A DNA stretch of 64,000 nucleotides from Macrocystis pyrifera (taxonomy: Eukaryota > Sar > Phaeophyceae > Laminariales > Laminariaceae): assembly GCA_031763025.1 (NCBI GenBank), contig JASSKH010000025.1, forward strand, positions 5,040,689-5,104,688. The letters are read 5' to 3'. Under the pieces are notes generated by a model, which saw nothing but the letters and a program-made list of their open reading frames with translations, was not told the DNA's origin and ran no database searches. How positions within the stretch are numbered: the stretch's first letter is position 1; the number at the start of each line of letters is the position of its first letter. Both the position numbers and the translations under genes were made by a program. Shown here piece by piece: positions 1-64,000 of this stretch.

Positions 1-2
1 GC

Positions 3-3000
3 ACGCCAAGGCAATGGCAGCCGCCGCTTGAAGCCGACCACCACGCCGCGACCAACCCGTTTCTTCCGCAAGAGCACCACCATCACGCCGATGACCTACC
101 TCCTCAGTGCCAGTCACGCCCAAACTGGAAGCAGCAAAATGGGGACGATGCGAAATGTGTGTTGCCAGACCGCGGCGCCGACGCGGTATTTATTTCCTCA
201 GCTGTATGCCTCGACGGGATGGAGCCAGTGAAACATAAAGTTGAAGAAGTTGCGCAACCAATGCCGGAAATGACGGTGGGCCGTCAACCATTGCATCAGG
301 GAAGCATCCCGCCCTCGCTGGAAGACGACGTATCGCCCGAGAAACAATGTGAAGGACCCGTCGAGACGATGCCACGGCGGCGCCTCCAAGACGAGGATGG
401 CACGGGCCAGGTTCTGCAATCACCGACGAACTGCTCGCGGCAGCATAACAGCCGACAACGTCAAACAAATCTGCTATCTGCAAACGCCTGTGCCAGGGCG
501 GACGCTGGCGCTCTTTCTCCGGTTCCAATGGAGCATACGGGTACGAGCAGTACCGAGCAGGATGATGAGGAGAAACAGGCGGAAAACCCCCGCCGCAGAG
601 CTCAAGCGTGCGTTGGAGAGTCCGGTAGCGTACATCAGCAGGGCAGAAATGCTGCAACTTTGCCGCGGGTAGTGCAGGAGTGGGCATGGCTAGGCTCGAT
701 CGTCGGGTCAGAGCCGGGGGAGCCGACGGACTCTGGGTCGAAGATTTCCTTCCGGCTTACCACCGATGAAGGATTGCTCCTCCTCGAGGAGGAGGCGGCT
801 ACAACCGATGTCGACGAAGACAGGAAACCAGCTGGGGCAGCTCCAGCTGTATCCGTAGCACTGGCGCCACACGAGTGCTGCAAATCTGTGCAAAACGGAC
901 GACACGCACCGACCGAGCGCACAGAAGAAGAATGCGAAGTTGGTGCCCGTTTTCGCTGTGCTGGTGCTACCGCCGGCGGCTTGACTGTAAAAAATATTCC
1001 CACCCAGCAAGCGAAAGGAAATGGTGATTCCGGGCTCATCATGCAGATACCAACGAGAGTCTCGGGTGCACCAGACGAAATTCAACAAGTCTTGCAGCTG
1101 GGAGAGATGGTGTCGTGTGACCGTGCTCAGTACCGGCAGTGTCAGGCTGCCGACACCGAAGGGGAAGCCCCGGACATTGAAGTGCAGGATCTTGCGGCTG
1201 GAACGTCACCTAGGAGGATCGTACCTGCAGTTGTTGCCACCGCGCTGTGGAGCGGTCCAACAGATGCTGCCGCTGTAGGGGGGGCGTGCGTGACAAGGTC
1301 AGGGACAGTAGAAGGCGGAGGAGGAGAGGAAAAAGGGGGTGAAGCAGGTATTGGTATCGCTGGGGGCTGCCATAAAATGACTTCCCAGCATCAACAACGA
1401 CGGGAACATGATGTGGAGGAGGTCGTCTTTCTGATGCGTCAGACGAACGAGGGCGGAGATTGCACCGAAGGAGATGACAGCGAATCGCAACGACAACAAC
1501 AACAGGATTCTGCCAAGACATGGGCGATAGATGTGATTCGACGATGGTTGTTGAGATCAGTTCGACGCCGCCAAGGTAGAACAGGGTGCGTCATGAGAGC
1601 GAGGCTGACGAGCGACGACGTTGCAACACCTGCGAATGGGGAGTTCGATGCTGCTCGAGACGGTGTTTCCAGCGCAGTAGTAGCTCTGCCCAGCATGCAC
1701 CGCCAAAGCACCGCCCCCCCTGCTCGGGCTACTGGTGAGCTGGAACGCAATAAGTATACGCTTTTTACTGGTGTACCGCGGTCAGCTGTCTCTTATCAAG
1801 CGAATTGTGGCGCGAACAGGGCTTCGCCAGCGCCTGGAGCGGAGCAACCATCGAAGGGGGCTGCTCCCGCCTGCCGTGGTAGTACCTCTAGTGGACACCC
1901 TGAAGCCACATCCGTGGCTACTACAAGTAGCGCGAGCAGGAGCGGTCGTGCTCGCTTTGGCCGCTGGCCGCCACAAGAAGGCCCGCCCGCATCAAGAGGA
2001 AGAGTTTGCCCGTACGACCAAGAGGTTGATGACCAGGCACAACGGGTTTCCTGTCACCCCGTGCCCACTAGTCCGAAGGTAGAGCGAGCGCAGAGTAGTG
2101 GTAGTCCTCTGGAGGGGGGTGCTGATGGCGGGCGTGACGGCCATGCTTGGCCCCGCGAGGCTTCCACCGCTACGCAAAGCGGCACGCTCTTGACGCGTGC
2201 AGCAGGGTCACTTTCCGTCGCGCCCCCGTTTCGAGCTGCGCCGACGCCACCGGGACACGCGGCGTCTCTTCCCCCAGAGGGCGACGAAGCGGGCGGGGAA
2301 GTGCAAGAAGAGAAGGGTGGTAGAAATCGCGGACTAGACCAGGGCGGCAATGTTTGGGTTGGTACCTCGGGGATTCGGATGGATGGATTTACCGAGAGGG
2401 GCGTGTCATTTAGTGATGGAGGACCTAAACATCCCGCTGAGGTACAAATACAACGAAGAACTGCACCACCCTCATCGTGCCCCTCGACACATCATTGCCA
2501 CCCTCTTCATCGGCGCTCCGGGCAGCCTCCCGATTGGTCCTCCTTCCGCAACAACAGCATGGAGTCGGCGACTTCTTCTGTGGGCCTAGTAAGCTTCCGT
2601 GACAATGAACGGGGTCGTCGAGGCCGTGTGCGGCAAGCTGGCTGTCGTAGCAGGAGAAGAATAGGCGGTGTTTGGGGGGGAACAGGTTTCGACACAGGCA
2701 CAACCCCGAAACCAGAATGGCAAGGTGTCTATCCTAACGGCAGAAGAAGTGAGGGTGTTTGTCGAAGGCGGGGTATCGACGCAACAGGCAGGGCCTCGAG
2801 GCCAGAAGGGGTCTGTCCGTCTCAAATCCGCGATGTTGGTGCGACGCCGTTGGGGCCGCCGGTGTTGCCACCTCAGCATCAATCGAAGGCCGCCGTCTCG
2901 CTCTTCTTAGCCGGGGGCGCTATTGGAAGGAGGCGTGATATTGCTGTTAGAACCTTTCGCAATCCGTTGCTGGAGACGCTAGATGTGAGCAATCCTCTCC

Positions 3001-3080
3001 TCGGAACTGCAGCGACTGTTGATGGTAGAGGGCTAGACGACTGGGGCTACGGTACACCTACTGCGAGTAGAATTCGATGA
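3..3080 (+). CDS. Unidentified long open frame, left-truncated
   Basis: The frame is open from the left edge of the window to TGA at 3078-3080, about 1,025 codons without a stop, so the 5' end lies outside. The first in-frame ATG is near 222, but the frame is already open before it. The product is hydrophilic and rich in Gly, Arg, Ser, Ala, Thr, Gln and Glu. I see no membrane segment, Cys/His cluster or known motif. So long a stop-free frame is unlikely by chance at this GC content, which favours a real gene or a recently decayed one. The composition is unstructured, and a second plus frame at 2350-2589 looks more like a globular protein, so a frameshifted mobile element is an alternative. 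I cannot assign a function. Confidence 0.4.
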   Translation, partial: TPRQWQPPLEADHHAATNPFLPQEHHHHADDLPPQCQSRPNWKQQNGDDAKCVLPDRGADAVFISSAVCLDGMEPVKHKVEEVAQPMPEMTVGRQPLHQGSIPPSLEDDVSPEKQCEGPVETMPRRRLQDEDGTGQVLQSPTNCSRQHNSRQRQTNLLSANACARADAGALSPVPMEHTGTSSTEQDDEEKQAENPRRRAQACVGESGSVHQQGRNAATLPRVVQEWAWLGSIVGSEPGEPTDSGSKISFRLTTDEGLLLLEEEAATTDVDEDRKPAGAAPAVSVALAPHECCKSVQNGRHAPTERTEEECEVGARFRCAGATAGGLTVKNIPTQQAKGNGDSGLIMQIPTRVSGAPDEIQQVLQLGEMVSCDRAQYRQCQAADTEGEAPDIEVQDLAAGTSPRRIVPAVVATALWSGPTDAAAVGGACVTRSGTVEGGGGEEKGGEAGIGIAGGCHKMTSQHQQRREHDVEEVVFLMRQTNEGGDCTEGDDSESQRQQQQDSAKTWAIDVIRRWLLRSVRRRQGRTGCVMRARLTSDDVATPANGEFDAARDGVSSAVVALPSMHRQSTAPPARATGELERNKYTLFTGVPRSAVSYQANCGANRASPAPGAEQPSKGAAPACRGSTSSGHPEATSVATTSSASRSGRARFGRWPPQEGPPASRGRVCPYDQEVDDQAQRVSCHPVPTSPKVERAQSSGSPLEGGADGGRDGHAWPREASTATQSGTLLTRAAGSLSVAPPFRAAPTPPGHAASLPPEGDEAGGEVQEEKGGRNRGLDQGGNVWVGTSGIRMDGFTERGVSFSDGGPKHPAEVQIQRRTAPPSSCPSTHHCHPLHRRSGQPPDWSSFRNNSMESATSSVGLVSFRDNERGRRGRVRQAGCRSRRRIGGVWGGTGFDTGTTPKPEWQGVYPNGRRSEGVCRRRGIDATGRASRPEGVCPSQIRDVGATPLGPPVLPPQHQSKAAVSLFLAGGAIGRRRDIAVRTFRNPLLETLDVSNPLLGTAATVDGRGLDDWGYGTPTASRIR

Positions 3081-3553
3081 AGTGAGGGGCGATCGACCGC
3101 GCGTGGTGCTATAATTTTACTTATCTTGAGTGAGGCGGCTGCATGCAACCGTCCCCGACATGCAAGGCAGTCATTGCCCGGTGAGTTGCATGTTATATAG
3201 GGATCTGGTGGTGTTTAGTTTTTTTGCGGGTGATTGGCTGAATGAAAACTCTTGAAATGCTATGATTCGCTGTTCGTCGACGGCGGCGGCTGGTGTGACG
3301 TCATTTTTTCATAAACATCAATTATGAATGAATACCGTAACCATTGGCCACACATGTCGGAAGGTTTCCTACAGTAGGACTACTCGTAACTCCAAGGACC
3401 TCCCCCGCTACCCCCGAACACGCACACAGGCCACTATCCCCCCCGGAATGTGTGTGTGCTTGCCGCCCCTGATCGCTGAATCTGGCGCGTTGATGGTATA
3501 TAGGTACAGCTGAAACAAACGACGAGCAGTCTGTGGGATTTAATACTCGCCAC

Positions 3554-3662
3554 TATTGCGGGGGACCATAGTAAACAGGACCAAATATTGTTAGTAAAAA
3601 TAGGTAAATACACAGGTTTTTATGTATACCATAGGTCCTATTAACCATGGACCCCCGTAATA
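3554..3662. mobile_element. F1 element copy 1
   Basis: Forward orientation. Ends TATTGCGGGGGACCATAG and ATGGACCCCCGTAATA; the spacer AAATATTGTTAGTAAAAATA matches the family consensus. Confidence 0.85.
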
Positions 3663-4967
3663 CCTACCGCTGCTGTTGTAGTGCCAGCCAGGCACCATTC
3701 AGTGCTCGGTCTCAGACATTGGGTGGTGATATTGCATTGGTCAGGCGTCGCATATTAGCTACCTGGTTTATTGGGACATATCTTCGAGCACATTGTTGGT
3801 GGCATTCATTTCTGTTTCGTACCGCCTCCGCACCTGGCAGTGGTGAAAAATTGTGGGATGGGACCTCGTGGATAATTATTTCGATTGTCGTCAGCCTTGC
3901 AGGGCGGCTTCGTCGGTCGGGCCGTCGACACGTATTTCCTATCACTGCTGTAGGCGGAAATATAAGAAGCGTTTAAACATCAATTTGAAGACCAAGCGAT
4001 CAGCATATTTCCGTACAGAATGATGTGTGGGAACCTTCGTTTCCAATCTGCCGGAGGATGAACAAAACAAAAGCAAAGTGCCGTCGGTCGGTCGGTTGGT
4101 CTCTCGCGTGGAATCCAAAATCAAGACAAGAATGAGTATGGGAGTAGAGGCCCCCTTCAGGGTTTCGCTCGTACAACTGCCACAATATTTGTGAGTCATC
4201 TGTACGACTGCGGTAATAGTGTGGGTCATCTCACCTCACAAAACAAGTGCCAGAACACGGGGGGGGGGGGTCTACGACAGGTAGCAAACAACTGCTGTGG
4301 CTTCATCTTGGGGGAAGTGTCAGCGTGCAAGCTTCAATAGGGGGCTCGGGCCGTTGTAGGAACATCGCGCCACCCGGCCAACAAAAAACTTGTCCAAGCG
4401 AAAAGTGCTCAGCGAATGGGTCTTGGGGAACGATCAAGTTGACGCCAGAATAGTTATCAAGCCGTTCACATTTCTACATTTCTTTGGCTTTGTGCATACG
4501 CCGCCCAGGGTAAAAGGTGATGGTTAAAAAAAAAAAAGCAATACCAGGTAGCTTCCAATGCAATACTAACTCGTATTGTGGCTGGGTCCCCTGCATGCTG
4601 CTTGCACCCGTGCGCGATGATACGCCGACGGAGGGATTGGATCCTTGTGGTAAACAGAAAACACTGCAAACAATACAATTCAACAGTAGGACCGCACAAT
4701 CAGGCCGAACTTATTCGGAAAACGTTTAATTTTACACCGCAACCTGTTCGCCATATCTCTATGCTACTCGTAATTACACCGCGACGTCTCGACAGGCGCC
4801 ATATACACGTATACGCAATTGTAAACGTCCAGCTTCGTCACAAGCGCAACCAACCGTTGACCACAATCGCCAATCCATCAACAATACTGATAGTCGCAAC
4901 GACATCACTTGCCGTTACTTTGCACCCTTCTCGGCCTACATGTTTTTTTCAGGACTTGCTCACGTGG

Positions 4968-5072
4968 TCGGGTCAAATCTCGCGGGTCAGGTCGGGTCGG
5001 GTCGGGTATATAGGGGAGACCCGACCCGTGAGAGCGTAAACACTTCCTAACCCCACCCGCGAGTCGGATCGT
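4968..5072. repeat. GGGTC/GACCC pentamer array
   Basis: Degenerate GGGTC repeats followed by GACCC on the same strand, so the block is partly self-complementary. The motif recurs on a much larger scale at 43.1-44.2 kb. Confidence 0.6.
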
Positions 5073-5851
5073 GACCCGAGTGAAAGAGCCCATGTATGTT
5101 TTCTCCTCGTGTGCACCCACCCAGCAGCCGCGGCCGCCACCGCCGCCCCTACCAAAAGCGCCAAAGAAAAGGTCAACTACAAAAAACACCAGAAAAAAGA
5201 CAACAGTAATAACGACGACAACTACAGCAGTATATACAGATAATTAATAACAAAATGCACCATTTGCTATTCTCCCGCCTGGTGTAACATACCACGTACG
5301 TACGTACGTAGTTCAGCACGGCAGCCCCAACGGCGTCGTATCACATCCGCCTATGAACACAAGAGACACCGATGCAAACACAAAACGAAACGCACTGCGA
5401 ACAAATTCACAGAGGGAGGTGAGACGGTACAACTACTAAAAAGAAGCTACAACGCAACGCAACCAAGGTCTAACGGTAACGGGGGAGGGAACGCAAGGCC
5501 GAGCCATATTCTACTTCGGCCGCATTGGTATGCTCCGTCGCCGCCGCGGCCACCGCCCCCCAACGGCGAATGAGAAAAGAAGTCGACATCGCCCATACAT
5601 TACGGCACTTGGTCAGGAGCATGAACATTAGAACGTAAACGGGGGGATTTGCAGACCCACTGGTCACACGAAGGGTTTCATCTACCACATTTACATGAGC
5701 ATAACAGCAACGGTGAGTTGCTTGCGGCCCACCATGAACACCATGGGATCGGCGGCGCTCCATTACCGTTACGCAAACCCCGCGGTGGTGTGCCTTCCCG
5801 CGATCCTACTGCACGCTAGCGTGCCTCGCTTGGGGTCGTGGCGACCGCAGC

Positions 5852-8800
5852 CTACTCTTGTCCTCTCTGGCGGTCTCCCGCTGAGCGCGCCTCCGCGGCT
5901 GTTTCTGCTGCTGCTGTTGTTGCTGGTGGTGGTGGTGCCGCTGCATTCGCCGTTGCAGGCATCACGGGGGGAGACCGCGGCGGCGACATTGCGGACTGTT
6001 CCATGGACTGTCCCACTGAATGGTCCGCGGGCTGGCCAATGGTTTGGTCCACAGGACGGTTCACGCACCGGCTCACGGACAGGTCTTCGGACTGGTCCAC
6101 GGCCTGGTCCGCGGACCGATTCAGCTCTCGACCTGCAGCACTTGAGGTGATCGAGTGCCGCGTCCGCTTGGCCGGCAACTGGTCAACGGGCTGGTCCACG
6201 GGCTGGTCTACGGACTGGCCAGTGGGCCGATCCAGCTCACTGCCTGCAGCACTCGCGACGACGGAAAATTGCCGCCGCTTGGCCGGCCCACTGCCACTAC
6301 TACTGTCCCCCTCCTGCCTCGCCTGATCGCCAACCTCACAAGCGACGGCGGCGCTGGTGGCGGCGGCCGCGTGCTCCCTCTTCACGTGCTTGGCGAGGGT
6401 GTGGCGGTGCGCGAAGGCCATCGTGCAGTCGCCGATCTCGCACCGGAACCTCTTGCGCCCTCCCTGCAAGACAAAATGGGTCGCACAGAATCCAAAGAAT
6501 GAATGGACGCGGTGGAACGATAACGCACGCCAGGTGTACGCGAGCACCGATTGGTACGGTGTGACCCACAAGCAAAGCCCGTTAAGGCCGTGTGACTCAC
6601 AAGCAAAACCCGCTGTGGCGACTGACCTAAGCCACTGCTTTTGGAGGGTTAAAAACAAAAGAAAAAACAAAGTAACGAACAACAAGGCCGGTATATATAG
6701 GGGCTTGATCGTTCTCATATAATCACCCTTTTCGAAATAAGAAAGCGGTAGAAACTTCAACACGTGTGGGGGGGGGGGGGGGGGGGGGGTGTACTCATTG
6801 TCATGCATGGCCGTAGTCGTATGACCATAGACCCTCGCATCCCTACAATGCCGGGACGGAGCACGTCAGGTTTTCACCGACCAGGCAGACATTGCTTGCA
6901 CCAAGCGCGAAGCGTCGTGAGGTGTCGGGCGAGTCGCATGAAGGGTGAGCATCCTACTAAGAACTGCTTTAGAGGCGGATTTTCTTGCATATGGATGACA
7001 GCATCAATGAATTGATTTTAATTTCTGGTGTGGCCACTTCCAGAGACGGGGGGGGGATACATCACACGGCCGCGGGCGAACAAAAAAAAAAAAAACAAGA
7101 GAGCCGAAGCTAAATTTAATATGTTGCGCACATCGAACAGATCATCTAGACCATCTAGATCATCTACCGATCCTGTATGTGCCCTTAGGAAACGCCGTGC
7201 AGGATCTGCATCGTACAGATCCCACCCACGAAGCCTGTGCTCGTAGACCACAAATACAAGAAAAAAAAATATGGCTGCCACGTGGCAAGTATTATCCATA
7301 GTAGGTCACTGAAAATTGTATAAGAAGATGAGGGAGCTAGTTATTCGCTGGATGATCTGGAACTTGAAATTGGGATCAGATCAGATGCCGTCCAACGTGT
7401 GGAATGCTGGCTTCCTGGTGGATAAATACACCAGGTATCTACCAGGTATATACCTGTTACCTTTTGCCGGTCCCTATTACGGGGGACCACAGTAAATAGG
7501 ACCAAATATTGTTAGAAAACATAAGGAAATATATAGTTTTTTGTGTGTGTACCGTAGGTCCTATTTACTATGGTCCCCCGTAATAGTTGTTGCCTTTCGT
7601 TGTTGGGACTGGATAGACTTCAAAATACTAACGGCTCTCGGGGTCTTTCAGTTATTTGTTCAGCTGAACTAAACGACATCGGATCTTGGCTTGCGTCGTC
7701 TCCACCCCACGACTGAACGCCTCCGAGGGGGAGTCTTGTACAAAACTACCGACCTTGGGGACCGTAAGGAGCGTTGAGATAGCACCGGGGTGCGATCATT
7801 TGCCAGCGCTCGATATTTCCAGAACGGGATGGAAGGTTGCCAAAAATACCGAACCAAAAGGTGCTTTCGGAAAGATCTGGTCGATTTTTCCAGAACGGGA
7901 AGGAAGGCTGCCAAAAACAAACGAACAAGGTGCCGTCTGAAGGATCTGCTCGATTTTTCCAGAACGGGATAGAAGGTTGACAAAAATACCGAACCAAGGT
8001 GCTTTCGGAAATACATCTGGCCGATTTTCTAAGAACGGGAAGGAAGGTTGCCAAAAATACCGAACCAAGGTGTTTTCGGACAGATCTGCTCGTTTTCTCC
8101 AGAACGGGAAAGAAGGCTGCCAAAGACAAACGAACAAGGTGCTTTCTGAAAGATCTGCTCGATTTTTCCGGAACGGGACGAAAGGTTTTGCCAAAAATAC
8201 CGAACCGAGGTGTTTTCGGAAAGATCCGGTCGGGAGAGAGCCTTCCGGAGAGACGATGGTTCGACTACAGCAGCACCCTTGCCGCTATCGAGAGAAGACG
8301 AGCGCTGAGAAAGGATAACACCCCTCTCCCTACGTGAACTCACGCTTTTGACGTACGCAAAATGTGCAGCACACGGCGACACGACTACCGCGCTATCTTG
8401 TGTAGCAGGGGCACATGTTTGTAGATTTTTTACGTGTTGTTTGTCCGCGGCACGGGCACGGTTAACGCCAGCACATACAGTACCGCAAAAAGCAAAAAGC
8501 AGGTCCCCGCTCCCCGTACGCATACAGGTGTAAGCACGCTTGACACCTGTAACAATATTTTTGAAACGTTTCCTACCCTTCCCCCCACGTGCGCTCGGGC
8601 TGTGCTGCGCCTACAGAAGAAAATAAACAGTGACGTAAAAAAACGCAACAAAAGAGCGCACGAAACGATAATCTCGTCTTCGCTGGCTGTCACCCCTAGC
8701 ACCAATTGCTACCAGGTATGAATAGATAGTCGATAACTACATAGCATCGACTGCTGGTTGGAAGCATTTTTTGCGTGGTCGTTGCGAAGCTGTGGGCTGG

Positions 8801-11800
8801 AAACGATGACACCAAAACGCGTCCAATACGTACGTACGAACACCGGTGGTTTCTCACGAACACACGCACTACTCTTGTCTCAATATAGAAGGACCGTTTT
8901 TTACGTCGACATTGAACACAAAACACTCCTTATAAATCGGTACAGAGCGGTAAGGTATGCACCAGGAAAATACGCGTCTGGTTTTGTCACCTCCGTGTGG
9001 ATAGTCCTCCGGTGAGCGTTCAGATTCCTCTTCTCGGTGAACGCCTTCCCGCAGCCCTGCACGTTGCAGGAGAAAGGCCGGATCAGGTCTCCGTTGCCGC
9101 CCCGAACGTGCGTCGCCTGGTGCATCTGCATCTTGTCCTCCCTGTCGAAAACCATGTCGCACACTCCGCACCTTTCGGGCGCGCACACGCGGGGTGTATG
9201 TATGCCCACCAAGAAAAAAGAGGGGCAAGAACAAACAAGGAGGATGGAGGACAAAAAATAAGATAACAACAACAAGAACAAGAACATGAACCCAGAACCA
9301 GACCGAGAACAACAATACACGAAGAACAAGGACAACAAGAAGAAGAACAACACTATGTCAAGAAGAAGAACTCGAAAGGTCAAACAAACAAAAAAAAAAC
9401 TGCCGACTTCGTGCTAGGAGTTCTACTTGGGTGTATTTTCGCGGTGCTGCAGCAGGGTTACGGAAACCCCCTTCACAAGCGCACCACCCGCATTAGGGTG
9501 ACAAACTGCTCGGAATTAATGTTGGACCATGGTTGCACAGATATCCTTAACCCCCCCCCCTCCCCTCACCCCCCCCTTCCGCCCCCCGACCACCCCCCAT
9601 CCCCCTCCCGTCCCCTGCACAACTCCACGGCAGCCCTCCACCCCCCCCCCCCACGGTTCATCACATCACATCACAGAACCGAACCGATACCCTCTCCCCC
9701 CCTTTCCCCCCCCCCCCACTATCTCCTCCCCCCCCTCGCCCCCCCCCCCTGACCTCCAACCCCCCCCTACCTCTCCCACTCCCCCCCTCCACCGCCTTCC
9801 ACAGTGCATCAAAATTACAGGCGCACTTTAATCCGCCAAATAGTAGTATCACACCTACCGGAAAGGGTGTTCCTCCCTCAAGTGAAGGTTGAGCCCGGAG
9901 GCTAACACGAAGGCCTTGCCGCAGCCGTCGAACTGGCAGACGAACCGCGCCGCGTGTGTCTTCGCGTGCGTCGCCAGCTTGCTCGGCCGGTCGAACAGCC
10001 GCCCGCAGCCCGGGTGGGTGCATCGGTGCTGCCTGCTGTTGTGCCTGTTTCGTTTTATTTTTTCGGTTGAGTTTTTAATTTTTTGTTGTTTGTTTTTTTT
10101 TTTTCGTTAAAAAAAACAAAAGAAACGGTAAGGGCGAGCGAGCGAGCGAAAACACATGGAGTGCCCGATTAATCGTACGTTGTTTGCTGCCGCGCGTGCA
10201 GACAGTCCGACTGGGTGGGAAGGCATCACTAACGGTGCCTGCTGTTTAGCCTTCGTGTTTTGTTTTTTTTTTCATCGAAAAATAATTTTAAAAAACAGTT
10301 TTTTTCGTCGTGAAGACAGAAACGAACACGGGAGGAGCGAAAAAATGCAGTTGGCCGCTTAGTCCCGGTGGAGGCATCGGTGTTGCCTGCTGTTGTGCCT
10401 TTTTTTTCTTTTTTAACGTTACGAACAAACAAAAAAAACGTTAAGGGAGTGCGATCGACCGATTACAGATGCAGTGCCCGGTTATCGACATCTGTTGCAG
10501 CCGGTGCAGACAGTTCGGGCGGGGGTCATCAACAATGGTGCCTCTGCTGTTGTGCCTGGAAAAATGTTTTTGTTCGCTTAAACAGGAGAGAAAAAAAAAA
10601 AAAGTCAAGACAGAAACAACAAAAAGAGACGAGCGAAAAAACGCACTTTGCCGGGTCGTTGTTGCCGCGTATGAAGCACTACAGTACGGGGGAGGGCATC
10701 GGACAGTATGGGGGAGGGCATCGGTGTTGCCTGCTGTTGTCCCTTTACAGCAAAAAAAAAAAAAAAGGTTCGACGCAATTTTTCGAGAGGTTTTTTTTTC
10801 GAAACTTGGGCGCGCGGTCCTGAAGACGGTAAGCACTGGAGGTGCCATCTCTTGGTGTCTACTTCTGCCCTCGATTCCGAATGGCGTTTCATGGCTCGGA
10901 AACAAGTTCGGCGGGCGTGTTTCTTAGGTTAGGAATGTCCACATAGAGATCCTGCACCGGATGTCCTATCGCCAGGGTAGGATAGTAGCTGAACTCCAGT
11001 GAACGTAGATCATGATCTATCCAATACGTGCACGATTCCACGCCCCCCCCCCCCCGCAAGACAAAAAACTCACTTAGTCTGGCCGTGCGCGGAGAGAAAA
11101 TGCTCCCGAAGCTGCCACTTCTTAGCGAAGGCCGCTCCACAAACCCCGCCCACCCCTACCCCTGCCCCGCCTGGGGCTACTTCCTCTCCGCCGACACCGC
11201 CGCTGCCGCCACGATCCTTCCCCTTCTCGCCAAGCCCGGTCCTCTCCGTGTCTCCTTCATCAGGCGCATGCCTCCGGTCCGTCTCAGCGGCTGCTGTCGC
11301 TCCCTTCCACCCCTTCCTCCCGGAAGCGTTATCAATCGGGGCGGGGGGGGACGCGGGAGCGAGCGGGGGTGGAGGCAACGGCAGCGGCAGCGGCAGCAAC
11401 AGCAGTAGCGCCGGTAGCAGTAGCAGCAGCAGCAGCAGCAGCAGCAGCGGGAGACGAAGAGGAAGAGGAGGCTGGCAGTGGCATAGGGTGGTCGCACCTG
11501 TACGGTCGCGGCCCCTCGTGGATGGCTTTGATGTGACGCTTGAGGTGGTAGTTGTCAAGGAAGTTCCTTCCGCAGTTGGGGCAGGTGTGCTTCCAACCAC
11601 CCGCGTAGACGCGGCCGCTACTACCACTGCTGCTGCCGCCGCCGCCGCTTTTACCATCGCCAACTCTTCCGTTCACGCTTCCATCAAGGTTTCCGCCTGC
11701 TTTTCCATCTAGTGTTCCGTCGGCTTTTCCACCTGACCTTCCGCGCCCACCACCACCACGATTTTTTTTCGTCTCCGCCAGCTCCCTCTCCATCTGCGAC

Positions 11801-12603
11801 GTCGCCAAGAGCGGCGAAACCAGGGGTTGGCCTGAAGTCATCCCCTCCCCGGAAAAAGAAACGCCTGCGGCGGGTGAGGACAGCGCCGCGGACAGAGCCG
11901 CCCGTTGCCGAAGCTCCGCCTCACGCCGAGCCACGTTCCCCACCGACACCGACACTCCCATCTTTCTTCGCGCATGAGAAAGGGAGTGTCGCCTGAGTTT
12001 GTCCTTGGTCGCGAACGCCTTCGAGCACCTGAAACCTCGTTCAAGAGCGACACAAGAGGCGGCGAGGGTACGAGGGGGAGAGGGTCGGGATGGACGGGGG
12101 GGGCGGACACGACGTGACACCCGGGCGTTTAACGTGAGTTACTGCGAACACTACATGACTCGAGAAGAGACACGACACACAAAATCATCAGCAAAATCAA
12201 TACTGCTGTCACCATACGACCATCAATATCAAAATCCTTGCGGAGAGCTGTCTCATCATGAAACGCCTCTTCCATCCCATCAACCATCTCACCCGTCCTC
12301 TTTGCAGGCGAACGGCTTCTCCCCCGTGTGAGTGGTGGCGTGGCGCACCAGCTTGCACGCCTTCGAGAACCTCTTCCCGCAGACGAAGCACTCGTGATCA
12401 CGGTCCCCGTCCCCTCCCCACCCCCCCCCCCCCCGCCGCCGCCGCCCCAACCCCTACCCCAACCCCCGCCTCGGTGTCCGCCACTGCTAGTGGTACTGCT
12501 GGCAGCACCCCCCACGGACGGAGCATCAGTCCGTGGCTGCTGGGGCAACAAGGCACGCGGCCGTTGCAAACCACCGTCCTCCTCAATAGTCTCTCTACTT
12601 CGC

Positions 12604-12635
<32 letters not shown>

Positions 12636-13655
12636 TGCTGTTGCCTCTCGCGATCGCTTTCGGCTTGCTTGCTTGGCATTGGTTGGAGTTGCTAGTCTGT
12701 TTACTGGCCCTGGTCGCAAGGGGGTGCCCGTTGCCGCGTCCGCCGCGGCTATTGGCGACGAAAAGGAGGGTTTGCGTAAGTTGCGTCTCGCGTTGTGGGT
12801 TCCCTCTGTGTCCTCTGCTGCTGCTGCTGCTGTGGGCGCGCGAGACTTGACCGTGTGTTTTGTTGTTGTTGTTGTTGTTGTTGCTGCCCGCTTCTCCTCG
12901 TTATCCTCCTCTTCCTCCTCATCTTGGTCGTCTTCTTCGTAGTCGCTGTCGTCGTCACAGTCGCCCTCTCCTCCCTCTTCCTTTTCCTCCTCCTCCCACT
13001 CATCATCCAGCCTGTCCACCACCTCCACCCCTTCTTCCTCCTCCTCGTTCTCCATCTCTTCCTCTCCCGCTTCCATCTCCCCCCCCACCTCCTCTTCTCC
13101 CCCCTCTACTCCCGCCACTTCCTCGCCCTCTCCCATATCCACCCCCTCCTCCCCTTCCTCCAACGCCCGTTCCACGTCCTCTCCTTCATCTTCCATCTCC
13201 CCCCCCACCTCCTCCCTCCCGTCCACCTCCTCTTCCTCCTGCTCCATCTCCTCCTCCCCCTCATCCTGTCCCCCCTCTTCCTCCATATCCGCTTGCTCCG
13301 GCGCCTTTTCTTCCTCCACCAACCCCTCCCCATCTTTCTCACCAGCCCCGATCTCCTCCCTATCCTCCACCGCCACTGCAATCTCCATGCAATCCTCTGC
13401 AGCCCCCTGCAACCCAAAAGGAGAAGGAATGCGGGAAGGTTCGCAGCGTCGAAATGGAGACGTAGACGTGCATCCGGCTCTGTTCCGCAGCAGACGCTTA
13501 GAAGCCGGCCGCTGCGCGGCAGCCCCCATGGAGGGGGGCTGGCCGAGGCGTCTGGCAACCCCAAGCGACCCCATGCTTGTAGTTCTGTGCTTGTTTGCGC
13601 GTGTGAGGTGTCTGTGGCCGCGCGTGGTGCAAGGTGGCGGGGGTGTCCCAAACAT
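5852..13655 (-). CDS. GTF3A: Transcription factor IIIA-like nine-finger C2H2 protein
   Basis: Predicted activator of 5S rRNA genes (RNA polymerase III). Minus-strand exons: 13655-12293, 12028 to about 11498, about 11155-11074, 10032-9859, 9171-8991, 6463-5852. Nine C2H2 fingers: 1 near 12396-12328 (CFVCGKRF), 2 across the first intron (CKEDGCSKAF), 3 near 11591-11522 (CPNCGRNF), 4 split by an unclear intron (CDHP / CGAAFAKKW), 5 and 6 in exon 4 ([20 protein letters not shown]), 7 and 8 in exon 5 ([18 protein letters not shown]), 9 in exon 6 ([10 protein letters not shown]). Finger 5 ([12 protein letters not shown]) and the order and spacing of fingers 5-9 match TFIIIA. Unlike animal TFIIIA it has a long Glu-rich N-terminus (about residues 95-255), a poly-Gln run, a Gly/Ser-rich insert of over 100 residues between fingers 2 and 3, and a C-terminal tail of VDQP-type repeats. 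The start is uncertain: 13655 is the first in-frame ATG and 13388 is a good alternative. A frame break lies at the C14 run 12421-12434. Confidence 0.82.
6038..6235 (-). repeat. In-gene repeat coding VDQP-type tail
   Basis: Imperfect 12-bp units (plus strand CTGGTCCACGG, CGGGCTGGTCCA) inside the last TFIIIA exon. On the minus strand they give repeated Val/Ala-Asp-Gln-Pro and Gly-Gln-Ser-Val. The frame stays open, so unit changes would alter tail length without breaking the protein. Confidence 0.6.
6768..7046 (-). mobile_element. Family A repeat with C-run tail
   Basis: Starts on the plus strand with G22, then TGTACTCATTGTCATGCATG and about 260 bp ending CCACTTCCAGAGAC. Read on the minus strand it ends GAGTACA followed by the C run. 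It is the 3' half of the 540-bp element seen at 29.86-30.40 and 37.83-38.37 kb. Confidence 0.65.
7475..7585. mobile_element. F1 element copy 2
   Basis: Forward orientation, near consensus at both ends (TATTACGGGGGACCACAG; CCCCCGTAATA). Lies in the last TFIIIA intron. Confidence 0.85.
7800..8235. repeat. 70-bp minisatellite with A-B-A higher order
   Basis: Six units marked by CCAGAACGGGA at 7819, 7890, 7959, 8030, 8099 and 8169, about 70 bp apart. Two unit types exist: A carries CCAAAAATACCGAACC and B carries CCAAARACAAACGAAC. The order is A-B-A-A-B-A, so the array looks like a 210-bp trimer present twice. The array lies in the last TFIIIA intron. Confidence 0.75.
12421..12434 (-). other. C14 run with frame break in TFIIIA exon 1
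   Basis: The acidic N-terminal frame and the finger 1 frame differ by one base, and the switch must fall at this run (G14 on the coding strand). Adding one base makes exon 1 1,364 nt (454 codons plus 2), which fits exactly the phase of exon 2 (GG + G = Gly). Confidence 0.7.
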
Positions 13656-13850
13656 GCCATCCCTGATCAAAAACGCCTTCGAAAACACGGAACACCTTCA
13701 TGATTGTTGTGTACCTGGATGCACCTGTGCGCTGGAAAACAGGCTGCGCTTTAGGGAAGCAGACGAGCCATAAGCTCGGCTGAGACTGCAGCATTCACTA
13801 GGCAAGCACTACAGCTGGGTTTCCACGTGCGAGCGAAGCTCTTACCCGCC
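13656..13850. promoter_or_regulatory. Divergent promoter region, TFIIIA / NOL10
   Basis: About 195 bp lie between the most upstream TFIIIA ATG (13655, minus) and the NOL10 ATG (13851, plus), or about 460 bp if TFIIIA starts at 13388. I see no TATA box or clear known motif. The head-to-head layout itself is the evidence for a shared promoter region. Confidence 0.5.
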
Positions 13851-16800
13851 ATGTCTGGGATGCAGGTGTCGACGTTCCACGGCGTGAAGATCTACAACCT
13901 TTCCTCAGGTGAGATGGCTCTCTCTCTCCTGCTTGGCTCTCTCCTTGCCATGTGCTATTTACAGCCGCCTGTATATGCCATCCACGCACCACGCATCGGC
14001 TCGCCCTCGCAGATGCCGACGTTTCCCGTGTCGTCCTATATCTCTGTCTCTCGCGCTCTCTGCTTCTCTCTGTCCCCACCCCTCTCTCTCCCTCTATCGC
14101 TGGCGCAGCAGTGCCAGAAAAGTCGACCTCAAATAAGGTATCCGAAAATGTAAGAACTTTTTTTATACCTAATACATATGTAATACGTGCTTACATTTCC
14201 GGACATATTCGTATCGCAGTTTCCGGCTCGCACCGCGGGACTGTCAGTTTCGATGGCCTCTGACCGTCGGGACGGTCACAGTCAAGTAAACCTCTGCCCA
14301 CGAGGTACAATGATACCGACTCCCCCCCTCTCAAACAGGCCCTACGTGGCTTCCAGGAGAGGCGCCGAAGGCGTGGTTGAGTCCGAGGCGCGGTTTTGTC
14401 TCGGCGCTGCTGTCCGCACTTGGCTAATAATAGTTACGCTTTCTTGGTTGCGGTTCTTGGTTGCAGTGGGCGCTACTTTACACCTGGTACTCGTACCTGG
14501 TTGATGCTTCTGCTGCTAACAGCTAGCTTCACCTCTGGTAGTGTTACCAAAGTACGTTACCAAAGTACACGAGAACAGATAAGCGTCGTGGGCGCAAGTA
14601 ACGTTCAAAGGCGAACAGCTACTGCTACTCATTACTGTTGTCTACAGTCTGTACGAGTAGTTCGACTTCATTTCATAACGAGTATCCTATTGAAGTGTTG
14701 TCGCGTTGCTGCTGCTGCCGTTGCTGCTGCTGCTGCTGCTGCTGCTGGGCCCTGCTTCTGTTGTCGCAACGTGTGATATGAATGTACAGCCGTATGTATT
14801 TTATAAATTTTGAAATACGTCAGCTGTGAGTTCGACTGATACTCAACTTTGCAAGCTGCGTAATACGTCTCGTCTATATTCCATTTTTACCGAATTGTAT
14901 TTGTGGTCCCTCTCACGCCCAAGGTCGACACTGCCGCCGCCGCTACAGCTGCTGCTGTACATTTAGACGAGCCCGTAGCTGTTTTAAGCGACAATCACTT
15001 GATTTCGTTTGTTCCTTGTCGCGTGGTGTCGCGATTGTTCCCAACCCTGAGTTCAAGTATACATGTACGCGCACTAAAAGACGGTACAGGTATTGCTGTC
15101 GCTATTAATAGGAGCTCTCCCGCTCAAAAGGGTACCTGTAACTGTCATGTGCGCGTTGGTGGGAATGGTGGGCAGAAGTGCAAGCCAGGCCCCAATAAAC
15201 GCTCTCATACATGGGTACTGGTATTTGTATACATGTGCGTGTCTTTCGCATGGAAACCATTCTTTACACCCGTCGACGTCCAGCATACCCGGTGTTCGTG
15301 CCAATGCTTCACCCTAGAGAGATACAAGCTCTCTGTCGTCATAAAGCCACGACACAGCAGAGACACTTACTGTACACTGCAACGCAGTAAGGAGGGTAGG
15401 CACTGTGACCGTACTGTATACGACGGGCACGACATACACACTCCAGCAACCCAGGTATGATGTATATATCGTACGTGTATCAGCCCGGAAGTTTTTTTTT
15501 TTTTGTGAAACTTGAAATCGCCGTCGGACCGACGGAAACCTACTGTTGAGTACGAATGCATTGTCACATAGCGCTTTCGGGAGAGCACCCTGTTTTCGTT
15601 TAGGTTTCCGGGTGAAAAGGCAACTCGCGCTTGCCCGTATCGGAAGGTATGCCGGTAGTTACCAACACCAGTGTCAACACGCACTTGGTAGTAAATATCG
15701 TTTGTAACAATGCGTTCTTGCCGGCTTTCTCGTCGCTCGCTGCGCCTCTATGCAGTGCAGCAAGCCGAACCGACGCCATTGGCCAACCAAGGGGCCAGTA
15801 CCGCCTTCTGTGCTCCATGTCGGCATATGAAAAACCGTTTTCATACCCTACGCTATCGATAGAGTGCTATTACGGGGGGGCATAGTAAATAGGACCATAT
15901 ATTGTAGGTAAAAATAGCGAAATATTTAGGTTTTTGTGTGTACCGTAGGTCCTATTTACTATTGTCCCCCGTAATAACATGTTATTACAGTGCACGGTGT
16001 CATGGCGCCTGTACATGTTACCACGAGCAATCCAGCCACCTGTAGACTGCCTTAGGAGAAACCATCCGTCCCACCCACTCCATCCACCCCCCCCATCCCC
16101 TAATTCCCCACCGCCTCCTTCCTTTTGACCGCCGCCGCCGCCGCCGAAAGGTAAAACTCTGCCGCAATGGCTCTCCGAGAAGAAGCGGCGGTCCCTGTCG
16201 AAGGACGTCGACTACCGCAAGAGAATAGAGCTGCTCCAAGACTTTGACTTCCCCACGGCCTCGCAGAAGGCTTGCGTGTCTCCAGACGGGCAGTACGTCA
16301 TCGTCGCCGGAACCTACCCCCTCAGATCAAGGGTGAGTCTTTTTTGGCGGGGCCAAAAGCCAAAAAAAGGTATACCTATATACAAAGTACCAGGCATGCC
16401 TTTTGAGCCATGTATAGGCACACTGAATATGGCACTCGGGGAAAAAAAGCGTCCTGGCCCCTCGCTCTGGTTGGCCAGCACCCGATCGCCCCCATGGCTG
16501 GCGGAAAAGTCCCAGGTACACCTCTCTGTGGCTACGTACGTTCTCAAGGTGGGGTTCACCTATTTTTGGCTTCAATTGTATATATACTTGGCTCAACTGA
16601 ACCCCATACGGCCGGCCACAGAACCGTTGGGACAAGGTGGCCCGAGCTTTCAACGAAGAAAAAATACGGACCCAGAGTAAGCAGTACGTATATGCACAGG
16701 GCCTCTTTCGTTCCCCACGGAATAAATCTTCTCCCGACCAACAGCCCAGCTTCTTTTCGACGAGTGTGCTGTGGTACTACTCCGTAACGGTTCGCATGCC

Positions 16801-17357
16801 GCCGCCCCCCACGAAAGGATACATGGCGCAATAAGGGTCTCGTGTCCATATCCCACGACTGCGGCCACATCCCCGGGGAGGGGATAAATTTCCGGCAAAA
16901 CGTTTCTGTATGCGATATGTGGAAACAAGGTATTGAGCACCCCAGCTGTTGGAGGTGTCTCTGTTAGGCGTAGGAACGGTGCTGGGAACGGTGCTCCGTC
17001 TCGACAGGGGTGCGTGGTCAAGTGGTCAATGGTCGAATTGCTGAGGCAAGTAACAAACGAGTACCCCCCCCACACACACTACCCCCATTGTTGCCTCTCT
17101 GAAAGTGGTCACACCGAAAAATATATTATATCATTGAAACTATCATCCTTATGCAAGTCCGCCTCGTGAGCGGTTCTGCGTAGAGGCTGCAGCGCACACC
17201 CTTCACGCGATTCTCCGAAGACCTTACGGCGCTTCCTCGCGCTTGGTGCAACCCAATGTCTGTCTGATCGGTGAAAACCCTACGTGCCCCGTCCCGGCGT
17301 TGTAGAGATGCGAGGGTCTAGGGTCATACGACTACAGCCATGCATTACATCGAGTAC

Positions 17358-17395
<38 letters not shown>

Positions 17396-17650
17396 ACCCC
17401 TACGTCCCACCCCTGCCCTCCACCCCCGCAGTGTTTGATGTAAACGATCTGTCGATGAAGTTCGAGAGGCACCTGGACTGCGAAACGATCGATTTCATGC
17501 CGCTCGCTGACGGTTACGAAAAGCTCGCGTTCCTATTGGCCGACCGAACTCTGGCGTTTCACGCCGGCTACGGGAGGCACCACTCCGTCAGAATACCACG
17601 CTTCGGGAGGTCCCTGGCGTACCAAAGGGAAACCTGTGAGTTTGTACCTG

Positions 17651-17683
<33 letters not shown>

Positions 17684-18940
17684 TGTTTTCGAGCTGGAAG
17701 TTGCCAAGAGGTTGCCGTGGGTTACATCTTTTCTTTTAAGACATGCTTTTTGGGCTGCAGCGCTCTGCACCTATATTTGAAAGCGGTCTGGCTGACCGGT
17801 CTGCCTGGCCGACTCTCTCTCTCTCTCGCTCTCTATCGCGCTCTCTCTCTGTCTTTCTGCCTCTCTCTCAATCTCTCACTCTCCCTCGCTCCAGCTCTCT
17901 CGCTCTCTATGTATATGTTTGCGTATCTCCCTGCGTACGGTGAAGAGCTTCGGCGGGATCTGCCACCGCTCGTCACTCCGAAACTCGAGCTCAAAATCAA
18001 ACCGAGTTCGATACCGAAACCAAAACCGAAACGGTAACGGAACTCGTATCCTAAATCGTGTCCGAACCATTTCCGTATCAGTATCCGCGACCGTATCCGT
18101 ATCCATAAACGTATCTGAAACCGTTTCTGAAACCGCACCCGTAACCGCAGCCGAAACCCGTTCCCGAAACCAAACGTGAAACTGAAACCCAAACTGAAAC
18201 CCGAACCCAAACCCAAACCCAAACTGAAAGCGAAAACGAAAACCCAACCGGAACCGATCGTTGTTTGTTTTTTTGCAGGCGGTATGCTGTGGGGTGCGGG
18301 GACAGAGATCTGGAACCGTAACCGCAGCCCAAACCCGTACCCAAAACAGAAACAGTGTCAGAAAAATCGATTCAGAAGCCGAGTTGAGCAGCAAACCTGT
18401 AACCGAATCCGAAACCAAATTCGAAAATGAAACCGAACCGTAACCGAAACCGAAGCCGAAACTTGAACCAAACCGTAAGCCGTCACCAAACCGAATCCAG
18501 AACCGAAGCCGAAACCAAGTCTGGAACCGAAGCCGAAGCCGAAACTTAAACCGAAAGCACAATCAGTAACCGAAACCATTATCAAGCCGAAACCGAATCC
18601 GAAGCTGAAACTGAAACTGAAATCGAAGCCGAAACCGGAACCGAAACTGACCTTGAGCCTGGTCCTGTTGTCTCCATTGTTCATCCTTGGCAGGCGACAT
18701 GCTTGTGGGGGATGCGGGGATGGAGAAATCCAGCGGTTTAATCTAGACCAAGGGCGGTTTCGCACGCCCATCCTGCTGCCTTCGAGCGCATCAAGTCTTG
18801 GGTGAGAGAGACCGACAATGAGCGGGAGGGAGGGGAGGGGGAAGAATGGTAAGGAGGGCAAAGTGGGGGGAGAAGGAAAAGAAGGAGGGGGGACGGGGGG
18901 GGGGGCGTGAGGGGAGAGGAAGACACAAGGTACAGAGAAC

Positions 18941-18985
<45 letters not shown>

Positions 18986-19915
18986 AGGGGGGGGGGAAGG
19001 AAAAGACCGGAGGGGGAAGGAGCGAGCAAAACAGAGGGTGAAGAAGGAGGAGGGAGAGAGCGGGGAGGGAGACGGGGGGTGCTTGGTTGTTTGCTTGCTT
19101 GCACATCCCCCCCCCCCCCCCCCATTAGATATCACCTAGCGCTCTCCCCTCCTCGCAACTAACAGCTCTTTCCGGTACACCCTCCCCCCCCCCCCCCCCC
19201 CCCCCCCCCCCCGACCCCTCCTCCTCTCTGGAGACAGCTATAGGAGCGAAGGCTTTGACGCCTCAATACACAGTAAGAACCCCCCCCCCTCCCTGCGAGG
19301 TAACAAATAAACGAGCGAACGAACGAAGCTGTAACGCCTCAATATACAGTGTAAGAACCCCCCCAACCCCCCCCCTATTTGCAAGCTAACCCAATAAAAG
19401 CACCAACACATTGTTACGCCTCGTTTAAACGGAAACCCCGCGGCGGGCATCAGCAAGACACAGCTCTGCGTCGCGCACCAGCCGGTGGCCTCCCCCGCCC
19501 TCCCTTTGGCAAGCCAACCAAAAACTAACGGGCCGACGTTTTACAAGCCGACTCTTTAACGCCTCCGTATGTACAACACAACACAAACGTTTTCACCCTC
19601 CTGTGCGACAGAAACCCCACACGGAGGGTATGAACGCGATAGCTCTCCTGCGTCGTGCACACCAGCTGCTGGCCTCCCTCATCTCCCTTCCCCCCCCTTG
19701 GCAAGCAAAGCAAATGGGCAAGTGCGGAAACTGCGGTAGCGTTGTGAACCCCTTAAGTATCCCCTTGAGGACTCACTGCAGTCCCGTGATGGGGATGAAG
19801 CACTTGGGAGTGGAGTCACGGCCAGGTTTCTGTACAGTGCAGTAGTATTCATAATTAATAGAAGGCTTTAACGCCTCGATACAGTAGAAACCCCGCGGCG
19901 TGCATCACGACGCCC

Positions 19916-19950
<35 letters not shown>

Positions 19951-20800
19951 CTTGCAATCTATAGACCAAATCGACGAGCCGATATTTGACCGCTTCGATG
20001 CAACATTTTCCAGCGTGTACATCTGCCCTTTGTTATCACTGCAAGCATTGTGCCACACCACCTGTGGTTCCAAATAGATTCACGCCACCGTCTGAGCACA
20101 ACCAGCTCTGAAGGTATCAGCGTCTCGATGCAAGCAAATAATCGACGTTTTTTTCGTGCTTACGCTTTTTCACGCCTCCATATAAACAGAAACCCCACGG
20201 CGGGTATCAATAAGATAGAGCTCTGCGTCGCGCACCAGCTGCTGGCGGCGGGAACGGACGACGGCTTCGTCCACCTGTGGGACTCGAGGCAGGGGCAGTC
20301 GGGCGGCGGGAGGGGCGTGGCCAGCCTTGACCTGCGGGAGGCGGTGGGGGGCGGCGGCGGCGAACGCAGCGGAGCAAACACTTGGGGGTTTCCAGGTTGG
20401 TTGGCGACGGGGAGGGGGTGGGTAGCTTGACCTCCGGGAGGCGGTGGGAATAGGGGTTGGCGGCGGGGGGGATAGTGGTACGTAGGGGGTAAGGGTTGGG
20501 GGGCTTGACCTCCGCGAGGCGATAATGGCAGTGGCGGCGAACTCAGCGGAGCATTCACTGGAGGGTGGGTTTCCAGGTTGTTGAGGGCGGGGAGAGGGGG
20601 GGGGGGGGGGAAGCAGGAGTACAGAGGGGAAACGAGTTGGGGGTGAGGAGGGGGATAAGGGTTGGCGGACGAAGGGGCGTCGCTAGCCTTGACTCCCAGG
20701 AGGCGGTGCGGGCGGTGGCGGCGAGTGCTAGGAAAAAAACGGTGGCAATCGTTGCGGAGCAAACACTCGAGGTTTCCAAGTTGTTTGGGAACGGCGCGCG

Positions 20801-20838
<38 letters not shown>

Positions 20839-21510
20839 AGTAACATCATGCATGGCCGTAGTCAACACACGCTTAGTTAGGGGTTTCCAGGTCGGTGAGG
20901 GGATGGGGTGTAGGGAGGGCTTGACCTTCGGGGGGCGGTGGGGATGGCAACGGCGAACGCCACCTAGCAAAACGCACGAGGTTTTACAGGTTGGTAGGGG
21001 GCGGGGGTGGGGTTGGGGGATATATAGGGGTCGGGGTGAGGGCTGACCTCCAGGAGGCCGTGAGATCATGAGGGCGGCGACAGCGAATGCTGCGGAGAGC
21101 AAACGCTTGGGGGGTTCCACGTCGGTTGAGGTTGGAGGTAGGTGATAAGGGGTAGGGGGGTGGGGGGGGGCTTGACCTTCGGGAGGTGGTGGGGGCGACG
21201 GCAATGACCGCCGCCGAGCAACCAACTAGGGGTTTCCAGGTTTGTTGGGGGTGGGGAGAAGGGACCGCCGCCGCCGCCGCTAGAATTTCCGCGGGAGGGT
21301 GGCGATGAAAATGAAATACTACTGTTTGTAGGCACCGGTATGAAAATATTGTTTTTGTGCCTTGTCGTACCTGGTATTTGTTCGCCGTGTTGTATACAAG
21401 GTGCATTACCAGGTGTAAAACAACTGATGTCAAAATAACTGGTGCCTGGTATGGTTGGCCTTGGTTTTGTCCATTTGCTTTCGTTCATCAGTTGAGGCTC
21501 TTTGATTATC

Positions 21511-21546
<36 letters not shown>

Positions 21547-22013
21547 GTATTTTGTCACTCTCTTGTGTTAACTTTCTCCCGGGCTTTTCCTTTTTTGCGG
21601 TACGACTCGTAGTTTTTTTTTTATGTATATATTTTTGGTGCAAATACCAATTCTGCACCGAAACATGAGGACCGTTTAAAATACTCGTATACTTATTTAC
21701 AGTAGTACAACCGGTTCTTATGTTCCACGGCAAGAGGTGATGTTCACATGCCACTCTGACCCGAAATATAGGGTCCGTTAGCATATAATTATGCAATCCA
21801 AACGGTCCTTATATTTTGGGTCAAAGTGGTATACTTTTTTTTATCCAAGCACTTTTTGTATTTTGGGTCGGAGTGGTAAGAACCCATCTTAACAGGGAAC
21901 ACTAAATTTCGTTCAATCAGATGTAAACTAAATTAGAAAAAAAAAAGTCAGTTCAAATTGAAAGAGCCGAAAGTCCCCGCTAAGATGGGCCCTAGCTGGT
22001 ACGAGTACAACTT

Positions 22014-22045
<32 letters not shown>

Positions 22046-23404
22046 GCTGTTGCTGTTGCTGTTGTTGCTGTTGCTGTTTCTTTTATTGGTCTTTTCTTCA
22101 AACGTGTCCGAAAACCGTCGCCTACCTCCGCCCTCCGCCGCCCACCGTTGCTGCCGCCGGCACCACTACCACCGCGCTATAAACGCGTTGCATGCTGAAG
22201 GTCTCCGCGGTGGCGTTCGACGCCGACGGCCTCACGCTCGGCGTAGGCACCAGCTCCGCCCACTGCCTCACCTTTGACCTACGCTCGGCGAGACCGACGT
22301 TCGTGAAGGAGCACCAGTATGGCCTACCCGTCACCGGCATCAAGTTCCACCAGGTGACCTGGGAGGCCGGTGGGAAGAGGGGGGAGAGCGAGCGGAGGGG
22401 AGGCGGGATATTCCTATTGATAACTGTTGCGCCTGATATGGTGATCAACCTACTGCCGCTGTGCGGTGGAGACCTGCTCCTGCGCGGCACGTAGAAACCT
22501 TACGGCTGTACGGTATCTTGACTGTAAGAGATATTTTTTTTTGTTAGGGGAGTATCAGCACGTTGAGCGTAGAGATGAATCTTCTGTTTAGGGAAATACC
22601 TACTGGATGGGGGAGACCCTACTGTACGCTACAGTACATACCTACTGATGCTTTGTAGAAACCTACTTATGTGCGGTAGAGGCCTACTGACGTGCGGTAG
22701 GCACCAATTGCGGTACGGTAGAGAGCTACTGTAGAGATAAATACTGCGTTTGGTAGACCCTACCGCTGTACGGCAGAGACCTAGTACTGTTCTGCGGTAT
22801 GTAGACGCTTAATACTGACGCAGCAGGTATGAATGTCATACTTGTTCGCTCATAAATGTGTGTAACAACACTGCTACTACTTTTACGAGGGTCCGTACTG
22901 CCACCGATCAAAACCCGCCATGCAAGCCCAAAAACCCATACCATACATCCCTCCGTTTTTGGCACACCGTGTCTGGCTCTCAAATATTGATACGTGGGAC
23001 CATAGTAAACATGACCAAATTTTGTTAGTAAAAAGAGGCAAATATATAGGTTTTTGTGTGTACCGTAGGTCGTATTAACTATGGTCCCCCGTAGTAAGCC
23101 CCCCCCCCCCCGGTTTTTTTTTTTTCGTTATTTTTTTTACTCTCTTTTTTTTTTTTTTTCTTGTCCACCCGTAACGCTGATCATGAAGGGAGCTGAGAAG
23201 CGCGTGCTGAGCTCGGACTTGAAGACGGTCAAGATCTGGAACCGGGACGACGGCGCCGTGGTGACCAATGTGGAGACTCCGGCGGACATAAACGACGTCT
23301 GCGTGGCTCATGACGCCAGGTACTTCCATGTTTTGTTTTTTTTTTCTTCTTCTTCTTCTTCTTCTTCTTCTTGTTTTGTTGTGTTTTGTTTTGATTTGTT
23401 TTGT

Positions 23405-23448
<44 letters not shown>

Positions 23449-24131
23449 CCCGCGCCTTTTTTTTCAACAAAAATACTCATCACTGTTGCTTTTTCAGCCC
23501 TCTCAGCAAGCCGTGCTTAGCGTAAGGGGGGTGACCTCAACGCGGGTCGGCTTGGGCCACCAAGCGTGGGGAAGGCAGCCAGAAGGAGAAACTAAAAATT
23601 GTACTACTGTAGTGATTGAAAAAAAGGAGGAAGAAAAGAAGGGCTCGCTCCTCCAATAGTTTCCCCCCCGAGATCCCAGACGTCCAATAAATACGTATCA
23701 AAATTATGTCGTAATGGAACTCCTCGATTATCCGCATTGTTTGCTCTGTGTCTTCCCTTCTGCCTCCCCCCCCCCCCCCCCGGTTCGTTTTCTTCGCTTT
23801 TTTTTAATCGCGCAGGGGTTCAGTCATAATTTTCCCACTGCTCGTCGATTTTTATCTTCTTGTTGTCAACTCACGCTCTCAAGCTTTCCGCGACGAGAAA
23901 AAGTCACATAAAATGTTTTTCCTCTCATCTCCATCTGTCACCTTCGCCCATCCTTTTGCTCCTACTCCCTCCCTACGAGTATTTACGGGGGACCATATAG
24001 TAAATAGGACCTACGGTGCACACAATCACCTATATATTACGCTATTTTTACTAACCAAACTTAGTCGTATTTACTATGGCCCCTCATAACAATAGTCGTA
24101 TCTCAGATCCGGGGTCACATATAAGGAGGCC

Positions 24132-24166
<35 letters not shown>

Positions 24167-27100
24167 TTCCAGCACCCCCCTCCCTACAACAGCAGAGTGC
24201 GCTTTGCATTCTTATCGCGACAAGCGATAAGGGTTCAGCCCTTTCGTCCGTCACAGACCCGAGGGTCCGAATTGTGCTCTCTTAAGATGGGTATGATGTA
24301 AGAGTAGCCGTCGCTTCGATAGGACCTCGCGCAGCAGGAGGGGGTTTTTTTTTTGCTGTTGCCTGTCGCCAACTTGTGCACGCTTCGGTCTCAGAGATCA
24401 CGATCTATCTGTAGATGACCTAGCTCCTAGCCTGTCTTTTATGGCACGCTACTTATGCAGGATCTGTGTTATTATTTCGGGGGATCATAGTTAATGGGAC
24501 CAAGTCTTGCTAGCAAAAATAGGAAAATATATAGGGTTTTCGGGTCTACCGCAGGTCCTATTTACTATGGTCCCCCGTAAAAGTAGATCGTGCAGATTTT
24601 TTTTGTTTGTTTTGTATATACGACTCCCCGCCCGGCGACAAATGAGCTGTAAAATACGCTAGAATTCGTATGAGCAGAGCGGGAGTTCTATCCGCCCTGG
24701 AAGGTCTACGGTGGATCGTCCAGCGGGAAGTCGATGGTCTGTCGTGTCCGAGGTGTGGACTCGTGCGTGCGTCCGTGGGACGGCGTGCGTCGGACGGTTC
24801 AGGCAGAGCTCGCAAGAGTTTTCCTATGGGGTGTACCGCTGTTCCGGCGCCCTTCAACAATCGAATCTCCGTCGCATTCGCTTTAGGACGGACGACACAC
24901 ACACGTGACCTCGACCTCTTGCGATACCTATTGCACTAGGCTTGGACACTGGGACAAGTATGTACTTACTGGCAGTAGCAGCCTGCTGATTGGCCTGGCC
25001 GGTATATTCGCCGGTGGTTTTAGTTCAATTGCGCCCCAGAAACACGCCATACTGTGGTACGGAAACCCACTATTATGGGGGACCATAGTGAATAGGACCA
25101 AAGATTGTTGGTTAAAAATAGGGAAATGTGTAGTTGTTTGTGTGTACCGTAGGTCCTATTTACTATGGTCCCCCGCAATAAGTGCCTTTTCGGGAGGAGA
25201 GAGAGGAGAGACAGTGTACTGCTGCAATCCAGTATACTTGATTGATTTTGACGCCAGCATCATCGCTGCCGACCGAAGTCTACTAACTGTGTCAGCCAGT
25301 GCCCCGCCCTGCAGTATACCCATATCGGAGGGATCACGATCTACGGATGAATACTGATCCTTACCTGCCCTTGACTAGAGTATGTACGACATGTTGTGCA
25401 TGGCCTGTTCAAACAGTACTAGTCCAACACTCATGAAAGGTGTGCTAGCTACAGCAGATAATATTGCAGAATTATGATTTGCTTCTCCCCCGCAAGATGG
25501 GCCGGATCATGTACCGGTACGGGTCCTGTAGGTATGGATCCCCAGCTTGCCGTTACGTGATGTTTGTGCGGGTACCTGCTCGAATATTTTATGGCACATA
25601 TCCAAACGCCATGAAACATGCCTGATGTGCTACTGCACGTACTATTACGGGGGGTCCATAGTTAATAGGACCTACGGTACGCACAAAAACCTATATATTT
25701 CGCTATTTTTACTGACAAATATTCGGTCCTGTTTACTACGGTCCCCCGTAATACTTCGTATATTTCTACGGTAGATCGTGCAGATTGTACTGCTCCCAAC
25801 CCGCAACATGAGCTGTACATAACAGATCATACGCACGGATCTAGATCCTGGGGTGGGGATCCGATCTGACAGCCCGCAGCATGAGGTATGTAGGTCGGAG
25901 CTATGCCTGCTCCGAAAGGTGAAAGGCGGATGAGTCATCCAGCGAAGTGTGGTGTGACAACCTTGCGACGCGACGTTATATAGCCGCCAGCGCCACCGTA
26001 TCCATCGAAAAAAAGTGGACCTTAACTTGCGCCGCTTGTTCGACGAGACCCTTTTAGGACTGCGGTCCCGTCCGGGGGACAAACCGCTCTAGTCCTAAGT
26101 AGTTTGTCCCCAAAGCTCGGGACTGCACTTCTGAAAGGGTTGACGGACACGCGCCGTAAAATTAGGCGCGGCATCGCTACGGAAGCGGGGCCGCAGCGGC
26201 CGCAGGTGTAGATCTATGATCTAATCTGATCTGAACTGAACTGAACTGTCCCATGCGTGTTGATTGCTCGCAACAACAGGGGCGACTCGGGTCTGCTGCT
26301 AATGGCGACGGAGCAGTCGAGGGTGCTGTCCTACTACGTCCCGACCCTCGGCCCGGCCCCGCGGTGGTGCTCGTTCCTGGACGTGTTGACGGAGGAGTTG
26401 GAGGAAGAGGGGGAGGCGTCGGTCTACGAGGACTACAAGTTCGTAACCGCCGCCGAGGTATGTGTGTTTTTTTGGGGGTTCTGCTTTTTGGCGGTGTGTG
26501 ATTCTTGTTTTGTGTTTTGTGTCTTTTTGTCTTTTTTGGTACCTGATGTATGATTCTGTCTGTATTTTTGTTTTTTTGTTGTCTGTGTGTTCATGTACGG
26601 TTTTCTTGGCATTGGTTGTGTTTTGTGTGTGCCTGGTATGCTTGTTGTGTTTTTCGGCGAGTCCCGGAGGGGATGAAGGGCGGGTAAGGGGAGGGGCCAC
26701 TACCACTGCTTTCTTGTTTTTTTTTTTCGTATTTTACTGTTCTCGGCCGTTTTTTGTTCTTGTTTTCGCCTCGCCTCGCAGGCTGCATGCATGCAGCTTA
26801 CTGAGACGGGTACATATCTACGTACAGTCGTAGGCTTGAATCAGTTTTTTTTTTTCTTTTTTTTTTCACACCCGTCTTCCCGTTCTTTCTATGATCTTAT
26901 TTTTTTTTACGTTCACGTTCTTCCCAATGCTACCCCCCATTGCCCCCCCCCCTACCCCGCTGCTGTCGTTTTTTTGCTCACTTGTCCGCGTTCCACGTCA
27001 CGTCGCGTCAACAACAACGACCAACGACAACAACTACAACCACCACTACCATCACAACGACCACCACAACAACAAATGACCACCAACAACAACGACCAAT

Positions 27101-27530
27101 GACAACAACGACCACCACCACAACAACGACCAATGACAACAACGACCGCCACCACAACAACAACGACAACAACGACCACCACAACAACGACGACGACGAC
27201 GTTAAGGTGGAGGAGCTCGGCGTGTCGAACCTGGTCGGTACCCCCCTCCTGAGGGGCTACATGCACGGGTACTTCATGGACATGAAGCTTTATACCAGGT
27301 GCGCTATGGGGGGAAAAGGATGGGGGTGTACTCAAAATGTCGTATGACCGTAGACCGTCGCATCCCTACAAATGCCCGAGGGCGGAGCCGGTCGGGTTTC
27401 CACGGACCAAGGGGGGCGTAAATTTGGTTTCTTACTTATATAACATGGCGTTTGTTTTGCTTCCTACAGCGTTGTTTTTTGGAGGGATACCTCAGCCTTG
27501 GGATCGAGAAAAACATATTCAACCTTCTGT

Positions 27531-27575
<45 letters not shown>

Positions 27576-29387
27576 CTTGCCCGTTGCTGCTGTTGTTGCT
27601 GCCGCTGTTGTTCCCGTTCGTTCTTTGCTTTCGTTTCTGTTGGGGGAAAAAAAATGAAAATGAAACAATGTTAATATTTTGAAATAACCATTTTTGAAAA
27701 AAAAAAACGTTGAAAAAAAACGTTGAAAAAAAAAAAAAGGCTGAAGGCGGTCTCGGAGCCGTTCGCGTACGAGGAGTACCGGAAGAAGAAGGTGAAGGAC
27801 AAGATGGACGAGAAGAGGAAGAGCCGAATTTCCATCCGCACAAACCTGCCCAAGGTATGAGGAACTATACTTGCAGTAGTAAATCTACTGACTGACGTGG
27901 CCAGTGTATTCGCATGTAGTTTTTATACGACGTGCGCCCCAAAAAACACGCGATATTATAGTACGGAAACCCACTGAATACGTTTCGGGAGGAGAGAGGA
28001 GAGACAGTATACGGCTGCAATCCAGTATACTGATTTGGTTTTGACGGCAGTATATTCGCTACTGACTGAGTCAGCACTGGAAATACGTAGTATGTCAGTC
28101 TGTCCGCGAAGGTAAGGAGCATTTTGAATATAGCCGGCAACGTCTACCTGGTGCCTGGTATGTAGTAGGCACCTCAGTCCTAGGGCTAACAGTAGACCAT
28201 GCAGATCAGGGGTGTATCTGCCTTGAAAGATCTAGATCATCAAGTAGGAAATATCTGTAGATGACATGTAGATGATATGTATTAATAGATGATCTGCATA
28301 TGGTCTGTAGATGTGCAATGGTTGAATGGCCGGTGGATGGTTGCATTCATGAACGAATGGTTGCGCCGATGGTTTGGAAGATAGACGTGTGCTTATGGAG
28401 AAACACGGGTGTGTGTGTTGAAAGCAGATGTGTTTGTTGAAAGCACGTGTGTTTTTGTTGGAAAAAACACGTGCGTGTATTGAAAACTCGTGTGCTTATT
28501 GAAAAATACTTGTGTTTATTGAAAAACACGTGTGCTTATTGAAAAACGCGTGTTTTTTTAAAAAACACCACGTACAATAACCACGACACGCTGTTTTGGC
28601 TCTTGCTGCGGCCTTTCAGGTCAATCGAGCGATGGCGGAACGCCTGCTGGAGAAGGCGGGGACGGGAGACAAGAAGAAGAAGAAGGGCAAGGGCAAGAAG
28701 GCGGAGGGGGAGGGGGAGAACGCGGGGGGAAGAGGGAGACGAAGACGGAGGTAAGTTTCACCGAACCCACCGCTCTTGGTTCTGTGATACATCACGAGAC
28801 AGACCATGCATCACTGGTGGCCGCTGACAGGCACCACAGAACAGCACTCTATTAACTATAACCAGAAATCTGTGATGCAACCTTCGCTGATTGTCTCCAA
28901 TCCTTGGGACTTATGCCGCCTTCTAAGTGCCGGGAGATTAGTCGTGCACCGTCTCTTTGTTCTCGTATATATATTCATACATCCACGCACTGAGAAAAGC
29001 GGGCGCTATGAAAGAAAGCTACGCTCATTCGTGTTCACGGAAAACTCATAATTTTTGGGATGCGTCACGTGCTCTGTTTTTTGTTTTGATAGAAAACGGC
29101 CATTCTCGAATACGAAAACCAGCTTGGACCCGCTTCTTGTTTCTTTTACCTCTGCTGTGGCCGGTATTGTAGTCCACGCTTGCTGTATATACCAGACCAT
29201 AAATGGGGGGCTTATATTTTCGGCCAGACGCAGGTGTTTTGTCCCTATAGCGGGAGAGGAATCCTTCAGGGCTCCAGAGTACTGTCGCTTAGTATGTGGG
29301 GCGCGTGAGTGAGTGGTACGTGGTGACGCGCTGACTGCGAGGCTCGCGTGCGAACTGCTGTGACGGCAGCAACACAACGACAGCAGT

Positions 29388-29422
<35 letters not shown>

Positions 29423-31761
29423 CGACAACATTCGACAATAATGGCACCAAGACGTGAAGACCTGCGTATCTTATGCGGTCGAATCGATGGTCTTTTGGTG
29501 CGGTCAAAACGTAGTAGCGCACTTCGAGCAGACCACGAGCAGTACGTAGTAGCGCACTTCGGGCTGACCAAGATCCCTTCTAAATAAAAAAAAAGCATGT
29601 CGTTCGTTTTTAGTAAAATGTTAGTACAGGCAGTGTATACGAACCTTCCTTATGGTCGGGATATGGCGACCGTTTTCGTGAAATGTTGCGGTGTAGTAAG
29701 ACATAGGTGCTTGCAGTTAGCTTCAGAGCGGTATTGTGTGTATATCCTGTAGATTCCACCCGCCGGGGAACATGCTGTGAAATATCTTCGGTAGACTGTA
29801 CAGATCCCCCCCCTACGGCCATGCATGATACTGAGTACACACACCCCCTATATTATATACCTGGTATATATAGATATAGGTGGAGTTGTCGGTTGGGGCG
29901 AATACGCTGTAAAACACGCCTCTCACTGCTTGAGCTAGACACACCTGGGTACCGTTTGTTTCTTTTTTCTTTTTTGCGGTCACCGCGGCTGGCGGTCGAG
30001 TTAGATCATTTTTGTGCGGAGGGAACCTTAGCTCCGCACGAGGGGGATGATCGTATCACGTAGTTGTGTATATGGTAAGGCGTAGACGAGGCAGTTACAT
30101 AGCGAACCCATTGCTGTCTCTGGAAGTGGCCACACCAGAAAAAGAAAAAACGATTCATTGACGCTGTCACCCATGTGTAAGAAAATCCGCCTCAAAAGCG
30201 GTGCTTAAAAGGATGCAGCTCACCGTCCGTGCGACTCGCCAAACACCTCACGTTCCGCTTCGCGCTTGGTGCAAACAACGTCTGCCTGGTCGGTGAAAAC
30301 CCGACGTACTCCACCCCGACATTGTAGAGATGCGAGGGTCTATGGTCATACAACTACGGCCCATGCATGACATCGAGTACCCCCCCCCCCCCCCCCCCCC
30401 CCCCGCCCGCCCGAGAAAGGAGCATGCAGTTCCCATACGAAGATAATCGGTATATATATTTATATTCGTCCGAAATTATCTAGATGGAAAAAAAACAGGA
30501 TCTGAACTGTTCGACGTGTGAAACGTACCAATCTGTCCCTTTTTATAAGCACCGATCACTCTCAGTAGTAATATTAAAAATATCTTTATATCGAGGGACA
30601 GAGTGGTACTGTAGTACACACTACTCTTGGCGGAAATATAAGGGATGATTGGTACTAACATCAGTGTCTGAACGATCGTTATATTTTCGTCCAGGGTGTG
30701 TACTTGTATGAAAAAAAAATGAAGGTGTGAGAGATCGAGAATTTCTTCTCACCTCGTCTTTTGATGTTATGATACGGCCTTGAATGAGGTTGAAAGCCCG
30801 GTAATTACCTGGGCTCAGGCACTGGGATCGTATTTATAGTACTTGGAAGGCGTATCTTGGGTGGAAAACCAGGGGGGTTTTCCAGAGGGGCACGAGCTTG
30901 GTCTCCGTCTCCGCGTGCACGAAAGGAACAAAAACTGCTCTTCTTCTATCTCTAAGCAAGCGTCACACGTGAGTACCAACGAGTACCGACTTAATAGGCA
31001 AAAACCTGTCCAGGGATACGAAGTGTCCCGCCTGCGTGATCTTAACAAGTGGCGTCGTCGGCAGGAGTCCTGCTGATTGATCTTCAACAGTGATGATTCG
31101 ATCGCGCGTTCTACCCAGTGGTCTGCAAAATTATTGCAGCTTTTTGTGAGCAACGAACTCGCTACCCGCCAAGGATGTCATGAAAAGGCGACGGCTCAGC
31201 TGTAGTCACGGTATACTCCCACACGTCGTATATACAGGTATTTACTGTAATAAAGTATGCCATACAAGGCGACTACTGTAGTCACTGTATACTCCTATAT
31301 ATATACAAGTACTCTTGGTATTTGATAGAGTAGTTTGTCGCTCCATTATTTATCACGCATGTTTTTTTGCATTTTCTGCCGAAAAAAAAATAGTTTTATT
31401 TTTATGTGCATTTTTCTCGTCGCGGTGAGCTTGAGAGCGTAAGTTGGAAAAAAATCGATGAAAATAGATAATGATCGCCTGGTGTTTTTGTAATTCCCGC
31501 CAAAAGCTTACTTTAGGTGTCTTCTTTCTCGTCGCGGAAATCTTGAGAGCTTGAGTTACGTAGCTAAATTCGATGAAAAACACGGACGAGCAGAAAAGGG
31601 AACGCTGAGCCCTCTGCGCGATGAGCATGTAGGAGAAAGAAGGGGAGACACCTACTTATCTACCTGCCTACCTGCCTACCTGCCTACCCGCCTACCTACC
31701 TACCTACCGGTGACTACGGCCTTTTGTCCAGAGGGCTTAGAAAGGAAACGTGAGGGCTTAA

Positions 31762-31800
<39 letters not shown>

Positions 31801-33289
31801 CTGCACGTACATAAACATTCGAAGTGTTGCTTTTTTTTTGTTTTAGACCTTTTTTGGGTCGGTGTCGGCAGAATTTCACGACTAAAAGCAGTAACAAGTA
31901 CCGCTGTGGGCGGAAATAGAAGGACCGTTGTATATCCATGTTTATGTTATAAACGATTCTTATATTATCGGCCAGAGCGGAAGTCGGAAGATGCCGTTAG
32001 CCGTCTATAAATATATATATATCACTGAAATTTTGTCGGCTGGCGAGAGCGGCCAGCTGATGACCAGTCGATGAAAATGGCTAATCGTGCCGGTGGCTGG
32101 TGACTTCATTCACCCTTATATAGTCCCGTTTGGGGGGACGACCTACTCAAGAATTATAAGCAGTGTGTCGCCAAAACGGACGTGACCGACTAGAACCGCA
32201 CTCCCGTTTTGTCCCCACGTATTGCGCGGATCAAAACACTTAGGATTACAGTAGTATCAAATTTATAGTCATGTGCAGCAGTACAGTGCTGTCAAAGGCT
32301 CACAGCTCTCTACCGTTCTCGAGAATACAGAGCTGAACCAAAAAAAAAAAAAAAAAAAACTCGCTCTGTTTTTTTTTCGGTTTCGGTTTTCGGTTTCTGG
32401 TTTGGTTTGGTTCGGTTCGGTTCGGTTCGGTTCGGACTGTGCAGATGCAGCAGCAGGAGGAGGAGGAGGAGGAGGAGAGGTCTCGAGCAGAAACCCTCTG
32501 GGAGACGACCGATTCGGCGCCATGTTCGAGTCGGCCGCGTTCGAGGTGGACAAGGAGAGCGAGGAGTACGCCAGGGCGCACCCCACGTCCCTCATCGCGA
32601 ACAAGATGGTATGTATGCATGTTCATTGCACATCGCCGCGGCTGTTGTTGCCGTCCGTGGGGGCTGGGGGCGGGGACGGTGGTGGTATGTAGGGCAGAAG
32701 GAGAAACGATGGTGGGGTGGTGGGGGGTGGTGGTGGTGAGAGTGGTGAGTTTGGATGTGTTGTGCCGTGTTGAGGGGGCGACGGTGGTAGCATTTTGCGG
32801 TTGTGCTGTGTTGGTGGTGGTTGTGTTGTCGTGGTGATGTTGTCGTTAGTGTTGGTGTTCGATGGGGGGAGGGGGCGGCGGGGTTCGTAGCTGCTGTCAC
32901 TTGCGCTGTTCTCCGACTGTTTTTACGGGTTTCGCGCTCCCTTCCCTATTCTTTCTCCTGCGTATGCTAGCTTCGGTACTATCACATTCATCAGGATGCA
33001 TTTCTTAATCCTACTGCTTGTAGTGTCAAGGTGCGAGTCTGTTAGGATCGCATCCATCTTGCCTACGTGTGCTTTACCCTTTCCTACCACTTTTGCTATA
33101 CCCTATGTGTATCCCAAGAGCGACGGGTACGAAAACGTGGGTTCGGCAAACCGAAACAATGCCCCCACCTCGGCGGGAATGGCGCGGGGTCGGGGGGGGG
33201 GGGGGGTTGCGGTGGGGGTGGGAATGGAGGCCTATTTGAGGGTGCGGGTAGTGTCTGCGTGTTAAGAAAGGGCGTTGCAATGGTGAATT

Positions 33290-33325
<36 letters not shown>

Positions 33326-36300
33326 CGTACTCAAGTCTTGCTTGCCTCAGTCCTTTGACCATTGACCACGCATCCCTTTCGAGACTGGAGGCGGGGGGCG
33401 GGGGCGGGGGGGGGCGTACTCATTTGTTGCTTGCCCTTTGTCTTTTGGTCCTTGACCACGCATCCCTTTTGAGACGGGGCATGAGGGAGGTACTCAATTG
33501 TTGGTTGCCTTGGTCATTTGACCATTGACCACGCGCCCCTTTCGAGACGGAGCGATAATAGTGGAGGGGGGAAGGGGGGGGGGGGCAGGAGTGAACCCAC
33601 GGTTGTTACACTGCGCTGCGTTGATTGTCTTTGCTTTCGTAGAGCGTGGGTTGTGCGACCGTTTTTTTTTTTCTTCTTTTTTGTACGACCTACTTTCTGG
33701 TGTCAGCTCGACCAAGCTGCGTTTGGTGGATAGATAGATACTGCTGTACTGTTTTTTTTTTTTTTTCAAATCCGAATAACCGCTCCGTTATTTTTCCGAT
33801 GCGAGCCCCCCCCCCCTCCAAAAAAAAACAAAAAACGGCAAGGTATCACCCGCTACATTTTTCAGTTAAGAGCGTTCACGCGTCGGACAATCGAGACCCC
33901 CATCTCATTGTCTACTTACTGTACAGTACCTACTTCGGGTCAGATGTATTATTGCTGTAGATCTATTCTTACGTATCTTCAGGGCAGCTGTATTCGTCAT
34001 GTATCCTTTTTGTGATGTAAATGTATTATAGATGTATTAGGGCCCATCTTAACGGGGACTTTCGGCCCTTTTTAATTTGCCTTGATTTTTTTTTTTTCTA
34101 ATTTAATTTAAGGGCCCATCTTATCGACGACTTTCGGTTCTTTCAATTTGACTTGGTTTTTTTTTTTTTTTCTAATTTAATTTGCATCTGATTCAAACGA
34201 AATTTAGTGTTCCCCGTTAAGATGCGCCCTTGTTGTTCGTTTTTATCCCCCGTCATAATTTTCTCTGATCTTTCCGCGTTCTTATATGATCGTTTTTTTT
34301 TGCTATTTTTTATTTATTCACATTTTATTCTTTTTGCTCGGGCGATACAGCGACAGAAAACGGAGGACGAGGCAGAGTCCGAGGACGACGCCATCGAAGA
34401 CCGATTCACCAGAGTTACCGGCCGCTCCCGCCGGGGGAGGGGGGGGGGCGCGTTCCGACTCGGAGGAGGGTTCTTCGTCGTCGTCGGATGACGGTTTCAG
34501 CGGGGGCGAAGGCGAAGGGGAGCATGATTCAGGGGTCGACGAGCCGGTGAGATTATTTTTTTTTTTTCTTGGTTGGTTGGTTGGTTGGTTGGCTATTGCG
34601 GGGGACCATAGTAAATAGGACCTACGGTACACACAAAAACCTATATATTACCCTATTTTTACCAACAATATTTGGTCCTATTTACTATGGCCCCCCGTAC
34701 TAGTTGGTTAGTTGGTTCGGCTCGTCGGTTGGTTTATTGGTTGCTCAGTCGGTTTGTTGATTGGTTCGTTGGTTAGTTGGTTTAGTCGGTTGGTCAGTTG
34801 ATTCATTGGTTGTTGGTTTGTTGGTTGCTCAGTCGGTTGGTTAGTTGGTTAGTTCGTTGTTTAGTTAGTTGGTTAGTCGGTTGGTCAGTTGGTTCATTGG
34901 TTGTTAGCTTGTTGGTTGCTCAGCCGGTTTGTTGGTTAGTTCGGTGGTTAGTTGGTTAGTCGGTTGCTCAGTTGATCCGTTGGTTGTTAGTTTGTGTGGT
35001 TGATCGTTTTTATGTGTTCGTAGTTATTTTCTTGTCTGTCTCGTGTGTTCCGTCTGTTTTTTGTTAGTTTCGTTTAGTTTTGTTTCGTTTTGTTTCGTTT
35101 TGTTTGTTTGTACTCTTATATTGGTAAAACCCCCTGCTATTATTTCGGGAAAACCCCATTTCTAGCGGAGAGGGCGTTGAGGCACGGTACTACGCAGACC
35201 GAAAAAATGGCGGGAGGCTGCTCGCGTGTGCTTCGTGTCGCAGAATCAGCCACTATGATGCCACCCGATTAACGCGATGGAATTACACTTGAAATGGAAT
35301 GGAAAATATGGAGGGCATGTGTGGGGACGGCGCATCAGATGGGTTTTGAGTGGAATATGGAACACGGAATGGAATTTGGAAAAGGAAATCAATCTGGAAG
35401 GGATTTTGGAATGGAAAGGAAAATCGTCATGGGATTGAATTAAAATGTGGAACATGCGTGCCAACGGCGCCAATGTGGGACGGAGCCCCTGGCGGATTCT
35501 CTCTTGTGTGCGTTTTGTGTGGAGGACACACGGTGCCTCGGCTGCCTCGGCTTAGTATTGCCGGAACGGAGCGAGGGGCCTCTGGTGACCTTGAACTTGT
35601 GAGGGGCGACTCGGTACTATCTATAGGGGGAGGGGACCTGGTATCCGAATATGGCATGGAGTCCGGGATGAACAGAAGTACGCAATGGATAGGGATTGTG
35701 GGATGGAATGCCTAGCAGCTGTGTATTAAGCTGTGAACGAAATCCCCCCCATCACCCCCCCCCCCCCCCCCTCCCCCTCCCCTTGGTCAGTGAAAACCCG
35801 ACATGCTCCGTCCCGGCATTGTAGAGATGCGAGGGTATGTGGTCATACGACTACGGCCATGCATGAGATCGAGTACATCTCTCCTATCGAGTACACCCCC
35901 CCCCCCCCCCCCTTAATGTCTGCCTGGTCGGTGAAAACCCAACGTGCTTCACCCCGGGCATCATTGTAGGGGTGCAAGGGTCTATGGTCATACGACTACG
36001 GCCATGGATGACAATGAGTACGCCCCCCCCCTCCCTGCCCCCTCTTCCTTGCACCAGGCCGCGGCGAGGCGCGGAAGCAAGACGGGTACGAAAAAGGATA
36101 TGAGTAAGAGCAAACGGAGTCGTCCGTCGACTCGCACCCCCGGGTTCTACGAGCTCAACGAGGAGGAGGACGCCGCCACCGCCGCGGTAGGCCTGGGAGG
36201 AGCACGGGACAAGGAGACGCAGGCCAAGAAACGGAGGTACGAGTTGGGTGGTGTGGTGGTGTGTGGAGGGTGGTACGGGTATAGAGTATAGAGGGTCAGG

Positions 36301-37650
36301 TAAGGGCATGGGTAGGATATGTGTAGGGTATGTGTAAGGGTATGGGTACGGGTATAGGCAAGGGGGAGTGTACGGGTATGGGTAAGGGTAAGAGTAAGGG
36401 TATGGGCAAGGGTAAGGGTAAGCGTAAGGGTAAGGGTATGGCTAGGGTAACGTTAGGAGTGGGTGGGAGTAGGGATACTGTAGGCGTATGTCTGGGGGCA
36501 CGGTTGGGACGGGATGAAGGGTAAGGACACAAGTAGGGGTGGGGGGGGGGGGGCGGGGAGGGGGGGGAGTAAGGTAGAGTCATTTGGTAGGGGTAAGGAT
36601 CGCGATAAGGTATGGTGGGTGGGGTGGGGTGGGGGGGTGGGGGTAAGGGTAGGAGTGGAAGGGGGTAAGCGGAGGTGGAGTGCGCCGGGAGGAGAACGGG
36701 ATGACGAGCCCCAGGCTCACGAACGGCGGTATTAGCTGGACCGAGCGGAACGGAGTGGAGTGGTGTGGTTCGGGGTCGGGTGGTAGTCAAGGTAAGAGTA
36801 GGGATTAGAGCGGCGGTATGCGTAGGTTTAGGGATTGGGTGGCGTGTGGGATGGAGTGGGGTTCGTGTATTGACGTTACCGTGTGGATTTCCATCCGGCA
36901 GTGGCAGTCTATTGTCCTCAGAAGTGGGGGTGGGGGGGATGGGGGGGGGGGGGCTTGGGTAGTGGCGCGGGGAGATGGGGCGCGTGATGATGCTCGTCTC
37001 CGACCTCACTCATGTTTTGGGCGATCCGAGGAGGAGTGGAGTGTTGGTTCGGGATCTGGCATGGAGCAGGGCTGCGCTGTCTACCAAGCTCCATCACATC
37101 ATCAACCTCCCTCCCTGGGTGTCCCTTCTCTAAAGGGATGCGTGGTCATTGGTCAAAATACTAAAGCGATCAACAAATGAGTAGGCTCCCTCCGGCCTCC
37201 CCCGCCCCCCCCCCCTCCCCCACTCCTAAGCTAAACTAACTTCCCCTTTCTCCCTCGCGAACCTACCCTTCCAGGATGCGAGCAACGCCGCTAGCGGATC
37301 GCATAAGCGAGGCGGAGCGGAGCGAGGGCGCTATCGTTGATGATCGCGTTATACGCACCAGCGCCGGGGTAGTGCGAGAGTTTTCCTACGCCCCTGCGGC
37401 GGCATCAGGGGGTAGGGGACGGGGCCAGGGAAGGGGGCGGGGACGAGGCAGTTCCGGTGGTGAAGAAGACGGAGGGAGCGGGAGGGAGGAAGGGGAATGG
37501 GGGAGGGGGAGGGGGAGAGGGAGGGAGGGTGGGCGAGGAGGCGGGGGGGGGGGGGGCGCGGTGGGGGTAGGGGGCGCGGTGGTGGGAGGGGGGGGGGTGG
37601 TGGCGGGGGGCGCAGAGGAGGGGGGAGAGGAAGAGGAAGAGGGTAACTGA
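13851..37650 (+). CDS. NOL10: NOL10/Enp2-like WD-repeat nucleolar protein
   Basis: Predicted SSU-processome factor for 18S rRNA maturation in the nucleolus. Exons: 13851-13908, 16151-16332, 17432-17635, 18694-18801, 20190-20343, 22201-22353, 23189-23319, 26280-26457, 27207-27298, 27740-27854, 28620-28750, 32445-32608, 34351-34546, 36058-36236, 37275-37650 (about 807 aa). Recognised by MQVSTFHGVKIYNLSSG at the start, GKTLPQWLS and RKRIELLQDFDFP in exon 2, SMKFERHLDCE in exon 3, RFNLDQGRF in exon 4, WD-type blades in exons 5-7 (GFVHLWDSR, VKEHQYGLPV, VKIWNRDDG), LGPAPRWCSFLD in exon 8, LRGYMHGYFMD in exon 9, EPFAYEEYRKKK in exon 10, a NUC153 segment (DDRFGAMFES..DKESEEY) in exon 12 and PGFYELNEEED in exon 14. 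Phases agree at all junctions except four frame breaks: exons 2 and 4 (one base short), 11 and 13 (one over or two short), each beside a C or G run. The Gly/Arg/Glu-rich C-terminus is longer than in animals. The ATG at 13860 aligns with the usual family start. Confidence 0.9.
14133..14226. mobile_element. F4 palindromic element
   Basis: Arms TCCGAAAATGTAAGAAC and GTGCTTACATTTCCGGA are imperfect inverted repeats around a short AT-rich centre. Confidence 0.5.
15868..15976. mobile_element. F1 element copy 3
   Basis: Forward orientation in NOL10 intron 1; the left end has a G7 run where the consensus has GGGGGACC. Confidence 0.85.
16317..16321 (+). other. C5 run, likely one base short (NOL10 exon 2)
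   Basis: As written exon 2 ends in phase 0 but exon 3 needs one carried base. One extra C here restores the phase and turns ..TYPLRSR into ..TYPPQIK-V-F-D, the expected family sequence, with donor AAGG/GTGAGT. Confidence 0.75.
16926..17090 (+). mobile_element. Family B repeat with C-run tail
   Basis: Runs from CAGCTGTTGGAGGTGTCTCT through GGTGCGTGGTCAAGTGGTCA to ACGAGTAC followed by C8. It is immediately followed by a family A copy, so two different C-tailed repeats sit head to tail. Confidence 0.6.
17092..17393 (+). mobile_element. Family A repeat with C34 tail
   Basis: Starts near TTGCCTCTCTGAAAGTGGTC, passes TCGGTGAAAACCCTACGTG and ends CATCGAGTACAC followed by about 33 C. It sits in NOL10 intron 2, so the C run also supplies the pyrimidine tract a few dozen bases before exon 3. 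Confidence 0.65.
17650..17680. repeat. TA dinucleotide repeat
   Basis: About 15 TA units directly after the exon 3 donor (GTGAGT at 17636). Confidence 0.8.
17975..18665. repeat. Degenerate AACCGA hexamer array
   Basis: About 690 bp of AACCGA / AAGCCGA / AACCCG variants in NOL10 intron 3, ending about 30 bp before exon 4. It is interrupted at 18254-18320 by a pseudo-exon resembling exon 4. Confidence 0.75.
18279..18318 (+). pseudogene. Duplicated start of NOL10 exon 4 (pseudo-exon)
   Basis: A strong acceptor (TTTGTTTTTTTGCAG) is followed by bases that in the incoming phase read C-GMLWGAGTEIWN, matching exon 4 (CDMLVGDAG.EIQ) for about 12 codons. It then runs into the hexamer repeat with no continuation. 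Confidence 0.55.
18943..18984. repeat. G run of about 42 bases
   Basis: Nearly pure G inside a purine-rich stretch of NOL10 intron 4 (18820-19080). Not adjacent to a family A or B repeat, so it is an independent homopolymer. Confidence 0.8.
19255..20165. repeat. Array of decayed copies of the NOL10 exon 5 start
   Basis: Units begin with (T)AACGCCTC near 19258, 19333, 19415, 19556 and 19868. The best copies (19430-19490 and 19609-19690) carry GAAACCCCGCGGCGGGCATC and CTCTGCGTCGCGCACCAG, nearly the same as the real acceptor and first 60 bases of exon 5 at 20173-20250. Long C runs at 19107, 19183 and 19917 lie between units. Confidence 0.7.
20330..21300. repeat. About 110-bp array from the NOL10 exon 5 end
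   Basis: About seven units, each with CTTGACCTCCGGGAGGCGGTG (or close), then GCGGCGAAC, GGAGCAAACACT and GGTTTCCAGGTTGGTTG. The first unit is the 3' end of exon 5 with its donor (GAGGCG/GTGGGG); the others lie in intron 5 and repeat that donor context. Confidence 0.75.
20799..20862 (-). mobile_element. Family A end fragment with G run
   Basis: About 38 G followed by TAGTAACATCATGCATGGCC and GTAGTC, the C-tailed end of family A in minus orientation, embedded in the 110-bp array. Confidence 0.5.
21514..21545. repeat. G run of about 32 bases
   Basis: Pure G in NOL10 intron 5, followed by TGTATTTTGTCACTC; no clear family A or B sequence beside it. Confidence 0.8.
21751..21830. mobile_element. 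F4 palindromic element, best copy
   Basis: Left arm CCACTCTGACCCGAAATATA with GGGTCCGTT and right arm AACGGTCCTTATATTTTGGG with TCAAAGTGG form a near-perfect stem around an AT-rich loop. Confidence 0.7.
21880..21993. mobile_element. F3 element
   Basis: Ends GAACCCATCTTAACAGGGAA and GTCCCCGCTAAGATGGGCCC are inverted; the AT-rich centre includes an A10 run. It is homologous in opposite orientation to 34040-34231. Confidence 0.6.
22009..22079. repeat. GTT/GCT trinucleotide repeat
   Basis: About 23 units of TGT/TGC just upstream of NOL10 exon 6. Confidence 0.85.
22991..23096. mobile_element. F1 element copy 4
   Basis: Forward orientation; the left end is degenerate (TACGTGGGACC) and the right end reads GTCCCCCGTAGTA. 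It ends about 90 bp before NOL10 exon 7. Confidence 0.75.
23980..24093. mobile_element. F1 element copy 5
   Basis: Reverse orientation and the most decayed right end (GGCCCCTCATAACAATA). Confidence 0.75.
24470..24582. mobile_element. F1 element copy 6
   Basis: Forward orientation; left end TATTTCGGGGGATCATAG is diverged, right end CCCCCGTAAAA. Confidence 0.75.
25071..25180. mobile_element. F1 element copy 7
   Basis: Forward orientation; ends TATTATGGGGGACC and GGTCCCCCGCAATA. Confidence 0.85.
25643..25753. mobile_element. F1 element copy 8
   Basis: Reverse orientation; left end TATTACGGGGGGTCCATAG, right end GGTCCCCCGTAATA. Confidence 0.85.
26048..26141. mobile_element. F2 palindromic element
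   Basis: Begins ACCCTTTTAGGACTGCGGTC and ends GGGACTGCACTTCTGAAAGG; the internal halves GGGGGACAAACCGCT and AGTTTGTCCCC pair. Confidence 0.7.
26995..27205. repeat. CAA/ACC/GAC trinucleotide array
   Basis: About 200 bp of CAACAACGACCAACGACAAC-type repeats running to within a few bases of the NOL10 exon 9 acceptor (GACGTTAAG). This leaves that acceptor without a normal pyrimidine tract. Confidence 0.8.
27312..27412 (-). mobile_element. Family A fragment
   Basis: GGGGGTGTACTCAAAATGTC, CGTATGACCGTAGACC and CGGGTTTCCACGGACC match the tail end of family A, in minus orientation, just after NOL10 exon 9. Confidence 0.5.
27533..27576. repeat. CTGC tetranucleotide repeat
   Basis: About ten CTGC units in NOL10 intron 9. 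Confidence 0.85.
28724..28729 (+). other. G6 run with phase conflict (NOL10 exon 11)
   Basis: Exon 11 ends with two carried bases but exon 12 (frame of LGDDRFGAMF) needs one. Five or eight G here would fix it and give an acidic tail (EEGDEDGD) instead of GRGRRRR. Confidence 0.5.
29388..29420. repeat. CAG trinucleotide repeat
   Basis: About eleven AGC/CAG units in intron 11; not in a coding frame. Confidence 0.85.
29810..29846 (+). mobile_element. Family A tail fragment
   Basis: CCTACGGCCATGCATGATAC then TGAGTACACACACCCCC, the last 35 bp of family A, directly before a full-length copy. Confidence 0.5.
29860..30404 (+). mobile_element. Full-length family A element with C tail
   Basis: About 545 bp, collinear with the inverse copy at 37832-38373. 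It begins near ACCTGGTATATATAGATATA and includes GTAAAACACGCCTCTCACTG, GGAAGTGGCCACACC and GCGCTTGGTGCAA. It ends GACATCGAGTAC followed by about 26 C. No protein coding seen, so it is non-autonomous. Confidence 0.7.
30596..30702. mobile_element. F4 palindromic element
   Basis: Contains GGCGGAAATATAAGGGATGA and CGATCGTTATATTTTCGTCC as imperfect inverted arms. Confidence 0.55.
31655..31710. repeat. CTAC/CTGC tetranucleotide repeat
   Basis: About twelve CTAC or CTGC units with CCGC variants. Confidence 0.8.
31763..31800. repeat. CAA trinucleotide repeat
   Basis: About thirteen uninterrupted CAA units. Confidence 0.9.
31898..31985. mobile_element. F4 palindromic element
   Basis: GGCGGAAATAGAAGGACCGT and ACGATTCTTATATTATCGGC with CAGAGCGG are the paired arms. 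Confidence 0.55.
32111..32217. mobile_element. F2 element, degenerate
   Basis: GTCCCGTTTGGGGGGACGAC and GAACCGCACTCCCGTTTTG retained; the stem is largely lost. Confidence 0.45.
32375..32436. repeat. GGTTC pentamer array
   Basis: GGTTT/GGTTC repeats ending 9 bases before NOL10 exon 12, in the position of its pyrimidine tract. The same motif recurs at 57.38 kb. Confidence 0.8.
33293..33556 (-). mobile_element. Three tandem family B ends
   Basis: Three copies (about 33293, 33408 and 33487) of a G run or purine tract, then TACTCA, TTGCTTGCCT and TTGACCATTGACCACGC with CCCTTTCGAGAC. On the minus strand each ends GAGTAC followed by C. Confidence 0.6.
34040..34231. mobile_element. F3 element, partial plus full copy
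   Basis: A left-end fragment (GGGCCCATCTTAACGGGGAC, 34040-34110) is followed by a full copy that begins AGGGCCCATCTTATCGACGA and ends TTCCCCGTTAAGATGCGCCC, suggesting insertion of one copy beside or into another. Confidence 0.6.
34439..34448 (+). other. G10 run with frame break (NOL10 exon 13)
   Basis: Before the run exon 13 reads RQKTEDEAESEDDAIED in phase with exon 12. After it the frame compatible with exon 14 reads ARSDSEEGSSSSSDDG. The two differ by one base lost (or two gained). Confidence 0.6.
34570..35000. repeat. GGTT-rich array with longer period
   Basis: GGTTGGTTAGTTGGTT repeats with a recurring longer block (GGTTGCTCAGTCGGTT, CAGTTGRTTCATTGGTTGTT) about every 100 bp in NOL10 intron 13, split by F1 copy 9. 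Confidence 0.7.
34594..34702. mobile_element. F1 element copy 9
   Basis: Reverse orientation; left end TATTGCGGGGGACC, right end CCCCCCGTACTA. It sits within a GGTT array that continues on both sides, so it appears to have inserted into that array. Confidence 0.85.
35785..36030 (+). mobile_element. Two family A 3' ends in tandem
   Basis: Copies of GGTCAGTGAAAACCCGACAT and CTGCCTGGTCGGTGAAAACC each run to (GAGTAC)A/G-C(n): tails at 35896-35912 and 36021-36029. The second tail ends about 28 bp before NOL10 exon 14. Confidence 0.6.
36300..36680. repeat. GGGTAA / GGGTATG hexamer-like array
   Basis: AAGGGTAAGGGTATGGGCAA-type repeats and G-rich degenerate extension in NOL10 intron 14. Confidence 0.7.
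37095..37195 (+). mobile_element. Family B 3' end
   Basis: AAAGGGATGCGTGGTCATTG, GTCAAAATAC and AACAAATGAGTAGGCTCCC; the C tail is short and interrupted. Confidence 0.45.
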
Positions 37651-37831
37651 CTGCTGCGGCGGCGTGTAATGCTTTCGTTGGCGGTTGATCGGCGGCTGGG
37701 GCGGGGGGGGGGGGGGGGGGGTTGGGATTGAATGTGGCAGATAGGTGCGTTCTTGCGCCGCCGCGGTGGCCGCGGTATTTCAGGTAAAAATATTGTTTCG
37801 GATGGTGGGGATGGGGGTTACATCGGGTGGG

Positions 37832-38373
37832 GGAGGGGGGGGGGGGGGGTGTGCTCATTATCATGCATGGCCGTGGTCGTATGACCATAGACTCTCGCAT
37901 CCCTACAATGCCGGGACGGAGCACGTCGGGTTTTCACCGACCTGGCAGATATTGCTTGCACCAAGCGCGAAGCGCCGTGATGTGTTGGGCGAGTCGCATG
38001 AAGGGTGAGCTGCATCCTACTAAGAACCGCTTTAAAGGCGGATTTTCTTGCATATGGATGAAGGCATCAATGAATTGATTTAATGTCTGTTGTGGCCACT
38101 TCCAGAGACAGCAATGGGTTTACTATGTAACTGCCTCGTGGGTGCCTCACCATATACACACTGCTTGATACGATCGTCCCCCTTGTGCGGAATACAAGTT
38201 CTCCCCGCACAAAAATGATCTAATTCGACCACCAGCCGTGGTAAGCGCCAAAAAACAAACAAAAAAAAAAAAACGGTACCCTGGGTGTCTAGCTCACGCA
38301 GTGAGAGGCGTGTTTTACACCGTCGTCGCCAACCGACGCCAACCCAACCTATATATATATACCAGGTATTTAA
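37832..38373 (-). mobile_element. Full-length family A element, inverse copy
   Basis: Begins with G18, then TGTGCTCATTATCATGCATG, and runs about 540 bp to ATATATATACCAGGTATT. It is collinear with 29860-30404 along its whole length, which defines the element boundaries. Confidence 0.7.
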
Positions 38374-38383
38374 TATAGAAAGG

Positions 38384-38505
38384 GGGGGGGGGGTACTTAT
38401 TTGTTGCTTGCCTCAGTCATTTCATTTGACCACTGACCACGCATTCCATTCGAGCCGAAGCACCGTTCCTACGCCTAACAGAGATACCTCCAACAACAGT
38501 TATGA
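38384..38505 (-). mobile_element. Family B element
   Basis: G12 then TACTTATTTGTTGCTTGCCT, CCACTGACCACGCATTCC and CCTAACAGAGATACCTCCAA. It follows family A at a distance of about 10 bp, the same A-B association as at 16.9-17.4 kb. Confidence 0.65.
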
Positions 38506-38541
38506 ATAGAAGCGCATTAAGTTGTTTCCATATATGTAACA

Positions 38542-38650
38542 TATTACGGAGGACCATAGTAAATAGGACCTACGGTCTACACGAAAACCTATACATTTCC
38601 CTATTTTTACTAACAATATTTGGTCCCATTTACTATGGTCCCCCGTAATA
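38542..38650. mobile_element. F1 element copy 10
   Basis: Reverse orientation; ends TATTACGGAGGACC and GGTCCCCCGTAATA. Confidence 0.85.
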
Positions 38651-38711
38651 GTTTTTTTTTGCTAGTCTTATCCCCTTCCTTGGCCGGGGGGGGCGGGTTA
38701 CGTGCGCAAGG

Positions 38712-38850
38712 CTTTTACCCCGGGCCGGGTAGTAATTGATTGATATTTCATCCTGGGTGGCTCAGTAGGTAACACCTTGGCATAGACAGGCCGGTAACCT
38801 CCTTGCATCTTACCAGGGGGGCAGTTTGGACTACATCACACTAGTAGTAG
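38712..38850 (+). mobile_element. tRNA-derived SINE-like copy
   Basis: CCCCGGGCCGGGTAGTAATT precedes TGGGTGGCTCAGTAGGTAAC, a tRNA A-box-like stretch. It matches the reverse complements of 39055-39155 and 39298-39440. The B box is not clear in this copy. Confidence 0.5.
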
Positions 38851-39054
38851 TGGTCCCTCTATAGTGCCCGTTTATATGCGCCAGCCAACAACACCGGCAC
38901 TGTCATAGCGGCAACCGGCACCACTTCGCATACCGTACTATGTACCATGCTCAGGTGGATCCCACTTGTGCCAAGCGATTCCATCAATAGATATGCACTA
39001 CGCTCGTATAGCGGGCAACCGGCACTATGGAGGCACCACCGCTGCTGCTGCTGC

Positions 39055-39155
39055 GTGGAAAATGAACCGGTTACGTGCTGCAAAGTTGTTACCCACTGAA
39101 CTATCCCGGGTGAAATATCGATCAATTACCCGGCCCAGGGTATTCTTTGTGTCAC
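39055..39155 (-). mobile_element. tRNA-derived SINE-like copy
   Basis: Minus strand carries ACCCGGGATAGTTCAGTGGG (A-box-like); the flanking ACCCTGGGCCGGGTAATTGA is shared with the two neighbours. Confidence 0.5.
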
Positions 39156-39297
39156 TCTCCCCCCCCTCTCTGAACGGCGGGATCTTTTCGGACGTCGGTA
39201 TCGTGTACGGCCACACGTTGACCTACCGGCTTCGTTTTTCAATACCTGGGGTACCTGGGAGATACGTTTGAGGAACGTACGCGCGCCAGCGTTTCTA

Positions 39298-39440
39298 TGA
39301 AAGAAGCGTTCGAAGTGAGATTCGAACCCGTGACCTGCTGATGTGGCACCAAACGTGAAGGTGTTACGTACCTACTGAGCTATAGGGGTAAAAAATCGAT
39401 AAATTACCCAACCCAGGGTAATCCTTGTACCAGGTAACAA
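39298..39440 (-). mobile_element. tRNA-derived SINE-like copy, A and B boxes
   Basis: Minus strand reads CCCCTATAGCTCAGTAGGT (A box), an imperfect anticodon-type arm with CAC, then CACGGGTTCGAATCTCAC (B box). The acceptor stem does not pair, so it is a tRNA-derived repeat rather than a working tRNA. Confidence 0.55.
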
Positions 39441-39495
39441 TTACCCCCTACCCTACGTGTCGCAGCAGCCCGAGGTGGTTCGTGTGCAGGCTCTG

Positions 39496-39604
39496 TATTG
39501 CGGGGGACCATAGTAAATAGGACCTATGGTATGCACAAAAACCTATATATTTCCCTATATATACTTGGAATAATTGGTCCTATTTACTATGGTCCCCCGC
39601 AATA
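39496..39604. mobile_element. F1 element copy 11
   Basis: Reverse orientation; both ends carry the same variant (TATTGCGGGGG and CCCCCGCAATA), so the terminal stem stays paired. Confidence 0.85.
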
Positions 39605-40335
39605 GCAGTAGTCGTCATTCTCTTTCGACGACTTCCCCCCTCTCAATTAGCAATAAGTGCCATTGAACAACAAGTAGCTTGAAGGAGGGCCGCGATGAAG
39701 AAGCTATCCACCAGCCAACGAGTAATCAACGCATGATTAAACTCCAGTCCAGCGAGCCGTTCACGCAGGGGCGACACGCGGGTGGGTGTCGATGTGGGCG
39801 GGCGCATGAACCAGAAAGCTCCACATCTTACATACACTACGAAGAGCAACGAACCGGGAGGGAGAGTTGGGACGATACCTACTGGTGCCGTTTTGTACTA
39901 TAATATCTGCTGGGACGACACGGCTTTTGTCCAGCTGAACGCCACTGAGGGCCAAAATGTCGGGAGGCGTATGTCTGTCTAGGGCAAAACGCTTACTGCT
40001 GTCAAGGGTGTAGGGCCGGGTGATCAACATCTACTCCTCCTCGTATCTGTTGGCGTTCGTCAAGGCAAATTAAGGGGGATTATCTGTATGTCAGGGGGTG
40101 AGAGTGCTGTCTCCTGACATTTTCCAAAGAAGGCTGAGGGTAAAACCCCTCTTCTGTACGAGTTGAGCCTTGGTTGAGCCGGGAAGCGAACAACAAACCA
40201 CAAAGCATCATGTCAACCTGAGGAGTGTATCAGGTATATAACAACAGCTAGCTGCTGCTGCATGCAGCGCCGTACAACATCATAGCACCTAACGCACCTA
40301 CCAGGTACATGACAGAAACAAATCAATAACAGCCT

Positions 40336-40366
<31 letters not shown>

Positions 40367-40601
40367 CATCATCACTTTTACTTTCCAGCCCACTCGTAGG
40401 AGGTTTTACCCTCGACGATCTTCTGGACAAGCCGTGGTCACAAGTGTCGTCCCTTCTCCCCCCCGGTACGTGCCGTTATTTTTTATCGCGCATAGGGTTC
40501 AGCATTCCCACTGCTCGTCGATTTTCATCGAATGTACAGCTAACTCACGCTCTCGCGCTTTCCGCTAATCAATTTTATGCAAGAAAAAGTCCCTATGAGC
40601 A

Positions 40602-40690
40602 TGCACTCGGTGAGACTCGAACTCACGAAATTGATCTTGACAGGCTCGCGGACCACCTACCAAGCCACCGGGGACGCCGGCTAGTACATG
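40602..40690 (-). other. tRNA-like sequence, degenerate
   Basis: Minus strand has an A-box-like GGTGGCTTGGTAGGTGG and a B-box arm GTGAGTTCGAGTCTCAC with a perfect 5-bp T stem. The acceptor stem does not pair, so a tRNA pseudogene or SINE head is more likely than a working tRNA. Confidence 0.4.
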
Positions 40691-41297
40691 CGTACGGTCA
40701 CACATCGCCACACTAGATATTGGCGAGGAAATACCCGTCCGGCAACGACACAAAGAGTTTTTACCGAAAACCCAACTGCCCAAAACAACAACTGGCACAA
40801 AAAACGGAATGAAACGCTAAAACGATCAGTGCGATCGGACCTCCGATCGGATGGTAAAACGGTCGCAGGATCCCCGAACCACACCGCCTTCACGTAGGCC
40901 ATAAAAACTTTCCAGGACCTTTCCCTTTGGGCCTTTCCCATTCACCGGACAACAAACGCAAAACGAAAATACCTGCCAACCCGTCGTGTACTTTCCCATC
41001 CTTCTTGTGAGGCGCCTACCTGTCAAAGTTTCTCGGCGACCTGTTGGCGCGTCCGAATCTCCCTGTCTTCCCGCCCTGTGCGAGACAGCCTGCCAGGCAA
41101 GCTTGCAAGTCAGCCTGCGAGCGAACCAGCGAGACGGCCAGCGAAACCCGTCCTTTTTTCCTCCCTCGTCCTCCTGGTTGCCAAACGAGAACAAGGAAAA
41201 ACAAAACACTTCATCTTGAATTAGTGTGCCCAACGGCAACAGCACCACCAAAGTCCCACAGGTGGGAGCAAGCCCCTTCCCTGCTGCTACTGCTGCA

Positions 41298-41298
<1 letters not shown>

Positions 41299-41335
<37 letters not shown>
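41299..41335 (+). repeat. CGG repeat upstream of sulfotransferase start
   Basis: About twelve uninterrupted CGG units ending 51 bases before the sulfotransferase ATG. An upstream ATG at 41226 opens a 93-codon frame through the repeat as poly-Ala; it overlaps the main start out of frame. Confidence 0.8.
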
Positions 41336-41386
41336 TGCCGTCAAGAGCACAGCAACGCACCAACAACCGCAAGCAGAACAGCAGCA

Positions 41387-44300
41387 ATGCGTCGCGGACC
41401 ATCCAGGATCGTCCCCACCGGGACCTCGAGACAGAGGGAACATCGGGCCCCAGCCGGCAGCAATCTCGCGGATCGCTTGCGTTCGGCCCGTCCTCTGGCG
41501 AAGCTAGGTGCGGTGTCCGTCCTGGGGCTCTGCCTGTACGTAGTGCTTTCGGAAGGGATCAGAGCAACCGGCAGAAGCGGCGCAATAGATGGCAGGGTCG
41601 ATTTGGGGGTTGGCAAGGAGCCGGGAGGAGGGGGAGCTTTGACGGGTGGAGGGGGCGGGGCGGGCAAGAAGGAGTGGGGGTTGAGGCGGACGCTGAGGCA
41701 GCTGAACATGATAGGATTCGAGAGCGAGGGAGGGGAGGGAGGGGAGTGGAAGACTTGCAGGGCTTACGAGGAGACTGCCCTTGGGCCCCACAAGAAGGTG
41801 AGTGGAATCGAACGAGAGAGGCAGGAGGGGTGGCCTTCGGGTAAAGGATTCATCCGCGTGAATACATCAGTAGACTCGTACTGTGTAGAGGGAGTGTATG
41901 GTGTTTGTACCACCTGGTACCTGGTAGGTGGGGTGGGTTATCCCTAAATCCCAACAGGCGTCATATAGCTCTGGTTGAGAGTTGTTGCTGTTGCTGTTGC
42001 TGCTGCTGCTGCTGTTGTTCTTATTGCAACGCTTGCAATAGGAAATGAATGCAAGGGGGATGCCACGTACCAGGCATGGGATGCCATGGGATGCAACGGA
42101 AAAAACAATGGGATGCATTGGAATACAGCAGTAGGAATGCGATAGGTACCAGGTATGCAATTGGGATGCAATTGGGATGGAATGAGATACAATGGGATGC
42201 AATGGAATTTAATGCGGTGGGATGCAACGAGATGCAATGGGGTGCGCGATGGCATGCAATGGGACACAATCGATGCAATCGAATGCAACAATGATGAAGG
42301 CAGGCGCGATGGAGTGAGTGCAATGGGATGCAATGGGATGCAATGGAGAAATGAATGCAATCCCATGCAATCAATCAATCCCTTGCAATCCCGCCCAATC
42401 CCATGCAACCCCATGCATTCCGGTGTAACCCCTTCAATCCCACGCGATACAATCAATGCCGATACATACACTCCATTGCAATGATCCAATGCAGATCAAT
42501 GCAACCCAAAGCACAACCCAAGGCAAAGCAAGTCGAGGTTGTACGTCTATTATTGCGGGGGTCCATTGTTAATAGGACCTATGGTATACATAAAAACCTT
42601 TATATTTACCTAGTTTTCCTGAACATATTTGGTCCTATTTACTATGGACCCCCGTAATAATAGTCCGCAGTGTACAGCAGTACCATTATGTCCGAAAATT
42701 TAAGAAACGTTGGGTTATTGACATTAATTTCCAAACGCTCCTTAAATTTCCGGACGGAGTGGTAACTTGTATGTACGTGCCGTATGTAGTTGCTCGCACA
42801 CCAATACCACCACACTGTCCGAAAATGTAAGCATCGTTTTTTTTCATATATGAGCATGTATAACCAATTTGTCCTTCTGTTTACGGACAGAACGCTGCGA
42901 TGGTCGTTTGGACTTCGATGTGAGGGTTAACAACGGGTATTTTTTTCCCGGCCAGAAGTGTCACCAGTTACTATTACGGGAGTCCATAGTAAATAGGACC
43001 AAATACTGCTAGTAAAAGTAGGTAAAACATATAGGATTTTGTGTGGACGGTAGGTCCTATTTACTACGGTCGTAATAGTGATACGTAGGTGCTGGTATTG
43101 ATAGCACGGTAGTTGATACCAGCGTGTTCACAGGTCGGATCAAACGTCACCGGTCAGATCCGGTTGGGTCGGGTCAGCTGCCACTGGAAAAGTTGAGATG
43201 TGTTGACCCGACCCGACCCGACCCGACCGGTAAATTTTGAAAGCCTCGTGACCTGACCCGACCCGTGAGATTTGAAAACTTTCTGATCCGACCCGACCTG
43301 ACGCGCGAGATTTGAAAGCCTGCTGATTAAACTCGACCTGACCCGACCCGCAAGATTTGAAAACATGCCGACCCGACGAGACCCGACCCGACCCGACCCG
43401 ACCCCGTGATATTTTCAACACCTCGTGACCCGACCCGGCACGACCCGCCGGAATCCGATTGATCTGTGAGATACGGGTCATGTAACGGGTTGGGTCACCT
43501 CCACCCGCGAGACCAATTTTCTCGACCTGCAACTGGGACCTGCGGGCCCGGCCCGTGGATTGATTGACACCTCAAAAACAGTTCAATATTAATTTTTGTA
43601 CCCCGCAGTGATTGGCCTGGCTGTATTACGGGGGGGGGGGGCATAGTAAATAGGACCAAATATTGTTAGTAAAAATAGCGAAATATATAGGTTCTTGTGT
43701 ATGCCGTAGGTCCTATTTACTATGGTCCCTTGTAATAGTAGTTATGGATGGATGCAGACATGCTTGGGAGTATTTTGTGTTTTTTTTCATGAATATGATA
43801 CCTAAGGAGTGTTGTTGATTACTGGTGCAAGACTGGTGTGAGAAAAGCCTTCGGGCGGAAAACAGGACAGTTTTCAGGTGTCGGATCCGCGGGCCGGATC
43901 CGACGATCTGCCCCGCGGGTCAGCAGGAAAACTACTCGTGGGTCATGCTGGCCGGACCCGCGAGTTTCCCGTTTCCCGCTGGTCGTGACCCAACCCAACC
44001 AGGGAGCTTTTGAATACCTCCTGACCCAGCCCGACCTGACCCCACCCGTTAGACTTGAAAACCTCTTGACCCTGACCCGACCCAACTCGCCCTTGAGATA
44101 TTGAACACCTCCTGACCCGACCTGACCCGACCCGTGAAACTGCCACCACTTGACCCGATCCGCGTGTCGGGTCATCACCCGTGAATAACCCTGGTTATCA
44201 CCAGGTAACACTATATGCCACGTACATTCTACACAATTATGGACGTACATGTAAGCACCGTTTGGGTATTCATATGGATCAAAACGGCCCTTTGTATATG

Positions 44301-47300
44301 CGGTCATAGTGGGTCGTTGCCCGCAATGGTTATATTTTGTAAATACACTCGTCGTCCTTCTCAGACCTACCAACATCTTGCTACTCCCCTAGTACTCGAC
44401 GCCCGAGGGATAGACCGCACTCCGTCAGCCTGACGCGCGCGATTTCCCTAGTCCTTCATAAAAAAAAAACGGTAAGACCCTTGAGGAGGTTTTCGTCCGC
44501 CCGTGCGTGTGCCGCGGGACCTATCGTCTCCGCCTCGAACTTGCTGTGTCGCTGGTGACTCGTTGCTCGTTGCTACTGCGGTTGCTGTTGCTGTTGTTGC
44601 TGTGACAACAGTTCGCCGTTATGACACTGGACGGAAAATTAAGGACGGTTCGGTATTTATACTTGTAAACAAAGGGTCCTTACATTTCCGCCTAGAGTGG
44701 TATATATCAGCACCATCACTGCTCTGTTTTTGTGTACCAGGGGTTTACCAGACGTACCAGATGATCAATCAAACCGATCAATCAAATCAGATCAACCGAT
44801 GGATCGATCGATCGATCGATCAATCAACTTTCGGCCTTATGAAGGTGCCCTTTGTTCTAGGTTGTTTTCCCCCCCTGGCAACACACGAGATAACCTCTCT
44901 GGCCGCCAATAAAAGTCTCCGTTTGGACTATGACGTGAACGTGATAACAGGCTCCCGCTTGGACTCTGATGTGAACATGATATGGTTTATGTAATCCGCC
45001 TTGTGACTCACTGATGTGTGAAGATGATATGATACAATCCCTGTTTCGACCCTGGTGTGCGCATGATGATGTGATATTTTCCTCGTTTGGACTCTGGTGT
45101 GAATACCAAACAGTGGGTTTGCCGTAAAGAGCGTTCGAGTTCGCACAGCAGCGGTGCGATCGTTTTTAGTTTTTTGCGCGCTCCATTTTTTTCCAAACGG
45201 GGTTAAGGTCAACCTCTTCAGTACTGCAGTCCCGTTTTGGGGGACGAAATGCCTATAATTTGACTGGTTTGTCCCGGAAACGGAACCACAGTACGAACTT
45301 ACAAGGGATTGGGGTTGCCAGCCGGTACCGAACAAGGTATTTTCGGAAAATGTCCGGTCTAGAGAGAGAGAGAGAGAGAGCTTTTTCCGAAAAATGGAAT
45401 GTTGGACTTCAAGAGCAGCCTTGTGGAGAAAACGAGCGCTGAAGAGCGATCGCGCCTCGGTGCGAATTCAACGCTCTTTTTGTCGTATTTTTATCCGGGG
45501 GGGAGTGGTATGCAGGAGTGCCATGCGCACGCACGTCTATTACGGCCGTCGATAGTTAATAGGACCTATGGTACACATAAAAACCTATATATTTACCTAT
45601 TTTTGCTTACAATATTTGATCCTATTAACTATGGTCCCCCGTAATAGGACAACCCGACCCTATTTATACCACCACTACAGTAGTAGGTGTACTCGTACTG
45701 GTGCTGTACGAAGATGGAGGAGAGAGATTTATTTCCCAACACTACAACACCAACCGCCCCGACTGCGGCGTAACAGCGCAAGTATTACGGGCGTCCATAG
45801 TAAATAGGACCAAATATTGTCAGTAAAAATAGGTAAATATAAAGGTTTTTATGTATACCATAGGTCCTATTAACTATGGACCCCCGTAATAGTATTCAGC
45901 TGAACGCAATCATTTGCAGGGAGGCGTTTTGCCTTTGTGATCGGTCACGGCTCACGAGCTCCTCGCATCGATTGGTGCTACGGGGGGCCGGAGTAAATAG
46001 GACCTACGGTACGTACAAAAAAATATATATTTCCCTATTTGTACTAACAATATTTGGTCCTATTTACCATGGTCCCCCGTAATAGTACTTCTTCCGTAAA
46101 TGTGTTGGAAAGCTCCCGTTTTGCGTATTGTCACCCGAGGGATGATGGCGGCCCATCCCCTATCGCTTTTTTTTTTTTTTTTTTTTTTCGCGGTACATAT
46201 TGTACCTGGTGTCCGTTTTTGAGTTTGGTTCTCGCATTTGCTCATTTTGAGTTTTTTTTTTCCCCCGGTATACCTGCTACCGCTCTGACCGAAAAATGTA
46301 TATCGTTCGAGCGGTGTTTCAGAAAAAGGCGTAGCATTCCACCTTCGGGCAAATAGGTCAACGAAACGCGTCGACAAGGGGAACGCCTCGACGAGAAGAT
46401 GGTTTTGGCGTGCGAGCTGCAGTTCGTGAGATATGGGAATGGTTCGTTTTACTTGCGGAGGCGTTTTTGCACAGGGATTTAAGTGGTCAATACTCAAACC
46501 GGTATTTTTGTTCTTTAGGATATAAAGCGGCCAATAAGTCGAATATTTCGACGCTAGACCTGATGACATGATGGTATCAACAAGGGGAAGACGTCCGTGA
46601 CACCTGTTTTGTTCCGCGAGCCGTGTTAGGCTGCTATAAAAAACGCCTGTCAGAGTACCGTATACCCGAGGGAAACTATGTACGTTAACAGAAACCACTT
46701 TTTTGCGCCCTGATTGGAGAATAGTTGGAAATCGAGCTCTTGCAGGGGTGTCTCTTCATGACCACACGGAAAAATTGACCGACGAACGTTTGTCGGGTTT
46801 TTTTTTTCGTCCGTAATTTTATTTCAAAACCTCCAGAAAAAATCCAAAAAACATTAAATAGAACCTCCTTTGAGAAAAAAAGAACATTTCTTTCAGAAAA
46901 GGCCAACAATACATTTTTTTCGTATATATGGTCATGAAGAACAATCCCGCCTAATTTCGTTTTCCGATTCTTACTCGATCTAGGCGCAAACGTTTGAAGC
47001 CGAAATGTTCCGACTACTGCTGTTGCTGGAACCAGCTCGTGGACGTTTTTTGTGATGATTTTCTTCGGTTCGGGTGTATCTGGTACGAATTATGGATATG
47101 TTCCCGGTATTATTTGGCCGCAAGTGATACGGGATGGGATGGTATGTGTGTACCACAGCTCGCTCGTACCGTTCTCTAGCATACCACGAGTACAGCAGTA
47201 CGCTGTGGTTCACGTTTTGCGTTGTTCTGTGCTTGTTCGGTTTTCTTCCATCTAGACGCTTTTTCGATGTTCTAGTACGGGGGACCATACGGTAGTAAAT

Positions 47301-50300
47301 AGGACCAAATATTGTTAGTAAAAATTGGGAATATATATACAGGTTTTTTGTGTTCACCGTGGGTCCTATTTACTATGGTCCCCCGTAAAGAGCCTCCTTT
47401 GTCGCCAGGGGCTACGTAGATTTCACGAAAATGAGCTATGAATAACGTAAGAACAGGACCATCATCATCATGATCATCACCTCTGGTCGCCTGTTGGTTG
47501 GAGGCAGGCGGGGCAGGCGGGACACGACCCTTTTCTCGGACAGGTTAAGCCGACGGCGGGGGCAAAGTGGGAGCTGGCCATGAGCGAGGACCAGGACGCG
47601 GAGTGGTTGGGGCTTCACCAGTGGGATGACAGGTCAGGGCTACGGGGTTCGGGGTGGGGCGGGGCGGGGGGGGGCGGGGCGGAGCTTCTTTTTTTTTCGT
47701 CAGGGTTTTTGTTTTCGTGAGAAGGCTGAGGTGGTGGTGGTGGTGATTGTGGTGGTGGTTGTCATGACGATTGTGGTGGTGGTCGTGGTTGCGGGTGTGG
47801 TAGGGGCGGGGAACATGATGCTTTTGGTGTGTGGCGAGGGTAGTGATCATAATCCTTGTGATCGACCATGAGCGATGGTGGTGCTCACGATGGGATGGTT
47901 GTGATAATGACGGTGGCGGTGATAGTGGTGGGTAAGCGTGACGATTTTGGTGGTGGCGATGAACGATTCTGATGATGAGCGTTTTTTGCCATGAGCGTGG
48001 TGATCATGATTGCGATGATCCATCAGTGATGGCAATGATCCGTCGGTGATGACAATGGTGATTGTCATGATGAAACATGATAAGCTTGGCGGTGATATGG
48101 AGATGATCATGATGGCAGTGATGATGATGGATGGTGGCGGTGGTGGTGGTGGCGTTGATGATGTGTCCTGATATCGATGAGAGACGAGGATGATCACCAC
48201 TTTGCGTATAGCGAACGAACATCAGGGTCATGATCGTCTTGGTCATGGGCGCGATTGTGGAAACAAGGCTACAAGAGTCCATCCGACTGCAGCAGTAGAC
48301 TCTCACCAATCACACGTTCGCGCCGAAGCCATGCCACGCCATGCGCGCTGCATTCGGTGACACTCGCGGCCAATGTGCACGCCACTCAACCCACGGCTAC
48401 ATTTCGCTCGAAAACTGTCACTGTGCTGATACTCGGCGAAATTTTGCGATGTGTGCGGGATCGTGGAGGCGGCGTACGTATACAAGTCGTATCGACTTGA
48501 GTTTCCGTTGAACGGTGTGCCATCGATGTCGAACTCGATTCCCTCGACTTAGATACCAAGTATGTCCGTAGCTACTATTTTTTCGGTCCATCGGTACCCT
48601 GACACATGCTAGGGTGGAAAAGGTACACCTATTACTTTCTGAGGTGATATACACCTCAATACCTGCAGCAACCCCGCGCACCGAGCTTGAAAAAATTGAA
48701 GGAAAAATGCAATCCCGATAAAAAATCCAATGTCCTACTTGCTGTACAGTATAGCAGTGTGTAAAAACGATCATGATCGCAGAAAGAAAGAAAACAAAAA
48801 AAATGATGATGTTCCGACGTTTGTTGGGGTTATAAAAAAAAAAGTTTTTTAGAACTGCGGTTCCGTTTTGGCGGACAAACCGCTCAATTTTTCGGAATTT
48901 CTGTACCCAAAGCGGGTAAATGCAGTCCTGAAAGGGTCGCGAGGGGTCTGTCTCGTCACTCAGATTTTTTTTTCGATATTTTTTTTCACCCTTGTGGTGG
49001 CACGGGTCTCGTAGCGAGCTCGATCCTCGTCCGATATCCGATATCCGATATTCAATATATATATATCAATATCGTTATCACAGGTACACGTACGGATCGA
49101 AGGAGGCTGATCGAAGAGTGAAGGAGCTGGGGTACTGCCGGGTGCACATGCCCTCGGTGCCGAGAACGGGAAGCACGTGGTTCCGTGCGATGTTCGAGGC
49201 TGCCACGGGTCAGCCATCCTTTTCCATGTGGCAAGGTGTGCACCTGTTGGTGGTGGTGGTCGAATGGTGTGGTCGTGGTTGTGTGCCTCTTGCATTCAAT
49301 TAGCGATTATGTGTTGTGTTTTTTTGTATCTATGCGTACAGTAGGACGGGTTTGCTCTGCTGTTTGCCGGGAGATTGTGGTTGATGGCTTTGTGGGGTTA
49401 GGCTCTGCCAAGTGATACCGGCAATTTGCTCGACATGTGCCTATGTGAGTCTCTGTTTTCTGTTGCGTGCTTTGCTACCTTGAGTTATCGTCATGCATCC
49501 CTTATACTATTGATAAGTGTTAATGACCAGTACCGACCTTGGGTGGGCTGGATTTTTTTTTTTCTGACGAAAAAAGTAAGAAACGACTGCGACAGCATCT
49601 ACGTTTGGAAACAATTTTCTTCTCCCCTTCCTTCCTTCCTTCCTCCTTCCTTCCTTCCTCCCTTCCGTCCCTCCCTCCCTCCCTCCCCTTACTTACCATA
49701 CAATATCTCGGGCTTGCGAAGAGGGTGGCACCTTCAAGGAAAAGTACAAGGCGTTTTCGTCGGACGACCCTTGCGGGTCTAGCCTGGACCACATGGAGGG
49801 GCGCTTGAATTCGAAGAAGGTCTTCCCTTGCAGAGACATGAAGTGAGAAAAAAAAATGTGTACAGGGAGAGGGAGAGAGAGAGAGAGGTAGAGAGAGCGG
49901 AAACACCGGACTCAGTGGACAATCGACAAAAAGTTGCGCACATCCGACAGATGACGGGTTCCCACTTCATGCGCTAGCTCGTTCAGGGCCGATAGATTCC
50001 TGATCTGTATGATCTGTATGATCTGTGTGATAGCTCATGTTGCCGAGTGGGGGCCGTACAATCTGGATGATCTACTGTCGCACATGTTTTCTGGGTTGGA
50101 TCTGCCCTATAAGGCAGATCCTTCACAACATATCATAACGGCAGGTTAGGATCTAGATGATCTACGGTATACTGATACATCGTGATCTGTGGGACGCGTG
50201 GAGTGTTTCGAAATAACGGAATAAACCCTGCTCGTAATGCCGCAACCACGCGGTGGTCATTCCCCGAACACCGGTACCCGTTTGGTGCACCAACGTTTTC

Positions 50301-50863
50301 CGCGAATAAACCTCTTTAAATCCGTGTTGAATGTTTCTTGCTGTGGTCACAGTAAAGGGGGTATGATGGAGGAGCCTCGCAAGACCTATTGCACTATTTT
50401 GTGCTGTTGGTGTTGGTGCTGCTGGGTGTCGGTGTTGGCTGGATTGGCGATGCTGTCGGGGGAATTGTCGGTGGTGGTTTTAATAGTGGTGTACTTGTTG
50501 GTGCTGGTTGGCGTTTGCGGTGGTGTCGCTGCTGCTTTCGCTGCTGTTGGTGGTGGTCTTGGTAGTGCCGTCGTAGGCGGTGCGGTGGTTGTTGTCTCTG
50601 AATAGTTTGAAATGTTGTTGTTGATGCTGTGGTCGTCTTTGTTGTCGTTGTTCGTTGTTCGTTGGTTGGTGTTGTTGTCGTCAATATTACGGGGGGCCAT
50701 ACAGCAGTAAATAGGACCTACGGTACACGCAAGAACCTACATATTTCTATTTTTTTACTGACAAAAAATTGGTCCTATTTGCTATGGTCCCCCGTAATAG
50801 TTGTTGTCATGTTGCCGCCGTGGCTGTCTTGCTGTTTCATGGGGTGTGGTGGCTGTTGCTGCC

Positions 50864-50899
<36 letters not shown>

Positions 50900-53800
50900 C
50901 GTTGTTTTTGTTGCTGTCCGTCGTCGTTGTTTCTGTTGTTGCTGTCGTTGTTATTAATTGTTGGCGTTCACGCGTTTACTGTTGCCGTTGATGCTGCTGA
51001 TGCTGATGCTGCCGATGCTGATGCTGTTGCTGCCGTTGTTCCCGTGTTCACCGTTGTCGATGCTAGCGCTCATCTCCCTGCCTCCCCACCCTCCCAACTG
51101 CATACGCGACATCTTTGCATGCTTTTTTTTACCAGGCCGCCTAACGCAACATCCCCAATCCTGTACAAGAGCCACACCCCCTTCTTCCCCTCCTACAACA
51201 AGCCCAGCCTCATGCCCTCCGAGACGTGCATGCTTCTTCTGCTCGTGCGAAATCCTATCGACAACCAGGATGCCTGGACAAGGTGACGAAACCCGTACAG
51301 TACAAGTTACAGCGAAAAGGGCGTGAGGGAGGGGGGATGCACTCAGTCATCATCATGCGTAACCGTAGCCGTATGGCCTTAGACCCCGGGGGGGGGTAGG
51401 TCCTTGATATTTCGTTGGGCAGGGAAGGGGCGGGTGGGGGGTTGGTGGAAGCATGGCGAGCCTTGCCTCTACAGTGCGGTAAATATCTACAATGCGGTAG
51501 ACGTTTACAGTGCGGTATGCCTAGAGGGGTTACCTTCGGGCCCCCAAACATTCTGACTGACGCGACTCCTCAATCAACCGAGGAACTTGTCAATACATTT
51601 TTCAAGTTTCATGTGTGTTTTGCAAGTGTGTTCGGCGTGTGCCTACGTAGCTTATATTGACAATGTTCGTGGATTTCACAAAGGCGTTTTTTTCAAGGGT
51701 TGGGTACTGGGCCAGCATCTACCGGTAGTGCTAAGCCGGCACCTCTTTCCTGGCAGTACATCTCTGGTGGATGAGGGAGCTGCCAAGATTCCAATACGTT
51801 GGTGACTTACGTACGTTCTACGTGAAAGACTCGAAACTCAGCGGAAATCCGTCAAACATTAGCCCTGCGCGCCTATAGAGAGAACGCACAAACAAAAAAA
51901 AGAAAGATAACAGAGCGAGAGGAAGAGGAAGGGAGTCGGTAATCACGATTGGAGGAAGACTCCTGAAGTACTGGTAGCATGTGCGCTGCGCACCCTGGCG
52001 GCATCGCTACTTGATCCGAGCCACGGAGTCGATCCAAGTCCTTGGCGAACCCGGGTCTCTCGAGAATGAGCCGGCAGAAGACTCACCCCCGAGGAGAGTA
52101 TACACACAGCAACCGGGCCAATGGCCCGCCTACGCCGACTTAATGGGGCCTATAACGCCAGCAGCAAGGCATGACTGGCTACAAACGCGTCGTACAATTC
52201 ACCGACAGCTCAATACTACTCCCGGTTGAAGTCCCCCCCTCCACCCCCCCTCGTGAGGTCTAAGCAGGAAGCCGCGGAGTCGATCCGTCTGTAAAAACAA
52301 TGTGACAAGGGCCGTTCCCCTTGGTCTTCGTATGCAACGCGAACGACCGCGGTCGGACGAGGGAGGCGAGCGCTTATCAAAAGATTGTTAAAAAACAGCG
52401 TTGCGTTAACTCCGGAATGGCCATAGACTCGTACACAGCGACAGTAACGCCTCTGCACACGCGAGTGTCGGGAGCGGACTGGACGGACTCTGTCAGCCAT
52501 GGTCCGGCGCATGCTTTTTGGACGGCAAATTTGCCAGTCAACGTGTGGGAAGAGCTTATTACGGGGGACCAAAGTAAATAGGAGCAAATAGTGTTGGTAA
52601 AAATAGGTAAATGTATAGTTTTTTTGTGTGTACCGTAGGCCCTACTTACTATGGTCCCCCCCCTTCAGAGCGACCTGCATGTTCCATGACGTCATAAACG
52701 CTCATCGCACGAGCGATCGAAGTGCCCACACCTCGGGCATCATCAATTCCCAGATCATGATCTAGATCGTTCAAGGCAGATATGGCCCACGTCTCGTATG
52801 ACCTACCCCACGTTGCCGGGTGGGACCAGGACAATCTGCATGGTCGAGCACAAAATTGCACGGGTTGGATGATCTGTACTATGCAGATCCTTCGCAGCTT
52901 CTCACAACGGCAGGTAAGGAACTAGATGATCTACAGATAGATCATGAGCTGTCGGAGATGTAAAAGTGTCACACGCAGCTTGCCAAGAGATGAGGTTCGT
53001 CGAAAATCTCGATCTCGCAGCTGAGATGCGATTAGGGGACGCTGACCGTCAACCAGAAGGACTACGCCCCCTCGATACCTTGGAGAGGTTCGGCTATGCC
53101 GGACCCCAACCCTGTGCACACGCCGGGCGTCTACGGACCGGAAATTTGTCGATCGAACAACCGCAGGAGAAGCTGTTCGGCGCGACGGGTATTGAGATTT
53201 GATCAGGCCATCGTGAGCAGGTCGCTCTGCTTGACACGGTCAGCCGTAACCGTTACAACGTTTGCTACGCAGTCAGTAAGGTTACGACGGGATGCAGCAA
53301 GCCCACGAAGATGCATACGAGGGCAACCACAAGCACGCGCTCCGGTACCTGAAAGAAAAGGGTGATCAGCCCATTTGTGTGCCAGAAGGGACGCTTCCGG
53401 ATGCACTCCTACACGCACGTGTCGTTCGCGGCGAGCCCGGACAACCGCAGGCCTACCTCAAGCTTCCTGTTTTTGCTGGGGGGAGAACTGAATAAGATTC
53501 GGAGCTCAATAAAACGCAGACAACTGAATGCGCAATCGACAGTGGAGCCGGTAAATAGTGGCAGTCAGCTACGGAATAAAGGAGGCGGTCTACCTACAGT
53601 ATGCAACTTCTTGGGAGAGCTGGAGTTTCATGTCCTTTGACGCGGTATGTGCCCGTGAGCTGAGCTGCGGTAGAACGGGCGCGGGGTCAATCATCACCAA
53701 TCGACCGAAAAGCCCGCGAACTAAGCGCGTTGCTTTGCGGTTCTTCTTCTTCAGCGAGCTCGTCAAGAGCAGCATCGCCACGTGCCGCCATGCTCGGCGA

Positions 53801-56800
53801 CGGCACCAAGCACCTGTCCAACCGCGCGTTACGCTCGATCATGCAAAATAGATGAAGGGCTTCTCCCTCTTTCTGCACGACGGCTTCATCTTTTCTGGTC
53901 TCCCATATGTTCAGGTTGGCTTATTCCCTCAGAGTGGGTGGCACATGAGCGGCGCATGAAACACAAAACATCGGGAATCGTCCTGCGGTAAAGAGTTGCA
54001 ATTTTTAAGCCCAACCATTTACCACCACTAGCGGAAGAGCTGTGTAGACCATAATTTTTGTTCCGGATGTGTCCAGTCCATCTGCGTTTGTGATTCGTTA
54101 AGAGCCGGTCCTACCGAGGACCAAAATAAAAAGCGAAATTAACGAGCAGCATATAGTATACCCACCAAACAAACAGTACCATCATACCATACCAACATAC
54201 GATATCACATACCGTTCCATACCACGCACCGTACCGTACCACGTACCATACCGTACCCATACTCACCGGAGGGGCTCAACCATACGAGGACCGCGCAGAG
54301 AGCACTCGAACACGAACGAGTATAGATACCATACTGCTGTACCAACACGACAAGTGTGCACGTAAGAAGCAGGATGCGTGGAAATGAGCATTACGAACAA
54401 GGGACATGCTGTTGAAATTGAATACCACCGCTGTGTGTTTAGTTCTTGTCTGTAGACACCCACCCAAACAAGGGTAGTGTCGTTAAACCGAGGGGCTCGA
54501 TGGACCCTACGAAGACACGAGAAGAGCATGCCCAATATCCTTGTAGATGATACGGAGCATGCACGTAAGGAGCAGGAAGCGTTGAGAAGAGCATGCCTCG
54601 CGCCGAGAGCACTCGAGCATGCGTATAGCACGTATCTTTGCTAGTGCGTGCCTCGCAGGAGTCGTCGCAAGCCGGTACCCTGGTCTCCCGTCGTCAAGCC
54701 AGCTCCTGGCGTGGCGTGTGACCATCCTTTGGGCGTGGTTGACGGGAGTACTTTCTCTGTGACGGCAGGAGGCTTACCACCACCCCGTCCGAGTGCTTCA
54801 ACGCGTGCGTTTACCGCCTTCGAGTTGCCTTAGCCTGGCAGTCAGAACAGTAGCACAGCAGGACTGGCCCTCGACCCAGTTCAATTTCCAACCCTCGCAA
54901 TGCAGGCATTCGAGCGAGATGCATGGGGTGGTGTGCAGCAGCTCGGCATGAGCTACGCTGGGGAAGCAAATCGAAAACAAATATCGAACAGTGAGAACCT
55001 TCAGGGCGACAGAGCAAGAGCGAGCGCGCGACGAGCGATGGCAGAGCCTCAGCTCTCTGACCGCAGAGTGCGCCGGAGTAGGAGCCATCTCGTGAGCCCT
55101 CTCCATCCGCTATTTGGGCTGTAGTTTGGTTGGCCGTTGGGATGCCGCTGGTCTGTGTACTGTGCTGTGTGATATTTGTTTTGCTGTGTTGTGTGTGTGC
55201 GCTTGCTCGTTGCAGGTTTGCTGTGTACTCGACCTTCGGAATCAATTGAGGAGGCGAGTACTTTTCTACTTCGTGGAGGCACGCCGCTCCGCCACGCTAG
55301 CGGGATGCCTCTCACCGCCGCCGACGTCGGTCGTGTTGTTGTACACGTAGTGGGTTAATTGCATTGGGTTTGTGCTACACCAAGCGGCTAGCTGTAGCTG
55401 GGCTGGGCGCTGAAATGATGGCGTGCTGTGTGCTGTGTCCTGTGTGCTGTGCGCTGTGTGCTGCTGCTGTAATTGTCTTGTGTTCGCGTGTCCTCGTTTC
55501 CTCGCGATCTCAATCCCTGTCTGTTTGCTGGAAATTACTCGGAAACTTGCTTCAATATGCATTATTAACCCTTTAAACCGCAGTCCCGTATTGGAGACGA
55601 AGCACTTGGGATTTGGGCGGTTTGTCCACAGTACGGGACTGCAGCTCTATTAGGGTTCAGAGGTAAAAAAGGTGCCCTTGGGTGCATAGTTTTGGGAAAA
55701 CCCGCTTTTCGCGGTGGTCTGCCGTGGTCGGAAATATAGGCCTAATTTTTCACGTTCAGTAGGCTGTGCAAAAGTCTGATGGATGGCAATTCCAACAACA
55801 CGAAGCGGAAATGTATGTAGGATGTTGAGTGCCCTCTTCCGAGCCACGAGGAATGTCCCATGTCCCCGCCCAGTACGACCACGAGTAGTACCGGTAGCCA
55901 GCACGCAGACGCTCAGTATGAGCCAAACCCCGCCTGCTGGGGTGCCGTCTGCGCCGGTGTCGACTGGTCTCTCTCGTCACTCTCACCAACTCCAACTGCG
56001 ACTTCACAAAAAAACACAAAAATAATCTGAGAACAGCAATCGAATGCGTTTCATCGAGGGCAGCAACAATTGAAAACTACACCAGGTATTACAGAAAGCA
56101 GACAAGACTCACACAGCTGACATTTTTTTTTTTGCTATAAACAATACACACAAACGAAACAGATACATGGCGGGAAAGAGCGAGTCTTTGAGAGAATACC
56201 TTCCTGTTTGGCAAGGCCATGTTTCTCACTGGATTGCTGCGGCGGGAGACATCCCCATCTACGTCTTCCGCTACGAAGACATGCTTTATAGGGCGGAGGA
56301 TGTCCTCAGGTGAGGGAGAGGGACTACTGTCGCCTTTCACCACCGACCCACTCACCCACCTACCCACGCCTACTCACCCAACTACCACCCACCCCACCCG
56401 CAACTCACCTACCCATTCATTGCTGTTTTGGGGATGGTTAACCTTCCGTGGTGGTTTTGTCGGGGGGGGGGGGTTGATCAGGTGCGAAACCAAAAACCGC
56501 GGTTTGTTTCTGTTGGTACCCTGCGTGACATTTGTTTTTATGTTCTGCTGTGTATCCGAAATAGAAGCTAGCGCTCCCCCCATTGTGTGTCTCGCCGTGC
56601 GTTCCTGTTGAAGCCCTCCGTGACGTTCCGCCTTTTAGTTCTTCTTCTGTGCAAATCCGAAATAAGAAGCTAGCGCTCCCCCCAATTTGTGTCTCGCCGC
56701 GTGTTCCTGTTGGGCTCTCCGTGACGTTTTTTTCTTCAAAATTGCTCACAGCTGGCGTATTTTTTTTTGTCTGTTTTTTATATGCTCCAGCTGTGAGTTT

Positions 56801-58173
56801 GTTTAGCCATGGTTGCTTGCACTGATTTCATCTGAAAAATGGTCAGCTGTGATATCGAAGTTCGGGCCAAAACAAAGGTTTTATAATCAGGCTTTGATCA
56901 GCTTTGCTCAGCTTTGGCAAAAGTACCGAGTACTGTATCATCTTGGTCGGCTTTACAAAACACCGCATTTCTTCCTTTGATGGTCTCTGAACTTGCCAAG
57001 TTGGGTATTAGGACCACCCTCAACCAGTCGAATTCACAGCTGACATACTTTGTAGGGAAACATGCTGCGTGACATGATTCGTCGGTCGCCCGGCGATGGT
57101 TTGTCTCCTTTCGCGATATGCTTTCGTTTATTTAATTTTCGCTTTTCCGTCTTCTGTTGATCGTTTTGGGGTGACCAGGAGAATACTGCAGACTCTACCT
57201 GGGGGCTGGGTGTGGTCGGAGGAGTCGATCGCTAAGGCTATGAGGTAAAATAAGTAAACCCTGAGGTTCGGAGGCAATCGATCGATTAATGCAATCGAGT
57301 AGGCTTGTGTTCGCTGCTATATGCCGTTCTTTGTTTTCTGTGCTGTTGTGATGTGGACTGGGTGGGGCCGGTTTGCATGCGGTTTGGTTCGGTTCGGTTT
57401 GGTTCAGCTCGATTCGGTTCGGTTCGGTTCGGTTCGGTTCGGTTCGGTTCGGTTCGGTTCGGTTCGATTCAGTTTCGCTCCGAGTCGGATGGGTTCAATT
57501 CGTTGGGTTGGATTGGTTAGGGTTGAATCGGGTTGGATTGTGATGGATCAAGTTGTATAGCGTTGAGGTGCTGGGTTGGGTTGTGGTTTGCTGAGTTATG
57601 TCCCTGCTGCTGGTACTGCTGTGGCCGCTGCTTTTCTTTTTGTGCCCTGCACGAAATTCTTGGATCCCCGTTCTGTGTGTGTGTTTTTTTCCCGTCGTTA
57701 CGTGTTTTATGTGTAAATATTCATGTAAATATGTGCATGTCTTTTGTCCCTCACGTTTTTTTTTAATCGATCAGGATGTACGGACCACAGAAACCGTTCG
57801 AGAGCAAGTGCGGCTCCGGCTTGAAAAAATGCAGCGTTGCCGAGGTGAGATTATTGGATGTTCGTAACTACCGCTCTGATTGCTCCTCCCCGATTTCTGA
57901 AAACAGTAAAACACCCCCCCCAGTAGTAACCAACGCCCCCCTCCTCCACACAAGAATGCACCAGTATATGTATTTCCAAGTATTTCCCCTATTCGGATGT
58001 TTAGACTTGCGTTTTTTTTTTTGCAGTTTTTTTGCAAAAGATAAAAACTGTACGCAGTGCGAGTATTAACAGGAAATTCTGGTGCTCGTTGTTTTTTATT
58101 GCAGGTGAACATGGTTCGCGAGCACTACGGGAGTTATATGAGGCACCTCGGCTATCGGTTCATCAAGAAGTGA
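41387..58173 (+). CDS. Type II membrane sulfotransferase, nine exons
   Basis: Predicted PAPS-dependent sulfotransferase of the secretory pathway. Exons: 41387-41797, 47544-47632, 49084-49235, 49722-49842, 51136-51282, 56163-56309, 57179-57244, 57775-57844, 58105-58173; every phase agrees, giving 423 residues. A basic N-terminus is followed by one membrane segment (about residues 40-55, LGAVSVLGLCLYVVLS) and a Gly-rich stem, the layout of Golgi type II enzymes. The 5'-phosphosulfate loop is PRTGSTWFR (193-201). The 3'-phosphate site is LLLLVRNPIDNQDAW (VRNP about 295-298). Exon 6 has IPIYVFRYEDML, the usual YED element, and the end reads GWVWSEES, FESKCGSGL and YGSYMRHLGYRF. In brown algae such enzymes are expected to sulfate cell-wall polysaccharides; the acceptor here is inference. 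Introns are unusually large (up to 5.7 kb). The CGG repeat and upstream ATG may lower translation if transcribed. Confidence 0.85.
42050..42530. repeat. GGGATGCAAT degenerate array
   Basis: About 480 bp of GGGATGCAATGGGATGCAAT-like units, switching after about 42350 to the opposite sense (CAATCCCATGCAATC), so the two halves are inverted and could fold on each other. Confidence 0.75.
42551..42659. mobile_element. F1 element copy 12
   Basis: Reverse orientation; left GGGGGTCCATTG and right ATGGACCCCC share a paired variant (TCC/GGA instead of ACC/GGT). Confidence 0.85.
42681..42764. mobile_element. F4 palindromic element
   Basis: TACCATTATGTCCGAAAATT and AAATTTCCGGACGGAGTGGT are inverted arms; it begins about 20 bp after F1 copy 12. 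Confidence 0.65.
42818..42898. mobile_element. F4 palindromic element
   Basis: TGTCCGAAAATGTAAGCATC and CTTCTGTTTACGGACAGAAC form the arms. Confidence 0.55.
42972..43077. mobile_element. F1 element copy 13
   Basis: Forward orientation; the right arm has a deletion (TACGGTCGTAATA). Confidence 0.85.
43140..43510. repeat. GACCC array with about 54-bp period
   Basis: Blocks of GACCCGACCCGACCCG alternate with GAGATTTGAAAACCTYCTGA-like linkers. The minus-strand frame is open, giving Gly-Ser-Gly-Arg-Val repeats, but I see no start or splice signals and treat it as non-coding. Confidence 0.7.
43624..43737. mobile_element. F1 element copy 14
   Basis: Forward orientation; the left G run is expanded to G13, right end GGTCCCTTGTAATA. 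Confidence 0.85.
43985..44185. repeat. GACCC array, second block
   Basis: Same linker-plus-GACCC organisation as 43140-43510 (for example TTGAACACCTCCTGACCCGA), about 500 bp away. Confidence 0.7.
44618..44704. mobile_element. F4 palindromic element
   Basis: CTGGACGGAAAATTAAGGAC and GGGTCCTTACATTTCCGCCT with AGAGTGG are the arms. Confidence 0.6.
45200..45310. mobile_element. F2 palindromic element
   Basis: ACTGCAGTCCCGTTTTGGGG and TTTGTCCCGGAAACGG are retained; the outer stem is decayed. Confidence 0.6.
45538..45646. mobile_element. F1 element copy 15
   Basis: Reverse orientation; left ATAGTTAATAGG and right CCTATTAACTAT share a paired variant. Confidence 0.85.
45783..45891. mobile_element. 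F1 element copy 16
   Basis: Forward orientation; TCC/GGA paired variant near the ends as in copy 12. Confidence 0.85.
45979..46084. mobile_element. F1 element copy 17
   Basis: Reverse orientation; left end TACGGGGGGCCGGAGTAAAT is diverged. Third F1 copy within 550 bp. Confidence 0.8.
47276..47388. mobile_element. F1 element copy 18
   Basis: Forward orientation; carries a CGGT insertion in the left arm (CCATACGGTAGTAAATAGG). Confidence 0.8.
47715..48210. repeat. GATGGTG / GGTGGT-rich degenerate array
   Basis: About 500 bp of GTGGTGGTGGT and GATGATCATGATGG-type units in sulfotransferase intron 2; no clear single period. Confidence 0.6.
48845..48938. mobile_element. F2 palindromic element
   Basis: GAACTGCGGTTCCGTTTTGG and AAATGCAGTCCTGAAAGGGT; the inner stem is partly decayed. 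Confidence 0.55.
49620..49690. repeat. CTTC/CCTC pyrimidine repeat
   Basis: Pyrimidine-only CTTCCTTCCTTCCTCC tract about 30 bp upstream of the sulfotransferase exon 4 acceptor region. Confidence 0.75.
49983..50180. repeat. GATC-rich dispersed repeat, copy 1
   Basis: Shares GGCAGATCCTTC, TAACGGCAGGT and CTAGATGATCTAC with 52735-52950 in the same order, and shorter matches at 7125, 24390 and 28190. Confidence 0.55.
50685..50799. mobile_element. F1 element copy 19
   Basis: Reverse orientation; extra CAG in the left arm (GGCCATACAGCAGTAAATAG). Confidence 0.8.
51330..51402 (-). mobile_element. Family A end fragment
   Basis: GGGGGGATGCACTCAGTCAT and CCGTATGGCCTTAGACCCC match the C-tailed end of family A, minus orientation. 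Confidence 0.4.
52557..52666. mobile_element. F1 element copy 20, inserted in copia relic
   Basis: Forward orientation. The left end follows directly on copia codons (..VNVWEEL), so it inserted into the retrotransposon. The right end stops in a C run (GGTCCCCCCCC) and lacks GTAATA. Confidence 0.8.
52735..52950. repeat. GATC-rich dispersed repeat, copy 2
   Basis: Collinear with 49983-50180 (GCCGGGTGGGACC.., ATGCAGATCCTTCGCAG, ACAACGGCAGGTAAGG). It lies between the integrase and RT pieces of the copia relic. Confidence 0.55.
54170..54275. repeat. TACCA/TACCG pentamer array
   Basis: CATACCATACCAACATACGA-type repeats in sulfotransferase intron 5; the complementary sense (GGTATGGTACGGT) forms the larger array at 58.9-59.7 kb. 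Confidence 0.65.
55567..55657. mobile_element. F2 palindromic element
   Basis: AACCCTTTAAACCGCAGTCC and CGGGACTGCAGCTCTATTAG with GGGTT are inverted ends. Confidence 0.75.
57380..57475. repeat. GGTTC pentamer array
   Basis: About 18 GGTTC/GGTTT/AGCTC units with long perfect stretches in sulfotransferase intron 7. Confidence 0.9.
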
Positions 58174-58924
58174 CTCGAAACCTCAAAAGCGTTTCCTATA
58201 GTTACGCCACGCAACTATTCTGTAGAGTAATATAGAATGAGGGGGCTGCTGTGCGGTACTCCTCGTACCATGCACAGCAATACCATACCTCTTGGGCACC
58301 GCATGGTTTTATATTTCAAAACACGTCAGCTGTGAGCTCTCCCGAATAGGCCGATGCTCAACCTTGCAAGCTGCGTGATGTACCGTTTTTTGTGTTTGTG
58401 CGTGTCTGTGTTTTGTTTTTTGGCGAAGCTGGACACTCGAAAAAGCCCGCACCAACAATTTTTAGAGGCTGCGGGCGATAGTTCGACACGCCCCCCCCCC
58501 CCCCCCCCACTGTATGTGGGAGTTCAGCCTTTTTCAGGCGGTGGTGGCGCGGTGAATTCTTCGTCCCCCCCCCCCGTCAAGGAGGAACAGCAGATGAACA
58601 TGAGAGCTGGGATACTGTTCATATTTATATAATGCCGGTGTGCTTGTTTCTTTTTCCTCTCTGCTCTGCTCTTCTTTTTGTTGTTGCTTTTTTTTCAAGT
58701 AGTTTGCTGTTTTGGGGTACATACGTCAACTCGTTTTTGTCTATTCCAGCTTGAAAATCGACGAGACGGCCGCGGGACAGGCAGCGCTGATCAGCTAGCT
58801 TTCTTCCTCGAGGGGCAAGGTGACCGGATGGCTGGTAACCCGGGAGGCCACCGGCGTCCTAAGATACGCCAAAGGAACACATCCACCCCCTGCCCGCCCC
58901 CTCCCGTCGCCATGACGCTTACGG

Positions 58925-59720
58925 TACGCTGTGATGTGGCACAGCATGGTGTTTTGTGGTATTGTACGACGTGGTACGGTGCGGTATAGGCACGGCACAG
59001 TACGATACAGTATTGTATGGTGGCGCACATTGCAACGCAGGGTTGCGTGGTATGGCATGGTACAGCAGTGCGGTAGCGGATGGTGCAGTACAGTGTGGTA
59101 TTGTGAGGTACATTATGGTGTGGTTCGTCATGGTACAGTGTGGTATCGGATGGTGCGGTGCGCTAAAGTATAGCATGGTATGGTGTATGACGATACCATA
59201 ATATGCGGTACTTGTGCGATACCGCACATTTTGCTATACCATATTTGTTGGAATGACATGTTCCAGTGCGGTATCGAATGATGTGGTACGACGGTGCAAT
59301 ACGATATCGCCGCATTTTGTGCTACGGTACGATGTGTTGCGGCTGCCGTATTGTATTTGATGGTACAGAATTGTACGGTTGGTAGTAGTACATTATAGTG
59401 CTTGTTTTTGTAGTTTATGGTACGGTCCGTGTTGTATGCTGTACGTGGTGGTATGGTATGGTACGATATGACACAGAACGGTACCTTAGTGAATGGCACG
59501 GATCGTTTCAGTGCCATGATACCGTTTTATATGGTGCGGTTCGGTATAGCGCGGCGGTACGGTATGGTATGGTTCAGTACAGCCCATGGTATGATTCGCT
59601 ACAGTTTCGGTGCGGTATGGCGTGGTACGGTATGGTAAGGCGCGGTGGTACGGTACGGTACGGTACGGTGCAGTACGATACGGTATGGCATGTTGCAGTA
59701 CGGTGCAGAATGAGGCGCGG
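58925..59720. repeat. GGTACGGTATGGT degenerate array
   Basis: About 800 bp of GGTAC/GGTAT/GGTGC pentamers; both strands show short open frames, but no splice or start context supports coding. Confidence 0.75.
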
Positions 59721-60149
59721 TGAATCCGAACGGTGGTCGGAGTAGCGAGTGATGGGGGCTATCTGGGACATATCGTCAGTTGTTGGATGTCTGCTGTACT
59801 GTTGTCTAACCGTTTCATTTGTTGTGTTTTTGTGACAGCATGGTATCATACGAGTAAAAAATTGAAAAAGAAAACAAAAATTAACACGTGCACAAATACG
59901 TCAAGTCGTACGGACCGTGTGTAATTTGTTTTGTTGTTTTTGCTGCCACCAGAGAGCATGGGGCCCGCTTCTAGTGGGTATCGGCACTAGAAGGGCAAGG
60001 GGTTTCCTAGATTATGTGCCATAGGGCGTTATTGCAGGCAGGGGATCAGGTGGGGGGGGGGGGAAAGGGAGTTGGTCGTATCAAGCGCACATAGCTGTAA
60101 CAGTGCTTGCCTTTCAATATAATAGAACCTGTTTGAGAGCGATTGCGAC

Positions 60150-60420
60150 TTGCCTCCGCTGCTGCTGGGGATGCAGCTATTGGTGTTGGTGCTGCTATTG
60201 TTGGCCTTGTTGCTGTTGCTGATGTTGCGTCAATTATGGAATATGTTGCTGCTACTCTTTACTACTGCGGTAGCTAGTGGCTGCTTTGTTCTTGCTGTAG
60301 CTCCTGTGATTGCTGCTGCTAGCTGCTGCTGCTGCTGCTGCTGCTGCACTTGCTGCTCCCACTCCTGCAATTGCTACTGCTGCTCCTGCTCCAGTCCTTA
60401 CGCCCACCGCCGCTGTGCTG
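60150..60420. repeat. GCTGCT / TTGCTGCT-rich stretch
   Basis: Interrupted CTG trinucleotide repeats, densest at 60320-60352. Confidence 0.75.
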
Positions 60421-60959
60421 CGTTTAGCTTTTGAAGGGACCGGTCACCCCGTCTATGTGATGGCTCGTGCCCAACGCCTGAAACCCCGATACGACTGGCC
60501 CTGCGCCCACGAGACAGCTGTGAGTTACGCTCCTCACAACTGGTGGAGTGGCGTCCAATAATGTCGGGAGGGGGGTGTGCCGGGGGTTGTCGGGGTTGAC
60601 GAGATGGGGTAATGGAGGGGTTTGGGGGGGGGGGGGGGGGTCGACTACAGTAGGTGGGGTAGTGGAGTCGGGTGTACTCCTGACATGCATGGGGGGCTCG
60701 ATTGGTAGTAATGCGGTGGTGTGAGGGAGTTGTGTAGCCCCTGTTGGTGAGGAAAGGGCGTCGTAATGTATGTGCCGCTCGAGGGGGCTTCTTTCAAAGC
60801 CGCGGTGTTGTCTGTTGTGGCCGCGTGCTGTGTCCGACGTAGTTTCTCTTGCAATATGCAACGACAGCAGTGAAAACGCTGCTTTGAAAAAACAAAATTG
60901 AACCTTTTTGTTTTATTTTTGTGGTTAACTTGATACCCCAGGCACGTCCCGCGGTTGTT

Positions 60960-61745
60960 AGTCTCCTTTGGGCACGTGCCGCTGGTCGTGGTTACCGTTG
61001 GTGGTGGCTACCGTTGGTGGTGAGTGCCGTTGGTACGGTGGGCGCCGTTGGTGCCAGTACCGTTGGGATATTTGGTAGCTGCAGTCGGTGTCTATTGTTG
61101 ACGAGTCCGTTTGATGGTTGCCGTTGGTGAGCACCTTTGGTGAGTGCGTTCGGTGAGCGCCTTTGGTTCCGTTGGTGAGTACCTTTTGTGAGTACCTTTG
61201 GTGGCTGCCGTTGGTGGTAAATACCGTTCTTGCCTACCGTTCGTGGTGAGTACCGTTGGTCCCTTCCCGTCGGGGGCTACCGTTGGTGACTACCGTTGGT
61301 GCGTGCCGTTGTTGGATACCAACGGTGGTATCTACCGTTGTGCTTCCGTTGATGAGTCCCGTTGGTCAATACCGCCGGGGATGGCAACCATTGGTAAGTG
61401 CCGTTGATGTTGAGTACCGTCGACGCATACCAAATGATGGTGGCGGCCGTTGTGCCTGCCGTCGGTGAAAGCCGCTGGTGGATACCATTGGTAGTGGTGA
61501 CTGTTGTTGATTGCAGCCGTTGTTGAGCACCAAGTGTGTTGGTGATGAGAACCGTCGGTAGTGAGTACCGAACCGTCGGTAGTTCGAGTACCGTTGATGA
61601 GTATCGTCGATGAATACCGTTGGTGGCGCCGCTTGGCGGATACCGCCGGGCTACCGTTGGTGGGTACCGTTAGTGGTGGCTACCACTGGTAGTAGTGAGT
61701 ACCGTTGGTGGGCTACTGCTGTTGTTGGTACAGTCACAGTACCTG
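60960..61745. repeat. ACCGTTGGTG minisatellite
   Basis: Units TACCGTTGGTGGTGAGTACC with 15-30 bp spacing variants over about 780 bp, all in one sense. Confidence 0.8.
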
Positions 61746-62199
61746 CCGTTGGAATACGAGTTTCGCATGATTTTTCTATTTACTGCCTGTTCTGCGGGAG
61801 GCAGGAATTGGTCAACAAGGGGGCTCTGCCAATAGGAAGCACTATACGTACTTGGTTCTGTTTGTTTTAGGAGGCGATGTTGCGACCCCATTGTTTTTTT
61901 TTACCGCTGGTTTTGTTGGTGAGGTCGGGCAGGGGGTGGGGGGTGGGGGGTGGTTGAAGGGGCGCTGGTTTGGGGCGCGGGGGGGGGGGGGCTGACGACA
62001 GACGAAGTTCAATTTTATACCAGGAATAGACTTGACTACATTAACCTCAATAAGTAACCTGACCACACTTGATTGAAAGGGCTTGCTGCGCTGTCAGAGC
62101 TTCCACCCGGAACAAGCCTGCCTGACTCCACCTGTCGGACAACCTTGCGGGCGTTGGGCTTTGATTACTTGCGGGACATGCCTGCCTTTCTTGCTTTTT

Positions 62200-62231
<32 letters not shown>

Positions 62232-62621
62232 CCGTTTTTTTTCGAAAATCACACCCAGCTCAGCTCAGTTTAGCTGACACTACATGAAAGACAAAACAAT
62301 CCCACACTAACATCAAGTCATTTTTTGTTCTGATTGTCGAAAAAACATCAAGGTATGGATCTTCAGAACTCGACTCAGAATCGACAGTCAAAACTGGGCG
62401 AGACAGCCCCTCCCACGCTGAATTCAAGGTGAAAACGAGTGGAGCACGGCATGCTTCGTCCTGCGCCAGCTAGCTCTCGGGTTGCAAGCCGCCCATTTAA
62501 CCGCGTCAGTTTTTCCTGCGCAACTAAAACGTTTGTCATTTGCAAGTGTCCCATTGCGCCACGTCATGAGCATTCTGTCTGCTTCACACTTTTGCTCTAT
62601 GCTGCTTCCTTGAGCGAGCGT

Positions 62622-62646
62622 AGCGGGCGGCGAATAGCCGCCCGCG
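62622..62646. other. Strong GC hairpin
   Basis: GCGGGCGGC and GCCGCCCGC form a perfect 9-bp stem with a short AT loop, flanked by further GC complementarity (AGCG..CGAAGC). No gene next to it. Confidence 0.6.
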
Positions 62647-63110
62647 AAGCGGAGCACCTTGTACATACTACACCTATCTGTGAGTCTCTCGTTTTGTGCC
62701 GTTGAGTTGCGCAAGGCAGAACCACATCGTATGTATGTGTAGATCCCTCCCGGAAAATATGTGCCCAGGAGCCGTGGCGTCACACAGAGTTCGTTCGGCA
62801 AACCTGACTTATAGATGTTGCAGATAGATTAAGCTGAGACACGTGCTTTGATAGGAGTGGGTAGCACCTGCCTTTTTTGCCTTCTGGGGCTAGTAATCAC
62901 TAGAGGAGGAGCTCTAAACCATCAGTAAGTCATTCCTAAGCCACCCAGAAACTGACTTCATGAGAGAGAAAACATGTGAAGAAAGCGCAAAACCCGAGGG
63001 CCTCTTAAATGTAGAGTGGATAACATATACCTGGTACCAGAGATGGACCACAAAATAAATGGTGTTACGACGATGAAAGGCGTGCCTTGCTGGGCAATTC
63101 CTCGGTTTAT

Positions 63111-63207
63111 AACCCTTTTGGAACCGCAGTCCCGTTTTGGGGACAAAGCAGTCAAATTTCAAGTAGTTTGTCCCCAAAACGGGACTACTGCGGCACTAAA
63201 AGGGTTA
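63111..63207. mobile_element. F2 palindromic element, best copy
   Basis: AACCCTTTTGGAACCGCAGT at the left and ACTGCGGCACTAAAAGGGTT at the right; inner CCCGTTTTGGGGACAAA pairs with TTTGTCCCCAAAACGGG exactly. This copy defines the family. Confidence 0.85.
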
Positions 63208-63257
63208 AGAGCCCCGGCAGTCAGAAATACTGCCTCGTAAGGCAAAAAGTGCCATTA

Positions 63258-63366
63258 TATTACGGGGGGGCATAGTAAATAGGACCAAATATTGTTGGAA
63301 AAAATAGGTAAATATACAGGCTTTTGTGTGTACAGTAGGTCCTATTTACTATGGTCCCCCGTAATA
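63258..63366. mobile_element. F1 element copy 21
   Basis: Forward orientation; left end TATTACGGGGGGGCATAG as in copy 3, right end GGTCCCCCGTAATA. Confidence 0.85.
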
Positions 63367-63504
63367 GCACTGTAGTACAACTCATCTGTCGCACGAGATA
63401 GCACGCGCCCAAAATCAGGAATCATCTGTCCGCCGCGCTGACAGATCTTCCGATCATGGAGCAAATGGAGATGATTTGATGTGTTGCGTGATGTGTTTTT
63501 TGCT

Positions 63505-63560
63505 AGGGGCCGTATCAACGGGGAACGCTAAATTTCGTTATTTGGAAATAAAATTTCAAT
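63505..63560. mobile_element. F3 element, one end only
   Basis: AGGGGCCGTATCAACGGGGA then ACGCTAAATTTCGTT, matching the end of F3 at 21880 and 34231. Confidence 0.45.
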
Positions 63561-63782
63561 TTCAGTGAATTTTTTATTTGATTTCGAAAAAAAAAACGTG
63601 TATGTATCCTGTCGGGAAATGGCGCATTCATTGTCGAACGCAAAGGAATTCGAAACAACCTGGAACAACGCACCGCGTCACACAACGCCCAGCCGACGAA
63701 CAGCGACGAGTGTAGACGAGAGCGAAGGTTTACGTTGTCGCGTGCGCGCCGCCGCCAGCATTTTTTTCTTTTTGGTGGCGCA

Positions 63783-63882
63783 GGATAGGAAGCTATCACT
63801 CTCAGGGTGTCTTGGGTGGGCGGAGGGAACCCTCAAGCGCCACGTGCGGAACATCAATGGTGATGCAGCTATCGAGGTCTCG
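63783..63882 (+). pseudogene. Possible zinc-finger-like exon or relic
   Basis: After a pyrimidine-rich acceptor (TTTTTGGTGGCGCAG) the frame reads SGCLGWAEGTLKRHVRNING. It resembles the second half of a C2H2 finger (GxLKRHV) with a Cys before it, but a second Cys and the final His are not clear. It could be the edge of a gene continuing to the right or a relic. Confidence 0.25.
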
Positions 63883-64000
63883 AGCGTATCCTCTGTTTTT
63901 TGCTCGTTTGCTCGGTTTTCGTGATGGTTGGCCGATCGAGCAGGCCGAAAAATTGGGCTTGCGGTCGCCATGATTTTTTTTGAGGCGCCACCGTCTGGGT

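Follow-up and report, generated by a model that had tools for sequence, protein, structure and literature searches.

The genome of the kelp Macrocystis pyrifera contains thousands of copies of a LINE and of a short non-autonomous partner that have a common 3' end, behind which a run of C replaces the usual run of A. In the Macrocystis pyrifera assembly (537,376,219 bases, 223 contigs), GAGTA followed by nine C occurs 7,741 times, compared to 51 times for the reversed-pattern control, and GAGTAC followed by A or G and nine C occurs 11,680 times, compared to 15 times for the corresponding control. An earlier note on the window, i.e. the whole 64,000-nucleotide stretch analyzed here, had described two repeat families, A and B, that end in GAGTAC plus a C-run. 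This end is indeed present in the window, where GAGTACC5 was found twice (expected 0.12) and GAGTACAC3 five times (expected 0.10), and the whole-assembly counts extend it to the genome. According to PMC10498591, the assembly was built from PacBio reads, so that homopolymer lengths may be off. The copies of both families in the window are compiled in Table 1.

Table 1. Copies of family A and of the LINE (family B) in the window.
Element	Copy	Position	Strand	Tail and surroundings
Family A	5'-truncated copy	6790..7047	-	3' tail C22 (6768-6789); 5' junction C9 (7048-7056)
LINE (family B)	3' fragment	16895..17063	+	followed by C8, then the family A copy at 17084
Family A	5'-truncated copy	17084..17358	+	tail C35 (17359-17393)
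Family A	tiny 3' end	20838..20862	-	tail C36 at 20802-20837; found by eye, under the blastn cut-off
Family A	fragment, last part altered	27339..27409	-	ends GAGTACACCC at 27324-27333
Family A	tiny 3' end	29814..29839	+	lies between a C8 run and full copy A1
Family A	full-length copy A1	29848..30379	+	C tail 30380-30404
LINE	internal body fragment, without 3' end	32888..33121	-	
LINE	tail-only copy, third of head-to-tail trio	33328..33390	-	tail C34 at 33292-33325
LINE	tail-only copy, second of head-to-tail trio	33417..33481	-	tail C9 at 33406-33414
LINE	tail-only copy, first of head-to-tail trio	33491..33553	-	
Family A	5'-truncated copy, doubled end (second GAGTACA)	35785..35877	+	tail C17 at 35896-35912
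Family A	5'-truncated copy	35915..36021	+	head-to-tail with copy 35785..35877; tail C9 at 36023-36031
LINE	tail-only copy	37118..37183	+	ends ATGAGTA, then an interrupted C-rich tract
Family A	full-length copy A2	37850..38381	-	C15 tail 37835-37849; 5' end adjoins the C-run tail of the LINE fragment (38382-38393)
LINE	3' fragment	38394..38535	-	tail C12 at 38382-38393, then directly full-length A2
Family A	short diverged 3' end	51347..51384	-	5' junction at C9

Judged by its sequence, family B corresponds to the 3' end of a LINE that encodes AP-endonuclease and reverse transcriptase domains. Four LINE loci have up to 3.9 kb in common, ending in GAGTAC-C. Four of seven ORF pieces, originating from three loci, match the Pfam profile RVT_1 (1.4e-14, 1.1e-14, 8.5e-11 and 1.9e-7), and one ORF piece matches Exo_endo_phos (PF03372, 1.1e-10) above its cut-off. 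The 294-nt 3' end as query yielded 3,311 first-look candidates, compared to 646 for a 939-nt endonuclease query. The LINE is at least ~4.9 kb long; one copy spanning ~4.9 kb is bounded by C14 on the 5' side and by C15 on the 3' side. When the 3' end was probed at a fixed offset in six copies, three showed GAGTA+C29, GAGTA+C80 and GAGTACG+C15, and for the other three it was not found within the 241 nt fetched. The shared start of 34 of the 42 matches was considered as the LINE 5' terminus but rejected, because it marks the point where the reference copy is broken; the 20 copies fetched all continue upstream with a further ~50 nt in common.

Family A has a consensus of 523 nt, built from 40 copies, and 10,527 first-look candidates genome-wide, 40 of which were scored. 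Its longest open stretch comprises 72 codons on the + strand, so that family A is short, non-coding, dispersed and of high copy number, as is typical for SINEs. Searches with simple A-box and B-box patterns gave no match, and an internal T20 run should stop Pol III. In the window, ARAGORN detected no tRNA and there was no Rfam match at the gathering score. As neither a Pol III promoter nor a head derived from a small RNA was recognized, we term family A SINE-like; an external TATA-type promoter is conceivable. The C35 tail of one truncated copy ends 38 nt upstream of the presumed start of a NOL10/ENP2 exon, the splice site being assigned by eye.

Over their final ~54 nt, the consensuses of A and B are homologous, with a score of 58 against at most 34 in 2,000 shuffles, and the score remains high when the final 10 nt are removed (46, shuffle maximum 28 in 2,000 shuffles). 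This common end closes in GAGTAC, often with A or G next, before the C-run begins. The families had been described as unrelated in body but sharing the same end; the bodies do differ, but the likeness is not limited to GAGTAC. Because of the homologous ~54 nt, the two elements look like a 'stringent' LINE/SINE pair, in which the 3' end of family A appears to be derived from the partner LINE. A LINE with the same 3' end and a C tail, envisaged in the earlier note, thus exists, and the copies form the expected truncation series with a fixed 3' end and mostly shortened 5' ends. In family A, 94 of 102 stretches reach the 3' end, 38 reach the 5' end (all of these reach both) and eight reach neither; for the LINE, 33 of 38 reach the 3' end, five reach neither end, and two reach the 5' end of the 3.88-kb reference, which is itself incomplete. 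These counts omit stretches below 30 nt, T-run matches and stretches within 40 nt of a locus end, and they include stretches with any 3' reach, the 12-nt 3'-end filter having been lifted. The two consensus tails have part of a fold in common. Since 100 pooled individual tails (77 A, 23 B) gave no common fold, with almost none for the A tails alone (-0.6) and a weak one for the B tails alone (-8.1), we do not claim any structure.

The 5' junctions were analyzed in stretches reaching to within 12 nt of the 3' end, which also applies to the tests for target-site duplications (TSDs). Loci contained in other loci (L001-L005, L026) and near-duplicates (L010, L013, L019, L021, L022, L023) were dropped from the junction, TSD, consensus, fold, tail-length and truncation analyses. 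L006-L025 had been picked by GAGTA+C9, so that their tail lengths are biased whereas their 5' flanks are not, and L027-L065 as best A matches. Two of 117 copies without 40 nt of upstream sequence were excluded from the junction count; among the remaining 115, 45 follow the tail of another element within 40 nt, and elements are thereby chained head-to-tail via C-runs. Of 70 solitary copies, 52 have a run of at least five C within 25 nt at the 5' junction, compared to 4.7% of random positions and to 6 of 68 when the same measure is taken 200 nt upstream; the last 25 nt of the other 18 contain no such run. Exact full-length family A copies start directly after C6 in 172 of 416 cases. The LINE copy L103 breaks at a C-run beyond its ~50 nt of additional shared upstream sequence; no C-run was found at the 5' breaks of the LINE copies labeled C26 and C2. 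As the 5' junctions are also C-rich, C-runs are probably a preferred target as well as a tail, and with 18 exceptions among the solitary copies this preference is strong but not absolute. The proposal that the C-run is the tail of a 5'-truncated retroposon therefore holds for the common 3' end followed by C, but not in the form that the C-run is a tail only.

Across the genome, 202,535 runs of nine or more C were counted, and 19,421 of them (9.6%) carry either of the two exact end forms. Since these forms cover so few of the runs, most C-runs must have another source, and the elements, suggested as the origin of many long C/G runs, are one source but not the main one. Similarly, only seven of 70 runs of eight or more C on both strands of the window have GAG(T/C)AC within the preceding 20 nt, and three more have GTA directly before the run, so that most C-runs in the window are not tails of A or B elements. 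These numbers bear on a model along the lines of the earlier note, in which poly(C)-tailed RNAs insert without target preference and C-runs are products only. The genome-wide association of GAGTAC with C and long tails such as C80 are in line with this model, but it is very unlikely in view of the C-rich 5' junctions of solitary and exact full-length copies and of the ~90% of C9+ runs that lack either exact end form.

Target-site duplications around body plus C-run, for which the earlier note had proposed a test, received no statistical support. In the anchored test, duplications of at least 7 nt with at least two non-C were found for 4 of 77 solitary copies (permutations 2.5 +/- 1.6, with 74 of 300 reaching 4), those of at least 8 nt with at least three non-C twice (0.45 in permutations; 26 of 300), and those of at least 8 nt with at least one non-C 11 times (11.1 in permutations). 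The first, unanchored test with at least three non-C gave 20 of 70 copies versus 14.4 +/- 2.9 in 100 permutations, the largest value being 21. Pure-C duplications are invisible to these tests. L039 and L036 have convincing single duplications, which we do not take as proof. The negative TSD result, the tandem arrays joined through C-runs and the presence of near-identical duplicated contig stretches would also suit an origin without retrotransposition at C-runs, in which repair and recombination between C-runs, by way of slippage, break repair or segmental duplication, copied or captured the fragments. We regard this as extremely improbable, because the fixed 3' ends with graded 5' ends, the LINE coding capacity, the homologous LINE/SINE end and the thousands of first-look candidates all conform to the predictions of LINE-type copying.

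It is also possible, albeit rather unlikely, that all Cs come from the target, i.e. that the elements end at GAGTAC(A/G), own no tail and insert precisely into existing C-runs, as microsatellite-targeting LINEs do. In agreement with this, both element ends adjoin C-runs, the 202,535 C9+ runs are on offer for insertion, the tail at 17359-17393 lies within a pyrimidine stretch just ahead of the NOL10-like exon, and, when only C9+ runs are compared, tails do not significantly exceed the remaining C-runs in length (medians 16 and 14, P=0.13). However, among runs of six or more C, those following GAGTAC have a median of 14 (n=77), compared to 8.5 for those ahead of a family A start (n=12) and 8 for the rest (n=547; P 1e-10); L093 and later loci are also left out of this comparison of tail lengths. 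A second counterargument comes from the L053 site, which has C10TCCC and C8TC6 when filled: three of four related sites, which are repeat relatives and not alleles, resemble the downstream flank, with no more than C3, C4 and C4 in the place of these C-rich stretches. The fourth, L084, does not align clearly at the site, and twelve further copies of the L053-flank repeat diverge at the end of the repeat and tell nothing about the insertion site. Moreover, L039 has ~18 C-rich nt ahead of its recognizable duplication. The L030 flank was rejected as a probe for empty sites, since it proved to be the terminal part of a different repeat; in the seven relatives fetched, the similarity breaks off at CCTTGTA or immediately after it.

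From the sequences, target-primed reverse transcription is the likely mode of spread of a C-tailed LINE and of its non-autonomous, SINE-like partner, cytosine runs taking the place of the adenine runs used by L1 and Alu. The LINE enzyme would bind the common 3' end and nick the G strand of a C/G run, whereupon the terminal Cs of the RNA would pair with the freed G-run and copying would start. Homopolymer slippage may lengthen the tail. The upstream end would be joined within the same C-run, rendering the duplication invisible, and every new tail would be a target for the next copy. Alternatively, chains may arise when the polymerase switches from one RNA template to the C-tail of another. The chances are about even that the whole homopolymer logic has moved from A/T to C/G: a G-run-cutting enzyme would prime on terminal Cs, the RNAs of the LINE and its partner would obtain their poly(C) end by slippage or from a C-adding enzyme, and insertions would create fresh targets, with chains growing in introns and other C-runs. 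If so, LINE/SINE biology would not be bound to poly(A) or A/T-rich simple repeats, a natural enzyme priming on G-runs would be predicted, and some of the kelp genome's long C/G homopolymers would be accounted for.

We found no poly(C)-tailed retroposons in the literature searched, which is a weak test as the bracketed spelling poly(C) is not searchable. Relatives of family A (two patterns) and family B (one pattern) were not detected in viral_contigs, nor those of family A (one pattern) in genome_contigs, and none of the 14 pattern matches of the LINE reverse transcriptase piece in viral_contigs was confirmed; because these collections are viral and prokaryotic, the results say little about other algae. 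Among solved chains, the nearest by sequence are 8c8j (RNA-directed DNA polymerase, 1.1e-7) and L1 ORF2p (2e-7), followed by R2 (0.006). L1 prefers an A-rich target, and the kelp elements resemble L1 and Alu in that the terminal homopolymer matches the preferred target, 5' truncation is frequent and the endonuclease is of the AP type. They differ in using C for A, in inserting directly at the C-run and in the common sequence that LINE and partner have upstream of the homopolymer. A preference for simple-sequence targets and head-to-tail arrays are also found in the microsatellite- or telomere-targeting LINEs Waldo, Kibi and TRAS/SART, whereas the kelp target is a mononucleotide run, preferred strongly yet not absolutely. 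Stringent LINE/SINE pairs are known from eel and from Chlamydomonas (SINEX-3_CR and L1-1_CR; PMC3747384). The term 'poly c' was not found in that review, the bracketed spelling being outside the search. As described there, the non-autonomous partner carries a copy of the LINE 3' end at its own terminus and both close in the same simple repeat, as in the kelp pair; the ends named there include poly(A), (TTG)n, (TTGATG)n and poly(T), whereas the kelp end is poly(C).

Family B is a LINE that ends like family A, from which it differs in body. Both families were found where the earlier note had placed them, with slightly shifted borders, and the end that it had described as common to them, GAGTAC followed by a run of cytosines, is far more frequent than expected by chance. 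In the assembly searched (537,376,219 bases, 223 contigs), GAGTA followed by nine cytosines (C9) occurred at 7,741 sites vs 51 for a reversed-letter control, and GAGTAC-(A/G)-C9 at 11,680 sites vs 15. The published giant kelp assembly is described as 537 MB in 35 scaffolds and 188 contigs, obtained from PacBio reads (PMC10498591). The suggestion that such retroposons could have given rise to many long C/G runs of this genome was not supported in that form: 19,421 of the 202,535 runs of at least nine cytosines (9.6%, a share that would rise with diverged ends) bear either end form exactly, and most C-runs are of other origin.

A LINE with the same 3' end, the existence of which had been left to be checked, was detected in sequences extending about 4 kb upstream of GAGTA+C9 sites. 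Four loci shared up to 3.9 kb. Domain matches in their ORF pieces were to PF03372, an AP-type endonuclease (1.1e-10), and to the reverse transcriptase family RVT_1 (E as low as 1.1e-14); two of seven ORF pieces gave no convincing family. L1 ORF2p was among the nearest solved chains. The endonuclease stretch yielded 646 first-look candidates genome-wide (40 scored, 94-100% identical) and the 294-nt 3' end 3,311 (40 scored). Three of six probed LINE copies carried the expected 3' end (GAGTA+C29, GAGTA+C80 and GAGTACG+C15), which was absent from the 241 nt fetched for the other three.

Family A, with 10,527 first-look candidates genome-wide (40 scored), is SINE-like. Its consensus from 40 copies is non-coding, comprises 523 nt with an internal T20 run, did not match simple Pol III box patterns, and is homologous to the LINE consensus across approximately 54 nt at the end. 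A variant with a doubled 3' end has GAGATCGAGTACATCTCTCCTATCGAGTACA ahead of the C-run.

The fragments were mostly 3' ends, as anticipated for 5'-truncated retroposons. Without filtering for the 3' end, 94 of 102 A stretches contained it, 38 of these together with the 5' end, and eight had neither; among 38 LINE stretches, 33 had the 3' end and five neither end. In the window alone, where stretches were not picked for their ends, six of seven A stretches reached the 3' end and two the 5' end. In sets filtered for the 3' end, truncated A copies had 42 distinct starts between nt 140 and 506, whereas 17 of 32 LINE stretches began at nt 3817-3829 of the 3.88-kb reference copy, itself 5'-incomplete, where the shared tail starts, as if copying halted there or the tail moved by itself. 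These 17 stretches consist of the shared tail of about 65 nt alone, with a single break point. Exact genomic cases with C6 within 2 nt of the tail start numbered 145.

The 5' junctions were also rich in cytosine. Upstream sequence of 40 nt was available for 115 copies, and in 45 of them it contained another element's tail. The last 25 nt upstream of the 70 solitary copies contained C5+ in 52 and C7+ in 42 cases (random-position background, 4.7% and 2.2%); 200 nt farther upstream, the counts were 6/68 and 2/68. C6 directly preceded 172 of 416 exact full-length A starts genome-wide, and one LINE copy spanning about 4.9 kb was flanked by C14 and C15 (its two ends, 5' part, endonuclease stretch and 3' end were seen, its middle not). 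Not all copies fit: 18 of the 70 solitary ones lacked C5+ in the last 25 nt, and the LINE copies on contigs C26 and C2 had no C-run at their 5' breaks. The C-run is probably both target and tail. At insertion site L053, compared with four repeat relatives at related sites (not alleles), three of the four resembled the downstream flank and had C3-C4, in contrast to the long C-runs that border the insertion on either side. Median lengths of C6+ runs were 14 for GAGTAC-C (n=77), 8.5 before A starts (n=12) and 8 for other C-runs (n=547); for C9+ runs only, the tail median of 16 was not significantly above the 14 of other C-runs (P=0.13). A test for the target-site duplications that the earlier note had proposed to look for was negative; pure-C duplications would lead to just this outcome, but the test then lends no support either.

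Within the window, 13 of 17 element parts fall in a region where reading frames, judged by eye, suggest one NOL10-like gene. One exon matches ENP2/NOL10 (best E 5.5e-16); the presumed second exon had no match in the search. Two A copies have their C tails within 40 nt of presumed 3' splice sites of the NOL10-like gene, on the upstream side, so these elements may supply pyrimidine tracts to it. Two ORFs contain C2H2 zinc-finger-like motifs, recognized by eye, one of them starting within an A copy's 3' end and running on through the C tail of that copy. Three further repeats were noted: a palindrome-like MITE of about 110 nt (D9, ends GGGGGACCATAGTAAATAGGACC), one half of which had 17 matches in the window; a MITE-like repeat with inverted ends GTCCCGTTTTGGGGAC (1,509 first-look candidates); and a repeat with the sharp end CCTTGTA behind a GC-rich palindrome (1,656), the last two counts being for queries that take in the repeat, not the repeat alone.

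Coordinates of features in the window (nt unless stated), with other loci of the assembly where observed
Feature	Position	Strand	Other loci
LINE shared tail alone	33328-33553		
A variant, doubled 3' end	35784-35895		L014, L031, L052
D9 MITE	e.g. 3553-3662, 34593-34703, 38542-38651, 45537-45892		LINE copy of L024
Repeat with inverted ends	63090-63260		L070-L085
CCTTGTA-ending repeat	62574-62664		L086-L092
Zinc-finger-like ORF, starting in A copy	5852-6808	-	
Zinc-finger-like ORF	11332-12120	-	
Suggested NOL10-like gene	16.1-37.6 kb		
Exon matching ENP2/NOL10	17434-17637		
Presumed second exon	36058		
C tail of an A copy to presumed 3' splice site (two cases)	17359-17434, 36023-36058		

We found no precedent for a poly(C) end combined with C-run targeting in the open-access papers searched, in which bracketed poly(C) is unsearchable. 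The kind of system, a LINE plus a non-autonomous partner, is already known, and an end homologous to that of the LINE, as seen in family A, characterizes the non-autonomous member of stringent LINE/SINE pairs (PMC3747384).
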